DNA of 64,000 nucleotides from an uncultured Flavobacteriaceae bacterium. GTDB taxonomy: Bacteria; Bacteroidota; Bacteroidia; Flavobacteriales; Flavobacteriaceae. Numbering within the stretch: position 1 is the first letter of the stretch; every line of letters starts with the position of its first letter. The stretch covers positions 1 through 64,000 of the forward strand of contig CANMSB010000016.1 of NCBI GenBank assembly GCA_947500445.1, given 5' to 3'. This document shows, piece after piece, positions 1 through 64,000 of this stretch. The notes under the pieces are model-generated. The model did not search any database, was not told the DNA's origin, and saw only the letters and a list, made by a program, of their open reading frames with translations. A program made the position numbers and the translations under genes.

Positions 1-164
1 ATGAAAAAAGGGTCCGACTTTAGATAAAAGTCTAACCCTCGTTATTTTTAACTTACACAGTTAATGGGATAGTGTCTTTAAAAAGCTGTTTAAATTACCA
101 TATCCATTACTCAAAATATAATGCTCGTTATTTTGGCAGGTATTCTCTAAACCAACTTTTGGGC

Positions 165-210
165 ACTTTCAAAAAATGGAAATGCGACAGGTTTTACAAC
201 CTGTCGCATT
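165..210 (-). terminator. Intrinsic terminator downstream of the 276-1361 gene
   Basis: A perfect 13-bp inverted repeat (arms 181-193 and 198-210) with a 4-nt loop TTAC. On the minus strand it is followed after a few bases by a run of six T. It lies directly 3' of the minus-strand lipoprotein gene, which fits a Rho-independent terminator. The rest of 1-275 shows no gene. Confidence 0.6.
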
Positions 211-275
211 AAAGTGTAGATGAAATGCCGAGTGGCATTGCTATGTTTATTCCATTTCTATGGTACAAACGAAGG

Positions 276-1361
276 TTATCGCCTCCAACTTCTACAGGAT
301 GAGTAGAGATCGCCCAGCCGTGTTAGGCCAGAGTTTAATACGCGATGTTCGCCACCACGCGGGCCAGTATAAGAAACTCCCGATTCCACATTGTTAATGG
401 CCAAGGTCCAGGGTGTTTTGGACAACCCTAAAGATAGACTCATTTCGGCCCTATCAGTGTATATCGCCGTAATTTCGGCATTGGTCACTATATCGCCGTT
501 TTCCATATACCCTCCTGAATTTGCATATCCTCTCAACAAGCTTCCGTTTATGCGATCGTGTTCCGTTGTCAGCTGTGCCCATGCCCAGCCTATTCTTTCA
601 GCTCTTCTCGATCCCCAGAATCCGCGCCATTCATACATGGAAATAGCCGTATGACAATAGCGTCTTACGGGATACCCACGTTCGGTAACCTTCACTTTTT
701 TAACCGATTTCATATTTGTCTCGTCAAACTTCAACACCAAAGCCTTACCGGTCATGGGATCAGTAGGCAAATCTGCACAGCTATCGCATTGTTTGGTCGT
801 CTCTACCGTATAGAGCCCCGAGAGCATACTTTCCCAAAGTAATCCTTTCTTTGGGTTTCCAATGGCTATGGTCGTTATATCATTGTCACGATATTGCCAC
901 GTTAATTTTAAAACAATGTCCCCAACGGCGAGTTTGTTCAAACTTTTTTTGGTCAAGGCCGTAGATCGGTGTTGTTTGGCTATGGAAGGATCGATACTTC
1001 CGAGCATGTCTACAGTAATGCTTTCAGGTTTGGCGTAATCTCCTGTTGCGATAAAGCTATTTTCTGCAACACCGGCTTTCACCACCTGTTCTATCGTTTC
1101 TGAAGAAGGTATGGTTCCAAGTATTTGATATCTTTTGGAAATCATTTTTCCCGAGAAAACGGCGTTTAGACCCTTTTTCATTTCTTCGAAGTCGGCGGCC
1201 AGTACCCCTGTCAACTCAGTGTTTTCCGTTGGAGTTAAGTTAAGTGAACTTGTACTCATTGTTACTGCCGATTCGTACTTTTCGCTTTCATCTTCTTTGG
1301 AACAAGCGTATAGAAAGATGACCGCTAAAACAATGGTCGAAATACGTTTTAAGTTTTTCAT
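276..1361 (-). CDS. Hypothetical lipoprotein, family not recognised
   Basis: A 361-aa protein with a short N-terminal hydrophobic segment ending in a lipobox-like LYAC (Cys20), so probably an outer- or inner-membrane lipoprotein. The mature part has a Thr/Ser-rich linker, then a globular region with a CDSC pair near residue 190 and aromatic/Arg-rich stretches (EWRGFWGSRR near 240, SCRSWRR at the very end). I do not recognise a family. It is a single-gene unit ending at a hairpin terminator and is separated from the rhamnosidase gene by about 440 bp, so there is no operon evidence linking it to the neighbouring PUL. Start ATG at 1361 is supported by the signal sequence. Confidence 0.75.
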   Translation of the reverse strand: MKNLKRISTIVLAVIFLYACSKEDESEKYESAVTMSTSSLNLTPTENTELTGVLAADFEEMKKGLNAVFSGKMISKRYQILGTIPSSETIEQVVKAGVAENSFIATGDYAKPESITVDMLGSIDPSIAKQHRSTALTKKSLNKLAVGDIVLKLTWQYRDNDITTIAIGNPKKGLLWESMLSGLYTVETTKQCDSCADLPTDPMTGKALVLKFDETNMKSVKKVKVTERGYPVRRYCHTAISMYEWRGFWGSRRAERIGWAWAQLTTEHDRINGSLLRGYANSGGYMENGDIVTNAEITAIYTDRAEMSLSLGLSKTPWTLAINNVESGVSYTGPRGGEHRVLNSGLTRLGDLYSSCRSWRR

Positions 1362-1802
1362 AATAGAAGTTTTTGAAATTGTTTTTACATGTTAACTGGT
1401 CGTATTTGCAAATACGGTAAATCGTTTGTTGGTTTATGGACCATCCTTAAACCAACTGATTAAAGAAATTCCTATGCCCAAGGTAGCGGATGATTTGCAG
1501 CTGGTTTTCTCCGGAATGTGCGGGAATTGACGAAAAACGATTTTAATTTTAACAAAATTTAACGGATATGTGCTGAAGCCCTAAACATATTGGAATAAGG
1601 TACTTCTAGATGTTTATCCGCGAAGGAGCATTTTAATGAGAGTGATAAAAGTAGAAATGGGGCTAAATTTCTCCAAAAAGGGTAAACGTTACTGGTATTC
1701 TCAAAGAATGTCCGATTCAGTGTTCATGACTTAAAAGTGTACCTACTATTAGGGAGTGCATTCCAACTTTTTTAGATTACTTATACTGTAGTGACTCCTA
1801 TT
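1362..1802. other. Intergenic gap without recognisable gene
   Basis: About 440 bp between two minus-strand genes. It is AT-rich, stops are frequent in all frames, and no convincing repeat or RNA gene is visible. It presumably carries the promoter of the 276-1361 lipoprotein gene. Confidence 0.5.
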
Positions 1803-4124
1803 TTAATATGCAGTAAACAGATACGTTCCCGTAACCACTTCGATTTCGTGATAAGGGACACTCGGTCTGAAGGAAATTTTTGTTCCATTTTCAAGAATGG
1901 TTCCATATCGGTGGGGGATACAGACGGTAGCGGTCGTATTTTTTGGAACGGTAATCTTAATTTGATAAGTATCGGATAGTTCAATGTCGACCGTTATGGG
2001 ACCTTTTATCGAAGGTACAATAGCGTGTACTTTTTTTAACGGTCCGAGTTGTGGTTTTACCTGAAAAGTATCGTAACCGGGCGAAGTTGGGGAAACTCCG
2101 GCCACATATTGTGAAAGCAAGGTAAGCCCGCCTCCCGACCATGCATGGTTGGTGGTTCCCCCTCCATATCCTTCTGCCCCAATGCCCCAACCTTCCCATA
2201 AGGTAGAGGTATTGGCATTGACCATGGGACCAAAGCGTTCTTTCATACGTTGCAGGGCAAATTCTGGACGGTCCATTTGAAACAGCGCTTCCAAAATGTA
2301 TTTTTCCATGTACGGACTGGCGTGTTTTTCCTGTTGCAGTATCTTATAAATGTGTTCGTACGTACTGGTATCGGCCAAATTGGATACGACCGCCAAGGCC
2401 TGTGAACGATCGTCGGTCTTTCCTTTATAGGTTTTGGAGCGATAGGCCCTTCCCGTCCAAAAGGATTGATTAAAGTCTTTCTTAAACTGGTACATGGTAT
2501 TCTCAATGGAGTCGGCAACGGATTTCTCCCCCAAGAGTCTTGCAATACGGCCATAGCTATCAAGGGCCATATAATATTGGGTGTTGAAGAGTAGGGGCAT
2601 ATCCCGGTTTTCGCCCCAATCGCCCCACGTCCATCCCCCTTTTCGAAGGTGTAGGGTGCCCGCTTCGTTCAAACGCCATTTGGCCATATACTTGCCCATG
2701 GCACCATACACTTTTTGCATGGTAGTACGGTCGCCGGTTTGCCAATAATAGTTCCAAAAGCCAAAAGTGCCGATACTGGAAAGCATTTGGGTAGGTAGTT
2801 CTTTATTCCAATTTCCGGCAGGAACAGGAGCGAACAATGTGCTGTCGGGAGCCTGCCAAGCGGTCAATTCCAAAATACCCTTCTTCATCAGTTTATCGGC
2901 CTCCCGATCCAGGGCATAAAAGGCTTCACCGCTTTCCAACACCACATCGCCCCACCATTGTGCCCTCTCCCGATCGGGGCAATCCATGTAATTATCGCGC
3001 ATAGTAACATAAAGGGTGCGTAGCGATTTTTGCCAAAGTCGGTCGTAAAAAGGGTCGTCACATTCAAAAAAGCCCTCAAATTCGGTTGCGTAACCGGTCT
3101 CCCTATATTGGAGGTCCATAACGGTAACCCCTTTGGGAATCACATAGTACATCACCTCACCATTGATCCAACCTGGGGATTCGTATTGTTGTACCCCCGC
3201 CTTGGTAATGTATTCCGCTCTCATATTATATGCGGATCCTCCCTTGTAGTGATCGGTGAGCATGGTGATTCGTTGTCCGCCCGGAGCGTCTACTTTCAGG
3301 TAAGGGGTGACTTGGGCATTGTAAGGTAGTTTACAGGCCAGGGTATCTCCGGTACTCTCAAATGGAAATACCATGGGATTATCATAGGTTTTTAGGCCAT
3401 AGTCCTTCCAAAAGGGGATCGGTCTTTTGGTAAGGGCGTTCCAGGGGGCATCCCCTCCTTTCGCTAGAACTTTGGTATACGGCCATAGGGTGTCGTCAAA
3501 TTCCGGCAGTTCCCAACCGGGCATATCCTGTTGTGCATCGAATACAATATTCGATTCGGGCAAGCGCCAATTGGGGTGGGGCGCCGCACTAACGGGACTG
3601 AAGGCTGGGTGCAGCCTTGCTTTCCAACTTTTATCCGTTTTTAGGCCCAAAGCGTTACCTGAAAACAATTCGGCCACCATGCCTGCGGCCCCACTCGATT
3701 TATGGCTCATCCCTTCCTTTCCGAAATACCAGACCAGAACGGCGATCGTATTGGTGCCTTTTTTTAATTTTCCCGTAAGGTCCAGTTCGTCATAGTAGGT
3801 ACCTTCCGGAGTTGGGCCACGTTTTAAGCCACCTTCGAAAACGATCGGTCTGCCGTTGAGGAACAACCAATATTTAGAATCCACCGCGATACGAAAGGTC
3901 GCCTGGTCGCTATGCCGTTCCAGCTTAAATTGTTTTCTAAAGGCTATCCAAGCATTCTTCTCCGGTACGGAATCGGCAACGGTAATCCAATGGCCCTCCC
4001 AAGGGATGTCCACGATACGCTCTTTTTGGGCGATCAGGTATTTGGCTCCCTCCAATTTATTCTGACAATTTATAGAGCAGAATACCAGAAGAAATAAAAA
4101 AAATCGTTTCACAGGTGGTGTCAT
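1803..4124 (-). CDS. Alpha-L-rhamnosidase, GH78-type
   Basis: 773 aa with an N-terminal signal (hydrophobic residues 7-19, Cys20 possibly lipidated). GH78 enzymes release alpha-L-rhamnose from glycans or glycosides by inversion. Visible family marks are the N-terminal jelly-roll-like region with WLFLNG (about 86-91), the catalytic-barrel signature DCPDRERAQWWGD at about 381-393 containing the acidic Asp/Glu cluster, and the C-terminal GGTTNHAWSGG / PGYDTFQVKPQLG block followed by a beta-sandwich. Length is at the short end for the family. It lies 3' of a terminator that closes the SusC/SusD/PKD unit, so it may have its own promoter, but its position argues it serves the same locus. Substrate inferred: a rhamnose-containing polysaccharide; rhamnose linkage unknown. 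Confidence 0.85.
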   Translation of the reverse strand: MTPPVKRFFLFLLVFCSINCQNKLEGAKYLIAQKERIVDIPWEGHWITVADSVPEKNAWIAFRKQFKLERHSDQATFRIAVDSKYWLFLNGRPIVFEGGLKRGPTPEGTYYDELDLTGKLKKGTNTIAVLVWYFGKEGMSHKSSGAAGMVAELFSGNALGLKTDKSWKARLHPAFSPVSAAPHPNWRLPESNIVFDAQQDMPGWELPEFDDTLWPYTKVLAKGGDAPWNALTKRPIPFWKDYGLKTYDNPMVFPFESTGDTLACKLPYNAQVTPYLKVDAPGGQRITMLTDHYKGGSAYNMRAEYITKAGVQQYESPGWINGEVMYYVIPKGVTVMDLQYRETGYATEFEGFFECDDPFYDRLWQKSLRTLYVTMRDNYMDCPDRERAQWWGDVVLESGEAFYALDREADKLMKKGILELTAWQAPDSTLFAPVPAGNWNKELPTQMLSSIGTFGFWNYYWQTGDRTTMQKVYGAMGKYMAKWRLNEAGTLHLRKGGWTWGDWGENRDMPLLFNTQYYMALDSYGRIARLLGEKSVADSIENTMYQFKKDFNQSFWTGRAYRSKTYKGKTDDRSQALAVVSNLADTSTYEHIYKILQQEKHASPYMEKYILEALFQMDRPEFALQRMKERFGPMVNANTSTLWEGWGIGAEGYGGGTTNHAWSGGGLTLLSQYVAGVSPTSPGYDTFQVKPQLGPLKKVHAIVPSIKGPITVDIELSDTYQIKITVPKNTTATVCIPHRYGTILENGTKISFRPSVPYHEIEVVTGTYLFTAY

Positions 4125-4209
4125 GTTGACTAGGGTTTTTCGGGAATGGTCGGTCGGGACAAAATACTGTTTTATATGTCGTTCCCTGTTTTAAACCGAG
4201 TTAAAAAAA

Positions 4210-4243
4210 GGCGGCATAATTCCCACTCCAGGATTATACCGCC
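4210..4243 (-). terminator. Terminator after the PKD lipoprotein gene
   Basis: Inverted repeat 4210-4220 / 4233-4243 (GGCGG with an ATAAT extension and one mismatch) followed on the minus strand by seven T. It closes the susC-susD-PKD unit before the rhamnosidase gene. Confidence 0.7.
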
Positions 4244-4309
4244 AACTAACCAAACTCACTCTAAACTATTTTTCACGAATATGTTATCGGTGTGTTCTTT
4301 AATGCCCTC

Positions 4310-6091
4310 TTAATAGTTTTCGGGTGTAATGTCTTCAAAGCGATAGCCCAAGTAAATGTCATCGATTTTTACGGTACTGGCACCTCCACCAAATTTAAAA
4401 CCGACTGCCTGCCAGCCACCGTTCAGTTCCGGAGCGGCAAAGGATACCGCCTCTGTTCCATCTGCCGGCTCGGTACCTGGAGTAGGGTTGACGAACAATC
4501 GGACAAGATCGGGCTCGGCAGTTCCATTGGTTTCGATTTTGGCAACCAACCATAACGGACCGTCCGCTGTCACATCCGGTGCGTCTTCATTGTTGAAGGG
4601 ACCAAAGGTCATGATGCCCAATGCGCCCGGGGTTATCGTTTTGCCGATACTTAAAAATTGGCCGTTTCCTCCGCTGGCACCAAAGTCTTCGGCATCATTA
4701 TCGACCAGCATTACCTGAACCACGCCGTCGTCAACGTCCGTATCGCTAAATTCAGCCTGGAAGGCAAACCAGTAGGTACGCCCATTATCTAGATAGGGCT
4801 CGGACAATCCTCGTTTGTAGCGAACGGAACCAACACTGGCATCGAGCAATAGGGAGTTCCCCGTTGTTTCTACTGAAAGATCGTCATTTACTACTCCTTC
4901 GGAAAGTACATTGACGTCGGCTCCGGACAGGTTGATCCACGGCCCTGTCCACCCATCCGCAGCGGTACCTTGTCCTCCTATGGTAGCATCTGCCGTATAG
5001 CTGTCGAACGTTTCAAAGACAGGGGGCGGAAGGTCCACATAATTTCCGGGTGTCACATCTTCAAAGGTATTACCGATGTAGAGGTCATCAATTTTAACCA
5101 TAGAGGCACTTTCTCCGCTATATTTAAAACCGATTCCCTGCCAGCCACCGTTCAATTCGGGCGCGGCAAAGCTTAACGTCTCTGTTCCGGCCATTGGCTC
5201 GGCACCGGGAGTAGGGTTGACGAACAATCGTACCACGTCGGGATCGGCCGTTCCATTGGTTTCAATTTTGGCTACAAGCCATAATGGTCCGTCCGCTGTC
5301 ACATCCGTTGCCTCTATGTTGTTAAAAGGCCCAAAGGTCATGATGCCCAGTGCACTTGGGGTAGTGGTTTTACCCAGACCCAAAAATTGACCGTCTCCGC
5401 CTCCTGCTCCAAAATCTTCATTATCGTTGTCCACCAGCATTACCTGTACGATACCACCGTCCACTTCCGTGCTCTCGAACTCGGCTTGGAAAGCGAACCA
5501 ATAGGTATTTCCATTATCTGAATATGGTGTGGCGAAATTGCGTTTGTAACGTGTATTCGTGCCGGTTGCATCGAGCAATAGGGAGTTACCGGAGGTAACT
5601 GCCGCAATGGTATTGTTGACAATACCTTCGGCCATTACATTTACGTCGTCCCCGTCCAACTTTGTCCATGGTCCGGCCCATCCATCCGTGGCGGTACCTT
5701 GTCCATCTACGGTAGCATCGGCCGTGTAGCTATCGAACGATTCAAAAATTACCGGTGGTAAGGGTTCTTCCGGTTCGGTAACGGTAACGGACCTTTCGAA
5801 CCGGTCTTCTCCCGAACCGTTACTGGCGGTTAAAACAACGGTGTAGGTACCCCCTTCTTGATAGGAATAGGTAGGGCTTTCTTCGGTGGACGTTTGCCCA
5901 TCGCCAAAATCCCAACGGTAACTTTCGGGACCATCTACAGATGCATTTTTAAAGGTGACCGTAAGTTCGGCCACATCGAATGTAAATAAGGTGTATGGCG
6001 CGTCGATGGTCGGGTCGTCTTCCTTGCACCCTGCCAAAACTATGGTAAGGATGGAAAGAAGGATCGGTGCGGTATTATATCTAATCTTCAT
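4310..6091 (-). CDS. PKD-domain surface lipoprotein with two tandem lectin-like modules
   Basis: 593 aa. Signal peptide with lipobox VLAGC (Cys21). Residues about 35-108 form a PKD domain (YRWDFGDG and YTVVLTA motifs). Two copies of a roughly 225-residue module follow (about 115-340 and 360-590), each beginning with the sequence FDSYTADAT and ending in KIDDLYIG or KIDDIYLG. The modules resemble concanavalin-A-like carbohydrate-binding folds, but that is inference. The gene lies 56 bp downstream of susD, the place where SusE/F-like or other surface glycan-binding lipoproteins usually sit, so I infer an outer-surface glycan-binding role. The near-identical modules point to a recent internal duplication. 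Confidence 0.8.
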   Translation of the reverse strand: MKIRYNTAPILLSILTIVLAGCKEDDPTIDAPYTLFTFDVAELTVTFKNASVDGPESYRWDFGDGQTSTEESPTYSYQEGGTYTVVLTASNGSGEDRFERSVTVTEPEEPLPPVIFESFDSYTADATVDGQGTATDGWAGPWTKLDGDDVNVMAEGIVNNTIAAVTSGNSLLLDATGTNTRYKRNFATPYSDNGNTYWFAFQAEFESTEVDGGIVQVMLVDNDNEDFGAGGGDGQFLGLGKTTTPSALGIMTFGPFNNIEATDVTADGPLWLVAKIETNGTADPDVVRLFVNPTPGAEPMAGTETLSFAAPELNGGWQGIGFKYSGESASMVKIDDLYIGNTFEDVTPGNYVDLPPPVFETFDSYTADATIGGQGTAADGWTGPWINLSGADVNVLSEGVVNDDLSVETTGNSLLLDASVGSVRYKRGLSEPYLDNGRTYWFAFQAEFSDTDVDDGVVQVMLVDNDAEDFGASGGNGQFLSIGKTITPGALGIMTFGPFNNEDAPDVTADGPLWLVAKIETNGTAEPDLVRLFVNPTPGTEPADGTEAVSFAAPELNGGWQAVGFKFGGGASTVKIDDIYLGYRFEDITPENY

Positions 6092-6147
6092 ATCGTACTG
6101 TTTTGTATCTAGTTAATAAGCTAGTGTGGTCTGGCAAACAAGGTTGA

Positions 6148-7599
6148 CTACCAGCCTTCATTTTGGGTAAAACCAAATTCTTCCACTTGGCCCAAGGGAA
6201 TGCCCAGTATTGTTCTGATGTTGGTAAACGCTTCCGCGGGAATGGTACTTTTTTGGGCTTTCTGTGCCACACCGTGGGCCGTCATTACGTCTACTGCTTT
6301 TCCGGTACGTACCAGATCGAACCATCGGTGGTTCTCAAAGGCCAATTCCCTTCTTCTTTCATCGGCAATGGTCTGCTCCAAATCGGCCTGTTCGGCCGCG
6401 GATAACGTTCCATCTTCCAAGGATCGACCACGTACCTGTTCTATTAGCGGTACAGGATTGCCACCACCTACCTCTTGGTAACATTCGGCCAACATCAGCA
6501 AGGCGTCCGCATAGCGGAACATGGGGAAGTTTACATCCTGTGCATTGCTACCTTGCGCTACAAAACCAAAGTTGAACTTGCTCATCCAGGGTTGGATCGC
6601 AAAACCATCGTCATAAAAAGAGACATTGTGCAACAGTCGGGCGTCAGCAGGATTATAAAGGTCGATCAAATTCTGGGTGGGCTGGTTTTGTCCGCCCCGT
6701 GAATTGGCGGGACCATTTTCCCCGAGAATGTCGGTTCCACTATTAAAGGGTACAAAACGGGTTACAAAGTCCGAACCTTGGCCCAAAGCGAACGAATATT
6801 GGATTTCGAATACCATTTCATCGTTGTTTTTGTTCTCCGGATCAAAAATGGAGGCATAACTGGTTTGAAGGGAGTAGCCCTGCATTTGCTCCAACAGGTC
6901 TCTAGCCGTTCCGAATTCCTGCAGCACCATGTGCATTTTTGCTTTTAACATAAGGGCGGCACCCTTGGTGGCCCTTCCCGATTCGGTACCGTCCTTGTTC
7001 GGAAGTACCGCGATCGCCGTATCCATGTCGTCCAATATTTTAGCGTATACTTCAGCTGCCGGGCTCCGTTGTAGAAACTCGTCCGATAAAATTTCGTCCG
7101 GTGTGTTCCCGGCGGAGAGCACCAAAGGAACGTCCCCATACAGTTGCACCAGATTAAAATAGAACCAACTTCTGAGGAATAGGATCTCTCCGGTACGTAT
7201 TTCCGGTTCGGAAGCATCTAAAAATTCGATAGCCGCTAAATTTTCAAGGGCGAAATTGGCTCTTGCGATACCGGAGTACGCGCTGTTCCAATAGCTGCTA
7301 ATATTGGTGTTGGCCGCTAGCAACAAAAAATTATCTACCTCTTCATTGGGTCTTCCCCCGCGATCGTTAGGATTGTATTGAAAGGAGCTGTTGTCGCCCC
7401 GGTTTTCCCCAAACCGCCAGTGCGCCCCGTTCATAAGACCCCTGTTGGTGTTGTAGATAGCGGTTACGGCCTCATTAAATTGGGCTTCGTTCTTGAAAAA
7501 TCCCTGTGGGGTAACAAAATCTTCGGGAGCTTCGTCCAAAAAGTCGTCACAACCGAGCAATCCGAATATCATTAGAATTAAAAATAGCTTGCTTTTCAT
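6148..7599 (-). CDS. SusD/RagB-family glycan-binding lipoprotein
   Basis: 483 aa; lipobox LLGC (Cys17) followed by DDFLDEAPED, the typical SusD mature N-terminus. Family marks: the helical TPR-like N-terminal half with FLRSWFYFNLVQLYGDVPLVL, MLKAKMHM and LIEQVRGR, and the C-terminal ERRRELAFENHRWFDLVRTGKA block shared by SusD proteins. It acts as the lid of the SusC pore and binds the incoming oligosaccharide at the cell surface. It starts 12 nt after susC, so the two are almost certainly co-transcribed and translated together. Confidence 0.95.
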   Translation of the reverse strand: MKSKLFLILMIFGLLGCDDFLDEAPEDFVTPQGFFKNEAQFNEAVTAIYNTNRGLMNGAHWRFGENRGDNSSFQYNPNDRGGRPNEEVDNFLLLAANTNISSYWNSAYSGIARANFALENLAAIEFLDASEPEIRTGEILFLRSWFYFNLVQLYGDVPLVLSAGNTPDEILSDEFLQRSPAAEVYAKILDDMDTAIAVLPNKDGTESGRATKGAALMLKAKMHMVLQEFGTARDLLEQMQGYSLQTSYASIFDPENKNNDEMVFEIQYSFALGQGSDFVTRFVPFNSGTDILGENGPANSRGGQNQPTQNLIDLYNPADARLLHNVSFYDDGFAIQPWMSKFNFGFVAQGSNAQDVNFPMFRYADALLMLAECYQEVGGGNPVPLIEQVRGRSLEDGTLSAAEQADLEQTIADERRRELAFENHRWFDLVRTGKAVDVMTAHGVAQKAQKSTIPAEAFTNIRTILGIPLGQVEEFGFTQNEGW

Positions 7600-7611
7600 G
7601 ATCTTTGTTTT

Positions 7612-10600
7612 TTAAAAGGTAACATTGACACCTAGGGTGATTACTCTGGAGATGGGGTAGGCCCCATAGTTCACGTTCCGTACCAGTGCCGTATCGGCCG
7701 AACGGTTGACCTCTGGATTTCCACGTTTGTATTCCGTAAACAAGAACGGGTTTTGTATGCTCGTATACAGTCGGGCATTTTTAAAGGCATCCCCGACCAT
7801 GTCCCCTTTTAGCGTATACCCTAGCGTGATGTTCCGCACCCATAAGTAGTCTGCGTCGTCTAATGAGAGTGAGTTCGGAAAACGATACCTCGCTCTGCTG
7901 GTGTTGCTTGCGGTACCGGGAATTATGGCACTGTTCGGGTCTTGCCCAGGCCTCCAGCGTTCCAATTGGTTGCGATCCACGTTGAATACACCATCTTGGT
8001 TGCCATTGTATTGTTTGGTACCGTCAAAAATTTGTTGCCCAACCGATCCGGCGAAGATCATACTAAGATCCAATGCCTTGTAACGGAAGTTGTGTACCAT
8101 ACCGTAATTGAAATCGGCATTAGGGTTGCCGATGATCAGGAAGTCTTCCTCGTCCCCTAACACACCATCTCCATTGCCATCTTCATATTTTAGGGATCCT
8201 TCTACCGCATCTGGGTATTTGGGTACATTAGGGTCGTCTATCTCTGCTTGGGTAAACAGTCCGGTAACCTTAAAACCCCGGTATAACCCCACTTCTTCCC
8301 CAATTCTGGTTTCGGTAAAGGTTCTCGCAATAGCTCCGCGCCTTATAAATCCGGTTTCGGCAGCTAAATCGATTACTTTACTCCTGTTTTTTGAAAAGTT
8401 AAAGTTGGCGTCCCATTGAAAGTCCTTGCCGCCCAAAACATTTTTAAGGGCCAGTTCCACTTCAAAACCCTTGTTTTGAATACTTCCCAAATTGGAAAGA
8501 ATATTGCTGAAACCCGAGGTAGTCGGTAAGGGCAGTCCCGATAGGAAGCCCTCCGTTTCAATATCGTAGTAGTCCACGCCCAGATAGATCCGGTCGTTCA
8601 GAAAACCGAGGTCCAAACCAAAGTTCGTTTCTTTGGCCTCCTCCCAGGTCAATAAAGTGTTGGGCAGGGTAGTTACAGCGCTTCCCGGAGCTGACAGTCC
8701 CCCAAAAACATAATCTGGACCGGAACTGCCCGGATTGGAAGGATTGATTCGACCTTGGGCCTGGTAATTGCCGATATTCACATTGCTTCCACTGATTCCA
8801 TAGCCTCCCTCGAGCTTGAATTCGGAAACGATATCTTTTAACCCTTCCCAAAAGGGTTCGTTGGAAACGCGCCAAGCAAGGGCAATGGAAGGAAAATTGG
8901 CATAACGGGTATCGGCCCCGAATTTTGAGGATCCGTCCCTTCGGATGGTTCCCGTAACATAATAACGGTTTTTAAAGGAGTAATCCACCCTTCCGATAAG
9001 CGATACCAATGAATTTTGACCTGCTTCGCCCCGTCCGGTAAAATTGTCGGGGTCCGCGGGATCTACGTTGTTCGAATTTGGAATTCGAATCGATTCGTCA
9101 ATAAGGTTCCTAGCGCTGATAATAGTATTGTCGAACCGTCGCCGCTCCATAGTGAAACCGGCAAGTACATTAATGTTGTGCACTTCATTAAAGGTTTTGG
9201 AATAACGTAGGGTATTTTCCCATACCCAGTTAAAATTGGTAGCTTCCGTAATTCCTGCGGTAGCTTGTTGTGTTCCCGTAACATTGGGGGTGAGCGCACC
9301 ACTTCCCGGAAAGTCCGAAGGTTCGAAAGTTGTCGTCCGGCGGTCGATATATTGTATGGATCCGAACGTTTTAGCGGTGAGGCCCTTGGCAATATCGAAC
9401 TCTAGAAAAGAGCTTGCCAACAATTGATTGTTACGGCGCAAGCTTTCCCTTCCCCTAAGCAAGTAAACCGGGTTAACATTGTAGAAATCGATCAAATCGC
9501 CCTGTGCTACGTTAGTAAGGGTTCCGTCTTCGCGAAATACCGGTGCCGAAGGGTCGCTCCATCGCGCAAGGGGCACCGCGGAGAAGATATTGAAATTATC
9601 CCCGCCCGCATCGGTCCGTCCACCATTGGCCAATGTTTGGGTAGGGGCCAAATTTAGGCCTACCCGAAGCTTGTCGGAAATATCGATGTCCATATTGGCG
9701 CGAATGCTATACCTTTTAAAGTTGGTATTGATAAGGGTTCCATCTTGGTTGGTATAGTTGGAGGAAACGTTATAGCGTATGTTTTCCGACCCTCCGTTTA
9801 TGCCGATGTTGTATTCCGAAATGGGGGCGCTTGTGATAATTTCGTCAAACCAATCGGTACCTTCACCAATATCGCCCAAGGCGATCAAACGGTCCAAATC
9901 CGCGCTTTCGTTCGCCGTCAGATTACCTGTAGCAAAAAGTTTGTCTTCAAAAAGTTCTATTCTAAAGCGTCGCAATTCTTCAGCGTTCATCACGTTCGGG
10001 CGCTCAAAATCGGGAACGGTCTGAAAGCCTGTAGAGGTTTCAAAGGTAATGGTCGGTTTTCCGATCTTGCCCCGCTTGGTAGTAATGACGATTACCCCGT
10101 TGGATGCCCTGGAACCGTAAATGGCCTTTGCGGAGGCATCCTTGAGTACGCTTATCGATTCAACGGAAGCGGGATCTATGGAACTGAGTACAAAATTGTC
10201 CCGTTGGCTGTTTACGTTCCCTAGGGGAACCCCGTCCAAAACGTATAATGGCGCATTGTTACCGCCCGTAGATGCAATACCCCTGATCAATACCTCGGGT
10301 CCGCTCCCCGGTGCCCCGTTCTGTCGTAACTGCACCCCGGAAACCTGACCGGATAAGGCACTTTCTATGGAGTTGACCGGAAGTTTGGCGATATCCTCGT
10401 TTTGAACGGTAGAGACCGCTCCGATCAAATCGGCCCTTTTTCGGGCGCCGTATCCTATAATAACGACCTCTTCCAAATTGGAAGCCGATTCTTTCAACTG
10501 TATGTTCAATACCGTCTCATCGTTTACGGGAACCTCCTTGGTCGCATAACCGATATAGGAAACCGTTAAAATGGGATTTTCCTGGGTAGGTGTTAATGAA

Positions 10601-11127
10601 AAATTACCATCAAAATCGGCAGTTACCCCATTTACGGTGCCCTTTTCCACCACATTGGCCCCGGCCAGGGGTATTCCTTCGGTGTCGGTAACCGTTCCAG
10701 TAATCAACGTTTCTTGCACGGTCACGGATGGCCCGGTCACTTTCGTGGCAAGGGGCCTCGTTTTTACCGCCCGGGTCAACAGTATTTTTCGGTCGTCGAT
10801 CTCATAAGCGGTATCGGCATTTTTAAAGAGCAATTTCAAGACGTTCCGAATGGGGCTTTTGGAAACCCGAATGAAGACCCTGCGCTCCAGATCTACCGCT
10901 TTGGTATTAAAAATAAAACGAAACGCGGTTTTTTCTTCTATTTCGTTCATTACCTCCTCTACCGAAACATCGTTCATATCCAAAGAAATATGGGTACGTT
11001 GCCCATAGGTCGAATTCGCCTGAAGGGCAAGGGATATGAAAACAAGGAAGAGAAAAGAAATTTTCATTTTCCAATCAAAATTGAAGCCTAAGGAACCTAA
11101 GTTCCAAGACTCTAGTTGTTTTTTCAT
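7612..11127 (-). CDS. SusC-type TonB-dependent outer-membrane transporter with STN domain
   Basis: 1171 aa. Order: signal peptide; STN (secretin/TonB N-terminal) domain about 48-115; carboxypeptidase-D-regulatory-like beta-sandwich about 140-215 (LAGANVVEKGT); plug domain with SIDPASVESISVLKDASAKA and YGSRASNGVI; 22-strand barrel ending in an aromatic residue (GVNVTF). The STN domain is the part that contacts FecR-type anti-sigma factors, and a FecR gene sits immediately upstream, so ligand binding here probably induces the locus through the ECF sigma factor at 12544. It partners with the SusD encoded next to it to import a glycan, possibly rhamnose-containing given the adjacent GH78. Confidence 0.95.
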   Translation of the reverse strand: MKKQLESWNLGSLGFNFDWKMKISFLFLVFISLALQANSTYGQRTHISLDMNDVSVEEVMNEIEEKTAFRFIFNTKAVDLERRVFIRVSKSPIRNVLKLLFKNADTAYEIDDRKILLTRAVKTRPLATKVTGPSVTVQETLITGTVTDTEGIPLAGANVVEKGTVNGVTADFDGNFSLTPTQENPILTVSYIGYATKEVPVNDETVLNIQLKESASNLEEVVIIGYGARKRADLIGAVSTVQNEDIAKLPVNSIESALSGQVSGVQLRQNGAPGSGPEVLIRGIASTGGNNAPLYVLDGVPLGNVNSQRDNFVLSSIDPASVESISVLKDASAKAIYGSRASNGVIVITTKRGKIGKPTITFETSTGFQTVPDFERPNVMNAEELRRFRIELFEDKLFATGNLTANESADLDRLIALGDIGEGTDWFDEIITSAPISEYNIGINGGSENIRYNVSSNYTNQDGTLINTNFKRYSIRANMDIDISDKLRVGLNLAPTQTLANGGRTDAGGDNFNIFSAVPLARWSDPSAPVFREDGTLTNVAQGDLIDFYNVNPVYLLRGRESLRRNNQLLASSFLEFDIAKGLTAKTFGSIQYIDRRTTTFEPSDFPGSGALTPNVTGTQQATAGITEATNFNWVWENTLRYSKTFNEVHNINVLAGFTMERRRFDNTIISARNLIDESIRIPNSNNVDPADPDNFTGRGEAGQNSLVSLIGRVDYSFKNRYYVTGTIRRDGSSKFGADTRYANFPSIALAWRVSNEPFWEGLKDIVSEFKLEGGYGISGSNVNIGNYQAQGRINPSNPGSSGPDYVFGGLSAPGSAVTTLPNTLLTWEEAKETNFGLDLGFLNDRIYLGVDYYDIETEGFLSGLPLPTTSGFSNILSNLGSIQNKGFEVELALKNVLGGKDFQWDANFNFSKNRSKVIDLAAETGFIRRGAIARTFTETRIGEEVGLYRGFKVTGLFTQAEIDDPNVPKYPDAVEGSLKYEDGNGDGVLGDEEDFLIIGNPNADFNYGMVHNFRYKALDLSMIFAGSVGQQIFDGTKQYNGNQDGVFNVDRNQLERWRPGQDPNSAIIPGTASNTSRARYRFPNSLSLDDADYLWVRNITLGYTLKGDMVGDAFKNARLYTSIQNPFLFTEYKRGNPEVNRSADTALVRNVNYGAYPISRVITLGVNVTF

Positions 11128-11228
11128 AATTTTGAATTTTGCTAGTGATTTACTCGTTTTCGTTGTAATCGCTTGTATTTGATCGGGAAATGTGCCAGCA
11201 TTTTCCGATTTTTTTCTTTTTGTGAAAA

Positions 11229-11243
11229 CAAACGATTCGTTTG
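11229..11243. promoter_or_regulatory. 15-bp palindrome between fecR and susC
   Basis: CAAACG-ATT-CGTTTG, perfect 6-bp arms, in the 144-bp gap between the FecR and SusC genes. It could be an operator or chance. It differs from the TTAAnCGnTTAA sites found elsewhere in the window. Confidence 0.25.
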
Positions 11244-11271
11244 GTGCATTCAGTTCATTGGCCGTTCTGGT

Positions 11272-12411
11272 TTAGTTGATAATGATCGTATTGTTTACGA
11301 TGGTATATTCGATATGATGTACCTTGTTGAAATACTCCAACACTTCTTCTATGGTATCGTTATCGGTTTCCAAAGTAGCGGTAAAGGTTTCTCTTGCGAG
11401 TTCTTTATTGCTATTGAATACTTCCACATTGTAATGGCGCTCCAGTTTTTTGATAATATTGGCAAAGGTTTCGTTCCTGAAAACGATGGCGCCCTGCATC
11501 CACGAAGTGTAGGAACGGGTATTTACTTTTTTAAGGGTGATGTTCCCATCCGATTTGCGGTGACTGCCGCGAAAACCAGGTTCCAATAGTACTGGAACGC
11601 CGGACTTTTCAGCATCCGATAGTTGTACCGAACCTTGTACCAAAACGACTTCGGTATCTTGCTCTTCGGGGTAATTGGCCATATTGAACTGCGTTCCCAG
11701 CACCGATACCGCTAAATTTTCCGATGCTACGGTAAAGGGGCGTTCCGGGTTATGGGCAACATCAAAATAGGCTTCGCCTACAAGTGTAACCGCTCTTTTT
11801 TCATTTCCAATGAAGGAGGTAGGGTAGGTTAACGTACTACCGGCATTCAAGAAAACTCTTGTGCCATCGGATAGCTGTACGATAAAACGGCGCCCGAAAG
11901 GTACCTTTAGGGTATTGATGGTCCCCGATGTTCCGGCGACATCGGTATCGTAAAAGAGGGTGTCCCCTTTTTGGCTTCCCACAACTGTTCCTTCTTTATT
12001 TACAAGGGTCGCCGTGCGCTTGCCCGAAACGACTTCGATACCACCATCTTCCCAACTAAGGGTAACATCGCTTTGGCCGGGTACAACGGCCGCCGGGGCG
12101 TTGAAAAACGTTTTGGAAACCACATATCCTAGTCCGATAAGAAAAATAAAAAGGGCCGCATACCGATAGAAGCCCTTGTTTTTGATGATATGAAACGTAT
12201 TTTTTTCCTTTCTGATTTCCTCAAGTAATCGGGCTTTTATCTGTTCGTGGTCATGTTCGCTCATAGCCAGTTCTATTGCAAAATAGGTTTTTACAAAATC
12301 GTTGAAAACCGAATTGTTGTCGGGGTCTTGGATCCATTGGTTCAAAAGGTCCAAATCCTCCAAATCTGCCGATTTGTTCAAAAATTTAATGAGGCGTTCT
12401 TCTATTTTCAA
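11272..12411 (-). CDS. FecR-family anti-sigma factor
   Basis: 379 aa inner-membrane protein. Cytoplasmic N-terminal region (1-75) predicted to hold the ECF sigma factor; one transmembrane segment at about 82-100; periplasmic FecR domain about 140-290 (FGRRFIVQLSDGTRVFLNAGS, GEAYFDV, LGTQFNM); C-terminal DUF4974 about 308-379 (LERHYNVEVF). It senses the STN domain of the TBDR encoded downstream and releases the sigma factor. It is transcribed divergently from the sigma gene with a gap of about 130 bp. Confidence 0.92.
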   Translation of the reverse strand: MKIEERLIKFLNKSADLEDLDLLNQWIQDPDNNSVFNDFVKTYFAIELAMSEHDHEQIKARLLEEIRKEKNTFHIIKNKGFYRYAALFIFLIGLGYVVSKTFFNAPAAVVPGQSDVTLSWEDGGIEVVSGKRTATLVNKEGTVVGSQKGDTLFYDTDVAGTSGTINTLKVPFGRRFIVQLSDGTRVFLNAGSTLTYPTSFIGNEKRAVTLVGEAYFDVAHNPERPFTVASENLAVSVLGTQFNMANYPEEQDTEVVLVQGSVQLSDAEKSGVPVLLEPGFRGSHRKSDGNITLKKVNTRSYTSWMQGAIVFRNETFANIIKKLERHYNVEVFNSNKELARETFTATLETDNDTIEEVLEYFNKVHHIEYTIVNNTIIIN

Positions 12412-12543
12412 GATGTTCTGTTTTAAAGCCTTGTTTAGTAGTATTACAAAGCCAATTAGGAATACCCTAACTTTTTCCTAACTTTTTTTTCATATTCCCA
12501 TTATATTTACCTAAAAATTGACGCATTGACACCTGGCTGGCCT

Positions 12544-13134
12544 ATGGAAAATGATGAAAATTTGGTAAAACGATTGAAAAAAGGTGATGAAAAAGCGTAT
12601 GTTTTTTTGTTGGAAACCTATCATATAAGGTTAAACGCCTATGCCATTTCCTTGGTGGGCGATCAGGCCATGGCACAGGATATCGTTCAGAACGTATTTT
12701 TAAAAACATGGCAGTTCCGAAAGAAATTAAAGCCCAACTATCGTATTAGTAGCTTCCTGTTCAAATCGGTATATAATGAGTTTGTGAACAAGTATCAAAA
12801 AGACCGTTCGATGATGGTGCTCCAGCAAAAATATGTGGAGTCGTTACAGACCATCACGGAAACGACCGACGAGTCGGCCTTGCAACGGATGATTGCAGTA
12901 GTAAACGAGGAAATCCAGAACCTGCCGCCAAAATGCAAGCGAGTGTTTACCCTGAGCAAAAAAGAGGGGCTGACCAATGTAGAGATTTCCGAACATTTGA
13001 ACGTTTCCATAAAAACGGTGGAGGCACAAATTACAAAGGCTTTTCTTATTTTGCGTAAAAAACTGGGGCGTAAATATGAACTGGTGCTCCTGTTCATGGT
13101 ACGGCAGAAAGTGGCAGGGCTGAACGAGCGATAG
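12544..13134 (+). CDS. ECF RNA polymerase sigma factor (Bacteroidota type)
   Basis: About 196 aa from the ATG at 12544; an upstream in-frame TTG at 12526 is less likely. Sigma-70 region 2 is seen at about 10-80 (AQDIVQNVFLKTW) and region 4 at about 120-180 (LPPKCKRVFTLSKKEGLTNVEISEHLNVSIKTVEAQI), the helix-turn-helix for -35 recognition. It pairs with the divergent FecR gene and presumably drives the 11127-4310 operon. A short basic C-terminal tail follows region 4. Confidence 0.9.
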   Translation: MENDENLVKRLKKGDEKAYVFLLETYHIRLNAYAISLVGDQAMAQDIVQNVFLKTWQFRKKLKPNYRISSFLFKSVYNEFVNKYQKDRSMMVLQQKYVESLQTITETTDESALQRMIAVVNEEIQNLPPKCKRVFTLSKKEGLTNVEISEHLNVSIKTVEAQITKAFLILRKKLGRKYELVLLFMVRQKVAGLNER

Positions 13135-13450
13135 TCAATTTTCTTGTTATTCGAAGGTTTATCCTGATTTTGTTATTCTTGTAGTCGACTTGTCCACGTT
13201 GTTGTTTGTAACCTACAACAAAAACTTCATTACGATATAAAGGTAAAATTCATATATGTAAGAACAACGCAAACTAGGTTCATGCGGATTACAAATCCGA
13301 TTGACAATCAACGATTACGTTTTGAAATTTCTTTATTAGCACGTATAAAGAATGCATACTATCTTTGGCGCTGATCGTAAAAATTGTCAAAGCAAAAAGA
13401 ATAGAATACATCAAGAAGGTTTTGGGTGTTGGAAGTAGCTGATGATTTAT

Positions 13451-13462
13451 TTAATCGATTAA
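13451..13462. promoter_or_regulatory. LacI-family operator, kduI promoter
   Basis: TTAATCGATTAA, a perfect 12-bp palindrome with the central CG typical of LacI/GalR operators. The same pattern TTAAnCGnTTAA recurs at 22852, 34355, 38523 and 48094, each time upstream of a glycan gene. It lies 154 bp upstream of the kduI start. Predicted to be bound by the regulator encoded at 37449-38483. Confidence 0.65.
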
Positions 13463-13465
13463 CCA

Positions 13466-13473
13466 TACTTTGG
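13466..13473 (+). promoter_or_regulatory. Candidate -7 element of the kduI promoter
   Basis: TACTTTGG begins 3 nt after the operator. It resembles the Bacteroidota core TAnnTTTG with one base missing from the spacer. The fucI promoter has the same 3-nt spacing to its operator. Confidence 0.35.
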
Positions 13474-13616
13474 TTCGGTTTAAGGCTACTTTATAATTGA
13501 ATAGGGCAGCTTTTGCAGAATATAATAGTTTTAAGATAATGATGAAGGGCAGTATTTATGTAGTTTTATGACCCTGAAAACAAAAACAAAAACAATAACA
13601 CAGAGATATAAAAAAT

Positions 13617-14456
13617 ATGGCAACATCTTATGATACGCGGTACGCTTCCAGTCCGGAAGCCGTTAAAAAATATGACACCGAACAACTTCGTGACGAATTC
13701 TTAATCGATAATTTAATGCGAAAGGGCGAACTGCATCTTACCTATACCCATTACGATCGTTATATTGCCGGTTCCGCCGTTCCCGAAGAGCCTTTGGTCT
13801 TGGAAGCGATCGACCCTTTAAAAGCGGAGTACTTTTTGGAACGGCGTGAACTGGGTATCATCAACGTTGGTGCTGCGGGAACAGTGACTGTTGATGGAAC
13901 GGAGTATGCGCTTCATCATAAGGATGCCCTCTATATTGGAATGGGTGCCAAGGAAGTTATTTTTGCTAGCGACAGTGCAGCGGACCCCGCTAAATTTTAT
14001 TTGAATTCGGCTCCGGCGCATACGAGCTACCCGACTAAAAAGGTAAGTTTAGCAGAGGCGAATAAACTAGAATTGGGAGCATTGGAAACGGCCAACCATC
14101 GAACGGTTAGTCAAATGATTATAGGAGGAGTGGTCACTACATGTCAGTTGCAAATGGGAATGACCGAACTGAATACCGGAAGCGTATGGAATACCATGCC
14201 CGCACACGTACACGATCGTAGGATGGAAGTATACTTTTATTTGGATGTGCCCGAGGGACAGTCCGTTTGCCATTTTATGGGCCAACCACAACAAACACGA
14301 CATATTTGGATGCAGAACCATCAGGCGGTCATTTCCCCGCCATGGTCGATACATTGCGGTTCCGGAACCTCGAACTATACCTTTATTTGGGGCATGGCGG
14401 GCGAAAACTTGGATTATAGTGATATGGACGTTGCCAAAATAACCGATTTAAGATAA
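13617..14456 (+). CDS. kduI: 5-keto-4-deoxyuronate isomerase (5-dehydro-4-deoxy-D-glucuronate isomerase)
   Basis: 279 aa, the usual KduI length. It converts 5-keto-4-deoxyuronate, the ring-opened product of unsaturated uronates made by polysaccharide lyases, to 2,5-diketo-3-deoxygluconate in the cytoplasm. The metal ligands are visible as H197, H199, E204 (PAHVHDRRMEVYFY) and H246 (PPWSIHCGSG), matching the E. coli pattern of three His and one Glu. It is the first gene of kduI-kduD-DUF4861, with only 3 nt before kduD. An upstream palindromic operator suggests repression by the LacI-family protein of this locus. Confidence 0.96.
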   Translation: MATSYDTRYASSPEAVKKYDTEQLRDEFLIDNLMRKGELHLTYTHYDRYIAGSAVPEEPLVLEAIDPLKAEYFLERRELGIINVGAAGTVTVDGTEYALHHKDALYIGMGAKEVIFASDSAADPAKFYLNSAPAHTSYPTKKVSLAEANKLELGALETANHRTVSQMIIGGVVTTCQLQMGMTELNTGSVWNTMPAHVHDRRMEVYFYLDVPEGQSVCHFMGQPQQTRHIWMQNHQAVISPPWSIHCGSGTSNYTFIWGMAGENLDYSDMDVAKITDLR

Positions 14457-14459
14457 CTC

Positions 14460-15254
14460 ATGAGTACGGAACTGTTTAACTTAAAAGGGAAAATTGCGTT
14501 GGTGACCGGAAGCACGCACGGTCTCGGTATGGCCATGGCAGAAGGCTTGGGAAAGGCCGGTGCTACCATAATCGTGAACGGAAACTCTTCGCAACAAAAG
14601 ATCGATGATGCGGTCGCGTATTATGAGCGGGAAGGTGTTACGGCCGTAGGATATAAATTTAATGTTGCCGACGAACAACAGGTTATTAATGCCATAACCA
14701 AAATACAGAGCGAGCAAGGACCCATCGATATTTTGGTCAACAATGCCGGAATCATCAAACGGACCCCGCTGGAAGAAATGGAAGTGGCCGATTTTAAAGA
14801 AGTGATCGATATCGATTTGGTAAGTCCGTTTATCATGTCCAAACAGGTCGTAAAAAGTATGATCGCCCGCAAACAGGGAAAAATCATCAACATCTGTTCC
14901 ATGATGAGTGAACTAGGTAGAAATACCGTAGGCGCATATGCCGCTGCCAAAGGAGGATTAAAGATGCTGACGCAAAACATGGCCACGGAATGGGCAAAGC
15001 ACAACATACAGGTCAATGGTATCGGTCCAGGATATTTTGCAACCTCACAAACCGCGCCTATCCGCGTGGACGGGCACCCGTTCAACGAGTTTATCCTAAA
15101 CCGTACTCCGGCCGCGAAATGGGGCGACCCTAACGATTTGGCAGGAGCCGCAATTTTTTTATCGTCCAAGGCCAGTGATTTTGTAAATGGCCATATCCTG
15201 TATGTGGACGGAGGAATTTTGGCCACCATTGGAAAACCTGTAAACGAAAAGTAA
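14460..15254 (+). CDS. kduD: 2-dehydro-3-deoxy-D-gluconate 5-dehydrogenase (SDR family)
   Basis: 264-aa short-chain dehydrogenase. The Rossmann nucleotide site TGSTHGLG is at 16-23, NNAG at 94-97, catalytic Ser near 147, and Tyr160/Lys164 in YAAAK. The C-terminal TPAAKWGDPNDLAGAAIFLSS and YVDGG are typical of the KduD/gluconate 5-dehydrogenase branch. It reduces 2,5-diketo-3-deoxygluconate to KDG using NAD(P)H, the step after KduI. Gene order kduI-kduD with a 3-nt gap makes the KduD assignment firm. KDG kinase and KDPG aldolase genes are not in the window. Confidence 0.94.
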   Translation: MSTELFNLKGKIALVTGSTHGLGMAMAEGLGKAGATIIVNGNSSQQKIDDAVAYYEREGVTAVGYKFNVADEQQVINAITKIQSEQGPIDILVNNAGIIKRTPLEEMEVADFKEVIDIDLVSPFIMSKQVVKSMIARKQGKIINICSMMSELGRNTVGAYAAAKGGLKMLTQNMATEWAKHNIQVNGIGPGYFATSQTAPIRVDGHPFNEFILNRTPAAKWGDPNDLAGAAIFLSSKASDFVNGHILYVDGGILATIGKPVNEK

Positions 15255-15269
15255 ACGACATTGAAGAAC

Positions 15270-16445
15270 ATGGATTTGAAGGCAATCGGAACACTTTTTA
15301 TCGTATCGCTACTGATGTCATGTGCCGATACGGCATCGCGTCCGCTTCGTATTGCGGTAAAGAACTCACTTTCCTACGATCGTTCCAACGAAACCGTGTC
15401 CTTGAAGTTGGAAGCTTTGGGCTCCAAAATGGGAACGGGAAAAATCGAAATATCGGAACCCGGTTCCGGAACGGTATTGGTGACACAGCTGCTAGATTCC
15501 GATAATGACGGAACTATGGACGAAGTATTGTTCCAGCCTAAGGTAGCCGCGAACTCGGAAGCGATTTTTGAGGTGACACTACACGAAAAAACGAACGGTG
15601 CGGAAACGCCGCATGTGTGTTATTCCAGGTTCGTTCCCGAGCGGACCGACGACTATGCCTGGGAGAACGACCGTGTGGCATTTCGAACTTTTGGACCAAC
15701 GGCACAAAGAATGAACGAAGAAGGGGTACCCGGGGGAACCTTGTCCAGCGGTATCGATGCGTGGCTAAAACGTGTTGACTATCCCATTATCGACAAATGG
15801 TACCATAAAGAGTTACAGACCGAAGGTACCTACCATGAGGATAATGGCGAGGGCTTGGACAATTTTCATGTGGGCATTAGCCGCGGGGTGGGCGGTACGG
15901 CAAAAAAAGTGGATAGCATTTATGCCTTTTCCAAGAATTTCACGGATTGGAACACCCTGTATACAGGGCCTATACGTACCGGGTTTACGCTTACCTATGC
16001 CGATTGGGACGCCAACGGTAAAAAAATACGGGAGGTGAAGAAGATTACCCTAGATCGTGGAAGCAACCTTTCCCGTTTCGAAATTTCGGTTACCGGAACC
16101 GATACCCTTTCCGCCGGGCTAACCCTTCATGAAAAGGACGGCCTTAGCAGTATAGATGAAAAGCAAGGCTGGTTGAGTTATTGGGAACCCCATGGGGATT
16201 CCGAATTGGGGACGGCCATTATCGTTCCCGACGGAAAAATGATCGGTCATGAAAATTACGACACGGAACTAACCGATGCCAGCAACCTTTTTGCGCATAT
16301 TGAGGCCACCGGTGGGAAAATAATCTACTATTCTGGTTTTGGTTGGAAAAAAAGTGGGCAGTTTGCGGATAAGGAGGACTGGGAGCGGTATGTGTCCCGT
16401 TTTTCAGAACTGCTGCGGCATCCGTTGGAGGTTAGGGTGAAATAG
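15270..16445 (+). CDS. DUF4861-family lipoprotein
   Basis: About 391 aa from ATG 15270 (an in-frame TTG 9 nt earlier is possible). Signal peptide with lipobox LLMSC (Cys17). The body matches my memory of DUF4861, a beta-sandwich family found beside pectin, ulvan and other uronate-polysaccharide genes in Bacteroidota: LLDSDNDGTMDEVLFQP, YAWENDRVAFRTFGP, and a conserved WYHKELQTEGTYHEDNGEGLD stretch. The biochemical function is not established to my knowledge. It follows kduD by 15 nt, so it belongs to the same operon and probably acts in the periplasm or at the cell surface on uronate-containing oligosaccharides (inference). Confidence 0.8.
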   Translation: MDLKAIGTLFIVSLLMSCADTASRPLRIAVKNSLSYDRSNETVSLKLEALGSKMGTGKIEISEPGSGTVLVTQLLDSDNDGTMDEVLFQPKVAANSEAIFEVTLHEKTNGAETPHVCYSRFVPERTDDYAWENDRVAFRTFGPTAQRMNEEGVPGGTLSSGIDAWLKRVDYPIIDKWYHKELQTEGTYHEDNGEGLDNFHVGISRGVGGTAKKVDSIYAFSKNFTDWNTLYTGPIRTGFTLTYADWDANGKKIREVKKITLDRGSNLSRFEISVTGTDTLSAGLTLHEKDGLSSIDEKQGWLSYWEPHGDSELGTAIIVPDGKMIGHENYDTELTDASNLFAHIEATGGKIIYYSGFGWKKSGQFADKEDWERYVSRFSELLRHPLEVRVK

Positions 16446-16641
16446 AAGTTGGTTAGTCCATTGCTATCGTTAACGGCAGTACCGTTTAGGAACTCGTTTT
16501 TCATGTTTTTGCGAAATCGGATGTCCTTAGTAAAATGGGCGCCCGGGTTTATACCGTTTTTTCTTTGAAGCAGTTTAGACTTTTTTGATCGGAGCGAAAA
16601 TTAGCTGTTTTGCGCGCGGTCGAAATCTTTTTTGAGGAGCA

Positions 16642-16663
16642 TAGCCCTGAGGCCTCGGGGCTA
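16642..16663. repeat. REP-like 22-bp palindrome, copy 1
   Basis: Begins TAGCCCTGAGG and ends CCTCGGGGCTA; nearly self-complementary with one mismatch. A related 22-mer is present at 29319-29340. Confidence 0.5.
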
Positions 16664-16791
16664 CGGAGCGATAAAAAGACAAAAAATACGTGCAGAACAA
16701 CCATTTTTTAGCCCGTTGGAAAAAGTTTGATTGAGGTCAGTCGCTAGTCAACTGGTTATAGTACCTGTATTGTTCGGTGAATATGGGGTCG

Positions 16792-16836
16792 AGCGGAGTC
16801 GAGACCTATTTGCGCTTCTAGGTTCTCGACTGCGCT
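16792..16836. repeat. Imperfect inverted repeat
   Basis: The arm AGCGGAGTCGAGACCTA (16792-16808) pairs with 16819-16836 with one mismatch and one bulge, around a 10-nt loop. It resembles palindromic intergenic repeats common in Flavobacteriaceae genomes and may be a terminator or a dispersed repeat. Confidence 0.5.
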
Positions 16837-16940
16837 ATCATTGACGTAATTACGGTCTCTTCATGCAGTAACTCGTTAAATTTCAGTAATTTATAACGGT
16901 CTTGACCGTAGTTTAATGCGGATTATTTCGTACAAATACC

Positions 16941-18190
16941 GTGCACATGGTACAATATACTTCCGAGCACCAGCTCAAAATTGAGGAATTCGGCAACCTT
17001 TACCAAATGAAACTCGATCCCGGTAACCGGTGGATACAGTTGGCGGCCCATTTCCCGTGGGACGAGTGCACCAAGATCTACTCCGGGCACTTCCCGGACA
17101 GCGGCAGTACTGCCATAGATCCTGGCATCGTAATCGGCAGCCTGATCATCAAGCACAAGCTTGCCCTGAGCGACGAGGAGACCGTGCGCATCATCGGGGA
17201 GAATCCCTACATGCAGTTCTTCCTCGGTCAGGACGAGTTCTCCCCGGCCCCGCTCTTCTCGCCCTCCCTGTTCGTGGAATGGAGGAAAAGGCTGGGCAAG
17301 GATACTTTCAACGGCTTCGCCGACGTACTCGCGACCATATGCCTTGGCGGCGGGAAGGCAACGCAAAGTGCCGAGGGGGCGCCGAGCAAGCGCAGGCTCA
17401 AGCTGGACGCCACCGTGGCCGACCGGAACATAACCTACCCAAACGACCTGGGCCTGCTCAACAGGGCCAGGGAAAAAACGGAGGCCACCATAGATTTCTT
17501 GTTCGAACACCTTCGCGGCGAGCTCAAGGTCAAGCCCAGGAACTACCGGGAGGTCGCACGGAAAAAATACCTTGCCGAATCGAAAAAGAGGCAGGCCAAC
17601 AAGAAGACGCTAAGGAGCGCGATCCGCTTCCACCTGAGTTGCCTTGACCGCAGCGTGCGCAGCATAAACCTTATGCTCGATCTGTTAAGGGAGAACCCGA
17701 TGCCCGGAAAATGTTGAGGGACTTCTGGGTCGTACAGGCCGTGAACGACCAGTAACGGGAGATGTACTCGAACAAAACGAACCGGTGCGAAAATCGCATC
17801 GTGAGCATCTCCCAGCCCTACGTCAGGCCTATCGTAAGGGGCAAGGCGGGGAAAAAGGTCGAGTTCGCCACCAAGATGGGCCTGGCGCAGGCGGGCGGCT
17901 TCGCCAAGGCCGAGACCCTGAGCTGGGACGCCTACAACGAGAGCACGGACCTGGAGCCCCATGCCGAATCGTACCGCGAGCTCTACGGGCATTATCCGGA
18001 ACTCATACAGCTCAATAAGATCTACGGGACCGACCAGAACCGCAACTGGTGCCGTGAAAGGGGCATAAGGATGACCGTCGCCCCAAAGGGGAAACGCCCA
18101 GAGCGGACCGTCTACCAAAAAAGGAAGAGAAAGAAGGAGTCCAGCGAACGCAACGCGATAGAGGGCAAGTTCGGACAGGCCAAACAAGCC
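16941..18190 (+). pseudogene. IS5-family transposase, frameshifted, nonsense-mutated and 3' truncated
   Basis: The N-terminal part (16941-17717) has the DUF772-type region of IS5-superfamily transposases (LSDEETVRIIGENPYMQFF, PSLFVEWRKRLG) and reaches ENPMPGK, where the frame is lost. The continuation in frame 2 reads ARKMLRDFWVVQAVNDQ, meets a TAA at 17753-17755, then resumes as REMYSNKTNR, RIVSISQPYVRPIVRGKA, LSWDAYNE and NAIEGKFGQAKQAY up to 18190. There the IS630 element begins; the final 40 or so residues expected for the family are missing. High G+C and different codon use set it apart from its neighbours. It is inactive. Confidence 0.88.
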
Positions 18191-18192
18191 TA

Positions 18193-19391
18193 CTGTCGTG
18201 TCAATCATCAAATGTTGGATAAAGACGTTTTAGTTTTATTCTTGCATCCTCCGATGTGAACTGCCAATCCGCCTTTGCGTTCCTGTTGTTCCTGTATTGT
18301 TGCCACGCCTGCACCTCCCTTTGCACTTCCGCCATGTTGTCGATCCTCCTCCCAAGGCATTGGCCCAAGAGCACGTTCAGTTCTATCTCGGCCATGTTGA
18401 GCCAACCGCCGTGCTTGGGCGCGTACACGAACTCGAACCTGTCCCACAGCCTTTTGGCCTCTTCCGGTGGATAGGTCTCGTACAAAGACCCCGGGTTTGT
18501 GCGTGTTCAGGTTGTCCATGACCAATGTGATCCTCTCGGCGTCCTTATATAGGTCGGCGATTCCGGACAGGTATTCCGCCCAGTCCCTCTTGGTCTTTGT
18601 CCGTGTCACTTTCACGTACCGCTTTCCAGCCAGTGGCTCGATCGCCATGAAAATGTTGCACACGCCGTTCCTCCTGTATTCGTGGTCGTACTTTTTCACA
18701 CTGCCCGGCACGGCCTTTATGGGGGTCTTTGCCTCGCCGATGAGCTGCTTTGGGGAATTGTCCATGCACACTACGGGTAACATAGGGTCGTACCTGCGTT
18801 TGTAGACCTCCAGCACCTTTTCCATATGGGCCACGAAATCGCCGTTCTGAAGGGGAGGTATCACCCAGCCCTTCTTCTTTCAGGGCTTGAGCTCGTTTTT
18901 TTTAGGAGCCGGCGTACCGTCTCGTGCGATATGGATTCGACGTATTCCAGTTCCACGGCCCTGTCGGCCAACAGCCTCAGCGACCACCTGGCGAACCCTT
19001 CCGGGGCCTCGTTGCAGCTCAGTGCGACCAAGCGGGCCTCCAGGTCGCCGTCCACCTTCCTCTTGTAGGTCCTTGTACCCTTGCTTCCGTTAAGGGCGGT
19101 GTCGAACCCTTCCTCGACAAACCTCTTCTTGACCCGGTCGATTTTCCTCATGCTTATGTTCAGGACCTGCGAAACCTCCTCGTTGGTGGATGCCCGGCCC
19201 TGGAACTCCCCACGGTCACAGTTCAACAATATCAGTGCGTTAAGCACTTTTTTGGGACTTGTGGGAACCCTTTGTGGAGATGTCCACAAGCGACATCCTT
19301 TCTTCTTGGGTCAATGTCACTTTGTATCTGGCCATGGTGATTTACGATAAAATTACTCAAATAATACGACTTTATATAGTTGACACGACAC
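18193..19391 (-). mobile_element. IS630-family insertion sequence
   Basis: About 1.2 kb bounded by 11-bp terminal inverted repeats TGTCGTGTCAA (18194-18204) and TTGACACGACA (19380-19390). TA dinucleotides flank both ends (18191-18192 and 19392-19393), as expected for IS630, which duplicates TA. The left flank is the broken IS5 transposase; the right flank is the last codon region of the FG-GAP gene. Confidence 0.85.
18201..19335 (-). pseudogene. IS630-family transposase, multiply broken
   Basis: The start ATG at 19335 opens MARYKVTLTQEERMS. The frame shifts in an A6 tract, then an HTH segment follows (STNEEVSQVLNISMRKIDRVKKRF, SHETVRRLLKK). At an A8 tract near 18896 the frame shifts again; the following frame contains a TGA where family members have Trp (KP-stop-KKK). 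The DDE part starts near 18864 (VVCMDNSPKQLIGE, LVMDNLNTHKPG) and shifts once more at a GGGG run near 18490 into YETYPPEEAKRLWDRFEF and HGGWLNMAEIELN, ending at 18201. One A-tract shift could be programmed, but the stop and the GGGG shift make it inactive. Confidence 0.85.
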
Positions 19392-22300
19392 TAGTCGCCA
19401 TCCACTTTTTTGAACACTTGAAGACTGTCCGAGTTATTGCCCACCCATATATACTCGCCCTTATCGGCATCTTTCCCGAGTTGAACCTTGATCATATTCT
19501 GTGCGTTCCTATTCGCCAAGAAACCCGAGGTGGCGCCTCTCGCAACCTTGAAATTACCCGCTCCATCTCCTTTCAGGAGGGCGCCTGAAAAGGCATCGTA
19601 GCGCCCCATGGTGACATCGGTGCTATAGTCGTTCCCAATGACCAGCGCGTCTAAATGACCGTTACCGTCAAAATCCGCTATAATAAATTCTTTTAACGGA
19701 GCCATTTGCAGCTCCATGGGCAAGGGTCGTATTTCAAATTTTCCCTGCCCTACATTTTCAACGTAACTACTGGTAAAGAGATAGCTCTCCAATACTTCTG
19801 CGTCTTTCAACTCAGAGGCCGTAAAGACTTCTTTAAACGGTTTTTCAGCATATTGATGATAGTTGGTAAAACGTCGCTTAAGTGGAGGGATTTGTTTAAT
19901 CAAATCATCACGATAGGCCACCGTCTGCTCAACCCCGTAAATATATTGGGATAAAACCGGGTCTATACTACCGTTTTGATCAAAATCTTTGGCGTACAAA
20001 CGAAAAGGTTCCTCTATGCTTGCCCTGTAATCCGTATTCATGCCTAGATTACCTGCTAAAAAATCCAGGTCGCTATCCTTGTCAAAATCGCCCGCTGCAA
20101 TCGTGTTCCACCATCCGTTTGAACCCGAAATGATAGTAGGCTCGGCGGCTAGTTTTCCTGCCCTATTCTCAAAAATTGTGATGGGCATCCATTCGCCTAT
20201 TAAGATCAAATCCTTGTCGCTATCACCATCAAAATCTGTCCACAGGGCGTCGGTGATCATGCCAATACGATTCAATTTTGAAACACCTTCCTTTATCGAC
20301 TTTCTAAAAGTACCTTTTTGGTTTTCCAATAAATAGCTTTGGGGGGTTCTGGGATATTCCCCCGGGCTTACACGACCCCCGACGAACAAGTCGGTATCCC
20401 CGTCCCCATCGTAATCGGCCGCAGCGATCGCTTTGGTGCTCGTCGGCATTGCAGGGAGTGCGGTCTCGTTGCGTACAAAATTTCCTAAACCATCATTTTG
20501 GTAGAGCCTATCCTGGTATATCGTGGGTTTCCCATATTGAATAACGCCACCGGAACACACATAAAGGTCCAGGTCCCCATCGCCATCCGAGTCAAAAAAC
20601 AGGGCGTTGGTGTCCTCATGCGCGTTGTCGAAGGCCCACTCCTCTTTAATGAAGGTGCCATCGGCTTTTTGAAAAAACAAAACGGCAGGTTTACCGGCCG
20701 CACCGCCTATAAACACATCCTCGTAGCCATCGCCATTCACATCCCCATTCGCCATTGCGGGTCCTAGCTGGGAGTGTTGGTGCGGTAAAAGGGATTGCTG
20801 TTTAAAATCGACCTGTTTATCTTCCTGATGCAAATACTTTACCTGATTCCGGGGCGCGGCTCTTTCGAAAAGAATCGGTTCCGTTTTCACCTTTACTGGG
20901 GCGCTAGCCTCTTTTGCCGAACTGTTTTTAAGCAACAATAACGTATTGGTCTCCACGTTTTTGCGAACCGCTTTTCTACCATCTGGAAAAACTACCTTGA
21001 TACTATCCAAAAGGGTTACCTCCCCCAAACCAAAATGTAGCATCGGGTCTACGCTGGACTGATAGCCACGATAGGTGGTGTGCTCGGCAAATTGCATTTC
21101 TTCTCCATAATACAACCAAATTTTTGCTCCCAAGGCCTGACGATTATGTGGGGTTCCTTCCAATTGTAGTTTCAGGTAGCGGTTGTTCGAAAGTTCATTG
21201 GCCCTATTTTCATAAATAAAGGCTTCTTGACCGATGTTGTTGACCACGATATCTAAATCGCCATCCAGGTCTAAATCGGCAAATGCCGCTCCACTCGAGA
21301 CCGAACGCTCATTGATACCCCATTCCTTCGATTTTTTTGCAAACCCCTCCCCTTTTCTATTCTGGTATACATAGTTGAAAAGGGAGGCCGCTGGCTGTTC
21401 GTTGATCAACGCCAATCTTCTTTCCTTTTGTGACTCCACCGTACCGAAAGGATTCCATTCGCCGTAGTTGATATAGTCTAGATTCCCTAGGTCTCTTTTA
21501 AAGCCATTGGTAATATATAGATCACGAAAGCCATCATTGTCGTAATCGGCCAAAAGCGCACTCCAGCTCCACCCGGTTTTGTGAACCCCGAATTGTTGAC
21601 CTACCTCACTATAAGTGCCGTCGCCATTATTCAATTGTAACGTATTGCGTGTGTACGATGGTTCATATCCATTATCGACGGCACGCTGAAAACGGTCATA
21701 GTTACCTGAGATTACGATCATTTTACGACGGTAGTTTTCTTCTGGCAGCATATCCAAAACGTACACTTCCGGCAAACCGTCGTTATTGATATCGGCAACA
21801 TCCATGCCCATACTGGCGTAACTTGTATGCTTAAAGAGCGCTGCCGCACGGTTGGTAAAAGTTCCATCCCTGTTGTTGATATAGGCGATGTCGTTACTTA
21901 AAAAGTCGTTGGTGATATAAACATCCGGCCAGTGGTCATTGTTCAGGTCGCTGACGTTCAGGCCAAGACTGTAGCCCTCGATTAATATACCTGCCTCTTT
22001 GGAAATGTCGGTAAATAAAGGAATGTCCTTTGATGTAGCATCGTAGCGTCCCTCTTTTCGTTTCAACTCGTTTTCGACGGTATTGTTGCGGTAAAGCTTG
22101 TCGGTACTGATAGCCTCGCCCCTTACTTTTTTGGGACGAATATAATTTACCTTTTCCAATTCGTATTCCGGGGGATTCACGATTACAAAAAGGTCAAGGT
22201 CACCGTCCTTGTCAAAATCGAAAAAATTGGCATGGGTGCTGGGCGAGGCGTCGGCTACACCGTAATGTTCAGCACTTTCGGTAAAGGAAATTTGATGCTT

Positions 22301-22795
22301 TCCATCTCGAATACCATTGTTGATAAACAGGAGGTTTTTAAGTTTTTCCGGGGATGCGATTCCGGAGACGCTTAGATAAAGGTCGAGCCATCCATCGGAA
22401 TTAATGTCGACTACGGTCACGCCCGTGACCCACCGGTCCGTCACCAAACCGGCCGCTGCGGTAGCATCCTTGAAGTTGAAATCGCCTCGATTTAGGTAAA
22501 GGCGACTGGTTTCCATACATCCACCAAAAAAAATATCCGGCAAACCGTCCTTATCAAAATCACCAACGCCGACCCCGGAACCCGTATAAATATTACTAAA
22601 ATTTAAAAAATTATAGTGATCATTTTCAATGATTTCGTTTTTAAATCCAACTCCGGTCAGCTTCGCGGGCAAGCTTTCGAAAAGCCGGGGCGTTTTAGAA
22701 AATTCGGTACATGAGCAGCACACGGCAATTGCTCCTATGCACGCTGATTGCATAACTTGAATACCAAAAAGGACGGCACTTTTTTTTTTAGGCAT
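19391..22795 (-). CDS. FG-GAP/VCBS-repeat lipoprotein with UnbV/ASPIC domain (copy 1)
   Basis: About 1134 aa from ATG 22795 (an upstream in-frame TTG at 22813 is less likely). Signal peptide with a Cys-rich lipobox (VCCSC). At least ten FG-GAP/VCBS blades with DxDxDG calcium-binding loops (DFDKDGLPD, DINSDGWLD, DLDLDGDLD, DYDGDGDTD), and a mid-protein ASPIC/UnbV segment (HFGLGEVTLLDSIKVVFPDGR). Such giant lipoproteins often accompany SusC/SusD pairs; their role is not established and is probably surface glycan or protein binding. Its paralogue lies at 25612-29241 and runs about 60 residues longer at the C-terminus. The stop codon here is formed at the IS630 boundary, so some C-terminal residues may be lost. 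A LacI-type operator lies 57 bp upstream. Confidence 0.85.
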   Translation of the reverse strand: MPKKKSAVLFGIQVMQSACIGAIAVCCSCTEFSKTPRLFESLPAKLTGVGFKNEIIENDHYNFLNFSNIYTGSGVGVGDFDKDGLPDIFFGGCMETSRLYLNRGDFNFKDATAAAGLVTDRWVTGVTVVDINSDGWLDLYLSVSGIASPEKLKNLLFINNGIRDGKHQISFTESAEHYGVADASPSTHANFFDFDKDGDLDLFVIVNPPEYELEKVNYIRPKKVRGEAISTDKLYRNNTVENELKRKEGRYDATSKDIPLFTDISKEAGILIEGYSLGLNVSDLNNDHWPDVYITNDFLSNDIAYINNRDGTFTNRAAALFKHTSYASMGMDVADINNDGLPEVYVLDMLPEENYRRKMIVISGNYDRFQRAVDNGYEPSYTRNTLQLNNGDGTYSEVGQQFGVHKTGWSWSALLADYDNDGFRDLYITNGFKRDLGNLDYINYGEWNPFGTVESQKERRLALINEQPAASLFNYVYQNRKGEGFAKKSKEWGINERSVSSGAAFADLDLDGDLDIVVNNIGQEAFIYENRANELSNNRYLKLQLEGTPHNRQALGAKIWLYYGEEMQFAEHTTYRGYQSSVDPMLHFGLGEVTLLDSIKVVFPDGRKAVRKNVETNTLLLLKNSSAKEASAPVKVKTEPILFERAAPRNQVKYLHQEDKQVDFKQQSLLPHQHSQLGPAMANGDVNGDGYEDVFIGGAAGKPAVLFFQKADGTFIKEEWAFDNAHEDTNALFFDSDGDGDLDLYVCSGGVIQYGKPTIYQDRLYQNDGLGNFVRNETALPAMPTSTKAIAAADYDGDGDTDLFVGGRVSPGEYPRTPQSYLLENQKGTFRKSIKEGVSKLNRIGMITDALWTDFDGDSDKDLILIGEWMPITIFENRAGKLAAEPTIISGSNGWWNTIAAGDFDKDSDLDFLAGNLGMNTDYRASIEEPFRLYAKDFDQNGSIDPVLSQYIYGVEQTVAYRDDLIKQIPPLKRRFTNYHQYAEKPFKEVFTASELKDAEVLESYLFTSSYVENVGQGKFEIRPLPMELQMAPLKEFIIADFDGNGHLDALVIGNDYSTDVTMGRYDAFSGALLKGDGAGNFKVARGATSGFLANRNAQNMIKVQLGKDADKGEYIWVGNNSDSLQVFKKVDGD

Positions 22796-22851
22796 AGTAA
22801 ATATCTTTCTCAAGGATTAACGAACTCATTTAGACTTTTGCCTTTATTGAC

Positions 22852-22863
22852 TTAAGCGTTTAA
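22852..22863. promoter_or_regulatory. LacI-family operator upstream of FG-GAP gene 1
   Basis: TTAAGCGTTTAA, the TTAAnCGnTTAA pattern, 57 bp upstream of the ATG of the minus-strand gene. Unlike the other sites, no TAnnTTTG core is evident beside it, and the IS1595 transposase gene lies only about 45 bp further upstream. Confidence 0.6.
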
Positions 22864-22908
22864 GCATTAATGTTCTTGATATAACATGGCGGGGATGCAC
22901 CATTCTTG

Positions 22909-23751
22909 TCACGAGATTGTCGCGAACATCCCTTCTTTCATGAAACTGCGGTTGAACCTATAGCAGTATTCGTCGAGATCGTCCTGAAGGTGCCCTATGT
23001 GGTGGTGTATGCCCCGGAGCCATCCTTTCAGGTTCATCACGGCGCGATGTAGCTCCGGGAAATTGCTCCTCTTTCTGCCCGACGGTATGCCCGCCAGGTT
23101 CTCGAAGGTCTTGGCCAAGGGGCCATAGCCGGTCCACTGATCTGTGGTGACCTTTGCGCCAGTGGCGATGTGGCCCTTCTTGAAACCGCCCAAGGAAGCT
23201 GCATCGGCCTTGGGTATCTCCCATGCGTACAGCCTGTAGACGCCCTTTTTCTTTTTCTCGATGCCGACCACTACCAACTTCTTGGTCCCGTTCTTCCTGC
23301 CCCGGATCCCTTCCTCCTGTCCACCGAACACGGTCTCGTCCACCTCGGCCGTACCGGTTATGGGATAGTTGCCCGAACTTTTCATTGCCTTTATCACTTT
23401 TCGCTTGAAGGCCCAACAGGTCTTCTGCCCAAGATCGAACTTACGGGAGAGCTCGGTCGAGGTAATGCCCTTTTTGTTGGTCGACACGAAGTACACGATG
23501 TAGAAGGCCTTCAGGATGTCGAACTTGACCTTATGGAAAAGGGTGCCCGCCGTAAGCGACTCGTCGTAGCGGCACGAGGTGCACTGGCGGAAGTGGGGCA
23601 TGCCGCCCTTGCAACTTCTGCCATGCCCACATCTTCGGCAGTTGAATCCATCGGCCCACTTAAAATCCGCGAGGTGGGAAAGACGGCTGTCGCCATCGGG
23701 GTAACGCTCTTGGAATTCGAAAAGGGACAGGCTTTTGAATCTTAGCTCCAT
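22909..23751 (-). CDS. IS1595-family transposase, apparently intact
   Basis: 280 aa. N-terminal zinc-ribbon with four Cys/His-spaced CxxC motifs (CRRCGHGR and CTSCRYDES), followed by the IS1595/ISXO2-type DDE domain: TAEVDETVFGGQE, TTDQWTGYG and HRAVMNLKGWLRGIHHHIGH, then a C-terminal YRFNR motif. No stop or frameshift is visible, in contrast to every other transposase in the window. Terminal repeats could not be defined with confidence. Confidence 0.9.
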   Translation of the reverse strand: MELRFKSLSLFEFQERYPDGDSRLSHLADFKWADGFNCRRCGHGRSCKGGMPHFRQCTSCRYDESLTAGTLFHKVKFDILKAFYIVYFVSTNKKGITSTELSRKFDLGQKTCWAFKRKVIKAMKSSGNYPITGTAEVDETVFGGQEEGIRGRKNGTKKLVVVGIEKKKKGVYRLYAWEIPKADAASLGGFKKGHIATGAKVTTDQWTGYGPLAKTFENLAGIPSGRKRSNFPELHRAVMNLKGWLRGIHHHIGHLQDDLDEYCYRFNRSFMKEGMFATIS

Positions 23752-23905
23752 CTTTCTTGTGTATTTTTACCCTAAATTAAGTACTTTGAAGCTCTTGGCA
23801 AAAAGCCCAGGACAAAAGCATTTAAAAAATCTGTGATTTGATTTGGATTCTTCTCCCGATCTCGTTATGTTAATATAATGTTGATTTTGCCAGGGGTTCA
23901 AAAAA

Positions 23906-24262
23906 ATGGCACATAATCTAGGATCTATCGATCGCACAAGACTTTTCACCGAACATTTCAAGGACATAGAAGATTCCCGTCGCACCCACAAAGGCAATTT
24001 CCTCCATCCGTTGATGGACATACTGTTGTTGGTGGTATCAGGCGTTGTCAGTGGGGCGGACGATCGGGAGACGGTAGTTCTGTTCGGGGAGAACCAGCTG
24101 GATTGGTTGCGCCGGCAAAGTCCCTTTTCCAACGGGGTTCCCTCGCCCGATATGCTGAAGAAGGGTCTTTTCGGCCCTTGACACCAAGGCCTTCAACAGT
24201 AGTTTCATGGGGTGGGCCTCGGCTCTGTGCGAACTCTCCCCGGGTAGAGTTGCTATATTAGA
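23906..24262 (+). pseudogene. ISAs1-family transposase N-terminal remnant (copy 1)
   Basis: ATG at 23906 gives 80-90 residues of the ISAs1 N-terminal domain (FLHPLMDILLLVVSGVVSGADD, ENQLDWLRR, GVPSPDML). A frameshift near 24165 follows, after which a second frame continues DTKAFNSSFMGWASALCE to about 24262. The catalytic domain is absent. Confidence 0.8.
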
Positions 24263-24293
24263 CTGGACATATACTCTATCAAAAAACAAATTA

Positions 24294-24480
24294 TCAGGCT
24301 ACTTTTTTTGCTGAGCCGTTTACATTCTTTTCTCTTGGATCTAGGCAGATGTAGTCTGGTCGGTATGGTTTTTTATTTTTTATTACCCTATATACGGTCC
24401 TTAGAAGTTTGTTTGACACGTTGTTCATAATCAGGAAATGGGGCTTTCCTTCCATCTGTTTTCTCTGGTAATACAATCTA
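24294..24480 (-). pseudogene. IS110-family transposase C-terminal remnant
   Basis: About 60 residues including MNNVSNKLLRTVYRVIKNKKPYRPDY, the typical C-terminal end of IS110/IS1111 transposases (NKLLR and a PY motif). All upstream catalytic parts are missing. Confidence 0.65.
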
Positions 24481-24510
24481 TATTCTTTAATGTATCATTC
24501 TGGGGGAAAA

Positions 24511-24735
24511 TCCCTCGCCTTTAGGCGAAGACTTTAGTTTTATAATTTTGTGTGATGCAGAACTATCGAAAGACATCGCATACGACCTATGATTGCAAGT
24601 ACCATATATTCTTGATAACCAAATATAGGAAAAAGGTTTTGGGCGGCGAGGTCGGAAGACGGGTCCGTGAGCTTCTACGGAAGGTATGCAAGCGCAACAA
24701 TGTCGAGATTCTGAAGAGGCATGTTTCGAGAGACC
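24511..24735 (+). pseudogene. IS200/IS605 TnpA remnant with left-end hairpin
   Basis: An imperfect-palindrome end (TCGCC-TTTA-GGCGA at 24515-24528), as found at IS200/IS605 termini, precedes a TnpA start (ATG 24555): YRKTSHTTYDCKYHIFLITKYR, then a normal TnpA sequence up to KRHVSRD. There it fuses with IS982 sequence in the opposite orientation. The HUH and catalytic Tyr regions are lost. Confidence 0.75.
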
Positions 24736-25375
24736 TGCATCGGTTCCTTTCCTATGTAGCCCTTGTCCGCATGGCCCTTGCCGAATATATTTTTCAGGAA
24801 GTTGCCCTTTTTGAAAGGTTCCCTGTCATCGACATGTGCCCGGGAGATGCGGAACTCCAGAATCTCGCCCTTCTCGTTGATCAACAGGTGCAACTTGAAG
24901 CCGTAGAACCATCCCATGGTGGACTTCCCCGTAGTGGCCGCCCCCTGGAAGACCCTGTTCCTTTTATCCTTTTGTTGTTGCACACCCTGATCTTGGTGGA
25001 ATCTGCAAAGGAAATACCGGTACATTTGCCCAGTGCCGTGGTCTTTGGGAACAAGGTCATTGGCAAAAGGCACCTGCCCATAAGTTCGGTGAACCGGTTG
25101 TAGGAAACGGTCCTGGGGAAATCCCCCTTCATGTGCAGCTTTACACGGTCAAGGTGAAAGTGCTTGAAGGTACGGTAGCCGCTCAAGTGGAAGAGCGCCA
25201 TTATGGTAATGACCTCCGCCTTGGACATAATGGGCGGGCGTTTGGAAGGGTTGCCCAAGAGGTTTTTCTCGACAATCTTGTCGTATTCCTTGCAGAACTC
25301 GTCCACAAGACAGCCCCGACTCCTCGGGGTCAGTAACCTGAAGGTTTGAAAACATGGCGGATTTTTTCTGTTAAC
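24735..25375 (-). pseudogene. IS982-family transposase, frameshifted and 3' truncated
   Basis: The right end of the element is near 25375 (ACAGAAAAAATCCGCC in the minus sense). The reading is DEFCKEYDKIVEKNLLGNPSKRPP... with SKAEVITIMALFHLSGYRTFKHF and GKCTGISFADSTKIRVCNNKR. A frameshift near 25000 moves it to NRVFQGAATTGKSTMGWFYGFKLHLL, and it continues through VDDREPFK to HADKGYIGKE. The end of the DDE domain is replaced by the IS200 fragment. A second frameshift lies near the N-terminus. Confidence 0.85.
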
Positions 25376-25611
25376 TAATTGTTTTAGAATACTTTCAGTT
25401 ACAAAAATTCCGCCTTTTTTCCTATATGAAGGCTATCATATATTAATCGAACTCAGGTTTGAAGATACGAATTATAGCAATGAATATCAAGGGGTTAGAC
25501 TACTGCTGAATATCCCTGGATATTCCATTCTTTAAATCGGAATCGTTTGGGACACTATTGATAAACAATGTAAGACCCCCGCTAAACTTACCCACTTATG
25601 GGAATCGTTTC

Positions 25612-28600
25612 TCAATTTTGCGCGGAATGTAGGATTGCATCCGTATTTGGGGTCACTTCACGCTGTTTACCCTGGGCATCGGTTATGACTATTTTTTGCA
25701 TCATCGGTTTCACTTCAAGGGATCTGGAACTTTGCGAATAATATCCTGAACCGTAGGGAAATTCAAGCAGCTCGATTCGACCGTCTTGGTAAAACATCTT
25801 GGCACGTTGATCCAAAGGTCTGAGTTTTATGGTTTTTAAGGGCGTTTGTCTCGGAATGCCAAAGACTTTAAGACTATCGTCGTTCACGGAAACCAAGTTC
25901 AAATAGGAACCGTCGTAATATCTAAGACGAACCAGCGCCTTGGCATCGCCATCAATGTAGAAATTACTCGTATCCAAATCGGAAACTTGAAAGTTCCCGT
26001 CTCCATTGCCTATTAAAAGCGATCCAAAGGAAGCGTCTTGCCATCCGGAAAAGACTTCGGGACTGTGCGAGTTCCCTACGGCCAGAATATCGGGAATACC
26101 ATCTTCATTAAAATCTTGTATCAGCGTTCCGTAGATGGGGGCGATTTGGGCCTGATAGGGTAGCGGCACCAGTTCAAAACCTTTTTCGCCCTTATTGATC
26201 AAACAGGCGTTATAGGAATAGTTCCATGAAAACACCTTCGCCTCTTGAAGTACACCGGAGGGTAAAATATCCGTTATACTGGCAGAAGCATAATCCCGGT
26301 AGGTGGGCAGCGCTTTTTTTAACGCGACAAGTTGCTTGTACAAGTCGTCCCGTAAATGTATCGGAACCTCACGACCGTCACGGTAATGGGTCATAATGGG
26401 ATCTATGACACCGTTTTTATCGAAGTCTTTTGCATAGATTCGAACAGGTTCCTCCGCTGTTGGGCGGAGTCTGGAATTGAGTCCAAAATTTCCCAGAACA
26501 TAATCCATATCGCCATCTTGGTCCAGATCGTGGCCGTTAATACTATTCCACATCCCTTTTATTTCGGATAGTGATTGCGTATCTATTTTTTCCAATTTAC
26601 CCTTTCGGTTTTTGAAGATAGTAAGGGGCATAAATTCACCGACCACTAGAAGATCTTGCCAGCCATCATTGTCATAATCGGACCATACTGCACTTCGAAC
26701 GATGCCCAATGTCTTCAGTTCTGGCAAGATCGAATCTGCAAGATTGGTCAGAATAGGTTCATGTGGTCTTTGCGTGTCGTTTTGTAGCAGCATGCTCTGG
26801 GCGGGCAACGGGTATGCCTCTGGTTGAGAGGCGCCTCCGACAAAGATATCGAGGTCCCCGTCCTTATCGTAATCCGCAGCGACCGCACATGAGCCGTTTA
26901 CTTTAGGAAAATCAAGAGCGGCGTTCTCAAATATTCGATTGCCGAGATTCAGCAATAAACGATCTGCGTAAAATCGGCTCTGTCTTCCGTTCTCAACACC
27001 ACCACTGACAATATAAACGTCAAGGTCGTTGTCGTTGTCGATATCGAGGAGCAAGCTAGCCTGATCTTCGTATAAAGGCGTATCTTCTATCAACAGACCT
27101 GCAAAAGTGCCACTTTTGTCTTGAAAGAATAGCTTGCCGGATGAGCCCTTTGCACCGCCGACATAAAAATCCTCAAGGCTATCTTGATCTGCATCGCCGA
27201 CGGACAACGACGGCCCTAGTCTTGAGAGTTTATGTGGAATCAGGATCTGGTAATCAAAATCATTAAATGGTGTTTCCTGGTGAACATAATCAAGCCCCTT
27301 TATGTTGGCCGGATCGAAAAGCTTTTGAACCAACGAAGACCTGTCCGAGCCCTTGGGAACCTTTGAGCCGGCCTCTTTGGAAATGACGATTCGTTGATTA
27401 GGTTTAACATCGCGGAGCATTTGGTTTGTTCCGTCGGGCCAGGTAATATCGATTTGATCTATTATCGAATCGCTACCGAGCCCAAAGGTGGCAATGGAAC
27501 TCACGGAAGACATAAAGCCTTTTGTTGGGTAATTGATATGTGATACAATGCCCTGAGAGGTTTTAAAACTGATTTTGGTGCCTATCGCCGCTGCGTTCGG
27601 TCGATTTCCTTCCAAAATCACTTGCAAATAATTGTTATCTCGATGTGTTGAGGTTATGGTGCGGTTTTCATAGATATAAGCGGCTTCGTTGATGTTGTTT
27701 ACGATAAGGTCCAAGTCACCGTCGTTATCAAGATCGGCATAGGCCGCTCCATTGGAAAAACTGGGCCTGGTAAAACCCCACTCCTCACTTTTGTCCTCAA
27801 AAAGGAGATTCCCCTGATTATGGTACAGCCGATTTGGAAGGTGTATGCCTTTCTGGGTTTTCAGGGACTCAAGATAGGCGGCGTCATCCCGTTTTCTTTG
27901 GTTGCCAAACGGATCGGTATCATCGTAATTGACAAAATCCAGATCGTTCACATCCTTCAAGAAACCATTGGTAATGAAAATATCTCGCCAACCATCAAGG
28001 TCCAAATCGGGCATCAGGGTACTCCAACTCCAGTTCGTATTGGAGACATTTGAAAATCTTCCGATCTCGCTAAACTTCCTGGGGACGGAATCCCGTAAAC
28101 CGTTGTTCATTTGTAAGGTGTTTCTTTGATATTGATCTACGTATCCGACTTTTTTCCGTGTATCGAATCCGAAATGATCGATAGACGGGTACATCATTTT
28201 TATCCTCTCATCCGCTTCGGGAAGCATATCAACGACCATAAAATCTTGCAGGCCATCATTGTTGATGTCCGAGACATCGATACCCATGGAGGCAAAACTC
28301 GTATGGTTCACATAATGACGGATGCGGTCGGTAAAGGTTCCGTCGCCATTATTGATATAAATAATATCGTTCGTGACATAATCGTTCGCTACGTAGATAT
28401 CGGGTTTGCCGTCTTGATTGAAATCATGTATCGCCAAACCGAGACTAAAACCTTCCAAAGTGATACCGGCCTTTTGCGAAATATCGGTAAATATTGGATG
28501 GCCGTCGCTTCCCAAACCGTCGTTTCGATAGAGGCGATCGGTGCGCTCAGGCCTCCCTTGCGGTTTGAGGCGGATAATGCGATTGGCTTCCGACCCGATA

Positions 28601-29241
28601 TAACCAGTGGGGTAGTTCACGATCATGAATATATCAAGATCTCCATCCCCGTCATAGTCGAAGAATGCCGACTGTATGGTATGAGTGGTATCATTGAGAT
28701 GGTACTGGGCCGCGCTTTCCTCAAAATGCAGTTCGCCATTCGTATCCAAGCCTTTGTTCAAAAAGAGTAGATTGGCCCTATCATTTCCGGATTTGCCTCC
28801 GGAGACGCTACAATAAATATCGTCCCAACCATTTTGGTCGATATCAACGACGGTCACCCCGTTTACCCAAGAACTCGTTCCGACCCCCGCCTCGGCAGTT
28901 TTATCCAAAAAGCTGAATGGTTCGGTCTTTCCGTTGTTCAGATATAACTTTGAGGAAACCAAGTTTCCTGCAAAATACAAATCTTCAAAGCCATCCTTAT
29001 CAAAATCGGCAACGGCGACTCCTGCACCATTGTACATATTTACATAATCGAAGACGTTGACGGTATTTTCGTCTATGGTGTTCTGAAATTCGATTCCAGT
29101 TTCGGAAGCTTTTAAAAGCGCAAACTTTTTTGAATCCTTCGTGCCTTGTTTGCAGCCAACTAAAAGGAGCCCAATACATATAAGAACATGGTATTTGTAA
29201 TAATACATTGTGAGAAGAAAGATATACTTATTAAAACCCAT
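25612..29241 (-). CDS. FG-GAP/VCBS-repeat lipoprotein with UnbV/ASPIC domain (copy 2)
   Basis: 1209 aa (a start at the internal ATG 29208 is also possible). Lipobox LLVGC. Many calcium-loop blades (DFDKDGFED, DIDQNGWDD, DYDGDGDLD, DLDNDGDLD, DIDNDNDLD), an ASPIC/UnbV segment with FGLGSDSIIDQIDITWPDGT, and a C-terminal extension with GYYSQSSRS not found in copy 1. It follows the susC-susD pair at 29475-34244 on the same strand, separated by a terminator hairpin. The paralogue is 2.8 kb away across IS debris. Likely a surface-exposed accessory protein of the glycan system; exact role unknown. Confidence 0.85.
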   Translation of the reverse strand: MGFNKYIFLLTMYYYKYHVLICIGLLLVGCKQGTKDSKKFALLKASETGIEFQNTIDENTVNVFDYVNMYNGAGVAVADFDKDGFEDLYFAGNLVSSKLYLNNGKTEPFSFLDKTAEAGVGTSSWVNGVTVVDIDQNGWDDIYCSVSGGKSGNDRANLLFLNKGLDTNGELHFEESAAQYHLNDTTHTIQSAFFDYDGDGDLDIFMIVNYPTGYIGSEANRIIRLKPQGRPERTDRLYRNDGLGSDGHPIFTDISQKAGITLEGFSLGLAIHDFNQDGKPDIYVANDYVTNDIIYINNGDGTFTDRIRHYVNHTSFASMGIDVSDINNDGLQDFMVVDMLPEADERIKMMYPSIDHFGFDTRKKVGYVDQYQRNTLQMNNGLRDSVPRKFSEIGRFSNVSNTNWSWSTLMPDLDLDGWRDIFITNGFLKDVNDLDFVNYDDTDPFGNQRKRDDAAYLESLKTQKGIHLPNRLYHNQGNLLFEDKSEEWGFTRPSFSNGAAYADLDNDGDLDLIVNNINEAAYIYENRTITSTHRDNNYLQVILEGNRPNAAAIGTKISFKTSQGIVSHINYPTKGFMSSVSSIATFGLGSDSIIDQIDITWPDGTNQMLRDVKPNQRIVISKEAGSKVPKGSDRSSLVQKLFDPANIKGLDYVHQETPFNDFDYQILIPHKLSRLGPSLSVGDADQDSLEDFYVGGAKGSSGKLFFQDKSGTFAGLLIEDTPLYEDQASLLLDIDNDNDLDVYIVSGGVENGRQSRFYADRLLLNLGNRIFENAALDFPKVNGSCAVAADYDKDGDLDIFVGGASQPEAYPLPAQSMLLQNDTQRPHEPILTNLADSILPELKTLGIVRSAVWSDYDNDGWQDLLVVGEFMPLTIFKNRKGKLEKIDTQSLSEIKGMWNSINGHDLDQDGDMDYVLGNFGLNSRLRPTAEEPVRIYAKDFDKNGVIDPIMTHYRDGREVPIHLRDDLYKQLVALKKALPTYRDYASASITDILPSGVLQEAKVFSWNYSYNACLINKGEKGFELVPLPYQAQIAPIYGTLIQDFNEDGIPDILAVGNSHSPEVFSGWQDASFGSLLIGNGDGNFQVSDLDTSNFYIDGDAKALVRLRYYDGSYLNLVSVNDDSLKVFGIPRQTPLKTIKLRPLDQRAKMFYQDGRIELLEFPYGSGYYSQSSRSLEVKPMMQKIVITDAQGKQREVTPNTDAILHSAQN

Positions 29242-29318
29242 AATAGGCGTTGGAAAATCTATTACAGCTCCAAGCTACCAAGAATACCGTCGCTTAACTA
29301 CTTTTTTTCATTTCGCCG

Positions 29319-29340
29319 TAGCCCCGAGGATTCGGGGCTA
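29319..29340. repeat. REP-like 22-bp palindrome, copy 2
   Basis: Begins TAGCCCCGAGG and ends TTCGGGGCTA; 9-bp arms, perfect. Related to the element at 16642-16663. It sits between FG-GAP gene 2 and susD. Confidence 0.5.
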
Positions 29341-29422
29341 TGCCAAAATTAAGAAAAAGTCGGTATTCCTTATATCTTGAAGCTTCACCACGAAGCTTCA
29401 ATGCATAGTGCGGATTAAAAAA

Positions 29423-29450
29423 GAAACCCATGAAAAAAATCATGGGTTTC
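29423..29450 (-). terminator. Terminator after susC-susD pair 2
   Basis: Perfect 11-bp inverted repeat GAAACCCATGA / TCATGGGTTTC with an A6 loop, followed on the minus strand by six T. It lies 25 nt past the susD stop. Confidence 0.75.
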
Positions 29451-29474
29451 CTAAAACTAACTCAACTAACTCAA

Positions 29475-31004
29475 TTAATATCCAGGCTTTTGATCGGCGG
29501 GGGTGAGTGCCGGGTTATTATCCATTTCATCCAAGGGAATAGGCAAAAATTCATGTCTAGGCTCATAATTAGGACTAGGTGCCCCGACTTTACCGGCCCT
29601 GAACCAACGCTTGACATCCCTAGTTCGTGCTTGTTCAGAACATAGCTCTATACGACGTTCGTGTACAATGGCGTCGAACATTTGATCTGTGGTGCCAGTT
29701 GGATACGCAGCCGTTGGTAAGGGTGGTACCCCTGCACGTTCCCTAACCTGATTTACATACCCCAAAGCCAAGGCCGTTGGACCGTTTTGTTCATTTTCTA
29801 TTTCAGCCATCATCAACAAAACGTCTGCATAGCGCAATAAACGCATGTTAATACCCGAAAACATTTCCGGTGAGGACATTTGATAATCATAACCGTATTT
29901 TTTCCAGTGTACACCATTCTCAATGCCTTGGGCAATATCCTCTGGCTCAAAAACGTCTTCGTTCTCTGGGCCATGGGTATCGCCGTATTCAAGGAAACAA
30001 AGCGGATATCGTGGATCACCCTCTTCAAACGCTGCAACCAACTCATCCGACGGTACCACGTTGTGCCAAATAAAGGGCGTATATTCTTGGGTTCTGTACT
30101 GTACCGCTTTTTGAGGTCCGCCCCAAACATTGGCCAAATTACGTTGAAATTGCACCTCAAAAATTGACTCTATATTGTTCTCGTTCTCCTCCCTATGGTT
30201 GTCTTCGTAATTAGCGGCCAAACTATAGTCACCTGAATCGATCACTTTTTGAAGTACGCTTCGGGCAGCGGTAAAATCGTCAAAGTACATATAGACACGC
30301 CCTAACAAGGTTTGTGCGCTTCCCTTGGTGACCCTTCCCATGTTTTCTGTACCGCGATATGCAGAAACACTGGGTAAAAATTCCTCGGCTCTTGTCAAAT
30401 CTTCAATGATTTGATCGCGGATAACCTGCTCTGATTCGGCCAAGGGTACCCCGCTGGTAAAATCCTCGACAGGGGTCAACGAGAAGGGCACATTACCCCA
30501 GTAGGTGATGAGTTCAAAATAGGCCCATGCCCGTAAAAATTTGGCTTCGGCTACCAATAAATCAACCTCTCTTTGCGGTAACTCGTCATTAACCTTGTCG
30601 GGTAGCGTATTGATGACCAGGTTGGAGCGAAACACAATGCGATACAAACCTTTCCAAGCCGGTGAAATAAGACCGTTGCCCGGATCGATATCGTAGTTCA
30701 ACAATTGTGCCCGTTGCGATTCTAGCTGAGGTCCGGCCGATTTAAGTTCATCGCCGAGTGTATCGACCAACCACCACCATTCCCGGGCCACCGATTCGTT
30801 TTCCTGCAAACCGGCATAAATGGCAAAAACAGCGGCTCGGGCCTCTTCAACGGTTTCAAAGGAATTTGAGATACTTGGGGCAGAAGGATTGCCCTCTGCC
30901 AAAAACTCATCATCACAGCTAAATGTGACCATCGTGGCGCACAACGCAATGGCCACACTCTTAAATGTTGCTAACTTTTTCATTTTTTCTATTTTTATTT
31001 TCAT
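29475..31004 (-). CDS. SusD/RagB-family glycan-binding lipoprotein (pair 2)
   Basis: 509 aa. Lipobox TFSC (Cys30) followed by DDEFLAEGNPS. SusD features: LVAEAKFLRAWAYFELITYWGNVPFSL, LLGRVYMYF, LLRYADVLLMMAEIENE, and the C-terminal VHERRIELCSEQARTRDVKRWFRAGK block. Its gene starts 9 nt after susC, an operon. The pair is under a LacI-type operator, not an ECF/FecR system, and is predicted to import the fucose/uronate glycan of this locus. An alternative start exists at 30983. Confidence 0.95.
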   Translation of the reverse strand: MKIKIEKMKKLATFKSVAIALCATMVTFSCDDEFLAEGNPSAPSISNSFETVEEARAAVFAIYAGLQENESVAREWWWLVDTLGDELKSAGPQLESQRAQLLNYDIDPGNGLISPAWKGLYRIVFRSNLVINTLPDKVNDELPQREVDLLVAEAKFLRAWAYFELITYWGNVPFSLTPVEDFTSGVPLAESEQVIRDQIIEDLTRAEEFLPSVSAYRGTENMGRVTKGSAQTLLGRVYMYFDDFTAARSVLQKVIDSGDYSLAANYEDNHREENENNIESIFEVQFQRNLANVWGGPQKAVQYRTQEYTPFIWHNVVPSDELVAAFEEGDPRYPLCFLEYGDTHGPENEDVFEPEDIAQGIENGVHWKKYGYDYQMSSPEMFSGINMRLLRYADVLLMMAEIENEQNGPTALALGYVNQVRERAGVPPLPTAAYPTGTTDQMFDAIVHERRIELCSEQARTRDVKRWFRAGKVGAPSPNYEPRHEFLPIPLDEMDNNPALTPADQKPGY

Positions 31005-31013
31005 AACAAAATT

Positions 31014-34000
31014 TTAAAAAGCGACTTCTACACCTAAAATAAAAGTTGAAGGCACGGGTATCGCACTGTCATCCACTCCATTTGAAAAAAGAGCGTCGTT
31101 CGGATTACTGACACGACCCTGTACCTCTGGATTGTAACCAGAATAGCCCGTAAAGGTCAGTAGATTTTGCGCTTGCGCGTACAATCTAAGCTTTGAAAAC
31201 GGACTGTTCTTTAATTCCGGGAATGTATATCCCAAAGTTACGAATTGTAACCGTACAAAATCCCCACTCTCGACCCAGCGGTCAGAGAGAACGGCATTTG
31301 CTTGTCTTGCCTCCCGAGCTCCCGTTTCTTGGTTGATCCCAAAGGTTCTAGGAATATCGGTATTTGTATTTTCCGGTGTCCAAGCATTGAGTACCTCCGT
31401 ACCCATGTTGAACAAACGGGTCATCCCCTCGGTGTAGTACCGATTTGAATGTAGCACTTCAAAACCAAAAGAACCTTGCCAGTTCATGGCCAAATCAAAG
31501 TTTTTGTACGACATATTGGTGTTGAGTCCAATGGTAAAATCTGGCAAATAATGGCCTATATTGACCCGGTCTTCGCCGGTAACCACACCATCGCCGTTGA
31601 TATCCTGATAGCGAATATCTCCAGGGCCTACATCCGCCCCTTGCCGTGTGGCATTGGAATCTCCCGTAAGTTGCGCAGCTCTGGCGTTATCGGCATCAAT
31701 TTCAGCTTGTGTCTGATAAATGCCATCGGTTCGTAAACCAAAATAATGTCCAATGGGTTCGCCCACTACTGCCCGCGTTTGAGGGGCACCCGTATTTTGA
31801 AAATTTTCCCCAAAGATACTGGCACTTTCATCGCCACCTAACGACGTTACCTCATTATCCACAAGCGAGGCAACCGCACTGACCGACCATTTTAATTCGT
31901 TATCTTGGTTCGTATAGCCCGCTGAAAAATCCCAACCGCTGTTTTCGACTGATCCCACATTTGCCAACGGACGATTATCCACACCTGTTGAATTCGGTAT
32001 CGGTACACTAATAATCAAATCGTTTGCCGTGTTTTTAAAATACTCTCCGCTAAAATAGAATTTACCACCGAAGAACTCCGCATCGAGACCTACGTTGATT
32101 TTTTCCACTTCTTCCCATTGCAAGCGGGTATTAAAAAGTGCGTTTTGAGTTAAACCGGTAACCACACTGCCGTCTCCTAAATCATAGTCAAGATTGGCGA
32201 CAACGGTAGGATCCCAAGTGTAAGCACCCGTTGCCGTGTTTCCGTTGATACCCCAACTACCTCTCAATTTCAGATTGGTAACGGTCTCCCGTAAGCCTTC
32301 GAAGAAACCTTCTTCGGAAATCGTCCAACCTGCAGAAGCTGAAGGAAAGATACCTACATTATCATCAGGGGCAAAACGCGAAGATTGGTCACGACGAATA
32401 GAAGCGCCAAGCAAATACTTGCCTTTATAGTCATAGTTCAATCTTCCAAAATAAGAGATGATACCTGTTTCTTCGAGAACGACCTCGGCCCTCTGGTCTT
32501 CTCCTGGCGAAAGGGCAGGGTTTCGAATATTTTCGTTCGGAAGCGCCGTTGCTTCAGCTCTCACACGCTCGTTACGAAAGGTTTGAATCTCGTAACCTCC
32601 TAAAAGATCAAGATTATGATCACCAAAATCTTTGTTATAATTCAAAGTAGCGGTTAGAATGGGTGAGACAAAAGTAGTTTTGGTTCTTTGATATGTAGCG
32701 ACAGGGTTTTGATTAAATCCTATCTCCCCAGCATTATAAGTTGGTAAAAAGAACTGTGACTGGATAAAAGCACTTTCTCCGGCCACGGCCAATTTAGCAA
32801 ACAGGCCATTAGCCACTTCGTATTGCCCAAAGGCGGTAACCAGAACCTTGGTCGAAGTTTGTTCGTCATCGATCAAGGATTCGCGTAGTACGGGTTGAAA
32901 GGGGTCGGCTCCGTCAGCATTATCTGTACCTCTAAACCCTCCCGGTCTACTGGCATCCCGAACCGGTATGTAGGGCATCATCTGCAAGGACCGACGAATT
33001 GAGATCCCATCGCCTTCGGGTTCGTTTAGACTATTGCGGGACAAAATTATGGATGACCCCATTTTGAATTTACCCAAGTTTGCTTGAATATTCGCATTGA
33101 AATTAATTCGTTTGAAATACGAATTCACTATAACACCGTCTTGCTCGAAATACCCCCCGCCAAGATTGTAGGTTACGTTATCGGTACCCCCTGAAAAGCC
33201 CAACTGATACTCTTGAATGCCCCCTAAAGGCATAACAGCATCTTGCCAATCGGTCTCGACTCCCCGAAACTCTTCGCTGGGGCTCCCTACTCGAAAATCC
33301 ATCTCATCAAAATCATAGTCGTCAAATCGGGCTGGTTCAACAATAAAATCATTTAATGTAAAATTGATGTATTGATCGGTATTCAAAAGATCGTAACGTC
33401 TTCTTTCAGGAACTTTCTGAATACCATAATAGGATTTAAAGGTCAATTTACCGGGACCTCTTTTTCCTTTTTTCGTAGTGACGAGTACCACCCCGTTTGC
33501 ACCACGTGAACCATAGATGGCTGTACTTGCCGCATCTTTGAGCACGGTGATGTCTTCAATGGCATCAGGCGCTACATCGTTCAAACCCCCTTGGCCGACC
33601 GGAATACCGTCGATTACAAAAAGCGGATCACTGTTTAGTACGGAACCCAAACCGCGTATACGAACCGTCGGGTTCGCACCCGGCACACCGCTTTGCACCA
33701 CATTAACCCCGCTCACCCTACCTTGTAGGGCTTGTTCGGCACGGACAACGGGCAATTCCGCAATTTCCTCCCCTCCTAAGTTCGCTACCGCGGTCGTTAC
33801 TTTTCTTCTACTTTGGACCCCATAGGCCACGACCACGACTTCATCCAATTGCGAAGTGCCTGGCTGGAGGGTAGCGTTAATGGTGGTTTGACCGTTAACA
33901 GCGATTTCCTGGGATTCGTACCCAATGTAAGAAATAAGCAGTACCGCATCGCTACCTACTTCAAGGGAATAATTACCATCAAAATCGGTCTGGGTACCAT

Positions 34001-34244
34001 TTGTAGTACCCATCTCCACGACACTGGCCCCTGGCAACGGTACGCCGTCCTGATCGACGATTGTACCCGAAACCCGTGTGTCCTGAAATAGGGCCGAGGT
34101 CGGGGCGGTAACGGTTCGGGCGGCGACCGATATCGGCATACAGAGTAAGACGGCCATACCGAGCGCGACTAGAAAGGTCCTATACGACCGATTGTGGCGT
34201 CCAATGGACTGGGCAAGACTTGCAGTTAGTAGTTTGTTGGTCAT
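31014..34244 (-). CDS. SusC-type TonB-dependent outer-membrane transporter (pair 2)
   Basis: 1076 aa. Signal peptide near 28-44, then directly a carboxypeptidase-D-regulatory-like domain (LPGASVVEMGT, about 65-130) with no STN domain. The plug has DVAPDAIEDITVLKDAAS and YGSRGANGVV; then a large beta-barrel ending in aromatic VEVAF. The missing STN domain means it is not expected to signal to a FecR anti-sigma factor, which agrees with the LacI-type operator 111 bp upstream. Works with the downstream SusD. Confidence 0.95.
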   Translation of the reverse strand: MTNKLLTASLAQSIGRHNRSYRTFLVALGMAVLLCMPISVAARTVTAPTSALFQDTRVSGTIVDQDGVPLPGASVVEMGTTNGTQTDFDGNYSLEVGSDAVLLISYIGYESQEIAVNGQTTINATLQPGTSQLDEVVVVAYGVQSRRKVTTAVANLGGEEIAELPVVRAEQALQGRVSGVNVVQSGVPGANPTVRIRGLGSVLNSDPLFVIDGIPVGQGGLNDVAPDAIEDITVLKDAASTAIYGSRGANGVVLVTTKKGKRGPGKLTFKSYYGIQKVPERRRYDLLNTDQYINFTLNDFIVEPARFDDYDFDEMDFRVGSPSEEFRGVETDWQDAVMPLGGIQEYQLGFSGGTDNVTYNLGGGYFEQDGVIVNSYFKRINFNANIQANLGKFKMGSSIILSRNSLNEPEGDGISIRRSLQMMPYIPVRDASRPGGFRGTDNADGADPFQPVLRESLIDDEQTSTKVLVTAFGQYEVANGLFAKLAVAGESAFIQSQFFLPTYNAGEIGFNQNPVATYQRTKTTFVSPILTATLNYNKDFGDHNLDLLGGYEIQTFRNERVRAEATALPNENIRNPALSPGEDQRAEVVLEETGIISYFGRLNYDYKGKYLLGASIRRDQSSRFAPDDNVGIFPSASAGWTISEEGFFEGLRETVTNLKLRGSWGINGNTATGAYTWDPTVVANLDYDLGDGSVVTGLTQNALFNTRLQWEEVEKINVGLDAEFFGGKFYFSGEYFKNTANDLIISVPIPNSTGVDNRPLANVGSVENSGWDFSAGYTNQDNELKWSVSAVASLVDNEVTSLGGDESASIFGENFQNTGAPQTRAVVGEPIGHYFGLRTDGIYQTQAEIDADNARAAQLTGDSNATRQGADVGPGDIRYQDINGDGVVTGEDRVNIGHYLPDFTIGLNTNMSYKNFDLAMNWQGSFGFEVLHSNRYYTEGMTRLFNMGTEVLNAWTPENTNTDIPRTFGINQETGAREARQANAVLSDRWVESGDFVRLQFVTLGYTFPELKNSPFSKLRLYAQAQNLLTFTGYSGYNPEVQGRVSNPNDALFSNGVDDSAIPVPSTFILGVEVAF

Positions 34245-34354
34245 TGTAAAACAGAATTAGTATTAATGAATTAATGCGTTTTTCGATTCCTTTATTTACA
34301 CAATGGCGTATGACTTGAAGTTGCTTATTAAATACAACCAATAGGAATTTAAGG

Positions 34355-34366
34355 TTAATCGTTTAA
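34355..34366. promoter_or_regulatory. LacI-family operator, susC 2 promoter
   Basis: TTAATCGTTTAA (TTAAACGATTAA on the transcribed strand, identical to the fucI site). 111 bp upstream of the susC start. It lies 4 nt downstream of the likely -7 element, covering the expected transcription start. Confidence 0.65.
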
Positions 34367-34370
34367 GCTT

Positions 34371-34378
34371 CAAAGAAA
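34371..34378 (-). promoter_or_regulatory. Candidate -7 element of the susC 2 promoter
   Basis: TTTCTTTG on the minus strand, one mismatch from TAnnTTTG, exactly 4 nt upstream of the operator. The promoter at 48110-48117 has the same 4-nt spacing. Confidence 0.4.
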
Positions 34379-34554
34379 ACATTTTTTTTGATATTTTCAT
34401 AATAAAATTAACAAATTCTCAGTGCAAACCCATACTTTTTGAAGATTTCATTTTTTAATAAAAAACGCTTTAAATATTTGAATTTCAGTCAAATGTTTGT
34501 TGTTTTTGTGTTTATTTTTTGTATTTTGTATTGATAGTCAACAACTTATGCCCG

Positions 34555-34869
34555 ATGGAAACAACCAGCAACTCCAGGTCTATTTTTAGCGGTCTAGACG
34601 ACCCTAGAAGCAATATTAACAAGCTTCTTAGATTGGATGACATTCTTCTTATCGGTATAATTTCGGTCATTTGTGCGGCAGATAGTTGAAAAGATATGGA
34701 AACATGTGCCAAGGCAAGAGAAGATTTTTTGCGTTCATTTTTAAATCTACCAAATGGTATTCCCTCCGATGATACCTTTAACCGTGTATTCTCCGCTATA
34801 GACCCAGATCAATCTGAGCATTGTTTTACAAAGTGCGTCTTATACGATTTGCGAGATAACATTTCGTAA
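34555..34869 (+). pseudogene. ISAs1-family transposase N-terminal remnant (copy 2)
   Basis: From ATG 34555 the frame encodes the ISAs1 N-terminal domain (GLDDPRSNINKLLRLDDILL, VICAADS). It hits TGA at 34687-34689 where the family has Trp, then continues KDMETCAKAREDFLRSFLNLPNGIPSDDTFNRVFS to a stop at 34867-34869. Different subfamily from the copy at 23906. No catalytic domain. Confidence 0.8.
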
Positions 34870-34876
34870 TTTGAAT

Positions 34877-35277
34877 ATGGGAAAACACATATCATTTGAG
34901 GTATTGGAGACTTCATCACAGTTACGTTCTATGATACGTAAAGAATCGCGTTGTAAGAATGTTTTGCGATTACAATCGTTGCTTCACATAAACGAAAAGA
35001 CCTTTGCAAAGCAATGCGATCGGGCAACTCATTTAGGTTATAATGTCCGCACAATGGAGTTATGGTTAAAGACATATAAAGAAGCGGGTATCGAAACCAT
35101 GTTGATCGGTTCAAGGCCCAGAAAGGCTAAAAGCGTAAAATCACCAAAGCTGTCCACACTGGTCTGTCCAAAAGGTTGAACGATAGCTATCAAGGTTTTG
35201 AGAGCTATGTTCAGGCAGTAAGTTGGGTCAAAGAGCAATAGGGTATCAGCTACCCGTACAATACACTACGCGAATAT
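34877..35277 (+). pseudogene. IS630-family transposase N-terminal remnant (copy 2)
   Basis: From ATG 34877: a winged-HTH region (HINEKTFAKQCDRATHLGYNVRTMELWLKTYKEAG). A frameshift near 35140 leads to KRLNDSYQGFESYVQAVSWVKEQ, a stop, then GISYPYNTLREYM, the usual IS630 linker motif. Cut off at about 35277 by the IS256 fragment. Not a copy of the IS630 at 18.2-19.4 kb. Confidence 0.7.
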
Positions 35278-36027
35278 ATGCCCGATGCTCTTGGGGTATA
35301 TGGCCTCCATGGCCTTGTCGAGCCCCTTTAGGTTGTCGGAGCACAGGAAAAAGATGTCCGCCACGCCCCTTTGGCGCAACCCTGCGAGTATGGCCATCCA
35401 TTCCGATGTCTTCTCGGTCTGGACGATGTCAAGTTAGAGGATGTCCTGCTGGCCGGAAAGGTCAACGCCCAAGGTCACCATACAGGCCTTGGAGACCACC
35501 TTGCCCTCACGGCGTATCTTGTAACGTACGGCATCCATCCATACAATGGGGTATACATCCTCCAAGGGCCGTTGCCGCCATTGGGCTATCTCCGAGAGCA
35601 ATGAATTGGTAATGACCGATACTTGCGAGGTAGAGTATTCCACACTATAGGTCCGCTCCACAAAATCAACAATGTCGGCATTGCCCATTCCCTTTGCGTA
35701 TAGCGGCAAAATACAGTCTTGGAGCTCTTTGGCCATGGTTCCGTGCTTGGGCGCGGTAACAGGCTCGAAGCTGCCCTGGCGGTCACGGGGCACGTTGATG
35801 CGCTGCTTGCCCATAGCCGTTTTCAAGGTCTTTTGGGAATGGCCGTTACGGACATTGCCCGTAGGCGATACAGCTCCTTTTTCATGGCCAAGGTGTGCCG
35901 TCATCTCTGCTCGGGGCAGGGACTCCACACCATGTTTGAAGAGCTTTTCCCGAACCTCCTCCAATTGGGCCTTGTCGGAAAGCTTTCCGACAAGGCCATT
36001 CAATAAATTCTCAATTTCTGGATTCAT
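35278..36027 (-). pseudogene. IS256 (mutator-type) transposase, nonsense-mutated and truncated
   Basis: ATG 36027. N-terminal 197 residues read NRNGHS-type mutator sequence (GNVRNGHSQKTLKT, IVPRDRQG-like NVPRDRQGSFEP, LYAKGMGNADIVDF, YPIVWMDAVRYKIRREG, KACMVTLGVDLSG). A TAA in frame after QQDIL is followed by LDIVQTEKTSEWMAILAGLRQRGV and IFFLCSDNLKGLDKAMEAIYP up to the break near 35278. The rest of the catalytic domain is absent. Confidence 0.85.
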
Positions 36028-36258
36028 AGGTATACTGATTTTTATGTTAAAGGTATACCTATGTTTTCGTTACCATTTTCCAAACCAAATTAAGGGTAGA
36101 AACACAAAATATTGTACAGTTCCAAAACGGGATCCAAATTTGAAACCACTTTTTTTCAGTTATTTTGAAGACTGATTAGTTCCTGTATCGACTATTCCGG
36201 AAGGGAACGATTGGTATTCGACAGTACTCCCCCGGAAACAATGTAAGATCGGACGCGG

Positions 36259-37296
36259 CTATTCCCGTTGATGCAGGGCTTCGGTCATCAATAAAGGCTC
36301 TATGACCCCGTCCGCATAGGTTTTTGGGTCCATTTTTGGCCTAAGATACCTATGGTCCTTGTCCGGATCGGAAACCCAGCGGTTGGTGCCGTCCTCCATG
36401 ACCATATTGGAGCCTTCGGTCACCACATCAAAATAATCTTGGGTGCCCGTCACCGCAACCTGTACCGTAATGATGTCCCATATCGACCATGGTGCAATTT
36501 CTTCTGCCGATGATAAACCGGTCCACTCTGGAGGGTTTTTAAAAAAATAGCCATACCCTGCCTTTAAAATATGGTCATCGTGCCATTCGTTTATCCTGGT
36601 ACCGGTGCCGTAACCAAATTTGGCCTCCCCTATTTTACCGCCATTAAAGATCATGGGCCGGGTGCAGTTTTCCACAACATATTGGGTAACGCCCGGACCG
36701 CCATGTTTAAAGTTGGCCTCATTTCTTGTCGGGTCCAGATAATTGCCGCCCATAATATAAAAACGGGCCACTTTTTGGGAAACAAGGTTCATACCGTTCA
36801 AATTGGAATAATCGTCCGGTGCCGATTGCAACAGCGCATAAATGTTGTTCAGGCGACCTGTAACGACAACGGTAATACTCGTATCTTTTGCAGTTGCCAA
36901 CAGTTTTCGATAGAGCGGGGTAGTTTTCATGGCCGTAGCATGGGAAACCGTGCTTTCGTATTCTTTTCCAAGAAACCAAGTATATTCTTCTTTGGCAAAA
37001 GGGGTCCCTTCATGCGCGCCTATAGGAATGTCCGGTCGTCCAAAATAGGTATTTACCGCATCGATACCGGCAACATGATGCTCCATGGGCCATGAGGACA
37101 TTACCGCTGCTATCGTACAAAGGTTTTGATCGGCGTAGGTGTGCAGGGCATATAATGCGCCCAGATCATCGATGTCCCCACCCATATCGGTATCAAAAAT
37201 AATTTGGGGCAGGTTTTCCGTTTTGGACTGTGCGAAGCAAGATGCGCCGAGCAGTGAAAGGAGACAACAAAAAAGGATCACTTTGCTTTTCAACAT
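36259..37296 (-). CDS. Secreted nucleoside-hydrolase-like protein
   Basis: 345 aa. Cleavable signal peptide (hydrophobic 5-20, CFAQS). The inosine-uridine-preferring nucleoside hydrolase family is recognised by the calcium-binding DTDMGGDIDD motif near residue 35, matching DxDxxxDD, plus VVVTGRLNNIYALLQS and FYIMGGNY. Known members hydrolyse N-glycosidic bonds of ribonucleosides. Secreted versions within glycan loci may act on another ribo- or furanosyl bond, which is speculation. It is transcribed divergently from the LacI-type regulator, with 152 bp between them. Confidence 0.85.
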   Translation of the reverse strand: MLKSKVILFCCLLSLLGASCFAQSKTENLPQIIFDTDMGGDIDDLGALYALHTYADQNLCTIAAVMSSWPMEHHVAGIDAVNTYFGRPDIPIGAHEGTPFAKEEYTWFLGKEYESTVSHATAMKTTPLYRKLLATAKDTSITVVVTGRLNNIYALLQSAPDDYSNLNGMNLVSQKVARFYIMGGNYLDPTRNEANFKHGGPGVTQYVVENCTRPMIFNGGKIGEAKFGYGTGTRINEWHDDHILKAGYGYFFKNPPEWTGLSSAEEIAPWSIWDIITVQVAVTGTQDYFDVVTEGSNMVMEDGTNRWVSDPDKDHRYLRPKMDPKTYADGVIEPLLMTEALHQRE

Positions 37297-37448
37297 ATTC
37301 TTATAGGTTTAAAGACGATGCGGATTCTCTCGAATCAGCGACTTTAAAAATACACAAAACACAGGAAAACAGGTGCTATTTCAATCTTCATTCGGCGTTT
37401 TTGCATATTTTCCGGCATTTCATTTATATTTGTTAAACTCGCCAAACC

Positions 37449-38483
37449 ATGAAGAAAAAGCAAGTTTCCCTTAAAGACATCGCCAAAGAAGTTGGCGTTT
37501 CCATAGCCACAGTGTCCTACGTGCTTTCGAAAGGGAAGGACAGCAGGGTCAGTGAAGGGATGTCCCAAAAAATTCGAGAAGTAGCCAAACGGCTCAATTA
37601 TCAACCGAACAGTATCGCCCAAAGCCTTAAAAGTGGTACCACCAATACCATAGGGTTGGTATTGGCGGACATTGCCAACCCGTTTTTTGCCAACCTTGCA
37701 AGGGTAATCGAGGACGAGGCGGCAAAATTTAATTATACCGTGATATTTGGTAGTTCCGATGAAAAGGCGGCCAAATCCAAACAGCTGATCGATTTTCTGT
37801 CGAGCCGTCAGGTCGATGGTTTTATTATCGCCCCTTCCGAAGGCTCTGAAGAACAAATAAAAACGCTACAGGAGCAACAGATTCCAGTGGTGTTGATCGA
37901 CCGTTTTTTTCCAAAAATACCGACGGATTTCGTTATTATCGATAATTACGACTCTTCTTATAACATCGTAAAACAATTGGTGCGGTGCGGGCACCGCCGC
38001 GTGGGAATGTTGGCCTACGTCAATCGCCTTTTTCACATGCAAGAGCGTATTCGCGGATACCGAACGGCCTTGGAAGACTATGGTTTGGAGCCCGATCCCG
38101 AATGTTTGGGAGAAATCTCCCATGAAGAGGTGAAAGAGCAGACCGAGGCAGCAATTGATAAAATGCTAGCTTCCGATAACCCGATCGATTCTATTTTCTT
38201 TTCGACCAATACCTTGGCCATTTACGGGCTGAAGCATTTGGATAGCCTAAACATTAAAGTTCCCGAAGATATTGCAGTGGTCAGTTTTGATGAAGGGGAA
38301 GCCTTCGATTTTTATTACTGTCCCTTGACACATGTTAGGCAGCCATTGGAGGAAATGGGCAAAGAAGCGGTACGATCATTATCCAATCGGATCAAAAATC
38401 CCGATACTCCACAACAAACGATCTGTTTACCGGCCAAGCTCATCGTTAGGGAATCCTCCGGCGCGGTCCCTAAAGACGCATAG
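37449..38483 (+). CDS. LacI/GalR-family transcriptional regulator
   Basis: 344 aa. N-terminal HTH (SLKDIAKEVGVSIATVSYVLS, about 6-26) with the hinge helix near 50-60 (YQPNSIAQSLKSG), followed by a periplasmic-binding-protein-like effector domain (TIGLVLADIANPFFANLARVIE; VDGFIIAPS; VVLIDRFFP; AVVSFDEGEAFDFY; KLIVRESSG). It directly precedes fucI on the same strand (168 bp gap containing an operator). I infer it is the repressor of the five TTAAnCGnTTAA sites in the window; the effector could be fucose, fuculose or a phosphate derivative. Confidence 0.93.
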   Translation: MKKKQVSLKDIAKEVGVSIATVSYVLSKGKDSRVSEGMSQKIREVAKRLNYQPNSIAQSLKSGTTNTIGLVLADIANPFFANLARVIEDEAAKFNYTVIFGSSDEKAAKSKQLIDFLSSRQVDGFIIAPSEGSEEQIKTLQEQQIPVVLIDRFFPKIPTDFVIIDNYDSSYNIVKQLVRCGHRRVGMLAYVNRLFHMQERIRGYRTALEDYGLEPDPECLGEISHEEVKEQTEAAIDKMLASDNPIDSIFFSTNTLAIYGLKHLDSLNIKVPEDIAVVSFDEGEAFDFYYCPLTHVRQPLEEMGKEAVRSLSNRIKNPDTPQQTICLPAKLIVRESSGAVPKDA

Positions 38484-38522
38484 TGCATTACCGCCCGGTT
38501 TTTAAAGAGATTATTTTTTAGT

Positions 38523-38534
38523 TTAAACGATTAA
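38523..38534. promoter_or_regulatory. LacI-family operator, fucI promoter
   Basis: TTAAACGATTAA, matching TTAAnCGnTTAA; it lies between the lacI-type gene and fucI and immediately precedes a Bacteroidota promoter core. 117 bp upstream of the fucI start. Confidence 0.7.
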
Positions 38535-38537
38535 GCA

Positions 38538-38545
38538 TATCTTTG
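38538..38545 (+). promoter_or_regulatory. -7 element of the fucI operon promoter
   Basis: TATCTTTG, a full match to TAnnTTTG, 3 nt after the operator. Binding of a repressor at the operator would block the spacer between the -33 and -7 elements. Confidence 0.5.
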
Positions 38546-38651
38546 ATTTTAGGTTTTTTTCTTATGATGTGGGTAATTTCTGATGTTGGAACGACCTGTG
38601 ATTAGGTGAAGACAAATCATTTTTTGAATAAAGTAAACCAAGTTATAACTT

Positions 38652-40406
38652 ATGTATCCAAAAATTGGAATTCGCCCCATTATAGATGGCCGATTGGGCG
38701 GCGTACGAGAGTCATTGGAGGAAACTACAATGAAAATGGCGCAAAATGTGGCCAAGTTTTATGCTGAAAACTTGAAGTATCCCGACGGTACCCCAGTGGT
38801 ATGCGTTATTGCCGATAGTTGTATCGGAGGGGTCAAGGAAGCTGCCGATTGTGCTACAAAATTTAAGTCTGAAAATGTAGGGGTATCCCTTTCCGTAACG
38901 CCCTGTTGGTGCTATGGAACGGAGACGATGGATATGGATGCCGCCATACCCAAGGCAATTTGGGGCTTCAATGGTACCGAACGCCCCGGTGCAGTATATT
39001 TGGCCGCAACCTTGGCCGGCCATAACCAAAAAGGTTTGCCGTCTTTCGGGATATATGGTAGGGACGTTCAGGATTTGGGGGATGAAGCCATTCCGGAAGA
39101 TGTACGTGAAAAACTATTGGGCTTCGCAAAAGCGGGACTGGCCGTTTCCATAATGAAAGGCCGCTCATACTTGGCCATAGGAACAGTTTCCATGGGAATC
39201 GCAGGTTCTGAAATTCAATCGGACTTTTTTCAGTCCTATTTGGGAATGCGGAACGAATATGTGGATTCTTCAGAAGTGTTGCGAAGGATAGAACACCGGA
39301 TTTACGATGCCGATGAATATGAAAAAGCATTGCAATGGACCAAGGAACATTGTAAAGAAGGCGCCGACTTTAATGAGGAAGAGAAACAGCGATCACGCCA
39401 ACAGAAAGATGAGGACTGGGAGTTTGTAGTGAAAATGACCTTGGTGATTAAGGACCTGATGGATGGCAACCCTAAACTTGCGGATATTGGATACGGTGAA
39501 GAAGCCTTGGGGCATGATGCCTTGGTGTCCGGTTTTCAGGGACAGCGACAATGGACCGATTTCTTGCCGAACGGGGATTTTTCCGAAGCGATACTCAATT
39601 CTTCTTTTGATTGGAACGGTATACGTAAACCCTATATGGTTGCTACGGAAAACGATTCGTTGAACGGAATTTCGATGTTGTTCAATTACCTGTTGACCAA
39701 TACGGCACAAATTTTTGCAGATGTACGTACCTACTGGAGCCCTGATGCGGTGACTAGGGTTACCGGATGGTCTCCTAAGGGTCGTGCCAAGGAAGGGTTC
39801 ATCCATTTGATCAACTCCGGTTCGGCCACTTTGGACGGTTCCGGACAACAACGTGCCGATGGGAAGCCCGTTATGAAACCATTTTGGGAAATTTCGGAGC
39901 AAGAGAAAGAAGCCTGTTTGGACGCTACCACATGGTACCCAGCGGATTTAGGCTATTTCCGGGGTGGTGGCTATTCGTCCAACTTCCTTACAAAAGGGGA
40001 AATGCCCTTGACCATGTGCCGCATCAATCTCGTAAAGGGATTGGGTCCGGTATTGCAAATTGCCGAAGGGTGGAGCATCGATTTGCCGGAAGAAGTCCAC
40101 GACACCTTGGACGTCCGTACCAGTAGAACCTGGCCGACCACCTGGTTCGTGCCCAACCTCACTGGTGAAGGGGCGTTTACCGACGTATATGCCGTAATGA
40201 ACAACTGGGGCGCCAACCACGGTGCCATCAGTTATGGACATATCGGAAAAGACCTGATTACCCTGGCCGCCATGTTGCGCATACCCGTTTGTATGCACAA
40301 TGTTAGCGAAGAAAAAGTGTTTCGTCCCTCCGCATGGAACGCCTTTGGAATGGATAAGGAAGGTCAGGACTACCGCGCCTGCGAAACCTATGGGTCGCTT
40401 TACTAA
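38652..40406 (+). CDS. fucI: L-fucose isomerase
   Basis: 584 aa, the normal length (E. coli 591). Interconverts L-fucose and L-fuculose in the cytoplasm with Mn2+. The active-site metal ligands can be aligned: E333 (ATENDS), D357 ([10 protein letters not shown]) and H523 ([11 protein letters not shown]), corresponding to E. coli E337, D361 and H528. An N-terminal [10 protein letters not shown] start and WCYGTETM support the family. First gene of an operon fucI - kinase - GH151-like - fucP, with gaps of 18, 25 and 54 nt. Confidence 0.96.
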
Positions 40407-40424
40407 TCAAAAAAAGAAGACGAC

Positions 40425-42095
40425 ATGTCGGATCATGACAACTACGTAATCGGGGTCGATTATGGTACCGCTTCCGTACGCTCCATTGTAGTGAACACGG
40501 CTAATGGTGAACAGCTGGCCGCCGCGGTGGCCACGTACGAGCGTTTTTCAAAAGGAATGTACTGTAACGCCGCCGAAAATCAGTTTCGGCAACACCCATT
40601 GGACTATATCGAAGGTCTGGAGCGGTCGGTAACCGCGGCATTGTCCCAATGTGACGATACCGTTAAAAAGAATATTCGCGCGATTTCCGTGGATACTACC
40701 GGATCTACCCCAGTGGCGGTCGATAAAACCGGTACCCCTTTGGCGTTGACCCCGGGCTTTGAAGACAACCCGAACGCAATGTTCTTTCTTTGGAAGGACC
40801 ATACTGGTATACGGGAGGCGGAGGAGATTAACGACCATGCGAAACGTCAAGAAACCGATTACCTCAAATATGTAGGGGGCATTTACTCTTCGGAATGGTT
40901 TTGGGCAAAACTGTTGCGCATGCTCCGGGAAGACGAAAAAGTTGCAAAAGCGGCCCATTCCTGGGTAGAACATTGTGATTGGATCCCGTTTTTACTGACG
41001 GGGGGTACCGATGTGAAAAAAATTAAAAGAGGTGTTTGCGCCGCCGGTCACAAAGCATTGTGGGACAAAGAATGGAACGGATTTCCACCGGACGATTTCT
41101 TTACCGGAATAGATTCCTTGCTAAAGGGCTGGTCGGGTCGGTTGCCCCAAGATACGTTTGCCGCTGATCGTCCCGCAGGGCGGTTGAGTGAAGCGTGGGC
41201 AATGAAATTTGGGTTGAGCACTGATGTCCAAATAGGTATCGGTGCCATGGATGCCCATATGGGAGCCGTAGGAGGGCAAATTGAACCCTATTACATGAGC
41301 AAGGTGATGGGAACCTCTACTTGCGATATGTTGGCCCTACCGACGCAAGAGGTCGGCTCGGTGCTGGTAGACGGTATCTGCGGACAGGTTACCGGTTCGG
41401 TAATTCCGGGTATGATAGGAATGGAAGCGGGACAATCCGCTTTTGGCGATGTGTATGCCTGGTTTCAGCAAGTATTGGCATGGCCGCTAAAAAACTTTAG
41501 GGACAACTTGGGGGCTACCGATAAAGCGGAGACCTTGGAAGTACTACAGCATATAGAAGATTCGCTATTAAAAGAACTTAACCGATCCGCCGAGAAAATT
41601 GAACTCACCGAGGGATTGGAACTGGCGTTGGATTGGTTGAACGGACGTAGAACGCCCGATGCGGATCAATCGGTAAAAGCCGCTATAACCGACTTGAGCC
41701 TTGGTTCCGATGCACCCCATATGTTTAGGGCTCTGGCCGAAGCGACCTGTTTTGGGGCCAAGAAAATCGTGGAACGTTTTACGGACCGTGGCATTCCCAT
41801 AAAGGGAATTATCGGTGTTGGCGGGGTGGCAAAAAAAGCCCCTTTCATCATGCAAATGATGTCCGATGTATTGGAACTTCCGATACGCATACACAAATCC
41901 GAACAGACCTGCGCCTATGGTGCCGCAATGTTCGCCGCCACCGTAGCCGGAATTTATCCTGATGTACAACAGGCGATGAAACAGATGGGGCAGGGTTTTG
42001 ACGAAACCTACCGTCCCAATGATGAACGGTCGGTCATTTACAAAAAACGCTATGCAAAGTACTTGGAATTGAGCAACTTTGTGGATTCGAAATAG
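40425..42095 (+). CDS. FGGY-family sugar kinase of ribulokinase (AraB) type; probable L-fuculokinase
   Basis: 556 aa; begins with the ATP-binding phosphate-1 motif GVDYGTASVRSIVV typical of AraB. Other FGGY marks: IGIGAMDAHMGAVGGQ with the probable catalytic Asp, KVMGTSTCDM, and the C-terminal GGVAKKAPFIMQMMSDVLELPI (adenosine/phosphate-2 site). The sequence is closer to ribulokinase than to FucK, but the gene lies between fucI and fucP, so its substrate is most likely L-fuculose (inference); some ribulokinases accept several ketoses. No fuculose-1-phosphate aldolase is nearby. Confidence 0.88.
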   Translation: MSDHDNYVIGVDYGTASVRSIVVNTANGEQLAAAVATYERFSKGMYCNAAENQFRQHPLDYIEGLERSVTAALSQCDDTVKKNIRAISVDTTGSTPVAVDKTGTPLALTPGFEDNPNAMFFLWKDHTGIREAEEINDHAKRQETDYLKYVGGIYSSEWFWAKLLRMLREDEKVAKAAHSWVEHCDWIPFLLTGGTDVKKIKRGVCAAGHKALWDKEWNGFPPDDFFTGIDSLLKGWSGRLPQDTFAADRPAGRLSEAWAMKFGLSTDVQIGIGAMDAHMGAVGGQIEPYYMSKVMGTSTCDMLALPTQEVGSVLVDGICGQVTGSVIPGMIGMEAGQSAFGDVYAWFQQVLAWPLKNFRDNLGATDKAETLEVLQHIEDSLLKELNRSAEKIELTEGLELALDWLNGRRTPDADQSVKAAITDLSLGSDAPHMFRALAEATCFGAKKIVERFTDRGIPIKGIIGVGGVAKKAPFIMQMMSDVLELPIRIHKSEQTCAYGAAMFAATVAGIYPDVQQAMKQMGQGFDETYRPNDERSVIYKKRYAKYLELSNFVDSK

Positions 42096-42120
42096 ATGGA
42101 TTTGCCTAACAATTGAAAAA

Positions 42121-44280
42121 ATGAACAGATCAGTGATACAGTCGATAGTTTTACCAGTACATGCCATTAAAACCGGCCTACTGCTTTTAAGTGTTTTTCT
42201 TGTCGCCTCTTGCAAAACGACCGGAGAAGAACCCGAAAAACGGATAAAGGATTTATCGCAAAATGCTTCCTTGGAGTTTGAAGAACCTACGCGGCAAATA
42301 CACTTGGATTTTCACACCTCCCAGTATATCGATAGTATCGGATTTAAGTTCGACAAAAAACAGTTCCAAAAAGCGCTCCGGGTAGGGAAGGTGAACGCCA
42401 TCAATATTTTTGCAAAAGGGCACCATAGCTGGAGTTACTATCCGACCAAAATCGGAATGGTACATCCAAAACTGGATTTTGACCTGTTGAAAGCACAAAT
42501 TGAGGCCTGTAGGGAAATTGACGTGGAAGTTTTCGCATACTTTACCGTGGGTTGGTCCGCAAACGACGTAAAAAAACATCCGGAATGGGCCGTTGTCGGA
42601 AAGGATGGTTCGAACGCCTTTAGGGAACAACTAAAAACCCTCGGTCCGAATGATAGCTTTAGTGGATGGGAGTATCTGGAACCTTCTGGGGAATATGCCG
42701 AGTTGATCTATGCCCAGACCGAGGAACTGATCAAAAATTATGATTTGGACGGAATCTGGTACGACATTCACGAACCGGAAAAGATGAACTTCAATCCTTG
42801 GAGCCTCAACGATTACAAACAGCGGGGCATCGATAGCAACGACTCCCTAGCTGTAAAAAAACGTACTTACGAGAAGTACGATACGTTTTTTGAAAAAACG
42901 GGCGAAATCATTAAAAAGTACAAACCGGAAGCGACCATTTACTATAACGGTACTACCCGAACCTATAACACCGAGAACATTAAGTTATTCAAACACGGTT
43001 TCTTTGTACACAATACCAAACACGACTTGGAAGACCTGCCTACCGCATGGGGCGGATATGATATTTTTCCATGGAGGTCCAAGTATTTTGCCAATACCGG
43101 AAAGGATATTGTTGCCATGAGCGGTAAGTTTCACAAAGCTTGGGGTGAATTTGGCGGATTCAAACATAAGGATGCCCTTTTGTATGAAGCGGCTTCCATG
43201 GTCGCTTTTGGCGCGTCGTGCAATATGGGCGACCAATTGCATCCTTCGGGAGAAATGGACATGGGTACCTATGAAAACATCGGTTATGCTTTTGACTATG
43301 TAGAAAAAATAGAGGATTATGGTGTCGGGGCCGACCATGTTGCCAAAACGGGGCTATATATAGGGGAAGACCTGACCGCCATTGAAGGGGCGGTCGCCAT
43401 GCTATTGGAGAACCAGGTGAACTTTAATGTCGCCAATACCATGCAGGATTGGTCGAACTTGGAAGTATTGGTCATCACCAGCGGAGGGGTCCTTGATCGG
43501 GACGTTTCCAAGGTAAAGGAGTTTGCGGCAAAAGGTGGAAAGATCATCGGATTGGGAGAAGGGATCTTAAAGAATAACGAACCGATCGTGGATATCGGTG
43601 CGGAATATGTTGGACCAGCCGATTACGATATCGATTATACCGTAGTGGAAGCGTCCATTGGGAAGGGATTGGTATCCTCACCATTTTTAAACTACACCGC
43701 GGCGTTACGGGTAAAACCCAAGGAGGGAGCGTCCGTGTTGGCGAGCATACGCGAACCCTTTTTCTCAAGAACGGTTACGCATTATAGTTCCCATAACAAC
43801 ACACCCAACCGTTTGGATGCCGCCGAACACCCCGCCGTAATCCGAAACGGAAACATTATATTTATAGCGCACGATATTGATCGTCAATACAGTAGGGAAG
43901 GTGCCCGGACCCACAGAGATCTCTTTTATAACAGTTTACAGCTCCTACGAATGCAACCTATGGTAACGACCGAAATGCCGAGTATGGGCCGATTGAACCT
44001 GTTGCACCAGCCGAAACAAAAACGGTATGTGGCACATTTACTTTACGCCTCACCTATTCAAAGGGGTTCGGTAAGGGTAGTGGAAGATTTGGTGCCGCTT
44101 TACGATACCCACGTGACCTTGGACCTTCCAGAATCGATAACAGAGGCCTATTTGGTGCCCTCCGGTGAGGTATTGTCCATAGGAGAAGTTGAGGACGGTC
44201 GAATATTGGTGACCGTTCCAAAATTTGAATGCCATACCGCGATCGTACTCGAATATGGTGAAGCCGATGCGGTAGAATAA
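42121..44280 (+). CDS. GHL6/GH151-like glycoside hydrolase, putative alpha-L-fucosidase (copy 1)
   Basis: About 719 aa from ATG 42121 (upstream in-frame starts would bury the signal). Lipobox VASC (Cys31). An N-terminal TIM-barrel of the hypothetical-glycoside-hydrolase-6 type (QIHLDFHTS near 59, INIFAKGHHSWSYYP, LDGIWYDIHEP at 209-218, SGKFHKAWGEFGGF) is followed by a beta-galactosidase-trimerisation-like domain (VLVITSGGVLDRD, KGGKIIGLGEG) and a C-terminal beta-sandwich. Asp215 in GIWYD lies where GH29 fucosidases have their WFD nucleophile. The family resembles GH151, which has alpha-L-fucosidase members; the fucI/fucP context supports that. Activity is not proven by sequence. Confidence 0.75.
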   Translation: MNRSVIQSIVLPVHAIKTGLLLLSVFLVASCKTTGEEPEKRIKDLSQNASLEFEEPTRQIHLDFHTSQYIDSIGFKFDKKQFQKALRVGKVNAINIFAKGHHSWSYYPTKIGMVHPKLDFDLLKAQIEACREIDVEVFAYFTVGWSANDVKKHPEWAVVGKDGSNAFREQLKTLGPNDSFSGWEYLEPSGEYAELIYAQTEELIKNYDLDGIWYDIHEPEKMNFNPWSLNDYKQRGIDSNDSLAVKKRTYEKYDTFFEKTGEIIKKYKPEATIYYNGTTRTYNTENIKLFKHGFFVHNTKHDLEDLPTAWGGYDIFPWRSKYFANTGKDIVAMSGKFHKAWGEFGGFKHKDALLYEAASMVAFGASCNMGDQLHPSGEMDMGTYENIGYAFDYVEKIEDYGVGADHVAKTGLYIGEDLTAIEGAVAMLLENQVNFNVANTMQDWSNLEVLVITSGGVLDRDVSKVKEFAAKGGKIIGLGEGILKNNEPIVDIGAEYVGPADYDIDYTVVEASIGKGLVSSPFLNYTAALRVKPKEGASVLASIREPFFSRTVTHYSSHNNTPNRLDAAEHPAVIRNGNIIFIAHDIDRQYSREGARTHRDLFYNSLQLLRMQPMVTTEMPSMGRLNLLHQPKQKRYVAHLLYASPIQRGSVRVVEDLVPLYDTHVTLDLPESITEAYLVPSGEVLSIGEVEDGRILVTVPKFECHTAIVLEYGEADAVE

Positions 44281-44334
44281 CGTAATAACTTACTTTGCCA
44301 ATACCCAACGATATCGTTTACTAAAAAAGCTATT

Positions 44335-45672
44335 ATGTCCGAAAGCACTAAAATTCCAGTGGTACGAAAAGAACTGTTGTTCCCTTTCATTGCCATAACC
44401 TCCCTATTTTTTTTGTGGGGTATTGCGAACGATCTCACCAATCCAATGGTGTCGGCCTTTAAAAAGGTAATGCCCGAACTTTCGAACTTTGAAGCTGCAT
44501 TGGTACAATTGGCCTTTTACGGGGGCTATGCGACAATGGCCATACCGGCCGCTATTTTCATACGCAGGTATAGCTATAAAAAGGGTATTCTGCTAGGGTT
44601 GGTGCTCTATGCAATTGGGGCCTTTCTTTTTTATCCCGCGGCGGCGTATGAAGCGTTCGGTTTTTTTCTGGCATCCTTGTATATCCTTACTTTCGGCCTG
44701 GCCTTTTTAGAAACGACCTCCAATCCCTTTATCCTATCCATGGGAGACCCGGAAACGGCGACCAGAAGGCTTAACCTTTCACAGGCCTTTAATCCGATGG
44801 GGTCTTTATTGGGCATGTTGGTGGCGCAACTTTTTGTCATTCAATCCTTGCGTTCCGATGACTATTCTTCGGGGGCCTATGCGGCCTTGGGACAGGTGGA
44901 AAAGGCGGCCATTCGTGAAAACGACCTTGGGGTCATCAGCTACCCTTATATTGCCCTGGGTATTTTGGTAGTGGTTATTTTGTTGATCATCATGTTTACC
45001 AAATTCCCCGTATTTCGGGAAGAATCCAAAATGTCACTAAAAACCTCCTTCCGTAAACTGATGGGCAACCGCCATTATTATGAAGGGGTTATTGCCCAAG
45101 CGTTCTATGTTGGGGCCCAAATCATGTGTTGGACCTTTATTTTCCAGTACGTAGATCATTTGAACGAAAGTCGTGAAGCCGGAGCGCAGTTGACGGCAAC
45201 GTGGTACAATATGGCCGCAATGATCTTTTTCCTTTCAGGACGTTGGATCTGTACCTGGCTCATGAAGTTTGTGAAGGCACCAAAACTAATGCTGTATTTT
45301 GCTCTTGCGGGGGTGTTGTTCTGTTCGGGCGCCATTTTGTTGCCAGGAATGTTGGGACTTTATTCCCTTGTAGCGGTTAGCGGCTGTATGTCGTTGATGT
45401 TCCCAACCATTTACGGAATCGCCTTAAAAGGAATGGGCGATGAGGCAAAATTAGGATCTGCCGGTCTGGTGATGGCCATTGTTGGGGGTGCTTTGATGCC
45501 ACCCTTACAAGCTTCCATTCTCGATTGGGGCGGTCCCGGTTTTTCCGATGTTCAAATAGCGGGCAGTATCCCCGAAGTAAAGTTTTCGTTCATACTTCCA
45601 TTGATCTGTTTGGCCGCTGTAGCCATATATAGTTTTCGCTCCCGTGCCGTAGTAGATGAATCTGCCGCTTAA
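44335..45672 (+). CDS. fucP: L-fucose:H+ symporter (MFS, FHS family)
   Basis: 445 aa, about 12 transmembrane helices. Key residues of E. coli FucP are conserved: the acidic residue in NDLTNP (Asp33, equivalent to Asp46) and the one in FLETTSNP (Glu125, equivalent to Glu135). GGYATMAIPAA and SQAFNPMGSLLG are also FucP-like. It imports L-fucose across the inner membrane. Last gene of the fuc operon, ending at a strong bidirectional terminator. The start follows a 54-nt gap. Confidence 0.93.
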   Translation: MSESTKIPVVRKELLFPFIAITSLFFLWGIANDLTNPMVSAFKKVMPELSNFEAALVQLAFYGGYATMAIPAAIFIRRYSYKKGILLGLVLYAIGAFLFYPAAAYEAFGFFLASLYILTFGLAFLETTSNPFILSMGDPETATRRLNLSQAFNPMGSLLGMLVAQLFVIQSLRSDDYSSGAYAALGQVEKAAIRENDLGVISYPYIALGILVVVILLIIMFTKFPVFREESKMSLKTSFRKLMGNRHYYEGVIAQAFYVGAQIMCWTFIFQYVDHLNESREAGAQLTATWYNMAAMIFFLSGRWICTWLMKFVKAPKLMLYFALAGVLFCSGAILLPGMLGLYSLVAVSGCMSLMFPTIYGIALKGMGDEAKLGSAGLVMAIVGGALMPPLQASILDWGGPGFSDVQIAGSIPEVKFSFILPLICLAAVAIYSFRSRAVVDESAA

Positions 45673-46002
45673 AATAAACCAACATAAGGGCTACTTCCCG
45701 CATGTTATCCTATTTCTGATATTACCGTACATAAGGAATAAAGGAATCTTTTAAGGGATCGGTTACCGTTAGAAATGGTAGTACTGCACTATCGTAGTCG
45801 TTAAAGGACCTTTAAGGTCATAGAGAAAAAAACGGATAAGAGTATAGTTGTAGTAAAGCGGTAAGCACGAGAGGAAACCGTCGGTAGGATAATAATGCAA
45901 AAGCACAAAGCGCACGAACCATTTCGTGCGCTTTGTGCTTTTTTAAGGGCTATACCGGTAGTATTTGGAATAGCCCAATTTTATAATCAGCAATCGGTAC
46001 TA
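45673..46002. other. Convergent intergenic gap
   Basis: About 330 bp between the convergent fucP and GH151-like copy 2 genes. No gene; contains the bidirectional terminator at 45901-45944. Confidence 0.5.
45901..45944. terminator. Bidirectional intrinsic terminator
   Basis: Perfect 18-bp stem, 45901-45918 pairing with 45923-45940, loop CCAT, flanked by an A-run on the left and TTTT on the right. It serves fucP on the plus strand and the GH151-like gene on the minus strand. Confidence 0.85.
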
Positions 46003-48078
46003 TCATTCGTATTTGAAAACGATTGCCGTGTGCATGGTAAAGGTGGGTACAGTTACCTTAACGGCGCTTCCTTCTTGCGTAAAGGGCAAGCTGCTGCCCT
46101 CAGGTATTTGTATCACTTCCGTTATTTTTTCCGGTACATCGAGCGTTAGGGATACTCCCGGTACCGGTAAAAAGTCCTCCAGTACGCTTACATCGCCCCG
46201 CAACAACGGTGGGCCGTACAACAAATGGGTCACATAACGTTTGTCCGACGACTGTTGCAAAAGACTCACCCGGCCTGCGCTAGGAAGCCGCTCCACATTT
46301 AAAATTGGTTTTTGGTACAAGAGGTCAATCGCATTGTTTACAATATCCCGATGTAGCCGAACCCCTTTATCATAATACAATTGATCAAGCTGATGCGCAA
46401 AAAAGATAACGTTTCCATTTTTGACGATTGCCGGATAGGCCGAATCTTCCGTTTTGTACGGTGTTTCACGATGTCCGTTAAACTTGGCGTAGGTACGGTT
46501 GAAATACGGCTCCCGAATACTGGCCAAGGATTCCCCCGTTGTCAATTTTGATAAAAGTCCTGCGTCATAGTTCAAGAAGGGTGTGGAGACGATGCCGTCG
46601 GTCAATTCTTTTTTGACTACCGTGTAATCGAATTGAAAATCGGATGGTTTTAGATATTCGGCGCCCACGTTCAGTAGAAAGGCGTTCTCCTCCCGATTTA
46701 AGGCACCGTTGGCAAAAACGATCAATTTACCACCGTTTGCCACCCATGCATTTATGGTATCGGCTTGTTCTTGGCTGAGGACCGCCCTACTGGGGATGAT
46801 GAGCAGTTCCAGATCGTTTAGGTTTTTTTCGTCCGCAACGATAAAATCGTTATGGGTTTCCAATAACATGTTTACCACACCGTGGTCCGCTGCTTCGTCC
46901 AAGGTCAGCCACATGCCCAATTTGGATAAGGGCATTCCCCCGGGACCGTAATCCTCTATTTTTTCGACATACGAATAGGCATGCCCGATATTCTTATAGG
47001 TTTCCATATCCATTTCCCCGGAAGGATGCAGTTGGTCCCCAAAATTACAGGAAGCACCGTACGATATCATTGCGGCCGCTTCATACTTAATGGCATCGGG
47101 ATCTTTAAAGCCTCCGAATTCGCCCCAGGCCATATGGAATTTACCGCTCATACCGGTTGCCGGAACGCCTTGTTGCAAATGGTACTTGGCATCCAATGGT
47201 AGTTTATTGTATCCGCCCCAAGTGGTCGGTAAGTCTTCAAGATCTTGATGGGTGTCCATGTCGAACAAACGTTCTTTAAAGAAGGAGGCGTCCTCAATTC
47301 GGGTTACGGCATTAAAGTAGACCGTTGCTTCGGGGCGGTGTTTGGCCACCAGATCCCGTAAGGCTTTCATATGTCCTTTCAGCGCGAGGGAGTGGCTGCG
47401 TTCCACGGCTAGGGTATCCGTAATGTCGACCCCTTCTTTGGCCATTCGTTTTTTAGCGTTGTCATTGTAGTTTCTTTTCGCCACGTGATAAATATCGAAC
47501 CAAAAACCGTCGAGGTCCGGATATTTTTTACAGATTTCGGTCACCTGTTTCATAATGTGATCGTGGTATGGGGTTCCGATACTGGGGTCGAGCCGTTCCC
47601 ATAAATAGGTAGGGCGTTCCGTATCTCCGGGTGCTTCACGGTCGTAACCGGGAGCATTTATGGAACCGTCCTCGTCCCGAATTGTCCACTCCGGATGTTC
47701 CCGAACATCCAGTTCGCTCCAACCAATGGTGAAGTAAAAAGGAGCGGTAACCCCTATTTCATGGCAGGCCTCCAATTGCGCGCCCAACAGGTCGAAATCA
47801 AGGTTAGGGTGCATTTTTCCCACCTCGGTAGGGTAGTACGACCAACCGTGATGTCCTTTACTGAAAATATTGATGTGGTTTACCTTGCCCGTTTTTAGGG
47901 CTTCCTGAAACTGTTTTTTATTAAATTTTTTACCGATATCGGGTATATGCTCGGAGGTATGAAAATCAAGATGTACCTGCCTAGTGGGCATGGGCGCATC
48001 GATACTTCGCTGCGATTGGCCGCTCATGACGGTCGCAAAAGCAAAACAAATGATAAAAAAACATATCGGTCGGTTCAT
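46003..48078 (-). CDS. GHL6/GH151-like glycoside hydrolase, putative alpha-L-fucosidase (copy 2)
   Basis: 691 aa with a Sec signal peptide (cleavage near VMSGQS, residues 18-23), so secreted rather than lipid-anchored, unlike copy 1. Same architecture: VHLDFHTSEH, INIFSKGHHGWSYYP, LDGFWFDIYH with candidate catalytic Asp195, MSGKFHMAWGEFGGF, GDQLHPSGEMDM, then the trimerisation-like and C-terminal sandwich domains. It is transcribed alone, convergent to the fuc operon, with its own LacI-type operator 15 nt before the ATG. The two paralogues may act on different linkages or in different compartments. Confidence 0.75.
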   Translation of the reverse strand: MNRPICFFIICFAFATVMSGQSQRSIDAPMPTRQVHLDFHTSEHIPDIGKKFNKKQFQEALKTGKVNHINIFSKGHHGWSYYPTEVGKMHPNLDFDLLGAQLEACHEIGVTAPFYFTIGWSELDVREHPEWTIRDEDGSINAPGYDREAPGDTERPTYLWERLDPSIGTPYHDHIMKQVTEICKKYPDLDGFWFDIYHVAKRNYNDNAKKRMAKEGVDITDTLAVERSHSLALKGHMKALRDLVAKHRPEATVYFNAVTRIEDASFFKERLFDMDTHQDLEDLPTTWGGYNKLPLDAKYHLQQGVPATGMSGKFHMAWGEFGGFKDPDAIKYEAAAMISYGASCNFGDQLHPSGEMDMETYKNIGHAYSYVEKIEDYGPGGMPLSKLGMWLTLDEAADHGVVNMLLETHNDFIVADEKNLNDLELLIIPSRAVLSQEQADTINAWVANGGKLIVFANGALNREENAFLLNVGAEYLKPSDFQFDYTVVKKELTDGIVSTPFLNYDAGLLSKLTTGESLASIREPYFNRTYAKFNGHRETPYKTEDSAYPAIVKNGNVIFFAHQLDQLYYDKGVRLHRDIVNNAIDLLYQKPILNVERLPSAGRVSLLQQSSDKRYVTHLLYGPPLLRGDVSVLEDFLPVPGVSLTLDVPEKITEVIQIPEGSSLPFTQEGSAVKVTVPTFTMHTAIVFKYE

Positions 48079-48093
48079 GACAAATGAATTTGA

Positions 48094-48105
48094 TTAAACG
48101 TTTAA
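48094..48105. promoter_or_regulatory. LacI-family operator, GH151-like copy 2
   Basis: TTAAACGTTTAA, a perfect 12-bp palindrome and the best copy of TTAAnCGnTTAA in the window. It overlaps the expected transcription start, 15 nt upstream of the ATG. Confidence 0.7.
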
Positions 48106-48109
48106 CCCC

Positions 48110-48117
48110 CAAATATA
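48110..48117 (-). promoter_or_regulatory. -7 element of the GH151-like copy 2 promoter
   Basis: TATATTTG on the minus strand, a full TAnnTTTG match, 4 nt upstream of the operator. A TTTG lies about 23 nt further upstream as a possible -33 element. Confidence 0.5.
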
Positions 48118-48187
48118 CTAAAGTTCTTTGTTCCTACGTCCAAATCTATAAATAAGTACAAAGCACCCATGAAAATATGAGGTTTTA

Positions 48188-48275
48188 CTCGATAATCGAG
48201 ATTTAAAAGACTCCGACGCTTGCGTCGAAATCAATGTTAATTTTCGTTCTAATGCCTCGTGGGCTTGCCCCGAGG
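48188..48275. repeat. Three consecutive palindromes
   Basis: CTCGAT-A-ATCGAG (48188-48200), CGACGC-TT-GCGTCG (48214-48227) and an imperfect pair based on CCTCG...CGAGG (48255-48275). They lie downstream of the minus-strand sigma gene and upstream of GH151-like copy 2. They could be terminators or REP-like elements. Confidence 0.5.
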
Positions 48276-48367
48276 TTGTTTACTGTTTTCCGAACGTTTT
48301 TAGAAAAGATAAAAGCGTACCATATAGGGCGATGTGCTTCAAAAAAGGGACGAACATGGCGCAATAT

Positions 48368-48937
48368 TTACAACAGGAAGGTAGTGGCGTGCTGTTTTAA
48401 AAAATGCAGGGCCTTGGACATTTGCGATTCTACCGTTTTTATAGAAATCTGCATCTCTGTGGCAATTTCGCGGTACTTTCTATTTTCCAATTTGTTTTTA
48501 ACGAAAATCTCCCGACACCTGGGCGGTAACTTTTCAATAAGTTCGAACAGTTTTTCACGTTTGCTGTTGTATTCGCTCTCGTCGGTATACCTATCGAACA
48601 AAAGATCCCAACGGATGTTATCCAACATGTCCCGATGCACTTTTTCTCGGCGAACATGCATCAAAAATTGATTGTGACAACTTTTAAAAAGGTAATTTTT
48701 TAGTGAAGAAGAGATGTTAATGGTCTTTTTTTGCTCCCAAATCTTTAAAAAAACATCCTGCACAATATCTTCCGACAAGGCCCGATCATGACTCATTTTG
48801 AATACATAATTACACAACCAAGCGTAATGTTTGTCGAACACAAGCGCATACGCCTTAAGATCGCCGTTACGAAGTTTATGTAGTAATTTTTCTTGTTCCA
48901 TCAGTGGTCGGTTGTGAGCAAATCTAATAAAAATCAA
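48368..48937 (-). CDS. ECF RNA polymerase sigma factor (Bacteroidota type)
   Basis: 189 aa. Region 2: ALSEDIVQDVFLKIWEQKKTIN; region 4: LPPRCREIFVKNKLENRKYREIATEMQISIKTVESQM. The gene is divergent from a FecR gene 55 bp away and is expected to activate the TBDR operon to the right (48993-). An in-frame ATG 36 nt downstream (MEQEKLLHKL) may be the true start. Confidence 0.9.
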   Translation of the reverse strand: MIFIRFAHNRPLMEQEKLLHKLRNGDLKAYALVFDKHYAWLCNYVFKMSHDRALSEDIVQDVFLKIWEQKKTINISSSLKNYLFKSCHNQFLMHVRREKVHRDMLDNIRWDLLFDRYTDESEYNSKREKLFELIEKLPPRCREIFVKNKLENRKYREIATEMQISIKTVESQMSKALHFLKQHATTFLL

Positions 48938-48992
48938 AAATATATAGGGGTTTTTTACGATAAGAGCATCTATAAGGTGTATAAGTTGTCAA

Positions 48993-50168
48993 ATGAATAA
49001 TTTTAAATCGATACTTCAGCAATTTTTAAAGGGAACGCTTTCCGCGGTAGAAAGGGATGCTTTAAAAAAATGGGTTGCGGAAAAACCGGAAAACCTTGCT
49101 GCATTTAAGCAGGCCATTCGTAAATACGATCGCGAACAAGCGGAAACGTTTGATGCGGACAAGGCGTTTGAGACGTTTGCGGCGCGAGTAGGGGCAGGTG
49201 ATGGCCATAAAGGACGTGTAATAAGACTTCGTTGGTATCGGGTTGCCGCGGTATTCGTCGGTATCCTTATGGCATTCTATGGATATAAAAGGTTTGGGTC
49301 GGGGTTCAATACGAAAGAGGTCCCACAACAGCTGGTCATAAAGGAGAAAGGAGATTCCGTGGAGACGGTTACCTTAAAATTGGCCAACGGAACCATAAAA
49401 ACGTTGCGTAGTGATCGGGACACTACCTTTGCCGCGCAAGGAGGCCGGGTATACGCCAGCCAAAGTGGTAATACGCTAAACTTCTTTAAAAAAGGAGAGC
49501 AATATTCCGGAAAAGCGGAATCCCATACGATATCGGTTCCGAATGGAAAAACCTTCAAACTTTTACTTTCCGATAGTACCGTGGTATGGTTGAATGCGGG
49601 CACGCGCTTAACCTTCCCGGAATGGTTCGATCAGAAAGGGACCAATAGGGTGGTTTCCTTGGAAGGCGAAGCCTATTTTGATGTACAACGAAATGAGCAG
49701 TTGCCTTTTTTGGTGCGCACTTCCGATGTTGAGGTACGGGTTTTAGGAACGGCTTTTAACGTATCTTCCTATTCCTCGGATTCCGATGTTACTACAACCT
49801 TGGTGGAAGGTTCGGTGGCGTTAAGGCATATGAAAAGTGCCGAGAAAATTACCATTCGGCCAACAATACAGGCACGGTTTACAAAAACCGGAACAACGTT
49901 TGACACCGCTAAGGTGGATACCGATATATATACGGCCTGGATGCAGGACAAGCTTGTTTTTACCGATGCCACTTTAGATCAAATGGTACAGCGCCTGGAA
50001 CGCTTTTATGACATTACCATTATCGACCAAACGACGCTTTTGGAAAACGAGACCTTTCGCGGGGCCTTTAGGAAAGACGACAAATTAGAGGATGTTTTAG
50101 AGGTATTGGCGACCAGTACGGCAATACGCTACCACATCGACCAGAAAACGATAACGCTTAAAAACTAA
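48993..50168 (+). CDS. FecR-family anti-sigma factor
   Basis: 391 aa. Cytoplasmic N-terminal part (1-75), transmembrane helix near 79-96 (VAAVFVGILMAFYGY), FecR domain about 145-290 (GKTFKLLLSDSTVVWLNAGT, GEAYFDV, LGTAFNVSSYS) and DUF4974 at 318-391. It holds the divergent sigma factor until the STN domain of the TBDR signals. Followed by a hairpin and then the TBDR gene, 76 bp on. Confidence 0.92.
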   Translation: MNNFKSILQQFLKGTLSAVERDALKKWVAEKPENLAAFKQAIRKYDREQAETFDADKAFETFAARVGAGDGHKGRVIRLRWYRVAAVFVGILMAFYGYKRFGSGFNTKEVPQQLVIKEKGDSVETVTLKLANGTIKTLRSDRDTTFAAQGGRVYASQSGNTLNFFKKGEQYSGKAESHTISVPNGKTFKLLLSDSTVVWLNAGTRLTFPEWFDQKGTNRVVSLEGEAYFDVQRNEQLPFLVRTSDVEVRVLGTAFNVSSYSSDSDVTTTLVEGSVALRHMKSAEKITIRPTIQARFTKTGTTFDTAKVDTDIYTAWMQDKLVFTDATLDQMVQRLERFYDITIIDQTTLLENETFRGAFRKDDKLEDVLEVLATSTAIRYHIDQKTITLKN

Positions 50169-50197
50169 AAGGGAAGGTGCGCCAACACCTCCCCTTT
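50168..50197 (+). terminator. Hairpin after fecR
   Basis: 12-bp inverted repeat with one mismatch (50168-50179 / 50186-50197) and a short T-rich tail. It may partly terminate transcription between the FecR gene and the TBDR gene. Confidence 0.5.
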
Positions 50198-50244
50198 CTT
50201 ATGATTACTAACTGAATAATAACCAATTTACAACACTTAAAATT

Positions 50245-53200
50245 ATGAAAAAATTGTCGGGTGCCAGGGATTGGCACGCAGAAAAGTTGGGTGCCAGCCT
50301 AAAACTAAAGATGAGAATAAGTTTTGTTTGTATGTTTCTCGCACTATGCCAATTGTCCGCAAACAGCATGTTTTCGCAAGAAAAACTGCAGTTTGAGTAC
50401 GAGGAGGTACCATTGGTACAGGTTTTGGATGAAATACAAAAACAGAGCGGATATTCTTTTTTCTATAATTCCAATAGAATTTCCATACGCAAAAAAGTAT
50501 CGGTACGGGCGAACCAGGAATCGGTGAAAACGGTATTGGATCGGTTGGCCGGTCTTGGAAGCTTTCAATACGAATTCAAGGGAAGGCTCATTGTATTGAC
50601 CAAAGAAAAGGAACCCCCAACGAAAATGGAGGAGCAGGATACGGAACTTCAAGGGCAGGTGAACGATGATGAAGGCGCTCCTTTGCCGGGAGCGAACGTT
50701 TTGGTCAAGGGCACCAGCATTGGTACACAGACCGATTTCGACGGTAAATTTACAATAGAAGTACCCGAGGGAAGCGAAACCTTGGTCATTTCCTATATTG
50801 GTTTTAAGACCCAAGAAGTTGCCATAGCAGGTCAGGACAATATCACCGTTCAGCTAGTGGCCGCCGCTGCGCAGCTGGAAGATGTTGTGGTAGTGGGTTC
50901 CCGAGGAAAACCACGTACCAATGTGGAGCGCCCCGTACCTATAGACGTCATTTCTTCGGAAGACTTGGCCTCGACCGGACAGCAGGATATCGGACAGGCA
51001 TTACAGTTTAGTGCCCCTTCGTTCACCGCGGTGAAATTTGGGATCAACGATTTGGCACCCTTGGTGGATCCGGCCACTTTAAGAGGTCTTGCGCCCGACC
51101 AAACGCTTTTATTGGTCAATGGTAAACGACGTCATAAAGTATCTTTTTTCAGTTTGAACGACGGGGTCGGAAAAGGCCAGTTGGGTAACGATATCAACGC
51201 CATTCCCGGTGCCGCGGTAAAACGGGTCGAAATATTACGGGACGGGGCCGCTGCTCAGTACGGTTCCGATGCGATAGCCGGTGTAATGAACATGCAATTG
51301 AAAGATGCCCGGGAAGGGGGAAGCGTTACCTTTTATACCGGGGTGTCCTCTACCAATCCAAAATATGATGATCTTGGCAGCAATGCCGACCTCGAGGGAG
51401 AGAGTATTTACGGCGGGCGTATTTCCGATGGCCATGTATACAATATGTCGGCCAACTTTGGATTGCCTTGGGGCGAAGAGGGGTTTGTAAATACGACATT
51501 GGCCTTTAGCCATGCCGAACCTTCCGACCGTTCCGGGACCTACTCGCACAGTACCGGATGGTATACAGACGAGCAAGTGGCCGCGGCCGGTGCCGCTTCG
51601 GACGAAGAACTGCAACGCATCAACGGTATCGATCTGGATCGGGCCATATTGGGTACTGCGGAAAACACTAACGGTGCCCTCTTCGTAAACATGGGCAGAC
51701 CGGTTTCGGAAGACGTGGATTTTTATGCCTTTGGTGGATTTACCATGAAAAAAATTATTGGAAGTGTATTTTCCAGAAGTCCGGCGCGAAACGATCGTAA
51801 TGCCCTGGATATTTTTCCGAACGGATACAACCCCGAACTCCCCTCGTTGTTGACCGATTGGCAGGTCACTTCTGGGATAAAGGGCGATATCGGAAAGGAT
51901 TGGAATATGGATGCCAGTTTGGGCTATAGCGGGAACAATGTAGATTTTTTTGCACGAAACACCGTAAATCCAAGCTGGGGAGCCGACTCCCCAACGCAGT
52001 TTTATACCGGTTCGTTAAACGTGACCCAAACCGTTTTCAATCTTGATTTTGCTAAAATTTTCAGCGAAAAAACGACCTTGGCATTGGGTTCGGAACTTCG
52101 TTTCGAATCATTTCAGCAGTCACAGGGCGATGCCTATTCCTGGGCACCGGGACCTTTGGGCGGTAAGGATGCCACCACCTCGGGCAGGGCAGGTTTTTCC
52201 GATCTTACCGATGGGGAATGGACACGGAACAATATCGGTATCTATGCAGAATTGGAACAGGACTTTACGGAGGATTTTCTAATAGCCGCCGCTGCCAGAT
52301 ATGAGAACTATTCCGATTTTGGTGACGATTGGTCGTTCAAAATGGCCACCCGCTATAAGTTGCTGGACGATAAACTGTCCTTCAGGGGATCCGTAAACCG
52401 ATCGTTCCGAGCGCCATCATTGGTGCAATTTCAGTACAGTAATTACGGAAAGATTCAGCAAGATACCGATGGCAACACGGTAGTAACGCCGTTTTTGCCC
52501 ATCCGAAACGAGCTTACCCAGCAAGCCTTTGGCATTACCGAACTAAAACCGGAAACTTCCTTTGATATTGCTTTGGGCCTGACCTCTAAACTGAGCGACA
52601 AGTTGTCCTTTACCTTGGATGTATATAACATTGCCATTGATGACCGTATTCTTGTTTCGGGAGGTATTCCCGCGGCGGATTTTGCCGAATTTGCCAATAC
52701 CAATTATGATGAGATAAACGTATTTACCAACGCGGTGAACACCACTACCAAAGGGTTGGATTTTGTGGCGAACTATAAAACGTATGTGAACGATAAGGAC
52801 CAACTTCGGTTTTCACTTGCTGCAAACTTTAATGAAACCACGATAGACGGGTTCAACCTTCCGGGGGCTTTCGCGGATAGGGAGGAAGATTTGATCGACG
52901 ACCGTGATATTTTGTTTTTGACGAAAGGGATACCCAACAGTAAGATCATTGCCAGTGGGGAATACCAATTCGGTATTTTCTCGACCTTGTTGCGCCTTAC
53001 GCGTTTTGGGGAAGTGGCCGATGCTAGGGAGCCTGATCCGGGAGCGGAAAGTGGTTTTCAGGAGTTTGCGCCCAAGTTCGTTACCGACCTATCGGTTACC
53101 GCGAACTTTACCGAAAAAGTATCGCTTACGGCCGGTGTGAACAACCTGTTCGACGAATATCCGGACATGTTGCTATCACCGAACGTTAGGGGAGAGGTTA

Positions 53201-53274
53201 TCTATTCCCGTCGTACCAATCAGTTCGGAACACAGGGGCGTTTTCTGAACATGTCCTTGAACTATCGATGGTAG
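50245..53274 (+). CDS. TonB-dependent receptor with STN domain, no SusD partner
   Basis: 1009 aa. Signal peptide; STN domain about 47-115 (LVQVLDEIQKQSGYSFFYNS); carboxypeptidase-D-regulatory domain about 130-205 (LPGANVLVKGTSIG); plug with VVGSRG, TNVERPVPIDVIS and RDGAAAQYGSDAIAGV; barrel ending MSLNYRW. The plug is of the classical FecA/siderophore kind, not the SusC kind, and no SusD follows. It is preceded by fecR and a divergent sigma gene, so uptake is probably self-inducing. The ligand is unknown; the adjacent genes suggest a sugar or organic-anion compound. Confidence 0.9.
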   Translation: MKKLSGARDWHAEKLGASLKLKMRISFVCMFLALCQLSANSMFSQEKLQFEYEEVPLVQVLDEIQKQSGYSFFYNSNRISIRKKVSVRANQESVKTVLDRLAGLGSFQYEFKGRLIVLTKEKEPPTKMEEQDTELQGQVNDDEGAPLPGANVLVKGTSIGTQTDFDGKFTIEVPEGSETLVISYIGFKTQEVAIAGQDNITVQLVAAAAQLEDVVVVGSRGKPRTNVERPVPIDVISSEDLASTGQQDIGQALQFSAPSFTAVKFGINDLAPLVDPATLRGLAPDQTLLLVNGKRRHKVSFFSLNDGVGKGQLGNDINAIPGAAVKRVEILRDGAAAQYGSDAIAGVMNMQLKDAREGGSVTFYTGVSSTNPKYDDLGSNADLEGESIYGGRISDGHVYNMSANFGLPWGEEGFVNTTLAFSHAEPSDRSGTYSHSTGWYTDEQVAAAGAASDEELQRINGIDLDRAILGTAENTNGALFVNMGRPVSEDVDFYAFGGFTMKKIIGSVFSRSPARNDRNALDIFPNGYNPELPSLLTDWQVTSGIKGDIGKDWNMDASLGYSGNNVDFFARNTVNPSWGADSPTQFYTGSLNVTQTVFNLDFAKIFSEKTTLALGSELRFESFQQSQGDAYSWAPGPLGGKDATTSGRAGFSDLTDGEWTRNNIGIYAELEQDFTEDFLIAAAARYENYSDFGDDWSFKMATRYKLLDDKLSFRGSVNRSFRAPSLVQFQYSNYGKIQQDTDGNTVVTPFLPIRNELTQQAFGITELKPETSFDIALGLTSKLSDKLSFTLDVYNIAIDDRILVSGGIPAADFAEFANTNYDEINVFTNAVNTTTKGLDFVANYKTYVNDKDQLRFSLAANFNETTIDGFNLPGAFADREEDLIDDRDILFLTKGIPNSKIIASGEYQFGIFSTLLRLTRFGEVADAREPDPGAESGFQEFAPKFVTDLSVTANFTEKVSLTAGVNNLFDEYPDMLLSPNVRGEVIYSRRTNQFGTQGRFLNMSLNYRW

Positions 53275-53309
53275 GTGATAACGATAGTATTTTCGTAAAG
53301 AAGGATTAC

Positions 53310-54311
53310 ATGCGATACCTGGTACTTTTTTTGGCCCTGTTTTTGACCGCTTGTGGCGTTTCGCAGCGCGTAACGGGTTTTAAGGCGGAACGTTTGCCGG
53401 AAAACCCGATCATTACGGCGCCCATGTTCCCCGGTGATGACGGAGCGAACATTAACGGTCCGTCCTTGGTAAAGGTGCCCGATTTTGTAGAAAATCCCTT
53501 GGGTAACTATTACTTGTATTTTGCCCACCATAATGGCAAATATATCCGTATGGCCTATGCCGATGCGGTCGAGGGTCCTTATACAATTTATGAGCCGGGA
53601 ACTTTGCGTTTAGAGGACTGCATATGCGATCGGGTAAAACCCGGTGACCCTTATGTACCGCATATCGCATCGCCCGAGGTAGAGATCGATGAAGCCGAAA
53701 AAAAGTTTGTCATGTACTTTCATTGCCCACAGTATTTGGGTGGGGACCGTAAATTCAAGCAAAATTTTGCACAGTTGACTTTGAGGAGTACCTCCGATAA
53801 CGGTATCGACTTTGTTCCGGAAAGCGAGCCCTTGGGCGTATCCTACTTTAGGGTATTCCCATGGAACGGCTACCAGTATGCCATAGCGCGTTTGGGACAG
53901 CTTTACCGTTCCACCGATGGTATTTCCGACTTTGAAAAAGGCCCGAACCCTTTTTTAAAGGTAGCTGGTGATAAGCAGGTACGCCACAACGATATTTATT
54001 TGGAGGACGATACCCTTTGGGTGTTTTATACCCAAATTGGCGATGCTCCCGAAAACATGCTCGTTTCAAAAATACGGTTGACGGAAAATTGGGAGGATTG
54101 GAAAGTGGAGGCACCAAAGGTGGTATTGCGCCCGGAGACTTCCTATGAGGGAATAGACCTGGAGACGCTACCTTCAAAACGAGGGGCCATTTTTGAGCCG
54201 GTAAAACAGTTTCGCGATCCCAATGTTTTTAACGATGGCGGCACCTTATACCTCCTGTATGCGGTGGAGGGAGAAACGGCTATTGCCATTAGCAAGTTGA
54301 AAAAAGAATAG
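53310..54311 (+). CDS. Beta-propeller lipoprotein, glycosidase-like (GH43/GH32-type fold)
   Basis: About 333 aa from ATG 53310 (an upstream in-frame start overlaps the TBDR stop). Lipobox LFLTAC (Cys15). Repeating motifs such as NGPSLVKVPDF, YYLYFAHHNGKYIRMAYADAVEGPY, FVMYFHCP, RHNDIYLEDDTLWVFYT and QFRDPNVFNDGGTLYLLYAVEGE recall five-bladed propeller glycoside hydrolases, with acidic residues in blade centres. I cannot assign a CAZy family or substrate. It follows the TBDR by 35 nt, so they probably share an operon. Confidence 0.75.
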   Translation: MRYLVLFLALFLTACGVSQRVTGFKAERLPENPIITAPMFPGDDGANINGPSLVKVPDFVENPLGNYYLYFAHHNGKYIRMAYADAVEGPYTIYEPGTLRLEDCICDRVKPGDPYVPHIASPEVEIDEAEKKFVMYFHCPQYLGGDRKFKQNFAQLTLRSTSDNGIDFVPESEPLGVSYFRVFPWNGYQYAIARLGQLYRSTDGISDFEKGPNPFLKVAGDKQVRHNDIYLEDDTLWVFYTQIGDAPENMLVSKIRLTENWEDWKVEAPKVVLRPETSYEGIDLETLPSKRGAIFEPVKQFRDPNVFNDGGTLYLLYAVEGETAIAISKLKKE

Positions 54312-54335
54312 TTTAAGTTTGAGTTAGTTTGGCTA

Positions 54336-54367
54336 AAGGGGGCAAAGTGGTGTTTGCTCCCTTTTTT
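54336..54367 (+). terminator. Intrinsic terminator after the propeller lipoprotein gene
   Basis: 11-bp stem (54336-54346 / 54353-54363, one G-U pair) with loop GTGGTG, ending in a T run. It separates the TBDR-propeller unit from the transporter gene. Confidence 0.7.
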
Positions 54368-54432
54368 AACGCTTCGGCCATATGAAGGAACCCCCTTCCG
54401 ATTAACGATATCCCACATAAAATAGCTCGTAT

Positions 54433-55860
54433 ATGAACGCTAAGAACATTGGTTTTCTTTTTGGGTTGCTCATTTTTGTAATCCTCTTGATTTTTCCTAT
54501 CCCGTATTTGGACGAAAAGGCGGGCAAGGTGGTCGCCGTGGCGGCTTGGATGGTGGTTTGGTGGGTATTCGAGGCCGTGTCCATATCGGTTACGGCATTG
54601 GTGCCCCTTGCTTTTTTCCCACTATTGGGGGTCATGGACATCAAGGCTGCGGCCTCCAATTATTCCAGCCCCATTGTATTTCTGTTTTTTGGTGGGTTCG
54701 TAATGGCCTTGGCACTTGAAAATGTCGGGTTGCACAAAAGGATTGCTTTGAACATCATGCGGGTTATCGGTGGCAGTGCCAATAAGGTAATTTTAGGTTT
54801 TATGACCGCTACCGCCTTAATGAGCATGTGGATTTCCAATACGGCCAGTACGGTGGTCATGCTACCCATTGCCCTTTCCGTAATCGACCTTTTGTTGAAC
54901 GACGCCGATGGATATACCAAGAATGATAAAAACTTTGCGTTATCGATACTTTTGGGTATTGCCTTTGCCGCTAACGTCGGAGGTATCGCCACCTTGATCG
55001 GAACCCCTCCAAATTCCGTCATGCTCGGTTTTTTGGAAAAGGGATACGGTATCGAGATCGGGTTTTTTGATTGGATGAAACTAGGGGTGCCCTTCGCCAT
55101 CGTGCTGTTGTTCATTTCATTTTTATGTTTGGTGTACGTGTTTTACCCCAACCGCTTGGGCAAACTGGAAGGCTCCAAAAAAATAATCGATGATGAGCTT
55201 GCCAAGTTGGGAAAGATCGGAAGCGGGGAACGGGTGGTGATCATTATCTTTATGATGGCTATTTTTTGTTGGATCGCCAGAGGTCCGTTGAACACATGGT
55301 TTCCGTCATTACAACTGACCGATACCACCATCAGTGTGTTGGCCGCTCTTGCCATGTTTACGATACCGTACCGGTTTCAGGATCGGAAATTTACCATCGT
55401 TTGGGAAGATACCCGGCGGCTCCCTTGGGGCATTCTTATTCTTTTTGGAGGTGGTTTGGCCTTGGCTTCGGGTTTCGCACAAGCAGGATTGATCGATACG
55501 GTGGGGAACTTTGTCGCCGGCCAGAGCGGTTGGACCGTTTGGGGAACTACGGTAACGCTCATTCTACTGGTGCTTTTCTGTACCGAACTGATGAGCAATG
55601 TGGCGCTTACTGCGGTGGTATTGCCTTTGGTGGCAGGTATCGCTATGGGTTTTGATGTCCCCGTCTTACAAATGGTGGTTCCGGTAACCATAGCATCGAG
55701 CTGCGCATTTATGTTACCGATGGCCACACCGCCAAACGCCATTGTGTTTGCCAGTGGCCATGTAAAAGTAGGGCAAATGGCTAAAATTGGTTTTTTTCTG
55801 AACCTCATATCAGTGGCCCTGATCAGCTGTTTGGTATACTTTTTTACGGTATTGACATAA
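54433..55860 (+). CDS. DASS/SLC13-family Na+-coupled anion transporter
   Basis: 475 aa, about 11-12 transmembrane segments. Divalent-anion:sodium symporter marks: MWISNTASTVVMLPIA and MSNVALTAVVLPL (the two SNT-like clamps), NVGGIATLIGTPPN and SCAFMLPMATPPNAIVFASG. Substrates in the family include dicarboxylates, citrate and sulfate; sequence alone does not decide. It follows a terminator but runs in the same direction as the TBDR unit. Together they may process an anionic compound, or the transporter may export/import sulfate from sulfated glycans (inference). Confidence 0.88.
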   Translation: MNAKNIGFLFGLLIFVILLIFPIPYLDEKAGKVVAVAAWMVVWWVFEAVSISVTALVPLAFFPLLGVMDIKAAASNYSSPIVFLFFGGFVMALALENVGLHKRIALNIMRVIGGSANKVILGFMTATALMSMWISNTASTVVMLPIALSVIDLLLNDADGYTKNDKNFALSILLGIAFAANVGGIATLIGTPPNSVMLGFLEKGYGIEIGFFDWMKLGVPFAIVLLFISFLCLVYVFYPNRLGKLEGSKKIIDDELAKLGKIGSGERVVIIIFMMAIFCWIARGPLNTWFPSLQLTDTTISVLAALAMFTIPYRFQDRKFTIVWEDTRRLPWGILILFGGGLALASGFAQAGLIDTVGNFVAGQSGWTVWGTTVTLILLVLFCTELMSNVALTAVVLPLVAGIAMGFDVPVLQMVVPVTIASSCAFMLPMATPPNAIVFASGHVKVGQMAKIGFFLNLISVALISCLVYFFTVLT

Positions 55861-55898
55861 GCTGACGAAGTGCTCATGCATAAACGGGGTTCAATTGA

Positions 55899-57038
55899 TC
55901 AGCTGTAATGAAAAGCGATTTTTGCCAACTGGCCAACGATTTTTACGGAGTCTTTCATGGAAAGTTTGGAACCATCGGCGTGGACCCATCTTTTTAAAGG
56001 TTGTTCACAGATCATTTTTTGTGCGCTCTGTTTGCCGTACCGTTTGCGCATGCGCATAAAAATTTCAACATCAAAAAGCCATCGGGTAATAAACGTATTG
56101 GTAAACAGGGGTACGATCAATTCGCGTCGCATCACCTTTGCGCCACATTGGGTATCGTTAAAGGGCATTCGCAAAATACTACGGATGATGAGGTTGATGG
56201 TCTTACTGATGATTTTTCGTGCCGATTCTTTGGTAATGTCCGCACCCATACGGCTCATTCGAGATCCGCTCACGATTTTAAAGTCCGATGCGCGCAGGGT
56301 TTTCACGAGATCGTCAAAATCCCGAAAATCGGTGGACAGGTCGGCATCCAAATAGCCGATATAGTCCAATTGGGTATCTTTTACCAAATGGAGCACTCCT
56401 TGGCGTACCGCTTCCGCTTTACCGCCATTTTTGGCACAGTCGTATACACTGATGGTATCCGGATATTCCTGATGTAATTCCTTTAAGACCGCTAAGGTGT
56501 TGTCGGTACTACCATCGTTAACAAAACAAAGGTGATATCCCAGGTTCTTGTGCGCAAAGTTTTTAAAGTCGACCCCGGAAAGTCGTTCGGCTTCGTTGTA
56601 ACACGGAATTACTACCCCGACACAGTATTCTTGTAGCATGCGTGAGGAAGTTTGTGCGGTGTTCGTCGCCTTTAGCGCGCCGTCGCCCAATATTCTCCGG
56701 ATTCGCGCGGCGACCTCGTTAAGGCTTACCGGTTTTTTCATATAGTCGTCGATACCAAGATCAAAACCGTTCATGATCACGTCTTCGTTGGTGTTTCCCG
56801 ACATTACTAGTAAGGGAGTACCGGATTTTTTCTCCCCACGGATGTATTTAACAACTTCCAACCCGGACATATCGGGCATGTTGATATCAACGATTACAAG
56901 ATCGGGCTTAAAGGCGTCAAATTGATCTATTCCTTCTTTTCCACTGCTGGCCGTTGCTACGGCGTAACCGAGCTCCATTAGCCTTTTTTTTAAGGACATT
57001 AGGATAAGTTGCTGGTCGTCTATGGCTAAAATTTTCAT
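55899..57038 (-). CDS. Response-regulator receiver domain fused to family-2 glycosyltransferase
   Basis: 379 aa. Residues 1-118 form a receiver: acidic pair D7/D8, phospho-acceptor D51 (LVIVDINMPDMSG), Ser80 and Lys102 before Pro (YMKKP). After a linker, residues 140-379 form a GT2 domain of the dolichyl-phosphate-hexose/polyprenyl-phosphate type: VVIPCYNEAERL (142-153), NDGSTDN (174-180), DADLS metal motif (231-235) and SGSRM near 257-261. No membrane segment is seen, so it should act on lipid-linked sugar at the membrane face. No histidine kinase gene is in the window. Divergent from the 57324 operon. Confidence 0.88.
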   Translation of the reverse strand: MKILAIDDQQLILMSLKKRLMELGYAVATASSGKEGIDQFDAFKPDLVIVDINMPDMSGLEVVKYIRGEKKSGTPLLVMSGNTNEDVIMNGFDLGIDDYMKKPVSLNEVAARIRRILGDGALKATNTAQTSSRMLQEYCVGVVIPCYNEAERLSGVDFKNFAHKNLGYHLCFVNDGSTDNTLAVLKELHQEYPDTISVYDCAKNGGKAEAVRQGVLHLVKDTQLDYIGYLDADLSTDFRDFDDLVKTLRASDFKIVSGSRMSRMGADITKESARKIISKTINLIIRSILRMPFNDTQCGAKVMRRELIVPLFTNTFITRWLFDVEIFMRMRKRYGKQSAQKMICEQPLKRWVHADGSKLSMKDSVKIVGQLAKIAFHYS

Positions 57039-57323
57039 TCGATTTGGGTTTAAATGAACCTTTATTAATAGGGCATACGGTAAAAATAATGCCTTTAAAA
57101 GGCAACGGGTATATTGCTATAGCTGAATGGTAGCCAAGTGTCGGTCAATTCGGGATAACCGACGATGTGGCTCTTGAAATTGGTCGATAAATTCCCCCAT
57201 CAACATTATTATTGTAAGTAAATACCTTCATTTAACGTAATATCATAATGTATATTGTAGCTCGGTAGCAATATGCCTTTGCCTACTGCGTTAGTATAGG
57301 GAAATTTCCTACCGAAAGAGTTC

Positions 57324-60300
57324 ATGAAAAAGACCAACATACTGCTTATTCTGGCGCTGATCATCGCCTTGATATTCCACGGTTCGGCCATTTTCTTTAC
57401 CCTGGAGTCTACCTACGATGCGTTGATCCATCTGTTTTTTGCTGACCATTATGCACAAAGTTGGTTCGAACCTTGGGATTACCGTTGGTATACGGGTTTT
57501 ACGGTGCAATCCTATCCTCCTTTGGTGCACCAGACCATTGGGTTATTATCCTATATCGGAGGGTTAAAGTTTGGTATGTTCTCCGTCGGGCTATTGGCTA
57601 TTGTACTCTTTGTGACAGGCGCCTATCGTTTTTCACTTTTAATGACTGGCGATAGAAGGGTAGCAGGTTATGGGGCGCTCTTGGCGGTGTTTTCTTCCAC
57701 TTTTGTGGAAACACTCCACATTTTCGGCCAACTGCCCAGCATTGTCGGCCTTTCCGTATTGATGCATTCCCTACCGGAAATCTACCTATGGCTAAAAACG
57801 GGAAAGTACCGGTATTTTGCCTCCTCCCTCTCCATGATAGCCGTTACGGTAACCTCGCACCATGTAACCCCCATCTTTGGAATGGTATTTTTTATTTTTC
57901 CGTTGATCGGTATGGTAATCATGGACGCTTCCCGAGAGCAAGTGTCCACAATGAAGGAAGTAACGTTCGTAGTGTTCTTTAAAACGTTCAAAAAACTGTT
58001 TTGGCGTATTGTCGGTTTTGGAATGGCCTCCTTGTTCCTTATCATTACATGTATTCTTCCCTATTGGTACAACTCTAAAAAAAATCCGATCACCCAGGTC
58101 CCCATTCCACATGGATCACGGGACAACTTTCTGGAAATCACTTCTTCCGGTTTGGTGTTTTTTGTAATTCCGTGGGGGGTACTATTGTTTTTGCTGCCCT
58201 ATTTCTTTTACCGATTTTACAGCAAGCGATACCTGTTTTTTGGCCTTTCTTTTTCCATGTTGGCGCTGTTGGGTACCGGTGGTACTACTCCGATTCCCAG
58301 GGCGCTGCTCGGTGAAACGGCATTCAATATTCTGACCTTGGACCGTTTTACCCTATGGGCCACGATTATGGCGCTGCCTATTTTTGGCGAATTCGTCTAT
58401 CGTATGGTAGCGGGCGATATCAAAAGTCGGATCCAAAGCATGTTCGGAGGGGTCTATCATCGGGTATTGGGCGGTCTTTTGGCCGGAGGCCTGTTGTTCA
58501 TGGTTATTTTTACGATGACCTTGGGCTATTTTAGACCATCGCAACCGGCAAAGATCAAAATGTTGCCCATAGTGAACTTTCTCAATCAAGATTCCCACGA
58601 TTCCTGGCGGTACCTTCCTTTGGGTTTTGGAGACCAAATGGCATGGCTCTCCGCACAGACCGCTGCTATGACCGTTGACGGTAACTATCATTCCGCTCGT
58701 CGTTTGCCGGAGTTGACGACCCGGGCGATCGAACGCTTGGAAAATTCAAAGTTTCGGGGGGTGGCCGGTATCGGTTCGTTACAACAATTTTTGACGGTAC
58801 CTGAAAAATATAACCTTAAGTATATTTTTTCGAACGATAAGTTTTACGATCCCATTTTATACTTCTGTGGATGGCAGCGCCTGCAGCATTTGGAAAACGG
58901 TATCATGGTTTGGGAAAAGTTAAATGTACCCCCGTTGCCCGCAATCTTGCCAAAAGAGGATGTGCCGGTATTCTTAAAGATCATGTGGGGTACCATTCCC
59001 TTGCTTACTGTGCTGATTGCCTTTTTTGTCAATATTCAAATGCTTTGGATAAGAACGCTGAAATTACGCAAGGAAAATGTTCCTTTTTATACCAAACAGT
59101 CTATAAATTATAACGGTTTTTCATCAAAACTGGTGGTGTTTTCCCATATCTGGGCGATGGTGGTGCTAGTTTGTATACTATTCAGTATATACACGTTTTA
59201 TATACACAACAGTGCCCAATATGCCCCCGTCAACGTTGTAAAGGCCTACTATAACGCATTGGATTTTAAAAAGTTCGAAGAAGCACATTCCTATCTTGAT
59301 CCAGAATCCGGTATCGACTTGGCGCAATACATGCTGGAAGTGTCGGTAACCGATGGTGTACTCAGTTCTTATGCCAAAATGGACTCTATAGGGGTCACGC
59401 TAATCGAAGAGACTGCCGAAGCCGCCAGGGCAAAAGTGCATACCCGTTGGATCACCCCATTGGAAAAACTGGAGAAGGAAGAAACGGTAGCCATGGTCAA
59501 ACGCTCGGGAAAATGGCATTTGCTACCCGCCCGTTTTGATAATGATGTGCCGCCCGATCAGTTGTTCACGGCAAACGGTACTACTTTTTACAATCATGGT
59601 CGACGGCAAATGACCACACAGGAAACACACCATGAAGATGTATTGCAACAGCCGGTGTTGGAAATTCTTTCTGCCAAATTGGTGGACTATAAGGGTCATT
59701 ACAGCATTATCGGAGAAATTCAGAACGTGGACCACGTACCTGCCGATGTGGTGATCCAGGCCACCTTATATAATGATAGGGACGAAGGATTGGCGAACTA
59801 CAACGCAAAGTATCACATGAAGCATAAACTGATGCCTAAGGAAACGACCCCTTTTCGCATCAATTTCGAAGGCATCGCATGGTCTTCCACAAAGGATACC
59901 TTGCCCCCGACCTTTGACCCCGACCAGTTTACGCCAATAGCGCTTTCGGGCCTTCCGACCAAGTTTGATGTTCAGGCGGCCGGTAACGTAGCCAATACGG
60001 ATCTGTATAAAAAGGTAGCGTTACAATCCTTGGTGAAAAAAGATTCCATGTTCCGAGGAACCTTGTTCAATTCGGGCATTCAAGAGGTTACCATTCCGCA
60101 ACTGCTCATTTCGTATTACGATACCGATCACGAACTTATTTGGGTCGACCATCAGTTTTTAAGGGAAGGCGTGCGGGTACAGCGAAAACAGTATTTTGAA
60201 TATGGCCCTATGGACCTGGAAGGGTTGCAGGTGATCTCCAACAGTCTGGAGAACTGTTTTGTGAACGGGCTGCCCAATGCCGGTATTTCTGAAAAAGCCT

Positions 60301-60410
60301 TTCCCGATAGGGACAAGGCCCATCGAAAAGAGCAATTACAACAATATTCCGGTGCGGGCTTTTCCTTTTTAAAGTTTCATTTCAACAGCTATATCGGTAA
60401 CCCAAAATAA
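57324..60410 (+). CDS. Large PTPS-related membrane protein, probable GT-C-like glycosyltransferase with NTF2-like and FxLYD-like ectodomains
   Basis: 1028 aa. Residues 1-570 hold about 10 transmembrane helices and the signature YDALIHLFFADHYAQSWFEPWDYRWYTGF / YPPLVHQ, matching the 6-pyruvoyl-tetrahydropterin-synthase-related membrane family; despite the name this has no pterin role. It resembles GT-C enzymes that take sugars from polyprenyl phosphate (inference). Another membrane segment near 600-620 is followed by an NTF2-like domain (VVKAYYNALDFKKFEEAHSYLDPESG) and an FxLYD-like beta domain (ILSAKLVDYKGHYSIIGEIQN). First gene of a tight operon. The REC-GT2 across the divergent promoter could provide the lipid-linked donor. 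Confidence 0.75.
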   Translation: MKKTNILLILALIIALIFHGSAIFFTLESTYDALIHLFFADHYAQSWFEPWDYRWYTGFTVQSYPPLVHQTIGLLSYIGGLKFGMFSVGLLAIVLFVTGAYRFSLLMTGDRRVAGYGALLAVFSSTFVETLHIFGQLPSIVGLSVLMHSLPEIYLWLKTGKYRYFASSLSMIAVTVTSHHVTPIFGMVFFIFPLIGMVIMDASREQVSTMKEVTFVVFFKTFKKLFWRIVGFGMASLFLIITCILPYWYNSKKNPITQVPIPHGSRDNFLEITSSGLVFFVIPWGVLLFLLPYFFYRFYSKRYLFFGLSFSMLALLGTGGTTPIPRALLGETAFNILTLDRFTLWATIMALPIFGEFVYRMVAGDIKSRIQSMFGGVYHRVLGGLLAGGLLFMVIFTMTLGYFRPSQPAKIKMLPIVNFLNQDSHDSWRYLPLGFGDQMAWLSAQTAAMTVDGNYHSARRLPELTTRAIERLENSKFRGVAGIGSLQQFLTVPEKYNLKYIFSNDKFYDPILYFCGWQRLQHLENGIMVWEKLNVPPLPAILPKEDVPVFLKIMWGTIPLLTVLIAFFVNIQMLWIRTLKLRKENVPFYTKQSINYNGFSSKLVVFSHIWAMVVLVCILFSIYTFYIHNSAQYAPVNVVKAYYNALDFKKFEEAHSYLDPESGIDLAQYMLEVSVTDGVLSSYAKMDSIGVTLIEETAEAARAKVHTRWITPLEKLEKEETVAMVKRSGKWHLLPARFDNDVPPDQLFTANGTTFYNHGRRQMTTQETHHEDVLQQPVLEILSAKLVDYKGHYSIIGEIQNVDHVPADVVIQATLYNDRDEGLANYNAKYHMKHKLMPKETTPFRINFEGIAWSSTKDTLPPTFDPDQFTPIALSGLPTKFDVQAAGNVANTDLYKKVALQSLVKKDSMFRGTLFNSGIQEVTIPQLLISYYDTDHELIWVDHQFLREGVRVQRKQYFEYGPMDLEGLQVISNSLENCFVNGLPNAGISEKAFPDRDKAHRKEQLQQYSGAGFSFLKFHFNSYIGNPK

Positions 60411-60411
60411 C

Positions 60412-61647
60412 ATGAGGGCAATAGGGGTCTTTTTGGTTTTTATAATCGTGCTGGGTTGTGCGGAGCGTTCGCCAAAACGTCTTGCCCCGACTTTGGGCCA
60501 GGTACGTTTGCATACCGAACAGCGGAACTATAAGGCCGGGGTACCGATCAGTTTAAATTTTTTGGAAACCGGTTTTGATACACCCTTACGACTATTGCTT
60601 ACGAACACCTTTGGTAGTGCGCTGATCCATGGTGTGCGCTCGGGGGAAATGGTAACATATGCTTTTCCCAAAAATTTTTATAGAACAAGCGGTCGATGCG
60701 AATGGCAGTTGTTGTATTTGGGAAGGGAAATGGCCAAAGGAGTAGTGCAGATCGAACCGTCCGTTCCGGAAAAGCCACACCTAGAAACGTATTTTGGTCC
60801 ACGGAGCGTAATCGCCGGGGAAACCGATTTCTCCATGTTGGTGGTCGTTCCCACCGATGCCTACGACAATCCGTTGCCCAATGGTACCCAAACCCGGATT
60901 CGCGCACAGTTTCAGGATAACATTGAAGAGAACAAGGTGCCTACTAAGGATTTTATCGCATGGAAAAACATTTACAGTAAAACAAAAACAGGGCGTATAC
61001 TGGTAGGGGCTTCGTGTATGGAAACCGATTCCAAGGAGCTGACCACCATTATCCATCCTACCCTGTCCGAAGACTTTGAAATTCGTGCCGAACGAAACCA
61101 CAACTTTGCGGATGGAAACCAGATCGTGCGCTTTTTTACCGACCAGCTTCGGGACCGCTATGGAAATATCGTTGCCGATGGTACCCTGGTCGACTTTATG
61201 GTGGTCGATTCCAAAGGGGCGCTCTTACGAACGATAGGAACTACCGTAAACGGTATGGCCAATGCAAATATGTTGCATCCTTCCAAAAAAGAACAATGGC
61301 AAATTACCGCCTATGTGACGGGTGCTGCAAAGAGCAATACTATAAGCTTATCTTTTGCGCCGGCCATTGCCCACCTTCCCATTGTCCTTTCCGAAGGGGG
61401 TAGGGAAGTTCGGGTGGGGCCAATATTGAGCTTTATGGAGCAACGCGTGCCGGACGGTATTGAAATTAAAATGGCCGTGAATACCTCCGAAGGAGAACTT
61501 ATGATGGAACGGCAGACAACCTCTAAAAACGGGATGGGCATCTTTTTATTGGAAAAAGCGTACTTCAACACCGGTACGTATCGGGTAACCATTACGGCGG
61601 CGGGACATACCGAAACCATATCAATACAATTGGATGAAAATGAATAA
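60412..61647 (+). CDS. Ig-like-domain lipoprotein of the surface-glycan operon
   Basis: 411 aa. Signal peptide with lipobox VLGC (Cys16). Several beta-sandwich repeats of invasin/BIG-1-like type: TEQRNYKAGVPISL, VVVPTDAYDNPLPNGTQTRI, FFTDQLRDRYGNIVADGTLVDFMVVDSKGA, ANMLHPSKKEQWQITAYVTG. The stop of the preceding gene lies 1 nt before its ATG and the next gene overlaps its end, so translation is coupled. Probably anchors or scaffolds the polysaccharide or the GH5 partner outside the inner membrane. No enzymatic motif. Confidence 0.75.
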   Translation: MRAIGVFLVFIIVLGCAERSPKRLAPTLGQVRLHTEQRNYKAGVPISLNFLETGFDTPLRLLLTNTFGSALIHGVRSGEMVTYAFPKNFYRTSGRCEWQLLYLGREMAKGVVQIEPSVPEKPHLETYFGPRSVIAGETDFSMLVVVPTDAYDNPLPNGTQTRIRAQFQDNIEENKVPTKDFIAWKNIYSKTKTGRILVGASCMETDSKELTTIIHPTLSEDFEIRAERNHNFADGNQIVRFFTDQLRDRYGNIVADGTLVDFMVVDSKGALLRTIGTTVNGMANANMLHPSKKEQWQITAYVTGAAKSNTISLSFAPAIAHLPIVLSEGGREVRVGPILSFMEQRVPDGIEIKMAVNTSEGELMMERQTTSKNGMGIFLLEKAYFNTGTYRVTITAAGHTETISIQLDENE

Positions 61648-63172
61648 AACCTTATATCGAATCTTTCTCATTGCCTCTTTCCTAGGGATGAACGCCTTGC
61701 TCATTTCCGGCATTAGCGCAATGCTCTCGTACCTGAATACCGGGGCGGATCGTACCTCCATGCTCCACTTGGAACTGGCCACGGAAGAGGTATATCTGCC
61801 ACAGCTCACCTGGGGAAACATGGATAATCCCGGAAGACCGATGGAGAAACAGACCTTGGGAGAATTGGAAAAGGACTACCTCGGTGCCTGGCATGTACGG
61901 AACGTGGCATACGAAAAGAACGATCGGTTCGGAATCGACGATTACTATACCGACAGTGCACGGATACGATTGTACGAACAGATCGATCTGAACCAAAAAA
62001 ATGGAAATTGGTATAAGGGCACTACACTGGCACACCATCCGGAATTGGATTTTTACAGTCAGGACGGTACTATGGTGGTTTTTACAGATCATGACGTAGA
62101 ACAGTACAAAGAGGTGTATGAGAACGAAACCCTACTTTTTCGGAAAAAGGATACCGCAACCTATCAGGTGATGTTATTGTTGGAAGATGGCTTTTGGCGC
62201 ATTCGTCATTTAAAGGAGTTGGAGCGTAACCAAACGAAAAAAGAGCCGATCAAAACCGACAAAAAACGCTTTTTGGCGCAGTTGGATAGTATTAAGGGAC
62301 TCAATTACTACCCGCAGGATGCACCTTGGGATACCTTTGGAAAGAAGTTCGATTCGTTGCGATTGCACAATGACTTTGCCCGTATTTCCCAGATGGGGCT
62401 GAATACCATACGAATTTTTATACAATACGAGGATTTCGGGGGAGCACAGGTATCTCCCGAAAAAATCGCCTTGTTGCAAAAAACCATGGACCTGGCCGAA
62501 GCCAATGGAATTAAGGTCATTGTAACCCTGTTCGACTTTTACGGAGATTATGATGTTTCCAATTGGACCTTGACCCAGCGGCACGCTGAAAGTGTGGTGT
62601 TGGCGATAAAAACGCATCCCGCATTATTGGCATGGGACATTAAAAACGAGCCCGACTTGGATTTCAACTCCCGAAAAAAGGATAGGGTGGTCTCTTGGTT
62701 GGATATGATGTTGGAAAAGGTAGCGCAATGGGACCAAAAACACCCGGTGACCATAGGTTGGTCCAACCCGGAAGTGGCTTCGGAGCTCGCCCATAAAGTA
62801 GACTTTGTTTCCTTTCATTATTACCGACTACCGGAAGATTTTGCTACGGCGTACTCCGGGCTGCGAGCTGCCGTTCCAAATAAAAAATTGGTGCTTCAGG
62901 AGTACGGACTTTCGAGTTATGACGGTATATGGAACGCATATACCGGTTCCGAGGCGGATCAAGCGGAGTATTATAAAACCATGCAGGCCGCTTTGCGGGA
63001 AAAACGCATTCCATTTCTTTTTTGGGGACTATACGATTTTAAGAACATTCCCACCTCGGTGGTCGGGCGTTTGCCATGGCGAAAAGCCTATCAAAAGTAT
63101 TTTGGGGTATTGGATAAAAAAGGACGACCAAAACAGGCATATGAACACCTAACCTTTCCTGCATCGGAATAA
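61634..63172 (+). CDS. Membrane-anchored GH5-like glycoside hydrolase
   Basis: 512 aa (alternative start 6 nt later, both overlap the preceding gene). N-terminal membrane anchor at 7-33. Residues about 60-200 form an NTF2/SnoaL-like region (LEKDYLGAWHVRNVAYEKN...). Residues about 215-505 form a TIM barrel of the cellulase/GH5 clan: GLNTIRIFIQY, LAWDIKNEPDLD with acid/base Glu339, VSFHYYR, and LVLQEYGLSSYDG with nucleophile Glu423; both catalytic residues are present. In a biosynthesis locus it may edit or release nascent polysaccharide, as membrane-bound endoglucanases do in cellulose and related systems (inference). Confidence 0.82.
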   Translation: MKMNKTLYRIFLIASFLGMNALLISGISAMLSYLNTGADRTSMLHLELATEEVYLPQLTWGNMDNPGRPMEKQTLGELEKDYLGAWHVRNVAYEKNDRFGIDDYYTDSARIRLYEQIDLNQKNGNWYKGTTLAHHPELDFYSQDGTMVVFTDHDVEQYKEVYENETLLFRKKDTATYQVMLLLEDGFWRIRHLKELERNQTKKEPIKTDKKRFLAQLDSIKGLNYYPQDAPWDTFGKKFDSLRLHNDFARISQMGLNTIRIFIQYEDFGGAQVSPEKIALLQKTMDLAEANGIKVIVTLFDFYGDYDVSNWTLTQRHAESVVLAIKTHPALLAWDIKNEPDLDFNSRKKDRVVSWLDMMLEKVAQWDQKHPVTIGWSNPEVASELAHKVDFVSFHYYRLPEDFATAYSGLRAAVPNKKLVLQEYGLSSYDGIWNAYTGSEADQAEYYKTMQAALREKRIPFLFWGLYDFKNIPTSVVGRLPWRKAYQKYFGVLDKKGRPKQAYEHLTFPASE

Positions 63173-63390
63173 CGGGAGGAACAGTGCTCTTGAACCCTAT
63201 TTGAACTTTGGAACACGGTTTTTTCCGTTTCGCCATAATTAGCAATCGATATAGGATATCGCTATTTTACGTCGAACCCAGGCTTATACGGAAGACCGGT
63301 AGTTTTCAGGATGATCCAATGGCTATTGCGCGTTTTAAAGGGAATACCATATCAAAGTTAAAACGGTATACAGTGGCACAAACAAAAAAA

Positions 63391-63419
63391 GGAACGGCGT
63401 ATGAAACCGTTCCCTTTTT
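63391..63419. terminator. Bidirectional terminator, GH5-like and GT4 genes
   Basis: GGAACGG (63391-63397) pairs with CCGTTCC (63407-63413), flanked by A7 on the left and T5 on the right, between convergent genes. Confidence 0.75.
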
Positions 63420-63438
63420 CTGAACTAACCAAAATACT

Positions 63439-64000
63439 TCATGTTACGCTTTGCAATTGTTTCGCAATTTGTGGAACATCCAAGTCAAAATCGTTGTTTT
63501 GGGCATATTGGATCGCCCTAAAGAATTCGATATAGCGGTGCACGATATCCGACATGGGAAGCGAGCAGGCCGCTGTATAATTTGTTTTCCCCAGTTGTAC
63601 GCGATGGGCGTCGTTACCGATAATACCTTCAATGGCATTGGCGAGCGACGCGGTGTTTTCCGGTTCGAAAAACGCTCCCTTGTACCCCTCTTCACGGACC
63701 AATATGCTCAGATCCCCTAAATCGGGAAGGGCCACCGCCTTTCCGTAACTGCCCGCCTGATGGAGTACTCCCGAACTTCCGGTGGTGGAGGTGTACGGGA
63801 AAACGACTACCGCACTGTCCCCGAAAATACAGGGTACATCTTCTTCGGCCACATAGCCCGTAAAACGAAGCTGTGCTACATGCCTATACTTTTCGGCCAT
63901 TTGATCGAGATATCCAGGCGTATTGGGACTATCGGTCCCCGCGATAACGATTTCGATGTCTTCGGAGGATCTTTTTCGGATCAGTTCTACGGCCTCGATC
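63439..64000 (-). CDS. GT4-family glycosyltransferase, C-terminal part (runs off the window)
   Basis: The 3' 187 codons of a GT-B glycosyltransferase; the N-terminal part lies beyond position 64000, and the frame is open to the edge (VIAGTDSPNTPGYLDQMAEK). Donor-binding half: RFTGYVAEEDVPCIFGDSAVVVFPYTSTTGSSGVLHQAGSYGKAVALPDLGDL with the family E/S-x-E-like loop, then LANAIEGIIGND. Convergent with the GH5-like gene. Consistent with a glycan-assembly locus extending to the right. Confidence 0.85.
   Translation of the reverse strand, partial: IEAVELIRKRSSEDIEIVIAGTDSPNTPGYLDQMAEKYRHVAQLRFTGYVAEEDVPCIFGDSAVVVFPYTSTTGSSGVLHQAGSYGKAVALPDLGDLSILVREEGYKGAFFEPENTASLANAIEGIIGNDAHRVQLGKTNYTAACSLPMSDIVHRYIEFFRAIQYAQNNDFDLDVPQIAKQLQSVT

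Follow-up and report, generated by a model that had tools for sequence, protein, structure and literature searches.

Five copies of one palindrome at glycan-use genes

In the window (the whole stretch of DNA analysed: 64,000 nucleotides from an uncultured Flavobacteriaceae bacterium), genes for uronate, fucose, and glycan transport are arranged in several units, raising the question of whether one regulator controls them all. The original prediction placed palindromes at 13451, 22852, 34355, 38523, and 48094, each upstream of a different unit, and all five were found exactly there with a single pattern, TTAAnCGnTTAA. As judged from sequence comparisons, they very probably bind one sugar-sensing repressor controlling genes for the use of a glycan (fucose, and probably uronic acid). 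The features concerned are as follows.

13451..13462, operator 1, upstream of kduI
13617..16445, + strand, kduI unit: kduI (13617-14456), SDR of the 'kduD'/gluconate 5-dehydrogenase type (14460-15254), DUF4861 (15261-16445)
19391..22813, - strand, FG-GAP/ASPIC-UnbV protein 1 (FG-GAP1), 1140 aa
22852..22863, operator 2, upstream of FG-GAP1 (minus-strand gene); lowest score of the five
25612..34244, - strand, susC2 unit: susC2 (31014-34244), susD2 (29475-31004), FG-GAP2 (25612-29241)
34355..34366, operator 3, upstream of susC2
37449..38483, + strand, putative regulator of this regulon, LacI family: LacI HTH and Peripla_BP_3
38523..38534, operator 4, in the gap from lacI to fucI, within a predicted promoter's spacer; TATCTTTG starts 3 bp past the site
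38652..45672, + strand, fucI operon: fucI (38652-40406), FGGY kinase (40425-42095), GH151-type copy 1 (42079-44280), fucP (44335-45672)
46003..48078, - strand, GH151-type alpha-L-fucosidase copy 2 (GH151-2)
48094..48105, operator 5, directly after the TATATTTG -7 box, with the start codon of GH151-2 15 nt further on

Profile matches identified the proposed FG-GAP lipoprotein 1 target as the FG-GAP/ASPIC protein at 19391..22813, and the fucI operon was recovered with L-fucose isomerase, an FGGY kinase (ribulokinase type), a GH151-type protein, and FucP. KduI, an SDR, and DUF4861 were present in the kduI unit; however, the supposed KduD scored above the cut-off as gluconate 5-dehydrogenase and below it as KduD. 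SusC and SusD were also found in the susC-susD 2 unit, but its description was incomplete: the second FG-GAP protein comes next on the same strand. GH151-2 matched PDB 6tvk ('Alpha-L-fucosidase', E 1.3e-115), which we take to be a GH151 enzyme. SusC1 and SusC3 have STN domains and lie beside FecR and ECF-sigma genes, and the domain search gave no STN hit in susC2, the operator-bearing one. In this layout, the genes for SusC/D, glycosidases, and catabolism that lie close to the regulator gene have one operator in common, all within a single locus in the window and in the related genome G199.

Five exact matches in the window compared with 0.20 expected, and none of 100 shuffles reached five. 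The claim that no further full match is present held even with one mismatch allowed, which added none to the five (exact plus one-mismatch matches: 5 observed, approximately 4.9 expected by chance). Across the 5.18-Mb genome, 20 sites were found against 2 for a reversed-pattern control. Random scatter, the outcome which the original prediction had set against itself, does not describe their distribution: 5 sites fall in 64 kb, in comparison with 0.25 from an even scatter (Poisson P ~6e-6). Clustering on glycan genes was, however, confined to these five, and the remaining 15 sites did not show it. The genome count itself is not extreme: of the 198 further genomes of the family, 10 have more.

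Could the sites be chance AT-rich palindromes? The motif occurs in 196 of 199 family genomes, many at or below the reversed control as judged by eye; nevertheless, clustering, positional conservation, and clade association (see below) contradict a chance origin for the whole set, which we regard as scarcely credible, while single sites could be chance. All five window operators lie outside open frames of at least 100 aa, and among frames of at least 60 aa starting up to 60 bases before the operators, none runs through any of them. Intergenic placement was rejected as proof of function: in the same-genus genome G018, whose closest LacI match has 34% identity and which has no close orthologue, four motif copies are nevertheless present, three of them also between genes.

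The operator was longer than first reported: a palindrome of approximately 18 bp, TGnTTAAnCGnTTAAnCA. No perfect 18-mer was found in the source genome, and 18-mers with two or fewer mismatches were not commoner than the reversed control in any of four genomes (26 vs 26 in the source genome, 21 of these 26 places being listed). Since this relaxed scan gave no excess over the control, it was not used for adding regulon members.

The motif tracks the LacI clade of the proposed local regulator

The 37449 protein contains an N-terminal LacI helix-turn-helix (PF00356; 51.9 bits, cut-off 27) and a periplasmic-binding-protein-like effector domain (PF13377; 98.9 bits). Its Pfam matches were LacI, Peripla_BP, and two weak HTH models, with no GntR domain. 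By sequence, a palindromic operator with a central CG stands at each of the putatively regulated promoters.

In a tree of 67 LacI proteins (weak hits L045 and L046, with 26 and 23% identity, left out, and the 30 hits made into loci used from one search), the motif was located within 400 bp of lacI in 16 of the 22 members of the 37449 clade (itself included) and in 4 of the 45 others (Fisher P 2e-7, relatedness ignored). Near the recognition helix, the letters VSYV were found in exactly these 22 members. Similarly, among the LacI relatives at 50% identity or more, 9 of 11 genes had a copy of the motif no more than 400 bp away, against 1 of 18 at 37-42%. The clade includes Bacteroidales with operators on both sides of lacI. 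Of the six members with no motif within 400 bp, one (G442) carries two copies elsewhere in its locus, close to susC. These results support, at the sequence level, a link between the motif and the LacI gene at 37449.

The four motif-bearing loci beyond this clade (L066, L068, L069, and L071) all belong to one distant LacI clade, in which paired copies of the same 18-bp operator lie beside the gene in every case; therefore, the motif by itself does not name its regulator. The sites may accordingly be real and read by another regulator (a LacI paralogue or a non-LacI factor), the neighbouring lacI being incidental. The LacI gene at 37449, described as single, is the only one in the window, but the genome has four, and one of the three others (locus C17) has a one-mismatch copy nearby (L037:7412). 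However, in the tree none of the four falls in the distant clade, the exact motif was found at none of the three paralogue loci, and the motif follows the 37449 clade as far as the Bacteroidales with flanking sites. We consider another regulator improbable. Locus C17 is flanked by a different palindrome, ATACAATCGATTGTAT.

Conservation of the sites and promoter geometry

Operators before fucI, susC2, and GH151-2 (three of the five) had matching positions in relatives. Pelagihabitans pacificus (4.6 Mb) carries three perfect 18-mers, before GH151-2, fucI, and susC/FG-GAP1, and G199 carries two, before fucI and GH151-2. The block TTAAACGATTAAGCATATnTTTG preceded fucI in all four genomes compared, and the fucI operator with its -7 block was the same in G199, P. 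pacificus, and Aquimarina; the GH151-2 arrangement (-7 box, operator, start codon) was the same in G199 and P. pacificus. In P. pacificus, the alignment places an operator (L114:4565) exactly where the susC2 operator stands here (SusC 94%); the susC part of the regulon is on another contig there. G199 has the same susC2-susD2-FG-GAP2 gene order, and two operator copies (L093:15695/15735) precede a 59% SusC. In Aquimarina, a one-mismatch 12-mer with good flanks (L099:3837) lies upstream of a sulfatase gene and is only a lead.

The memberships of kduI and FG-GAP1 appear weaker in these alignments, and a regulon limited to fucI, susC2, and GH151-2 (plus the CBM9 protein described below), with the other two matches due to chance or vestigial, has to be weighed. 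No recognisable kduI operator was found in G199 or P. pacificus, the two closest relatives; its only counterpart was in Aquimarina (L101:2683), where the site lies upstream of the kduI region, a point against the smaller regulon. The FG-GAP1 promoter stretch has no P. pacificus counterpart (the alignment stops approximately 29 bp short), lies beside transposase remains, and carries the lowest-scoring site, whereas the 88% FG-GAP1 homologue in P. pacificus is divergent from susC and shares the one operator between them. Given also the five exact matches in the window, we regard the smaller regulon as rather unlikely, though a serious competitor. An origin of the 22852 site as a transposon end found no support: the inverted repeats detected exclude the site, and the stretch searched was single-copy except for 114 bases at its other end.

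Promoters were assessed with a motif drawn from the literature (-7 box, TAnnTTTG). In 6 of 18 core sites this box stood at the same offset (+15), as it did at none of 14 other sites of the source genome. At operator 1, a -7-like box (TACTTTGG) one letter off this pattern begins 3 bp after the site. Location in the promoter spacer or just past the -7 box suits a repressor.

Sites outside the window

A secreted 2028-aa CBM9/beta-helix protein encoded elsewhere in the genome has the operator at its gene, at G000:C14:57910, as do both good homologues found in five other genomes; by this comparison it probably belongs to the regulon, as the only outside member backed by conservation. Of the remaining 14 outside sites, most resemble background: in G199 and P. 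pacificus, where all 11 and all 6 sites were inspected, none recurs ahead of a homologue of its gene, and the sodium:solute symporter site at G000:C29:13782 was absent in 4 of 4 orthologues with 87-95% identity. Another of the outside sites is the Nramp site at G000:C6:49438. Genes for type IX-secreted proteins carry several of the outside sites, and a secreted-protein regulon was considered; this pattern was dropped (the CBM9 protein excepted) because the L020 and L023 sites are made of apparent signal-peptide codons (MKFKRL.. and ..HFKRL..). L023 may still belong, as its homologue (59% over 437 aa) is within the Aquimarina fucose locus, and so may L030, whose site was covered by no open frame of at least 60 aa.

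These sites bear on whether the protein is a global catabolite controller of the CcpA/Cra type and not a local fucose repressor. Some of the 20 genomic sites precede transporters and housekeeping-type genes, the site before an M48/RelA-SpoT/Fur gene row (L028) has a distant parallel before RelA-SpoT/Fur homologues in Mariniphaga (L123), and the closest PDB matches of the 37449 protein are CcpA-type structures. On the other hand, the protein scored 179 bits against the curated ccpA model (TIGR01481; cut-off 442), and the symporter site, the signal-peptide codons, and the failure of outside sites other than CBM9 to recur all argue against a global role, which we judge very unlikely. The L028/L123 parallel is unrelated to fucose.

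Proposed model

We favour a local LacI/GalR repressor; for the model as a whole (operator, five promoters, and fucose-linked induction), we estimate a probability of roughly 0.8 from these sequence data. The proposal of one regulator and one operator for several units is supported by the association of the motif with the LacI clade and by the recurrence of three of the five sites, and is weaker for kduI and FG-GAP1. The operator, its clade link, the recurring targets, and the promoter geometry emerged from comparisons among genomes. From here on we infer that the protein binds the sites directly and represses instead of activating, what induces it, and that the glycan contains both fucose and uronate. 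A dimer of the 37449 protein would bind the 18-bp palindrome at five promoters in the cluster and probably one elsewhere. At fucI-type promoters, the operator would take up the spacer that separates the -33 box from the -7 box, and at GH151-2 it would lie immediately past the -7 box, over the predicted start; RNA polymerase may be blocked from either position. A small molecule from fucose-glycan breakdown (L-fucose, L-fuculose, or a derivative) would loosen the repressor. This would switch on uptake by susC2-susD2 and the FG-GAP proteins, trimming by the two GH151-type fucosidases, and catabolism of fucose through fucI, the FGGY kinase, and fucP; in this genome the kduI operon, the branch for unsaturated uronates, would be induced as well. 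If one repressor acts on all five sites, one inducer would follow.

A more tentative proposal, which we hold to be possible and rather doubtful, is that in this Bacteroidota clade the 18-bp operator and VSYV were kept from Flavobacteriaceae to Bacteroidales while the regulon was rewired, the distant clade having reached or kept the same operator. The regulon would then apparently comprise fucose, uronate, and the giant type IX-secreted CBM9/beta-helix protein here, and other sugars elsewhere; if so, the 2028-aa protein would represent a so far undescribed enzyme for, or binder of, a glycan containing fucose and uronate. The favoured local repressor offers a testable operator and regulator for fucose-glycan uptake and breakdown in Flavobacteriaceae, and shared operators may lead to members so far unknown, among them the CBM9/beta-helix and FG-GAP proteins.

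Comparison with known systems

Local LacI regulons that serve a polysaccharide utilisation locus are a known and fairly ordinary kind of gene control. GalR/LacI and CcpA operators are palindromes centred on CG; the central CG is shared with them, and the half-site here is TGnTTAAnCG, 18 bp in all. Among the open-access papers listed, judged by title or abstract start, none dealt with this regulon. In Flavobacterium IR1, lacI23 also lies beside susC/D and its mutant has an altered fucoidan response; it is set apart here by description, since it sits among a maltose transporter and GH65/GH97/GH13 genes (PMC9131120). Computed fucose (FucR) and uronate (LacI-family UxuR2) regulons of microbial-mat bacteria, including Algoriphagus marincola (Bacteroidota), have separate regulators (PMC5507952), of which FucR may overlap with the 37449 clade.

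PMC3878776 describes comparable Bacteroides regulators. FucR (BT1272) likewise controls a fucose operon, but is of the GntR family with a single target operon, whereas the 37449 protein is of the LacI family with several putative targets. ManR is also a monosaccharide regulator, with one operon of both extracellular mannosidases and SusC/SusD in its regulon, but belongs to the GntR family and responds to mannose. KdgR, UxaR, UxmR, and UxuR resemble the present case as LacI-family regulators of sugar-acid genes, their regulons coming from comparative genomics; those of KdgR and UxmR include a few periplasmic or extracellular proteins. By these descriptions, fucose and uronates are under separate regulators in Bacteroides, whereas one LacI protein here apparently covers the fucose, SusC/D, GH151-type, and, in this genome, kduI genes (PMC3878776 for Bacteroides). 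This suggests that a single switch can govern both fucose and uronate catabolism, as would be fitting for a substrate with both sugars.

Occurrence and geometry of the predicted operator

A window scan located all five 12-bp palindromes of the original prediction exactly where claimed, and no further full match in the window was found, in line with the original, non-exhaustive reading; allowing one mismatch added none either.

Predicted operators and regulator gene in the window
13451, site upstream of kduI, an SDR gene and a DUF4861 gene
22852, site upstream of the gene for FG-GAP protein 1 (FG-GAP1)
34355, site upstream of susC2, susD2 and the gene for FG-GAP2
38523, site upstream of the fucI operon
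48094, site upstream of the second GH151-type gene (GH151-2)
37449..38483 (+), LacI-family gene, proposed repressor of the five units

Five sites compared with 0.20 expected from shuffles, none of 100 of which reached five. The source genome (5,175,366 bases in 177 contigs, the window covering positions 1 to 64,000 of contig 16) contained 20 sites versus 2 for the reversed control pattern, and the Poisson probability that 5 of 20 scattered sites fall inside one window was ~6e-6. Since the motif was present in 196 of 199 family genomes, in many at or below control (as judged by eye), and exceeded 20 copies in 10 of the 198 others, its bare count means little, and the argument for a regulon is carried by clustering and conservation of the sites.

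The preferred flanks of 18 core sites extended the operator to TGnTTAAnCGnTTAAnCA. Perfect copies genome-wide numbered three in Pelagihabitans pacificus and two in G199 (the two closest relatives), all five at regulon promoters; the source genome had none, and its four best matches, of which three fell inside the window, each differed at one position. All five window sites lay within two mismatches of the extended operator, and a search with up to two mismatches gave no excess over control. TTTG/TAnnTTTG is a Bacteroidota promoter motif, according to excerpts of PMC2483708. TAnnTTTG began at +15 in six of the core sites, so that the operator would lie within the promoter spacer, and started 9 or 12 bp upstream of the operator in the three GH151-2 sites, placing it near the transcription start; the other nine had no exact TAnnTTTG at either place. 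Judging from sequence, both positions would suit repression.

Identity of the proposed regulator

The description of the gene at 37449 as the single LacI-family gene was correct for the window but not for the genome, which has four, and only the window gene had the exact motif nearby. The LacI gene on contig C17, beside SusC/SusD genes, was flanked by another palindrome, ATACAATCGATTGTAT, and its one-letter variant (L037:6018 and 7626), perhaps the operator of this protein itself; one one-mismatch copy of the window motif was also found there. The loci of the two LacI genes on C5 had neither ATACAATCGATTGTAT palindromes nor one-mismatch motif copies.

In a first set of relatives, the motif was found in all six whose LacI protein was 50% or more identical (83 and 81% in two Flavobacteriaceae, 64% in Aquimarina, 55% in G094 and 50-51% in two Bacteroidales) and in none of five at 38-40%; with later loci added, the counts were 9 of 11 at 50% or above and 1 of 18 at 37-42%. 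In a tree of 67 LacI proteins (39 rows in its first version), the window protein fell within a 22-member clade with 100/100 support, and these 22 proteins, but no others in the tree, had the residues VSYV close to the recognition helix. The motif lay within 400 bp of lacI in 16 of the 22 (window included) versus 4 of 45 elsewhere; one of the six members without it, G442, had two copies between susC-like genes at the same locus. All four motif-bearing proteins outside the clade (L066, L068, L069 and L071) belonged to one distant clade in which the operator occurred twice next to the gene, the copies being spaced by 78-89 bp, for which looping is possible. The regulator therefore cannot be assigned from the operator alone; the distant clade included none of the four LacI genes of this genome. 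In other family members (L149, L151, L152 and L153), homologues of fucP (4/4) and the FGGY kinase (3/4) lay beside a different LacI clade, with no window motif within the 4 kb seen, and the LacI proteins that control fucose genes may not all be orthologous.

Conservation of the predicted targets

The fucI gene had the same operator and promoter block in all four close genomes, and this block stood out because a query with a wider upstream stretch did not align to any corresponding promoter at E 0.01. The operator was at the aligned place before GH151-2 in G199 and P. pacificus, and before a 94% identical SusC2 homologue in P. pacificus, divergent there from an 88% identical FG-GAP1 homologue. 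G199 had two operators before a 59% SusC; an Aquimarina operator preceded a SusC closer to that adjacent to the C17 LacI gene (53%) than to SusC2 (35%). A counterpart of the kduI site was found in Aquimarina only, about 600 bp upstream, fronting what was judged by eye to be a frame-broken dehydrogenase fragment, and a weight-matrix scan found none in G199 or P. pacificus. The FG-GAP1 operator lay in a stretch without P. pacificus counterpart, next to several transposase remains; IS1595, IS200-like, DDE and mutator-type remains surrounded FG-GAP1, FG-GAP2 and lacI (22909-25306 and 35434-36027). Among 13 further clade loci, only two (G616 and G603) had a fucI homologue within about 9 kb of lacI; by these gene neighbourhoods, the operator is better retained across the wider clade than are the genes for fucose.

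The 15 sites outside the window showed no clustering at glycan genes, and conservation backed one of them. This site (L032) fronted the gene for a type IX-secreted protein of 2028 aa that combines CBM9 and beta-helix domains; good homologues in two of five genomes searched (G199, 71%; Aquimarina, 47%) both had the operator upstream, the Aquimarina homologue lying two genes before lacI. As a negative control, the sodium:solute symporter site (L021) was found in none of four genomes with 87-95% identical orthologues. Two outside sites were codons of apparent signal peptides. A copy on C4 (L028:6473) preceded a row of genes for an M48 protease, RelA/SpoT and Fur; one in Mariniphaga (L123:151) preceded RelA/SpoT and Fur homologues. 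Since no such site was listed for G199, P. pacificus or G018 (same genus) and both copies lacked TG flanks, we read this parallel as probably due to chance. The remaining unsupported sites (e.g. Nramp, dihydroorotate dehydrogenase and halogenase) are probably background. Separately, an 1803-aa open frame on C9 (L030:6600-12011) with SpvB and TcdB-middle Pfam domains was oriented divergently to the gene for a type IX-secreted protein with CBM60 and CBM9 domains, with one motif copy between.

Gene functions and comparison with known systems

KduI and FucP scored over their cut-offs, and searches supported DUF4861, two FG-GAP/ASPIC proteins, SusC2/SusD2, L-fucose isomerase and two GH151-type proteins. 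The SDR scored above the cut-off for gluconate 5-dehydrogenase and below that for KduD; the FGGY kinase exceeded the cut-off of ribulokinase model PRK04123 and narrowly missed that of a second ribulokinase model. GH151-2 matched PDB 6tvk ("alpha-L-fucosidase"; E 1.3e-115), which we take to be a GH151 enzyme. SusC1 and SusC3 had STN domains, each with FecR and ECF-type sigma genes beside it (regions 7612-13134 and 48368-53274), whereas the domain search gave no STN match in SusC2; the operator fronted SusC2, the one without a sigma/anti-sigma set, and the three systems appear to be under two control modes, side by side. Elsewhere in the window, a response-regulator receiver domain was fused to a family-2 glycosyltransferase (55899-57038, minus strand; homologues of 84% in G199 and 72% in P. 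pacificus), and a conserved 1028-aa protein (57324-60410) without Pfam match adjoined the fusion homologues in both relatives.

In the simplest reading, the regulator would be a repressor released by a fucose-derived ligand. The KduI substrate, 5-keto-4-deoxyuronate, arises when polysaccharide lyases cleave uronic-acid glycans. Genes for uxaC and a PfkB-type kinase were also in the neighbourhood in G199 and P. pacificus; the kduI set was followed by TRAP transporter genes in G199, and the P. pacificus fuc operon included a GH130 gene and another encoding a GH141 domain. A substrate containing both fucose and uronic acid, as some fucoidans do, would fit this gene content.

FucR sites have been predicted in microbial-mat bacteria (excerpts of PMC5507952), and among the titles and abstract openings listed in literature searches, none described a LacI regulator that covers fucose, SusC/D, GH151 and kduI together. 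In Bacteroides thetaiotaomicron, as far as excerpts of PMC3878776 describe it, fucose is handled by the GntR-family FucR, controlling one operon, and uronates by the LacI-family KdgR, UxaR, UxmR and UxuR; here, in contrast, a LacI protein is predicted to join fucose, SusC/D, GH151 and kduI genes.
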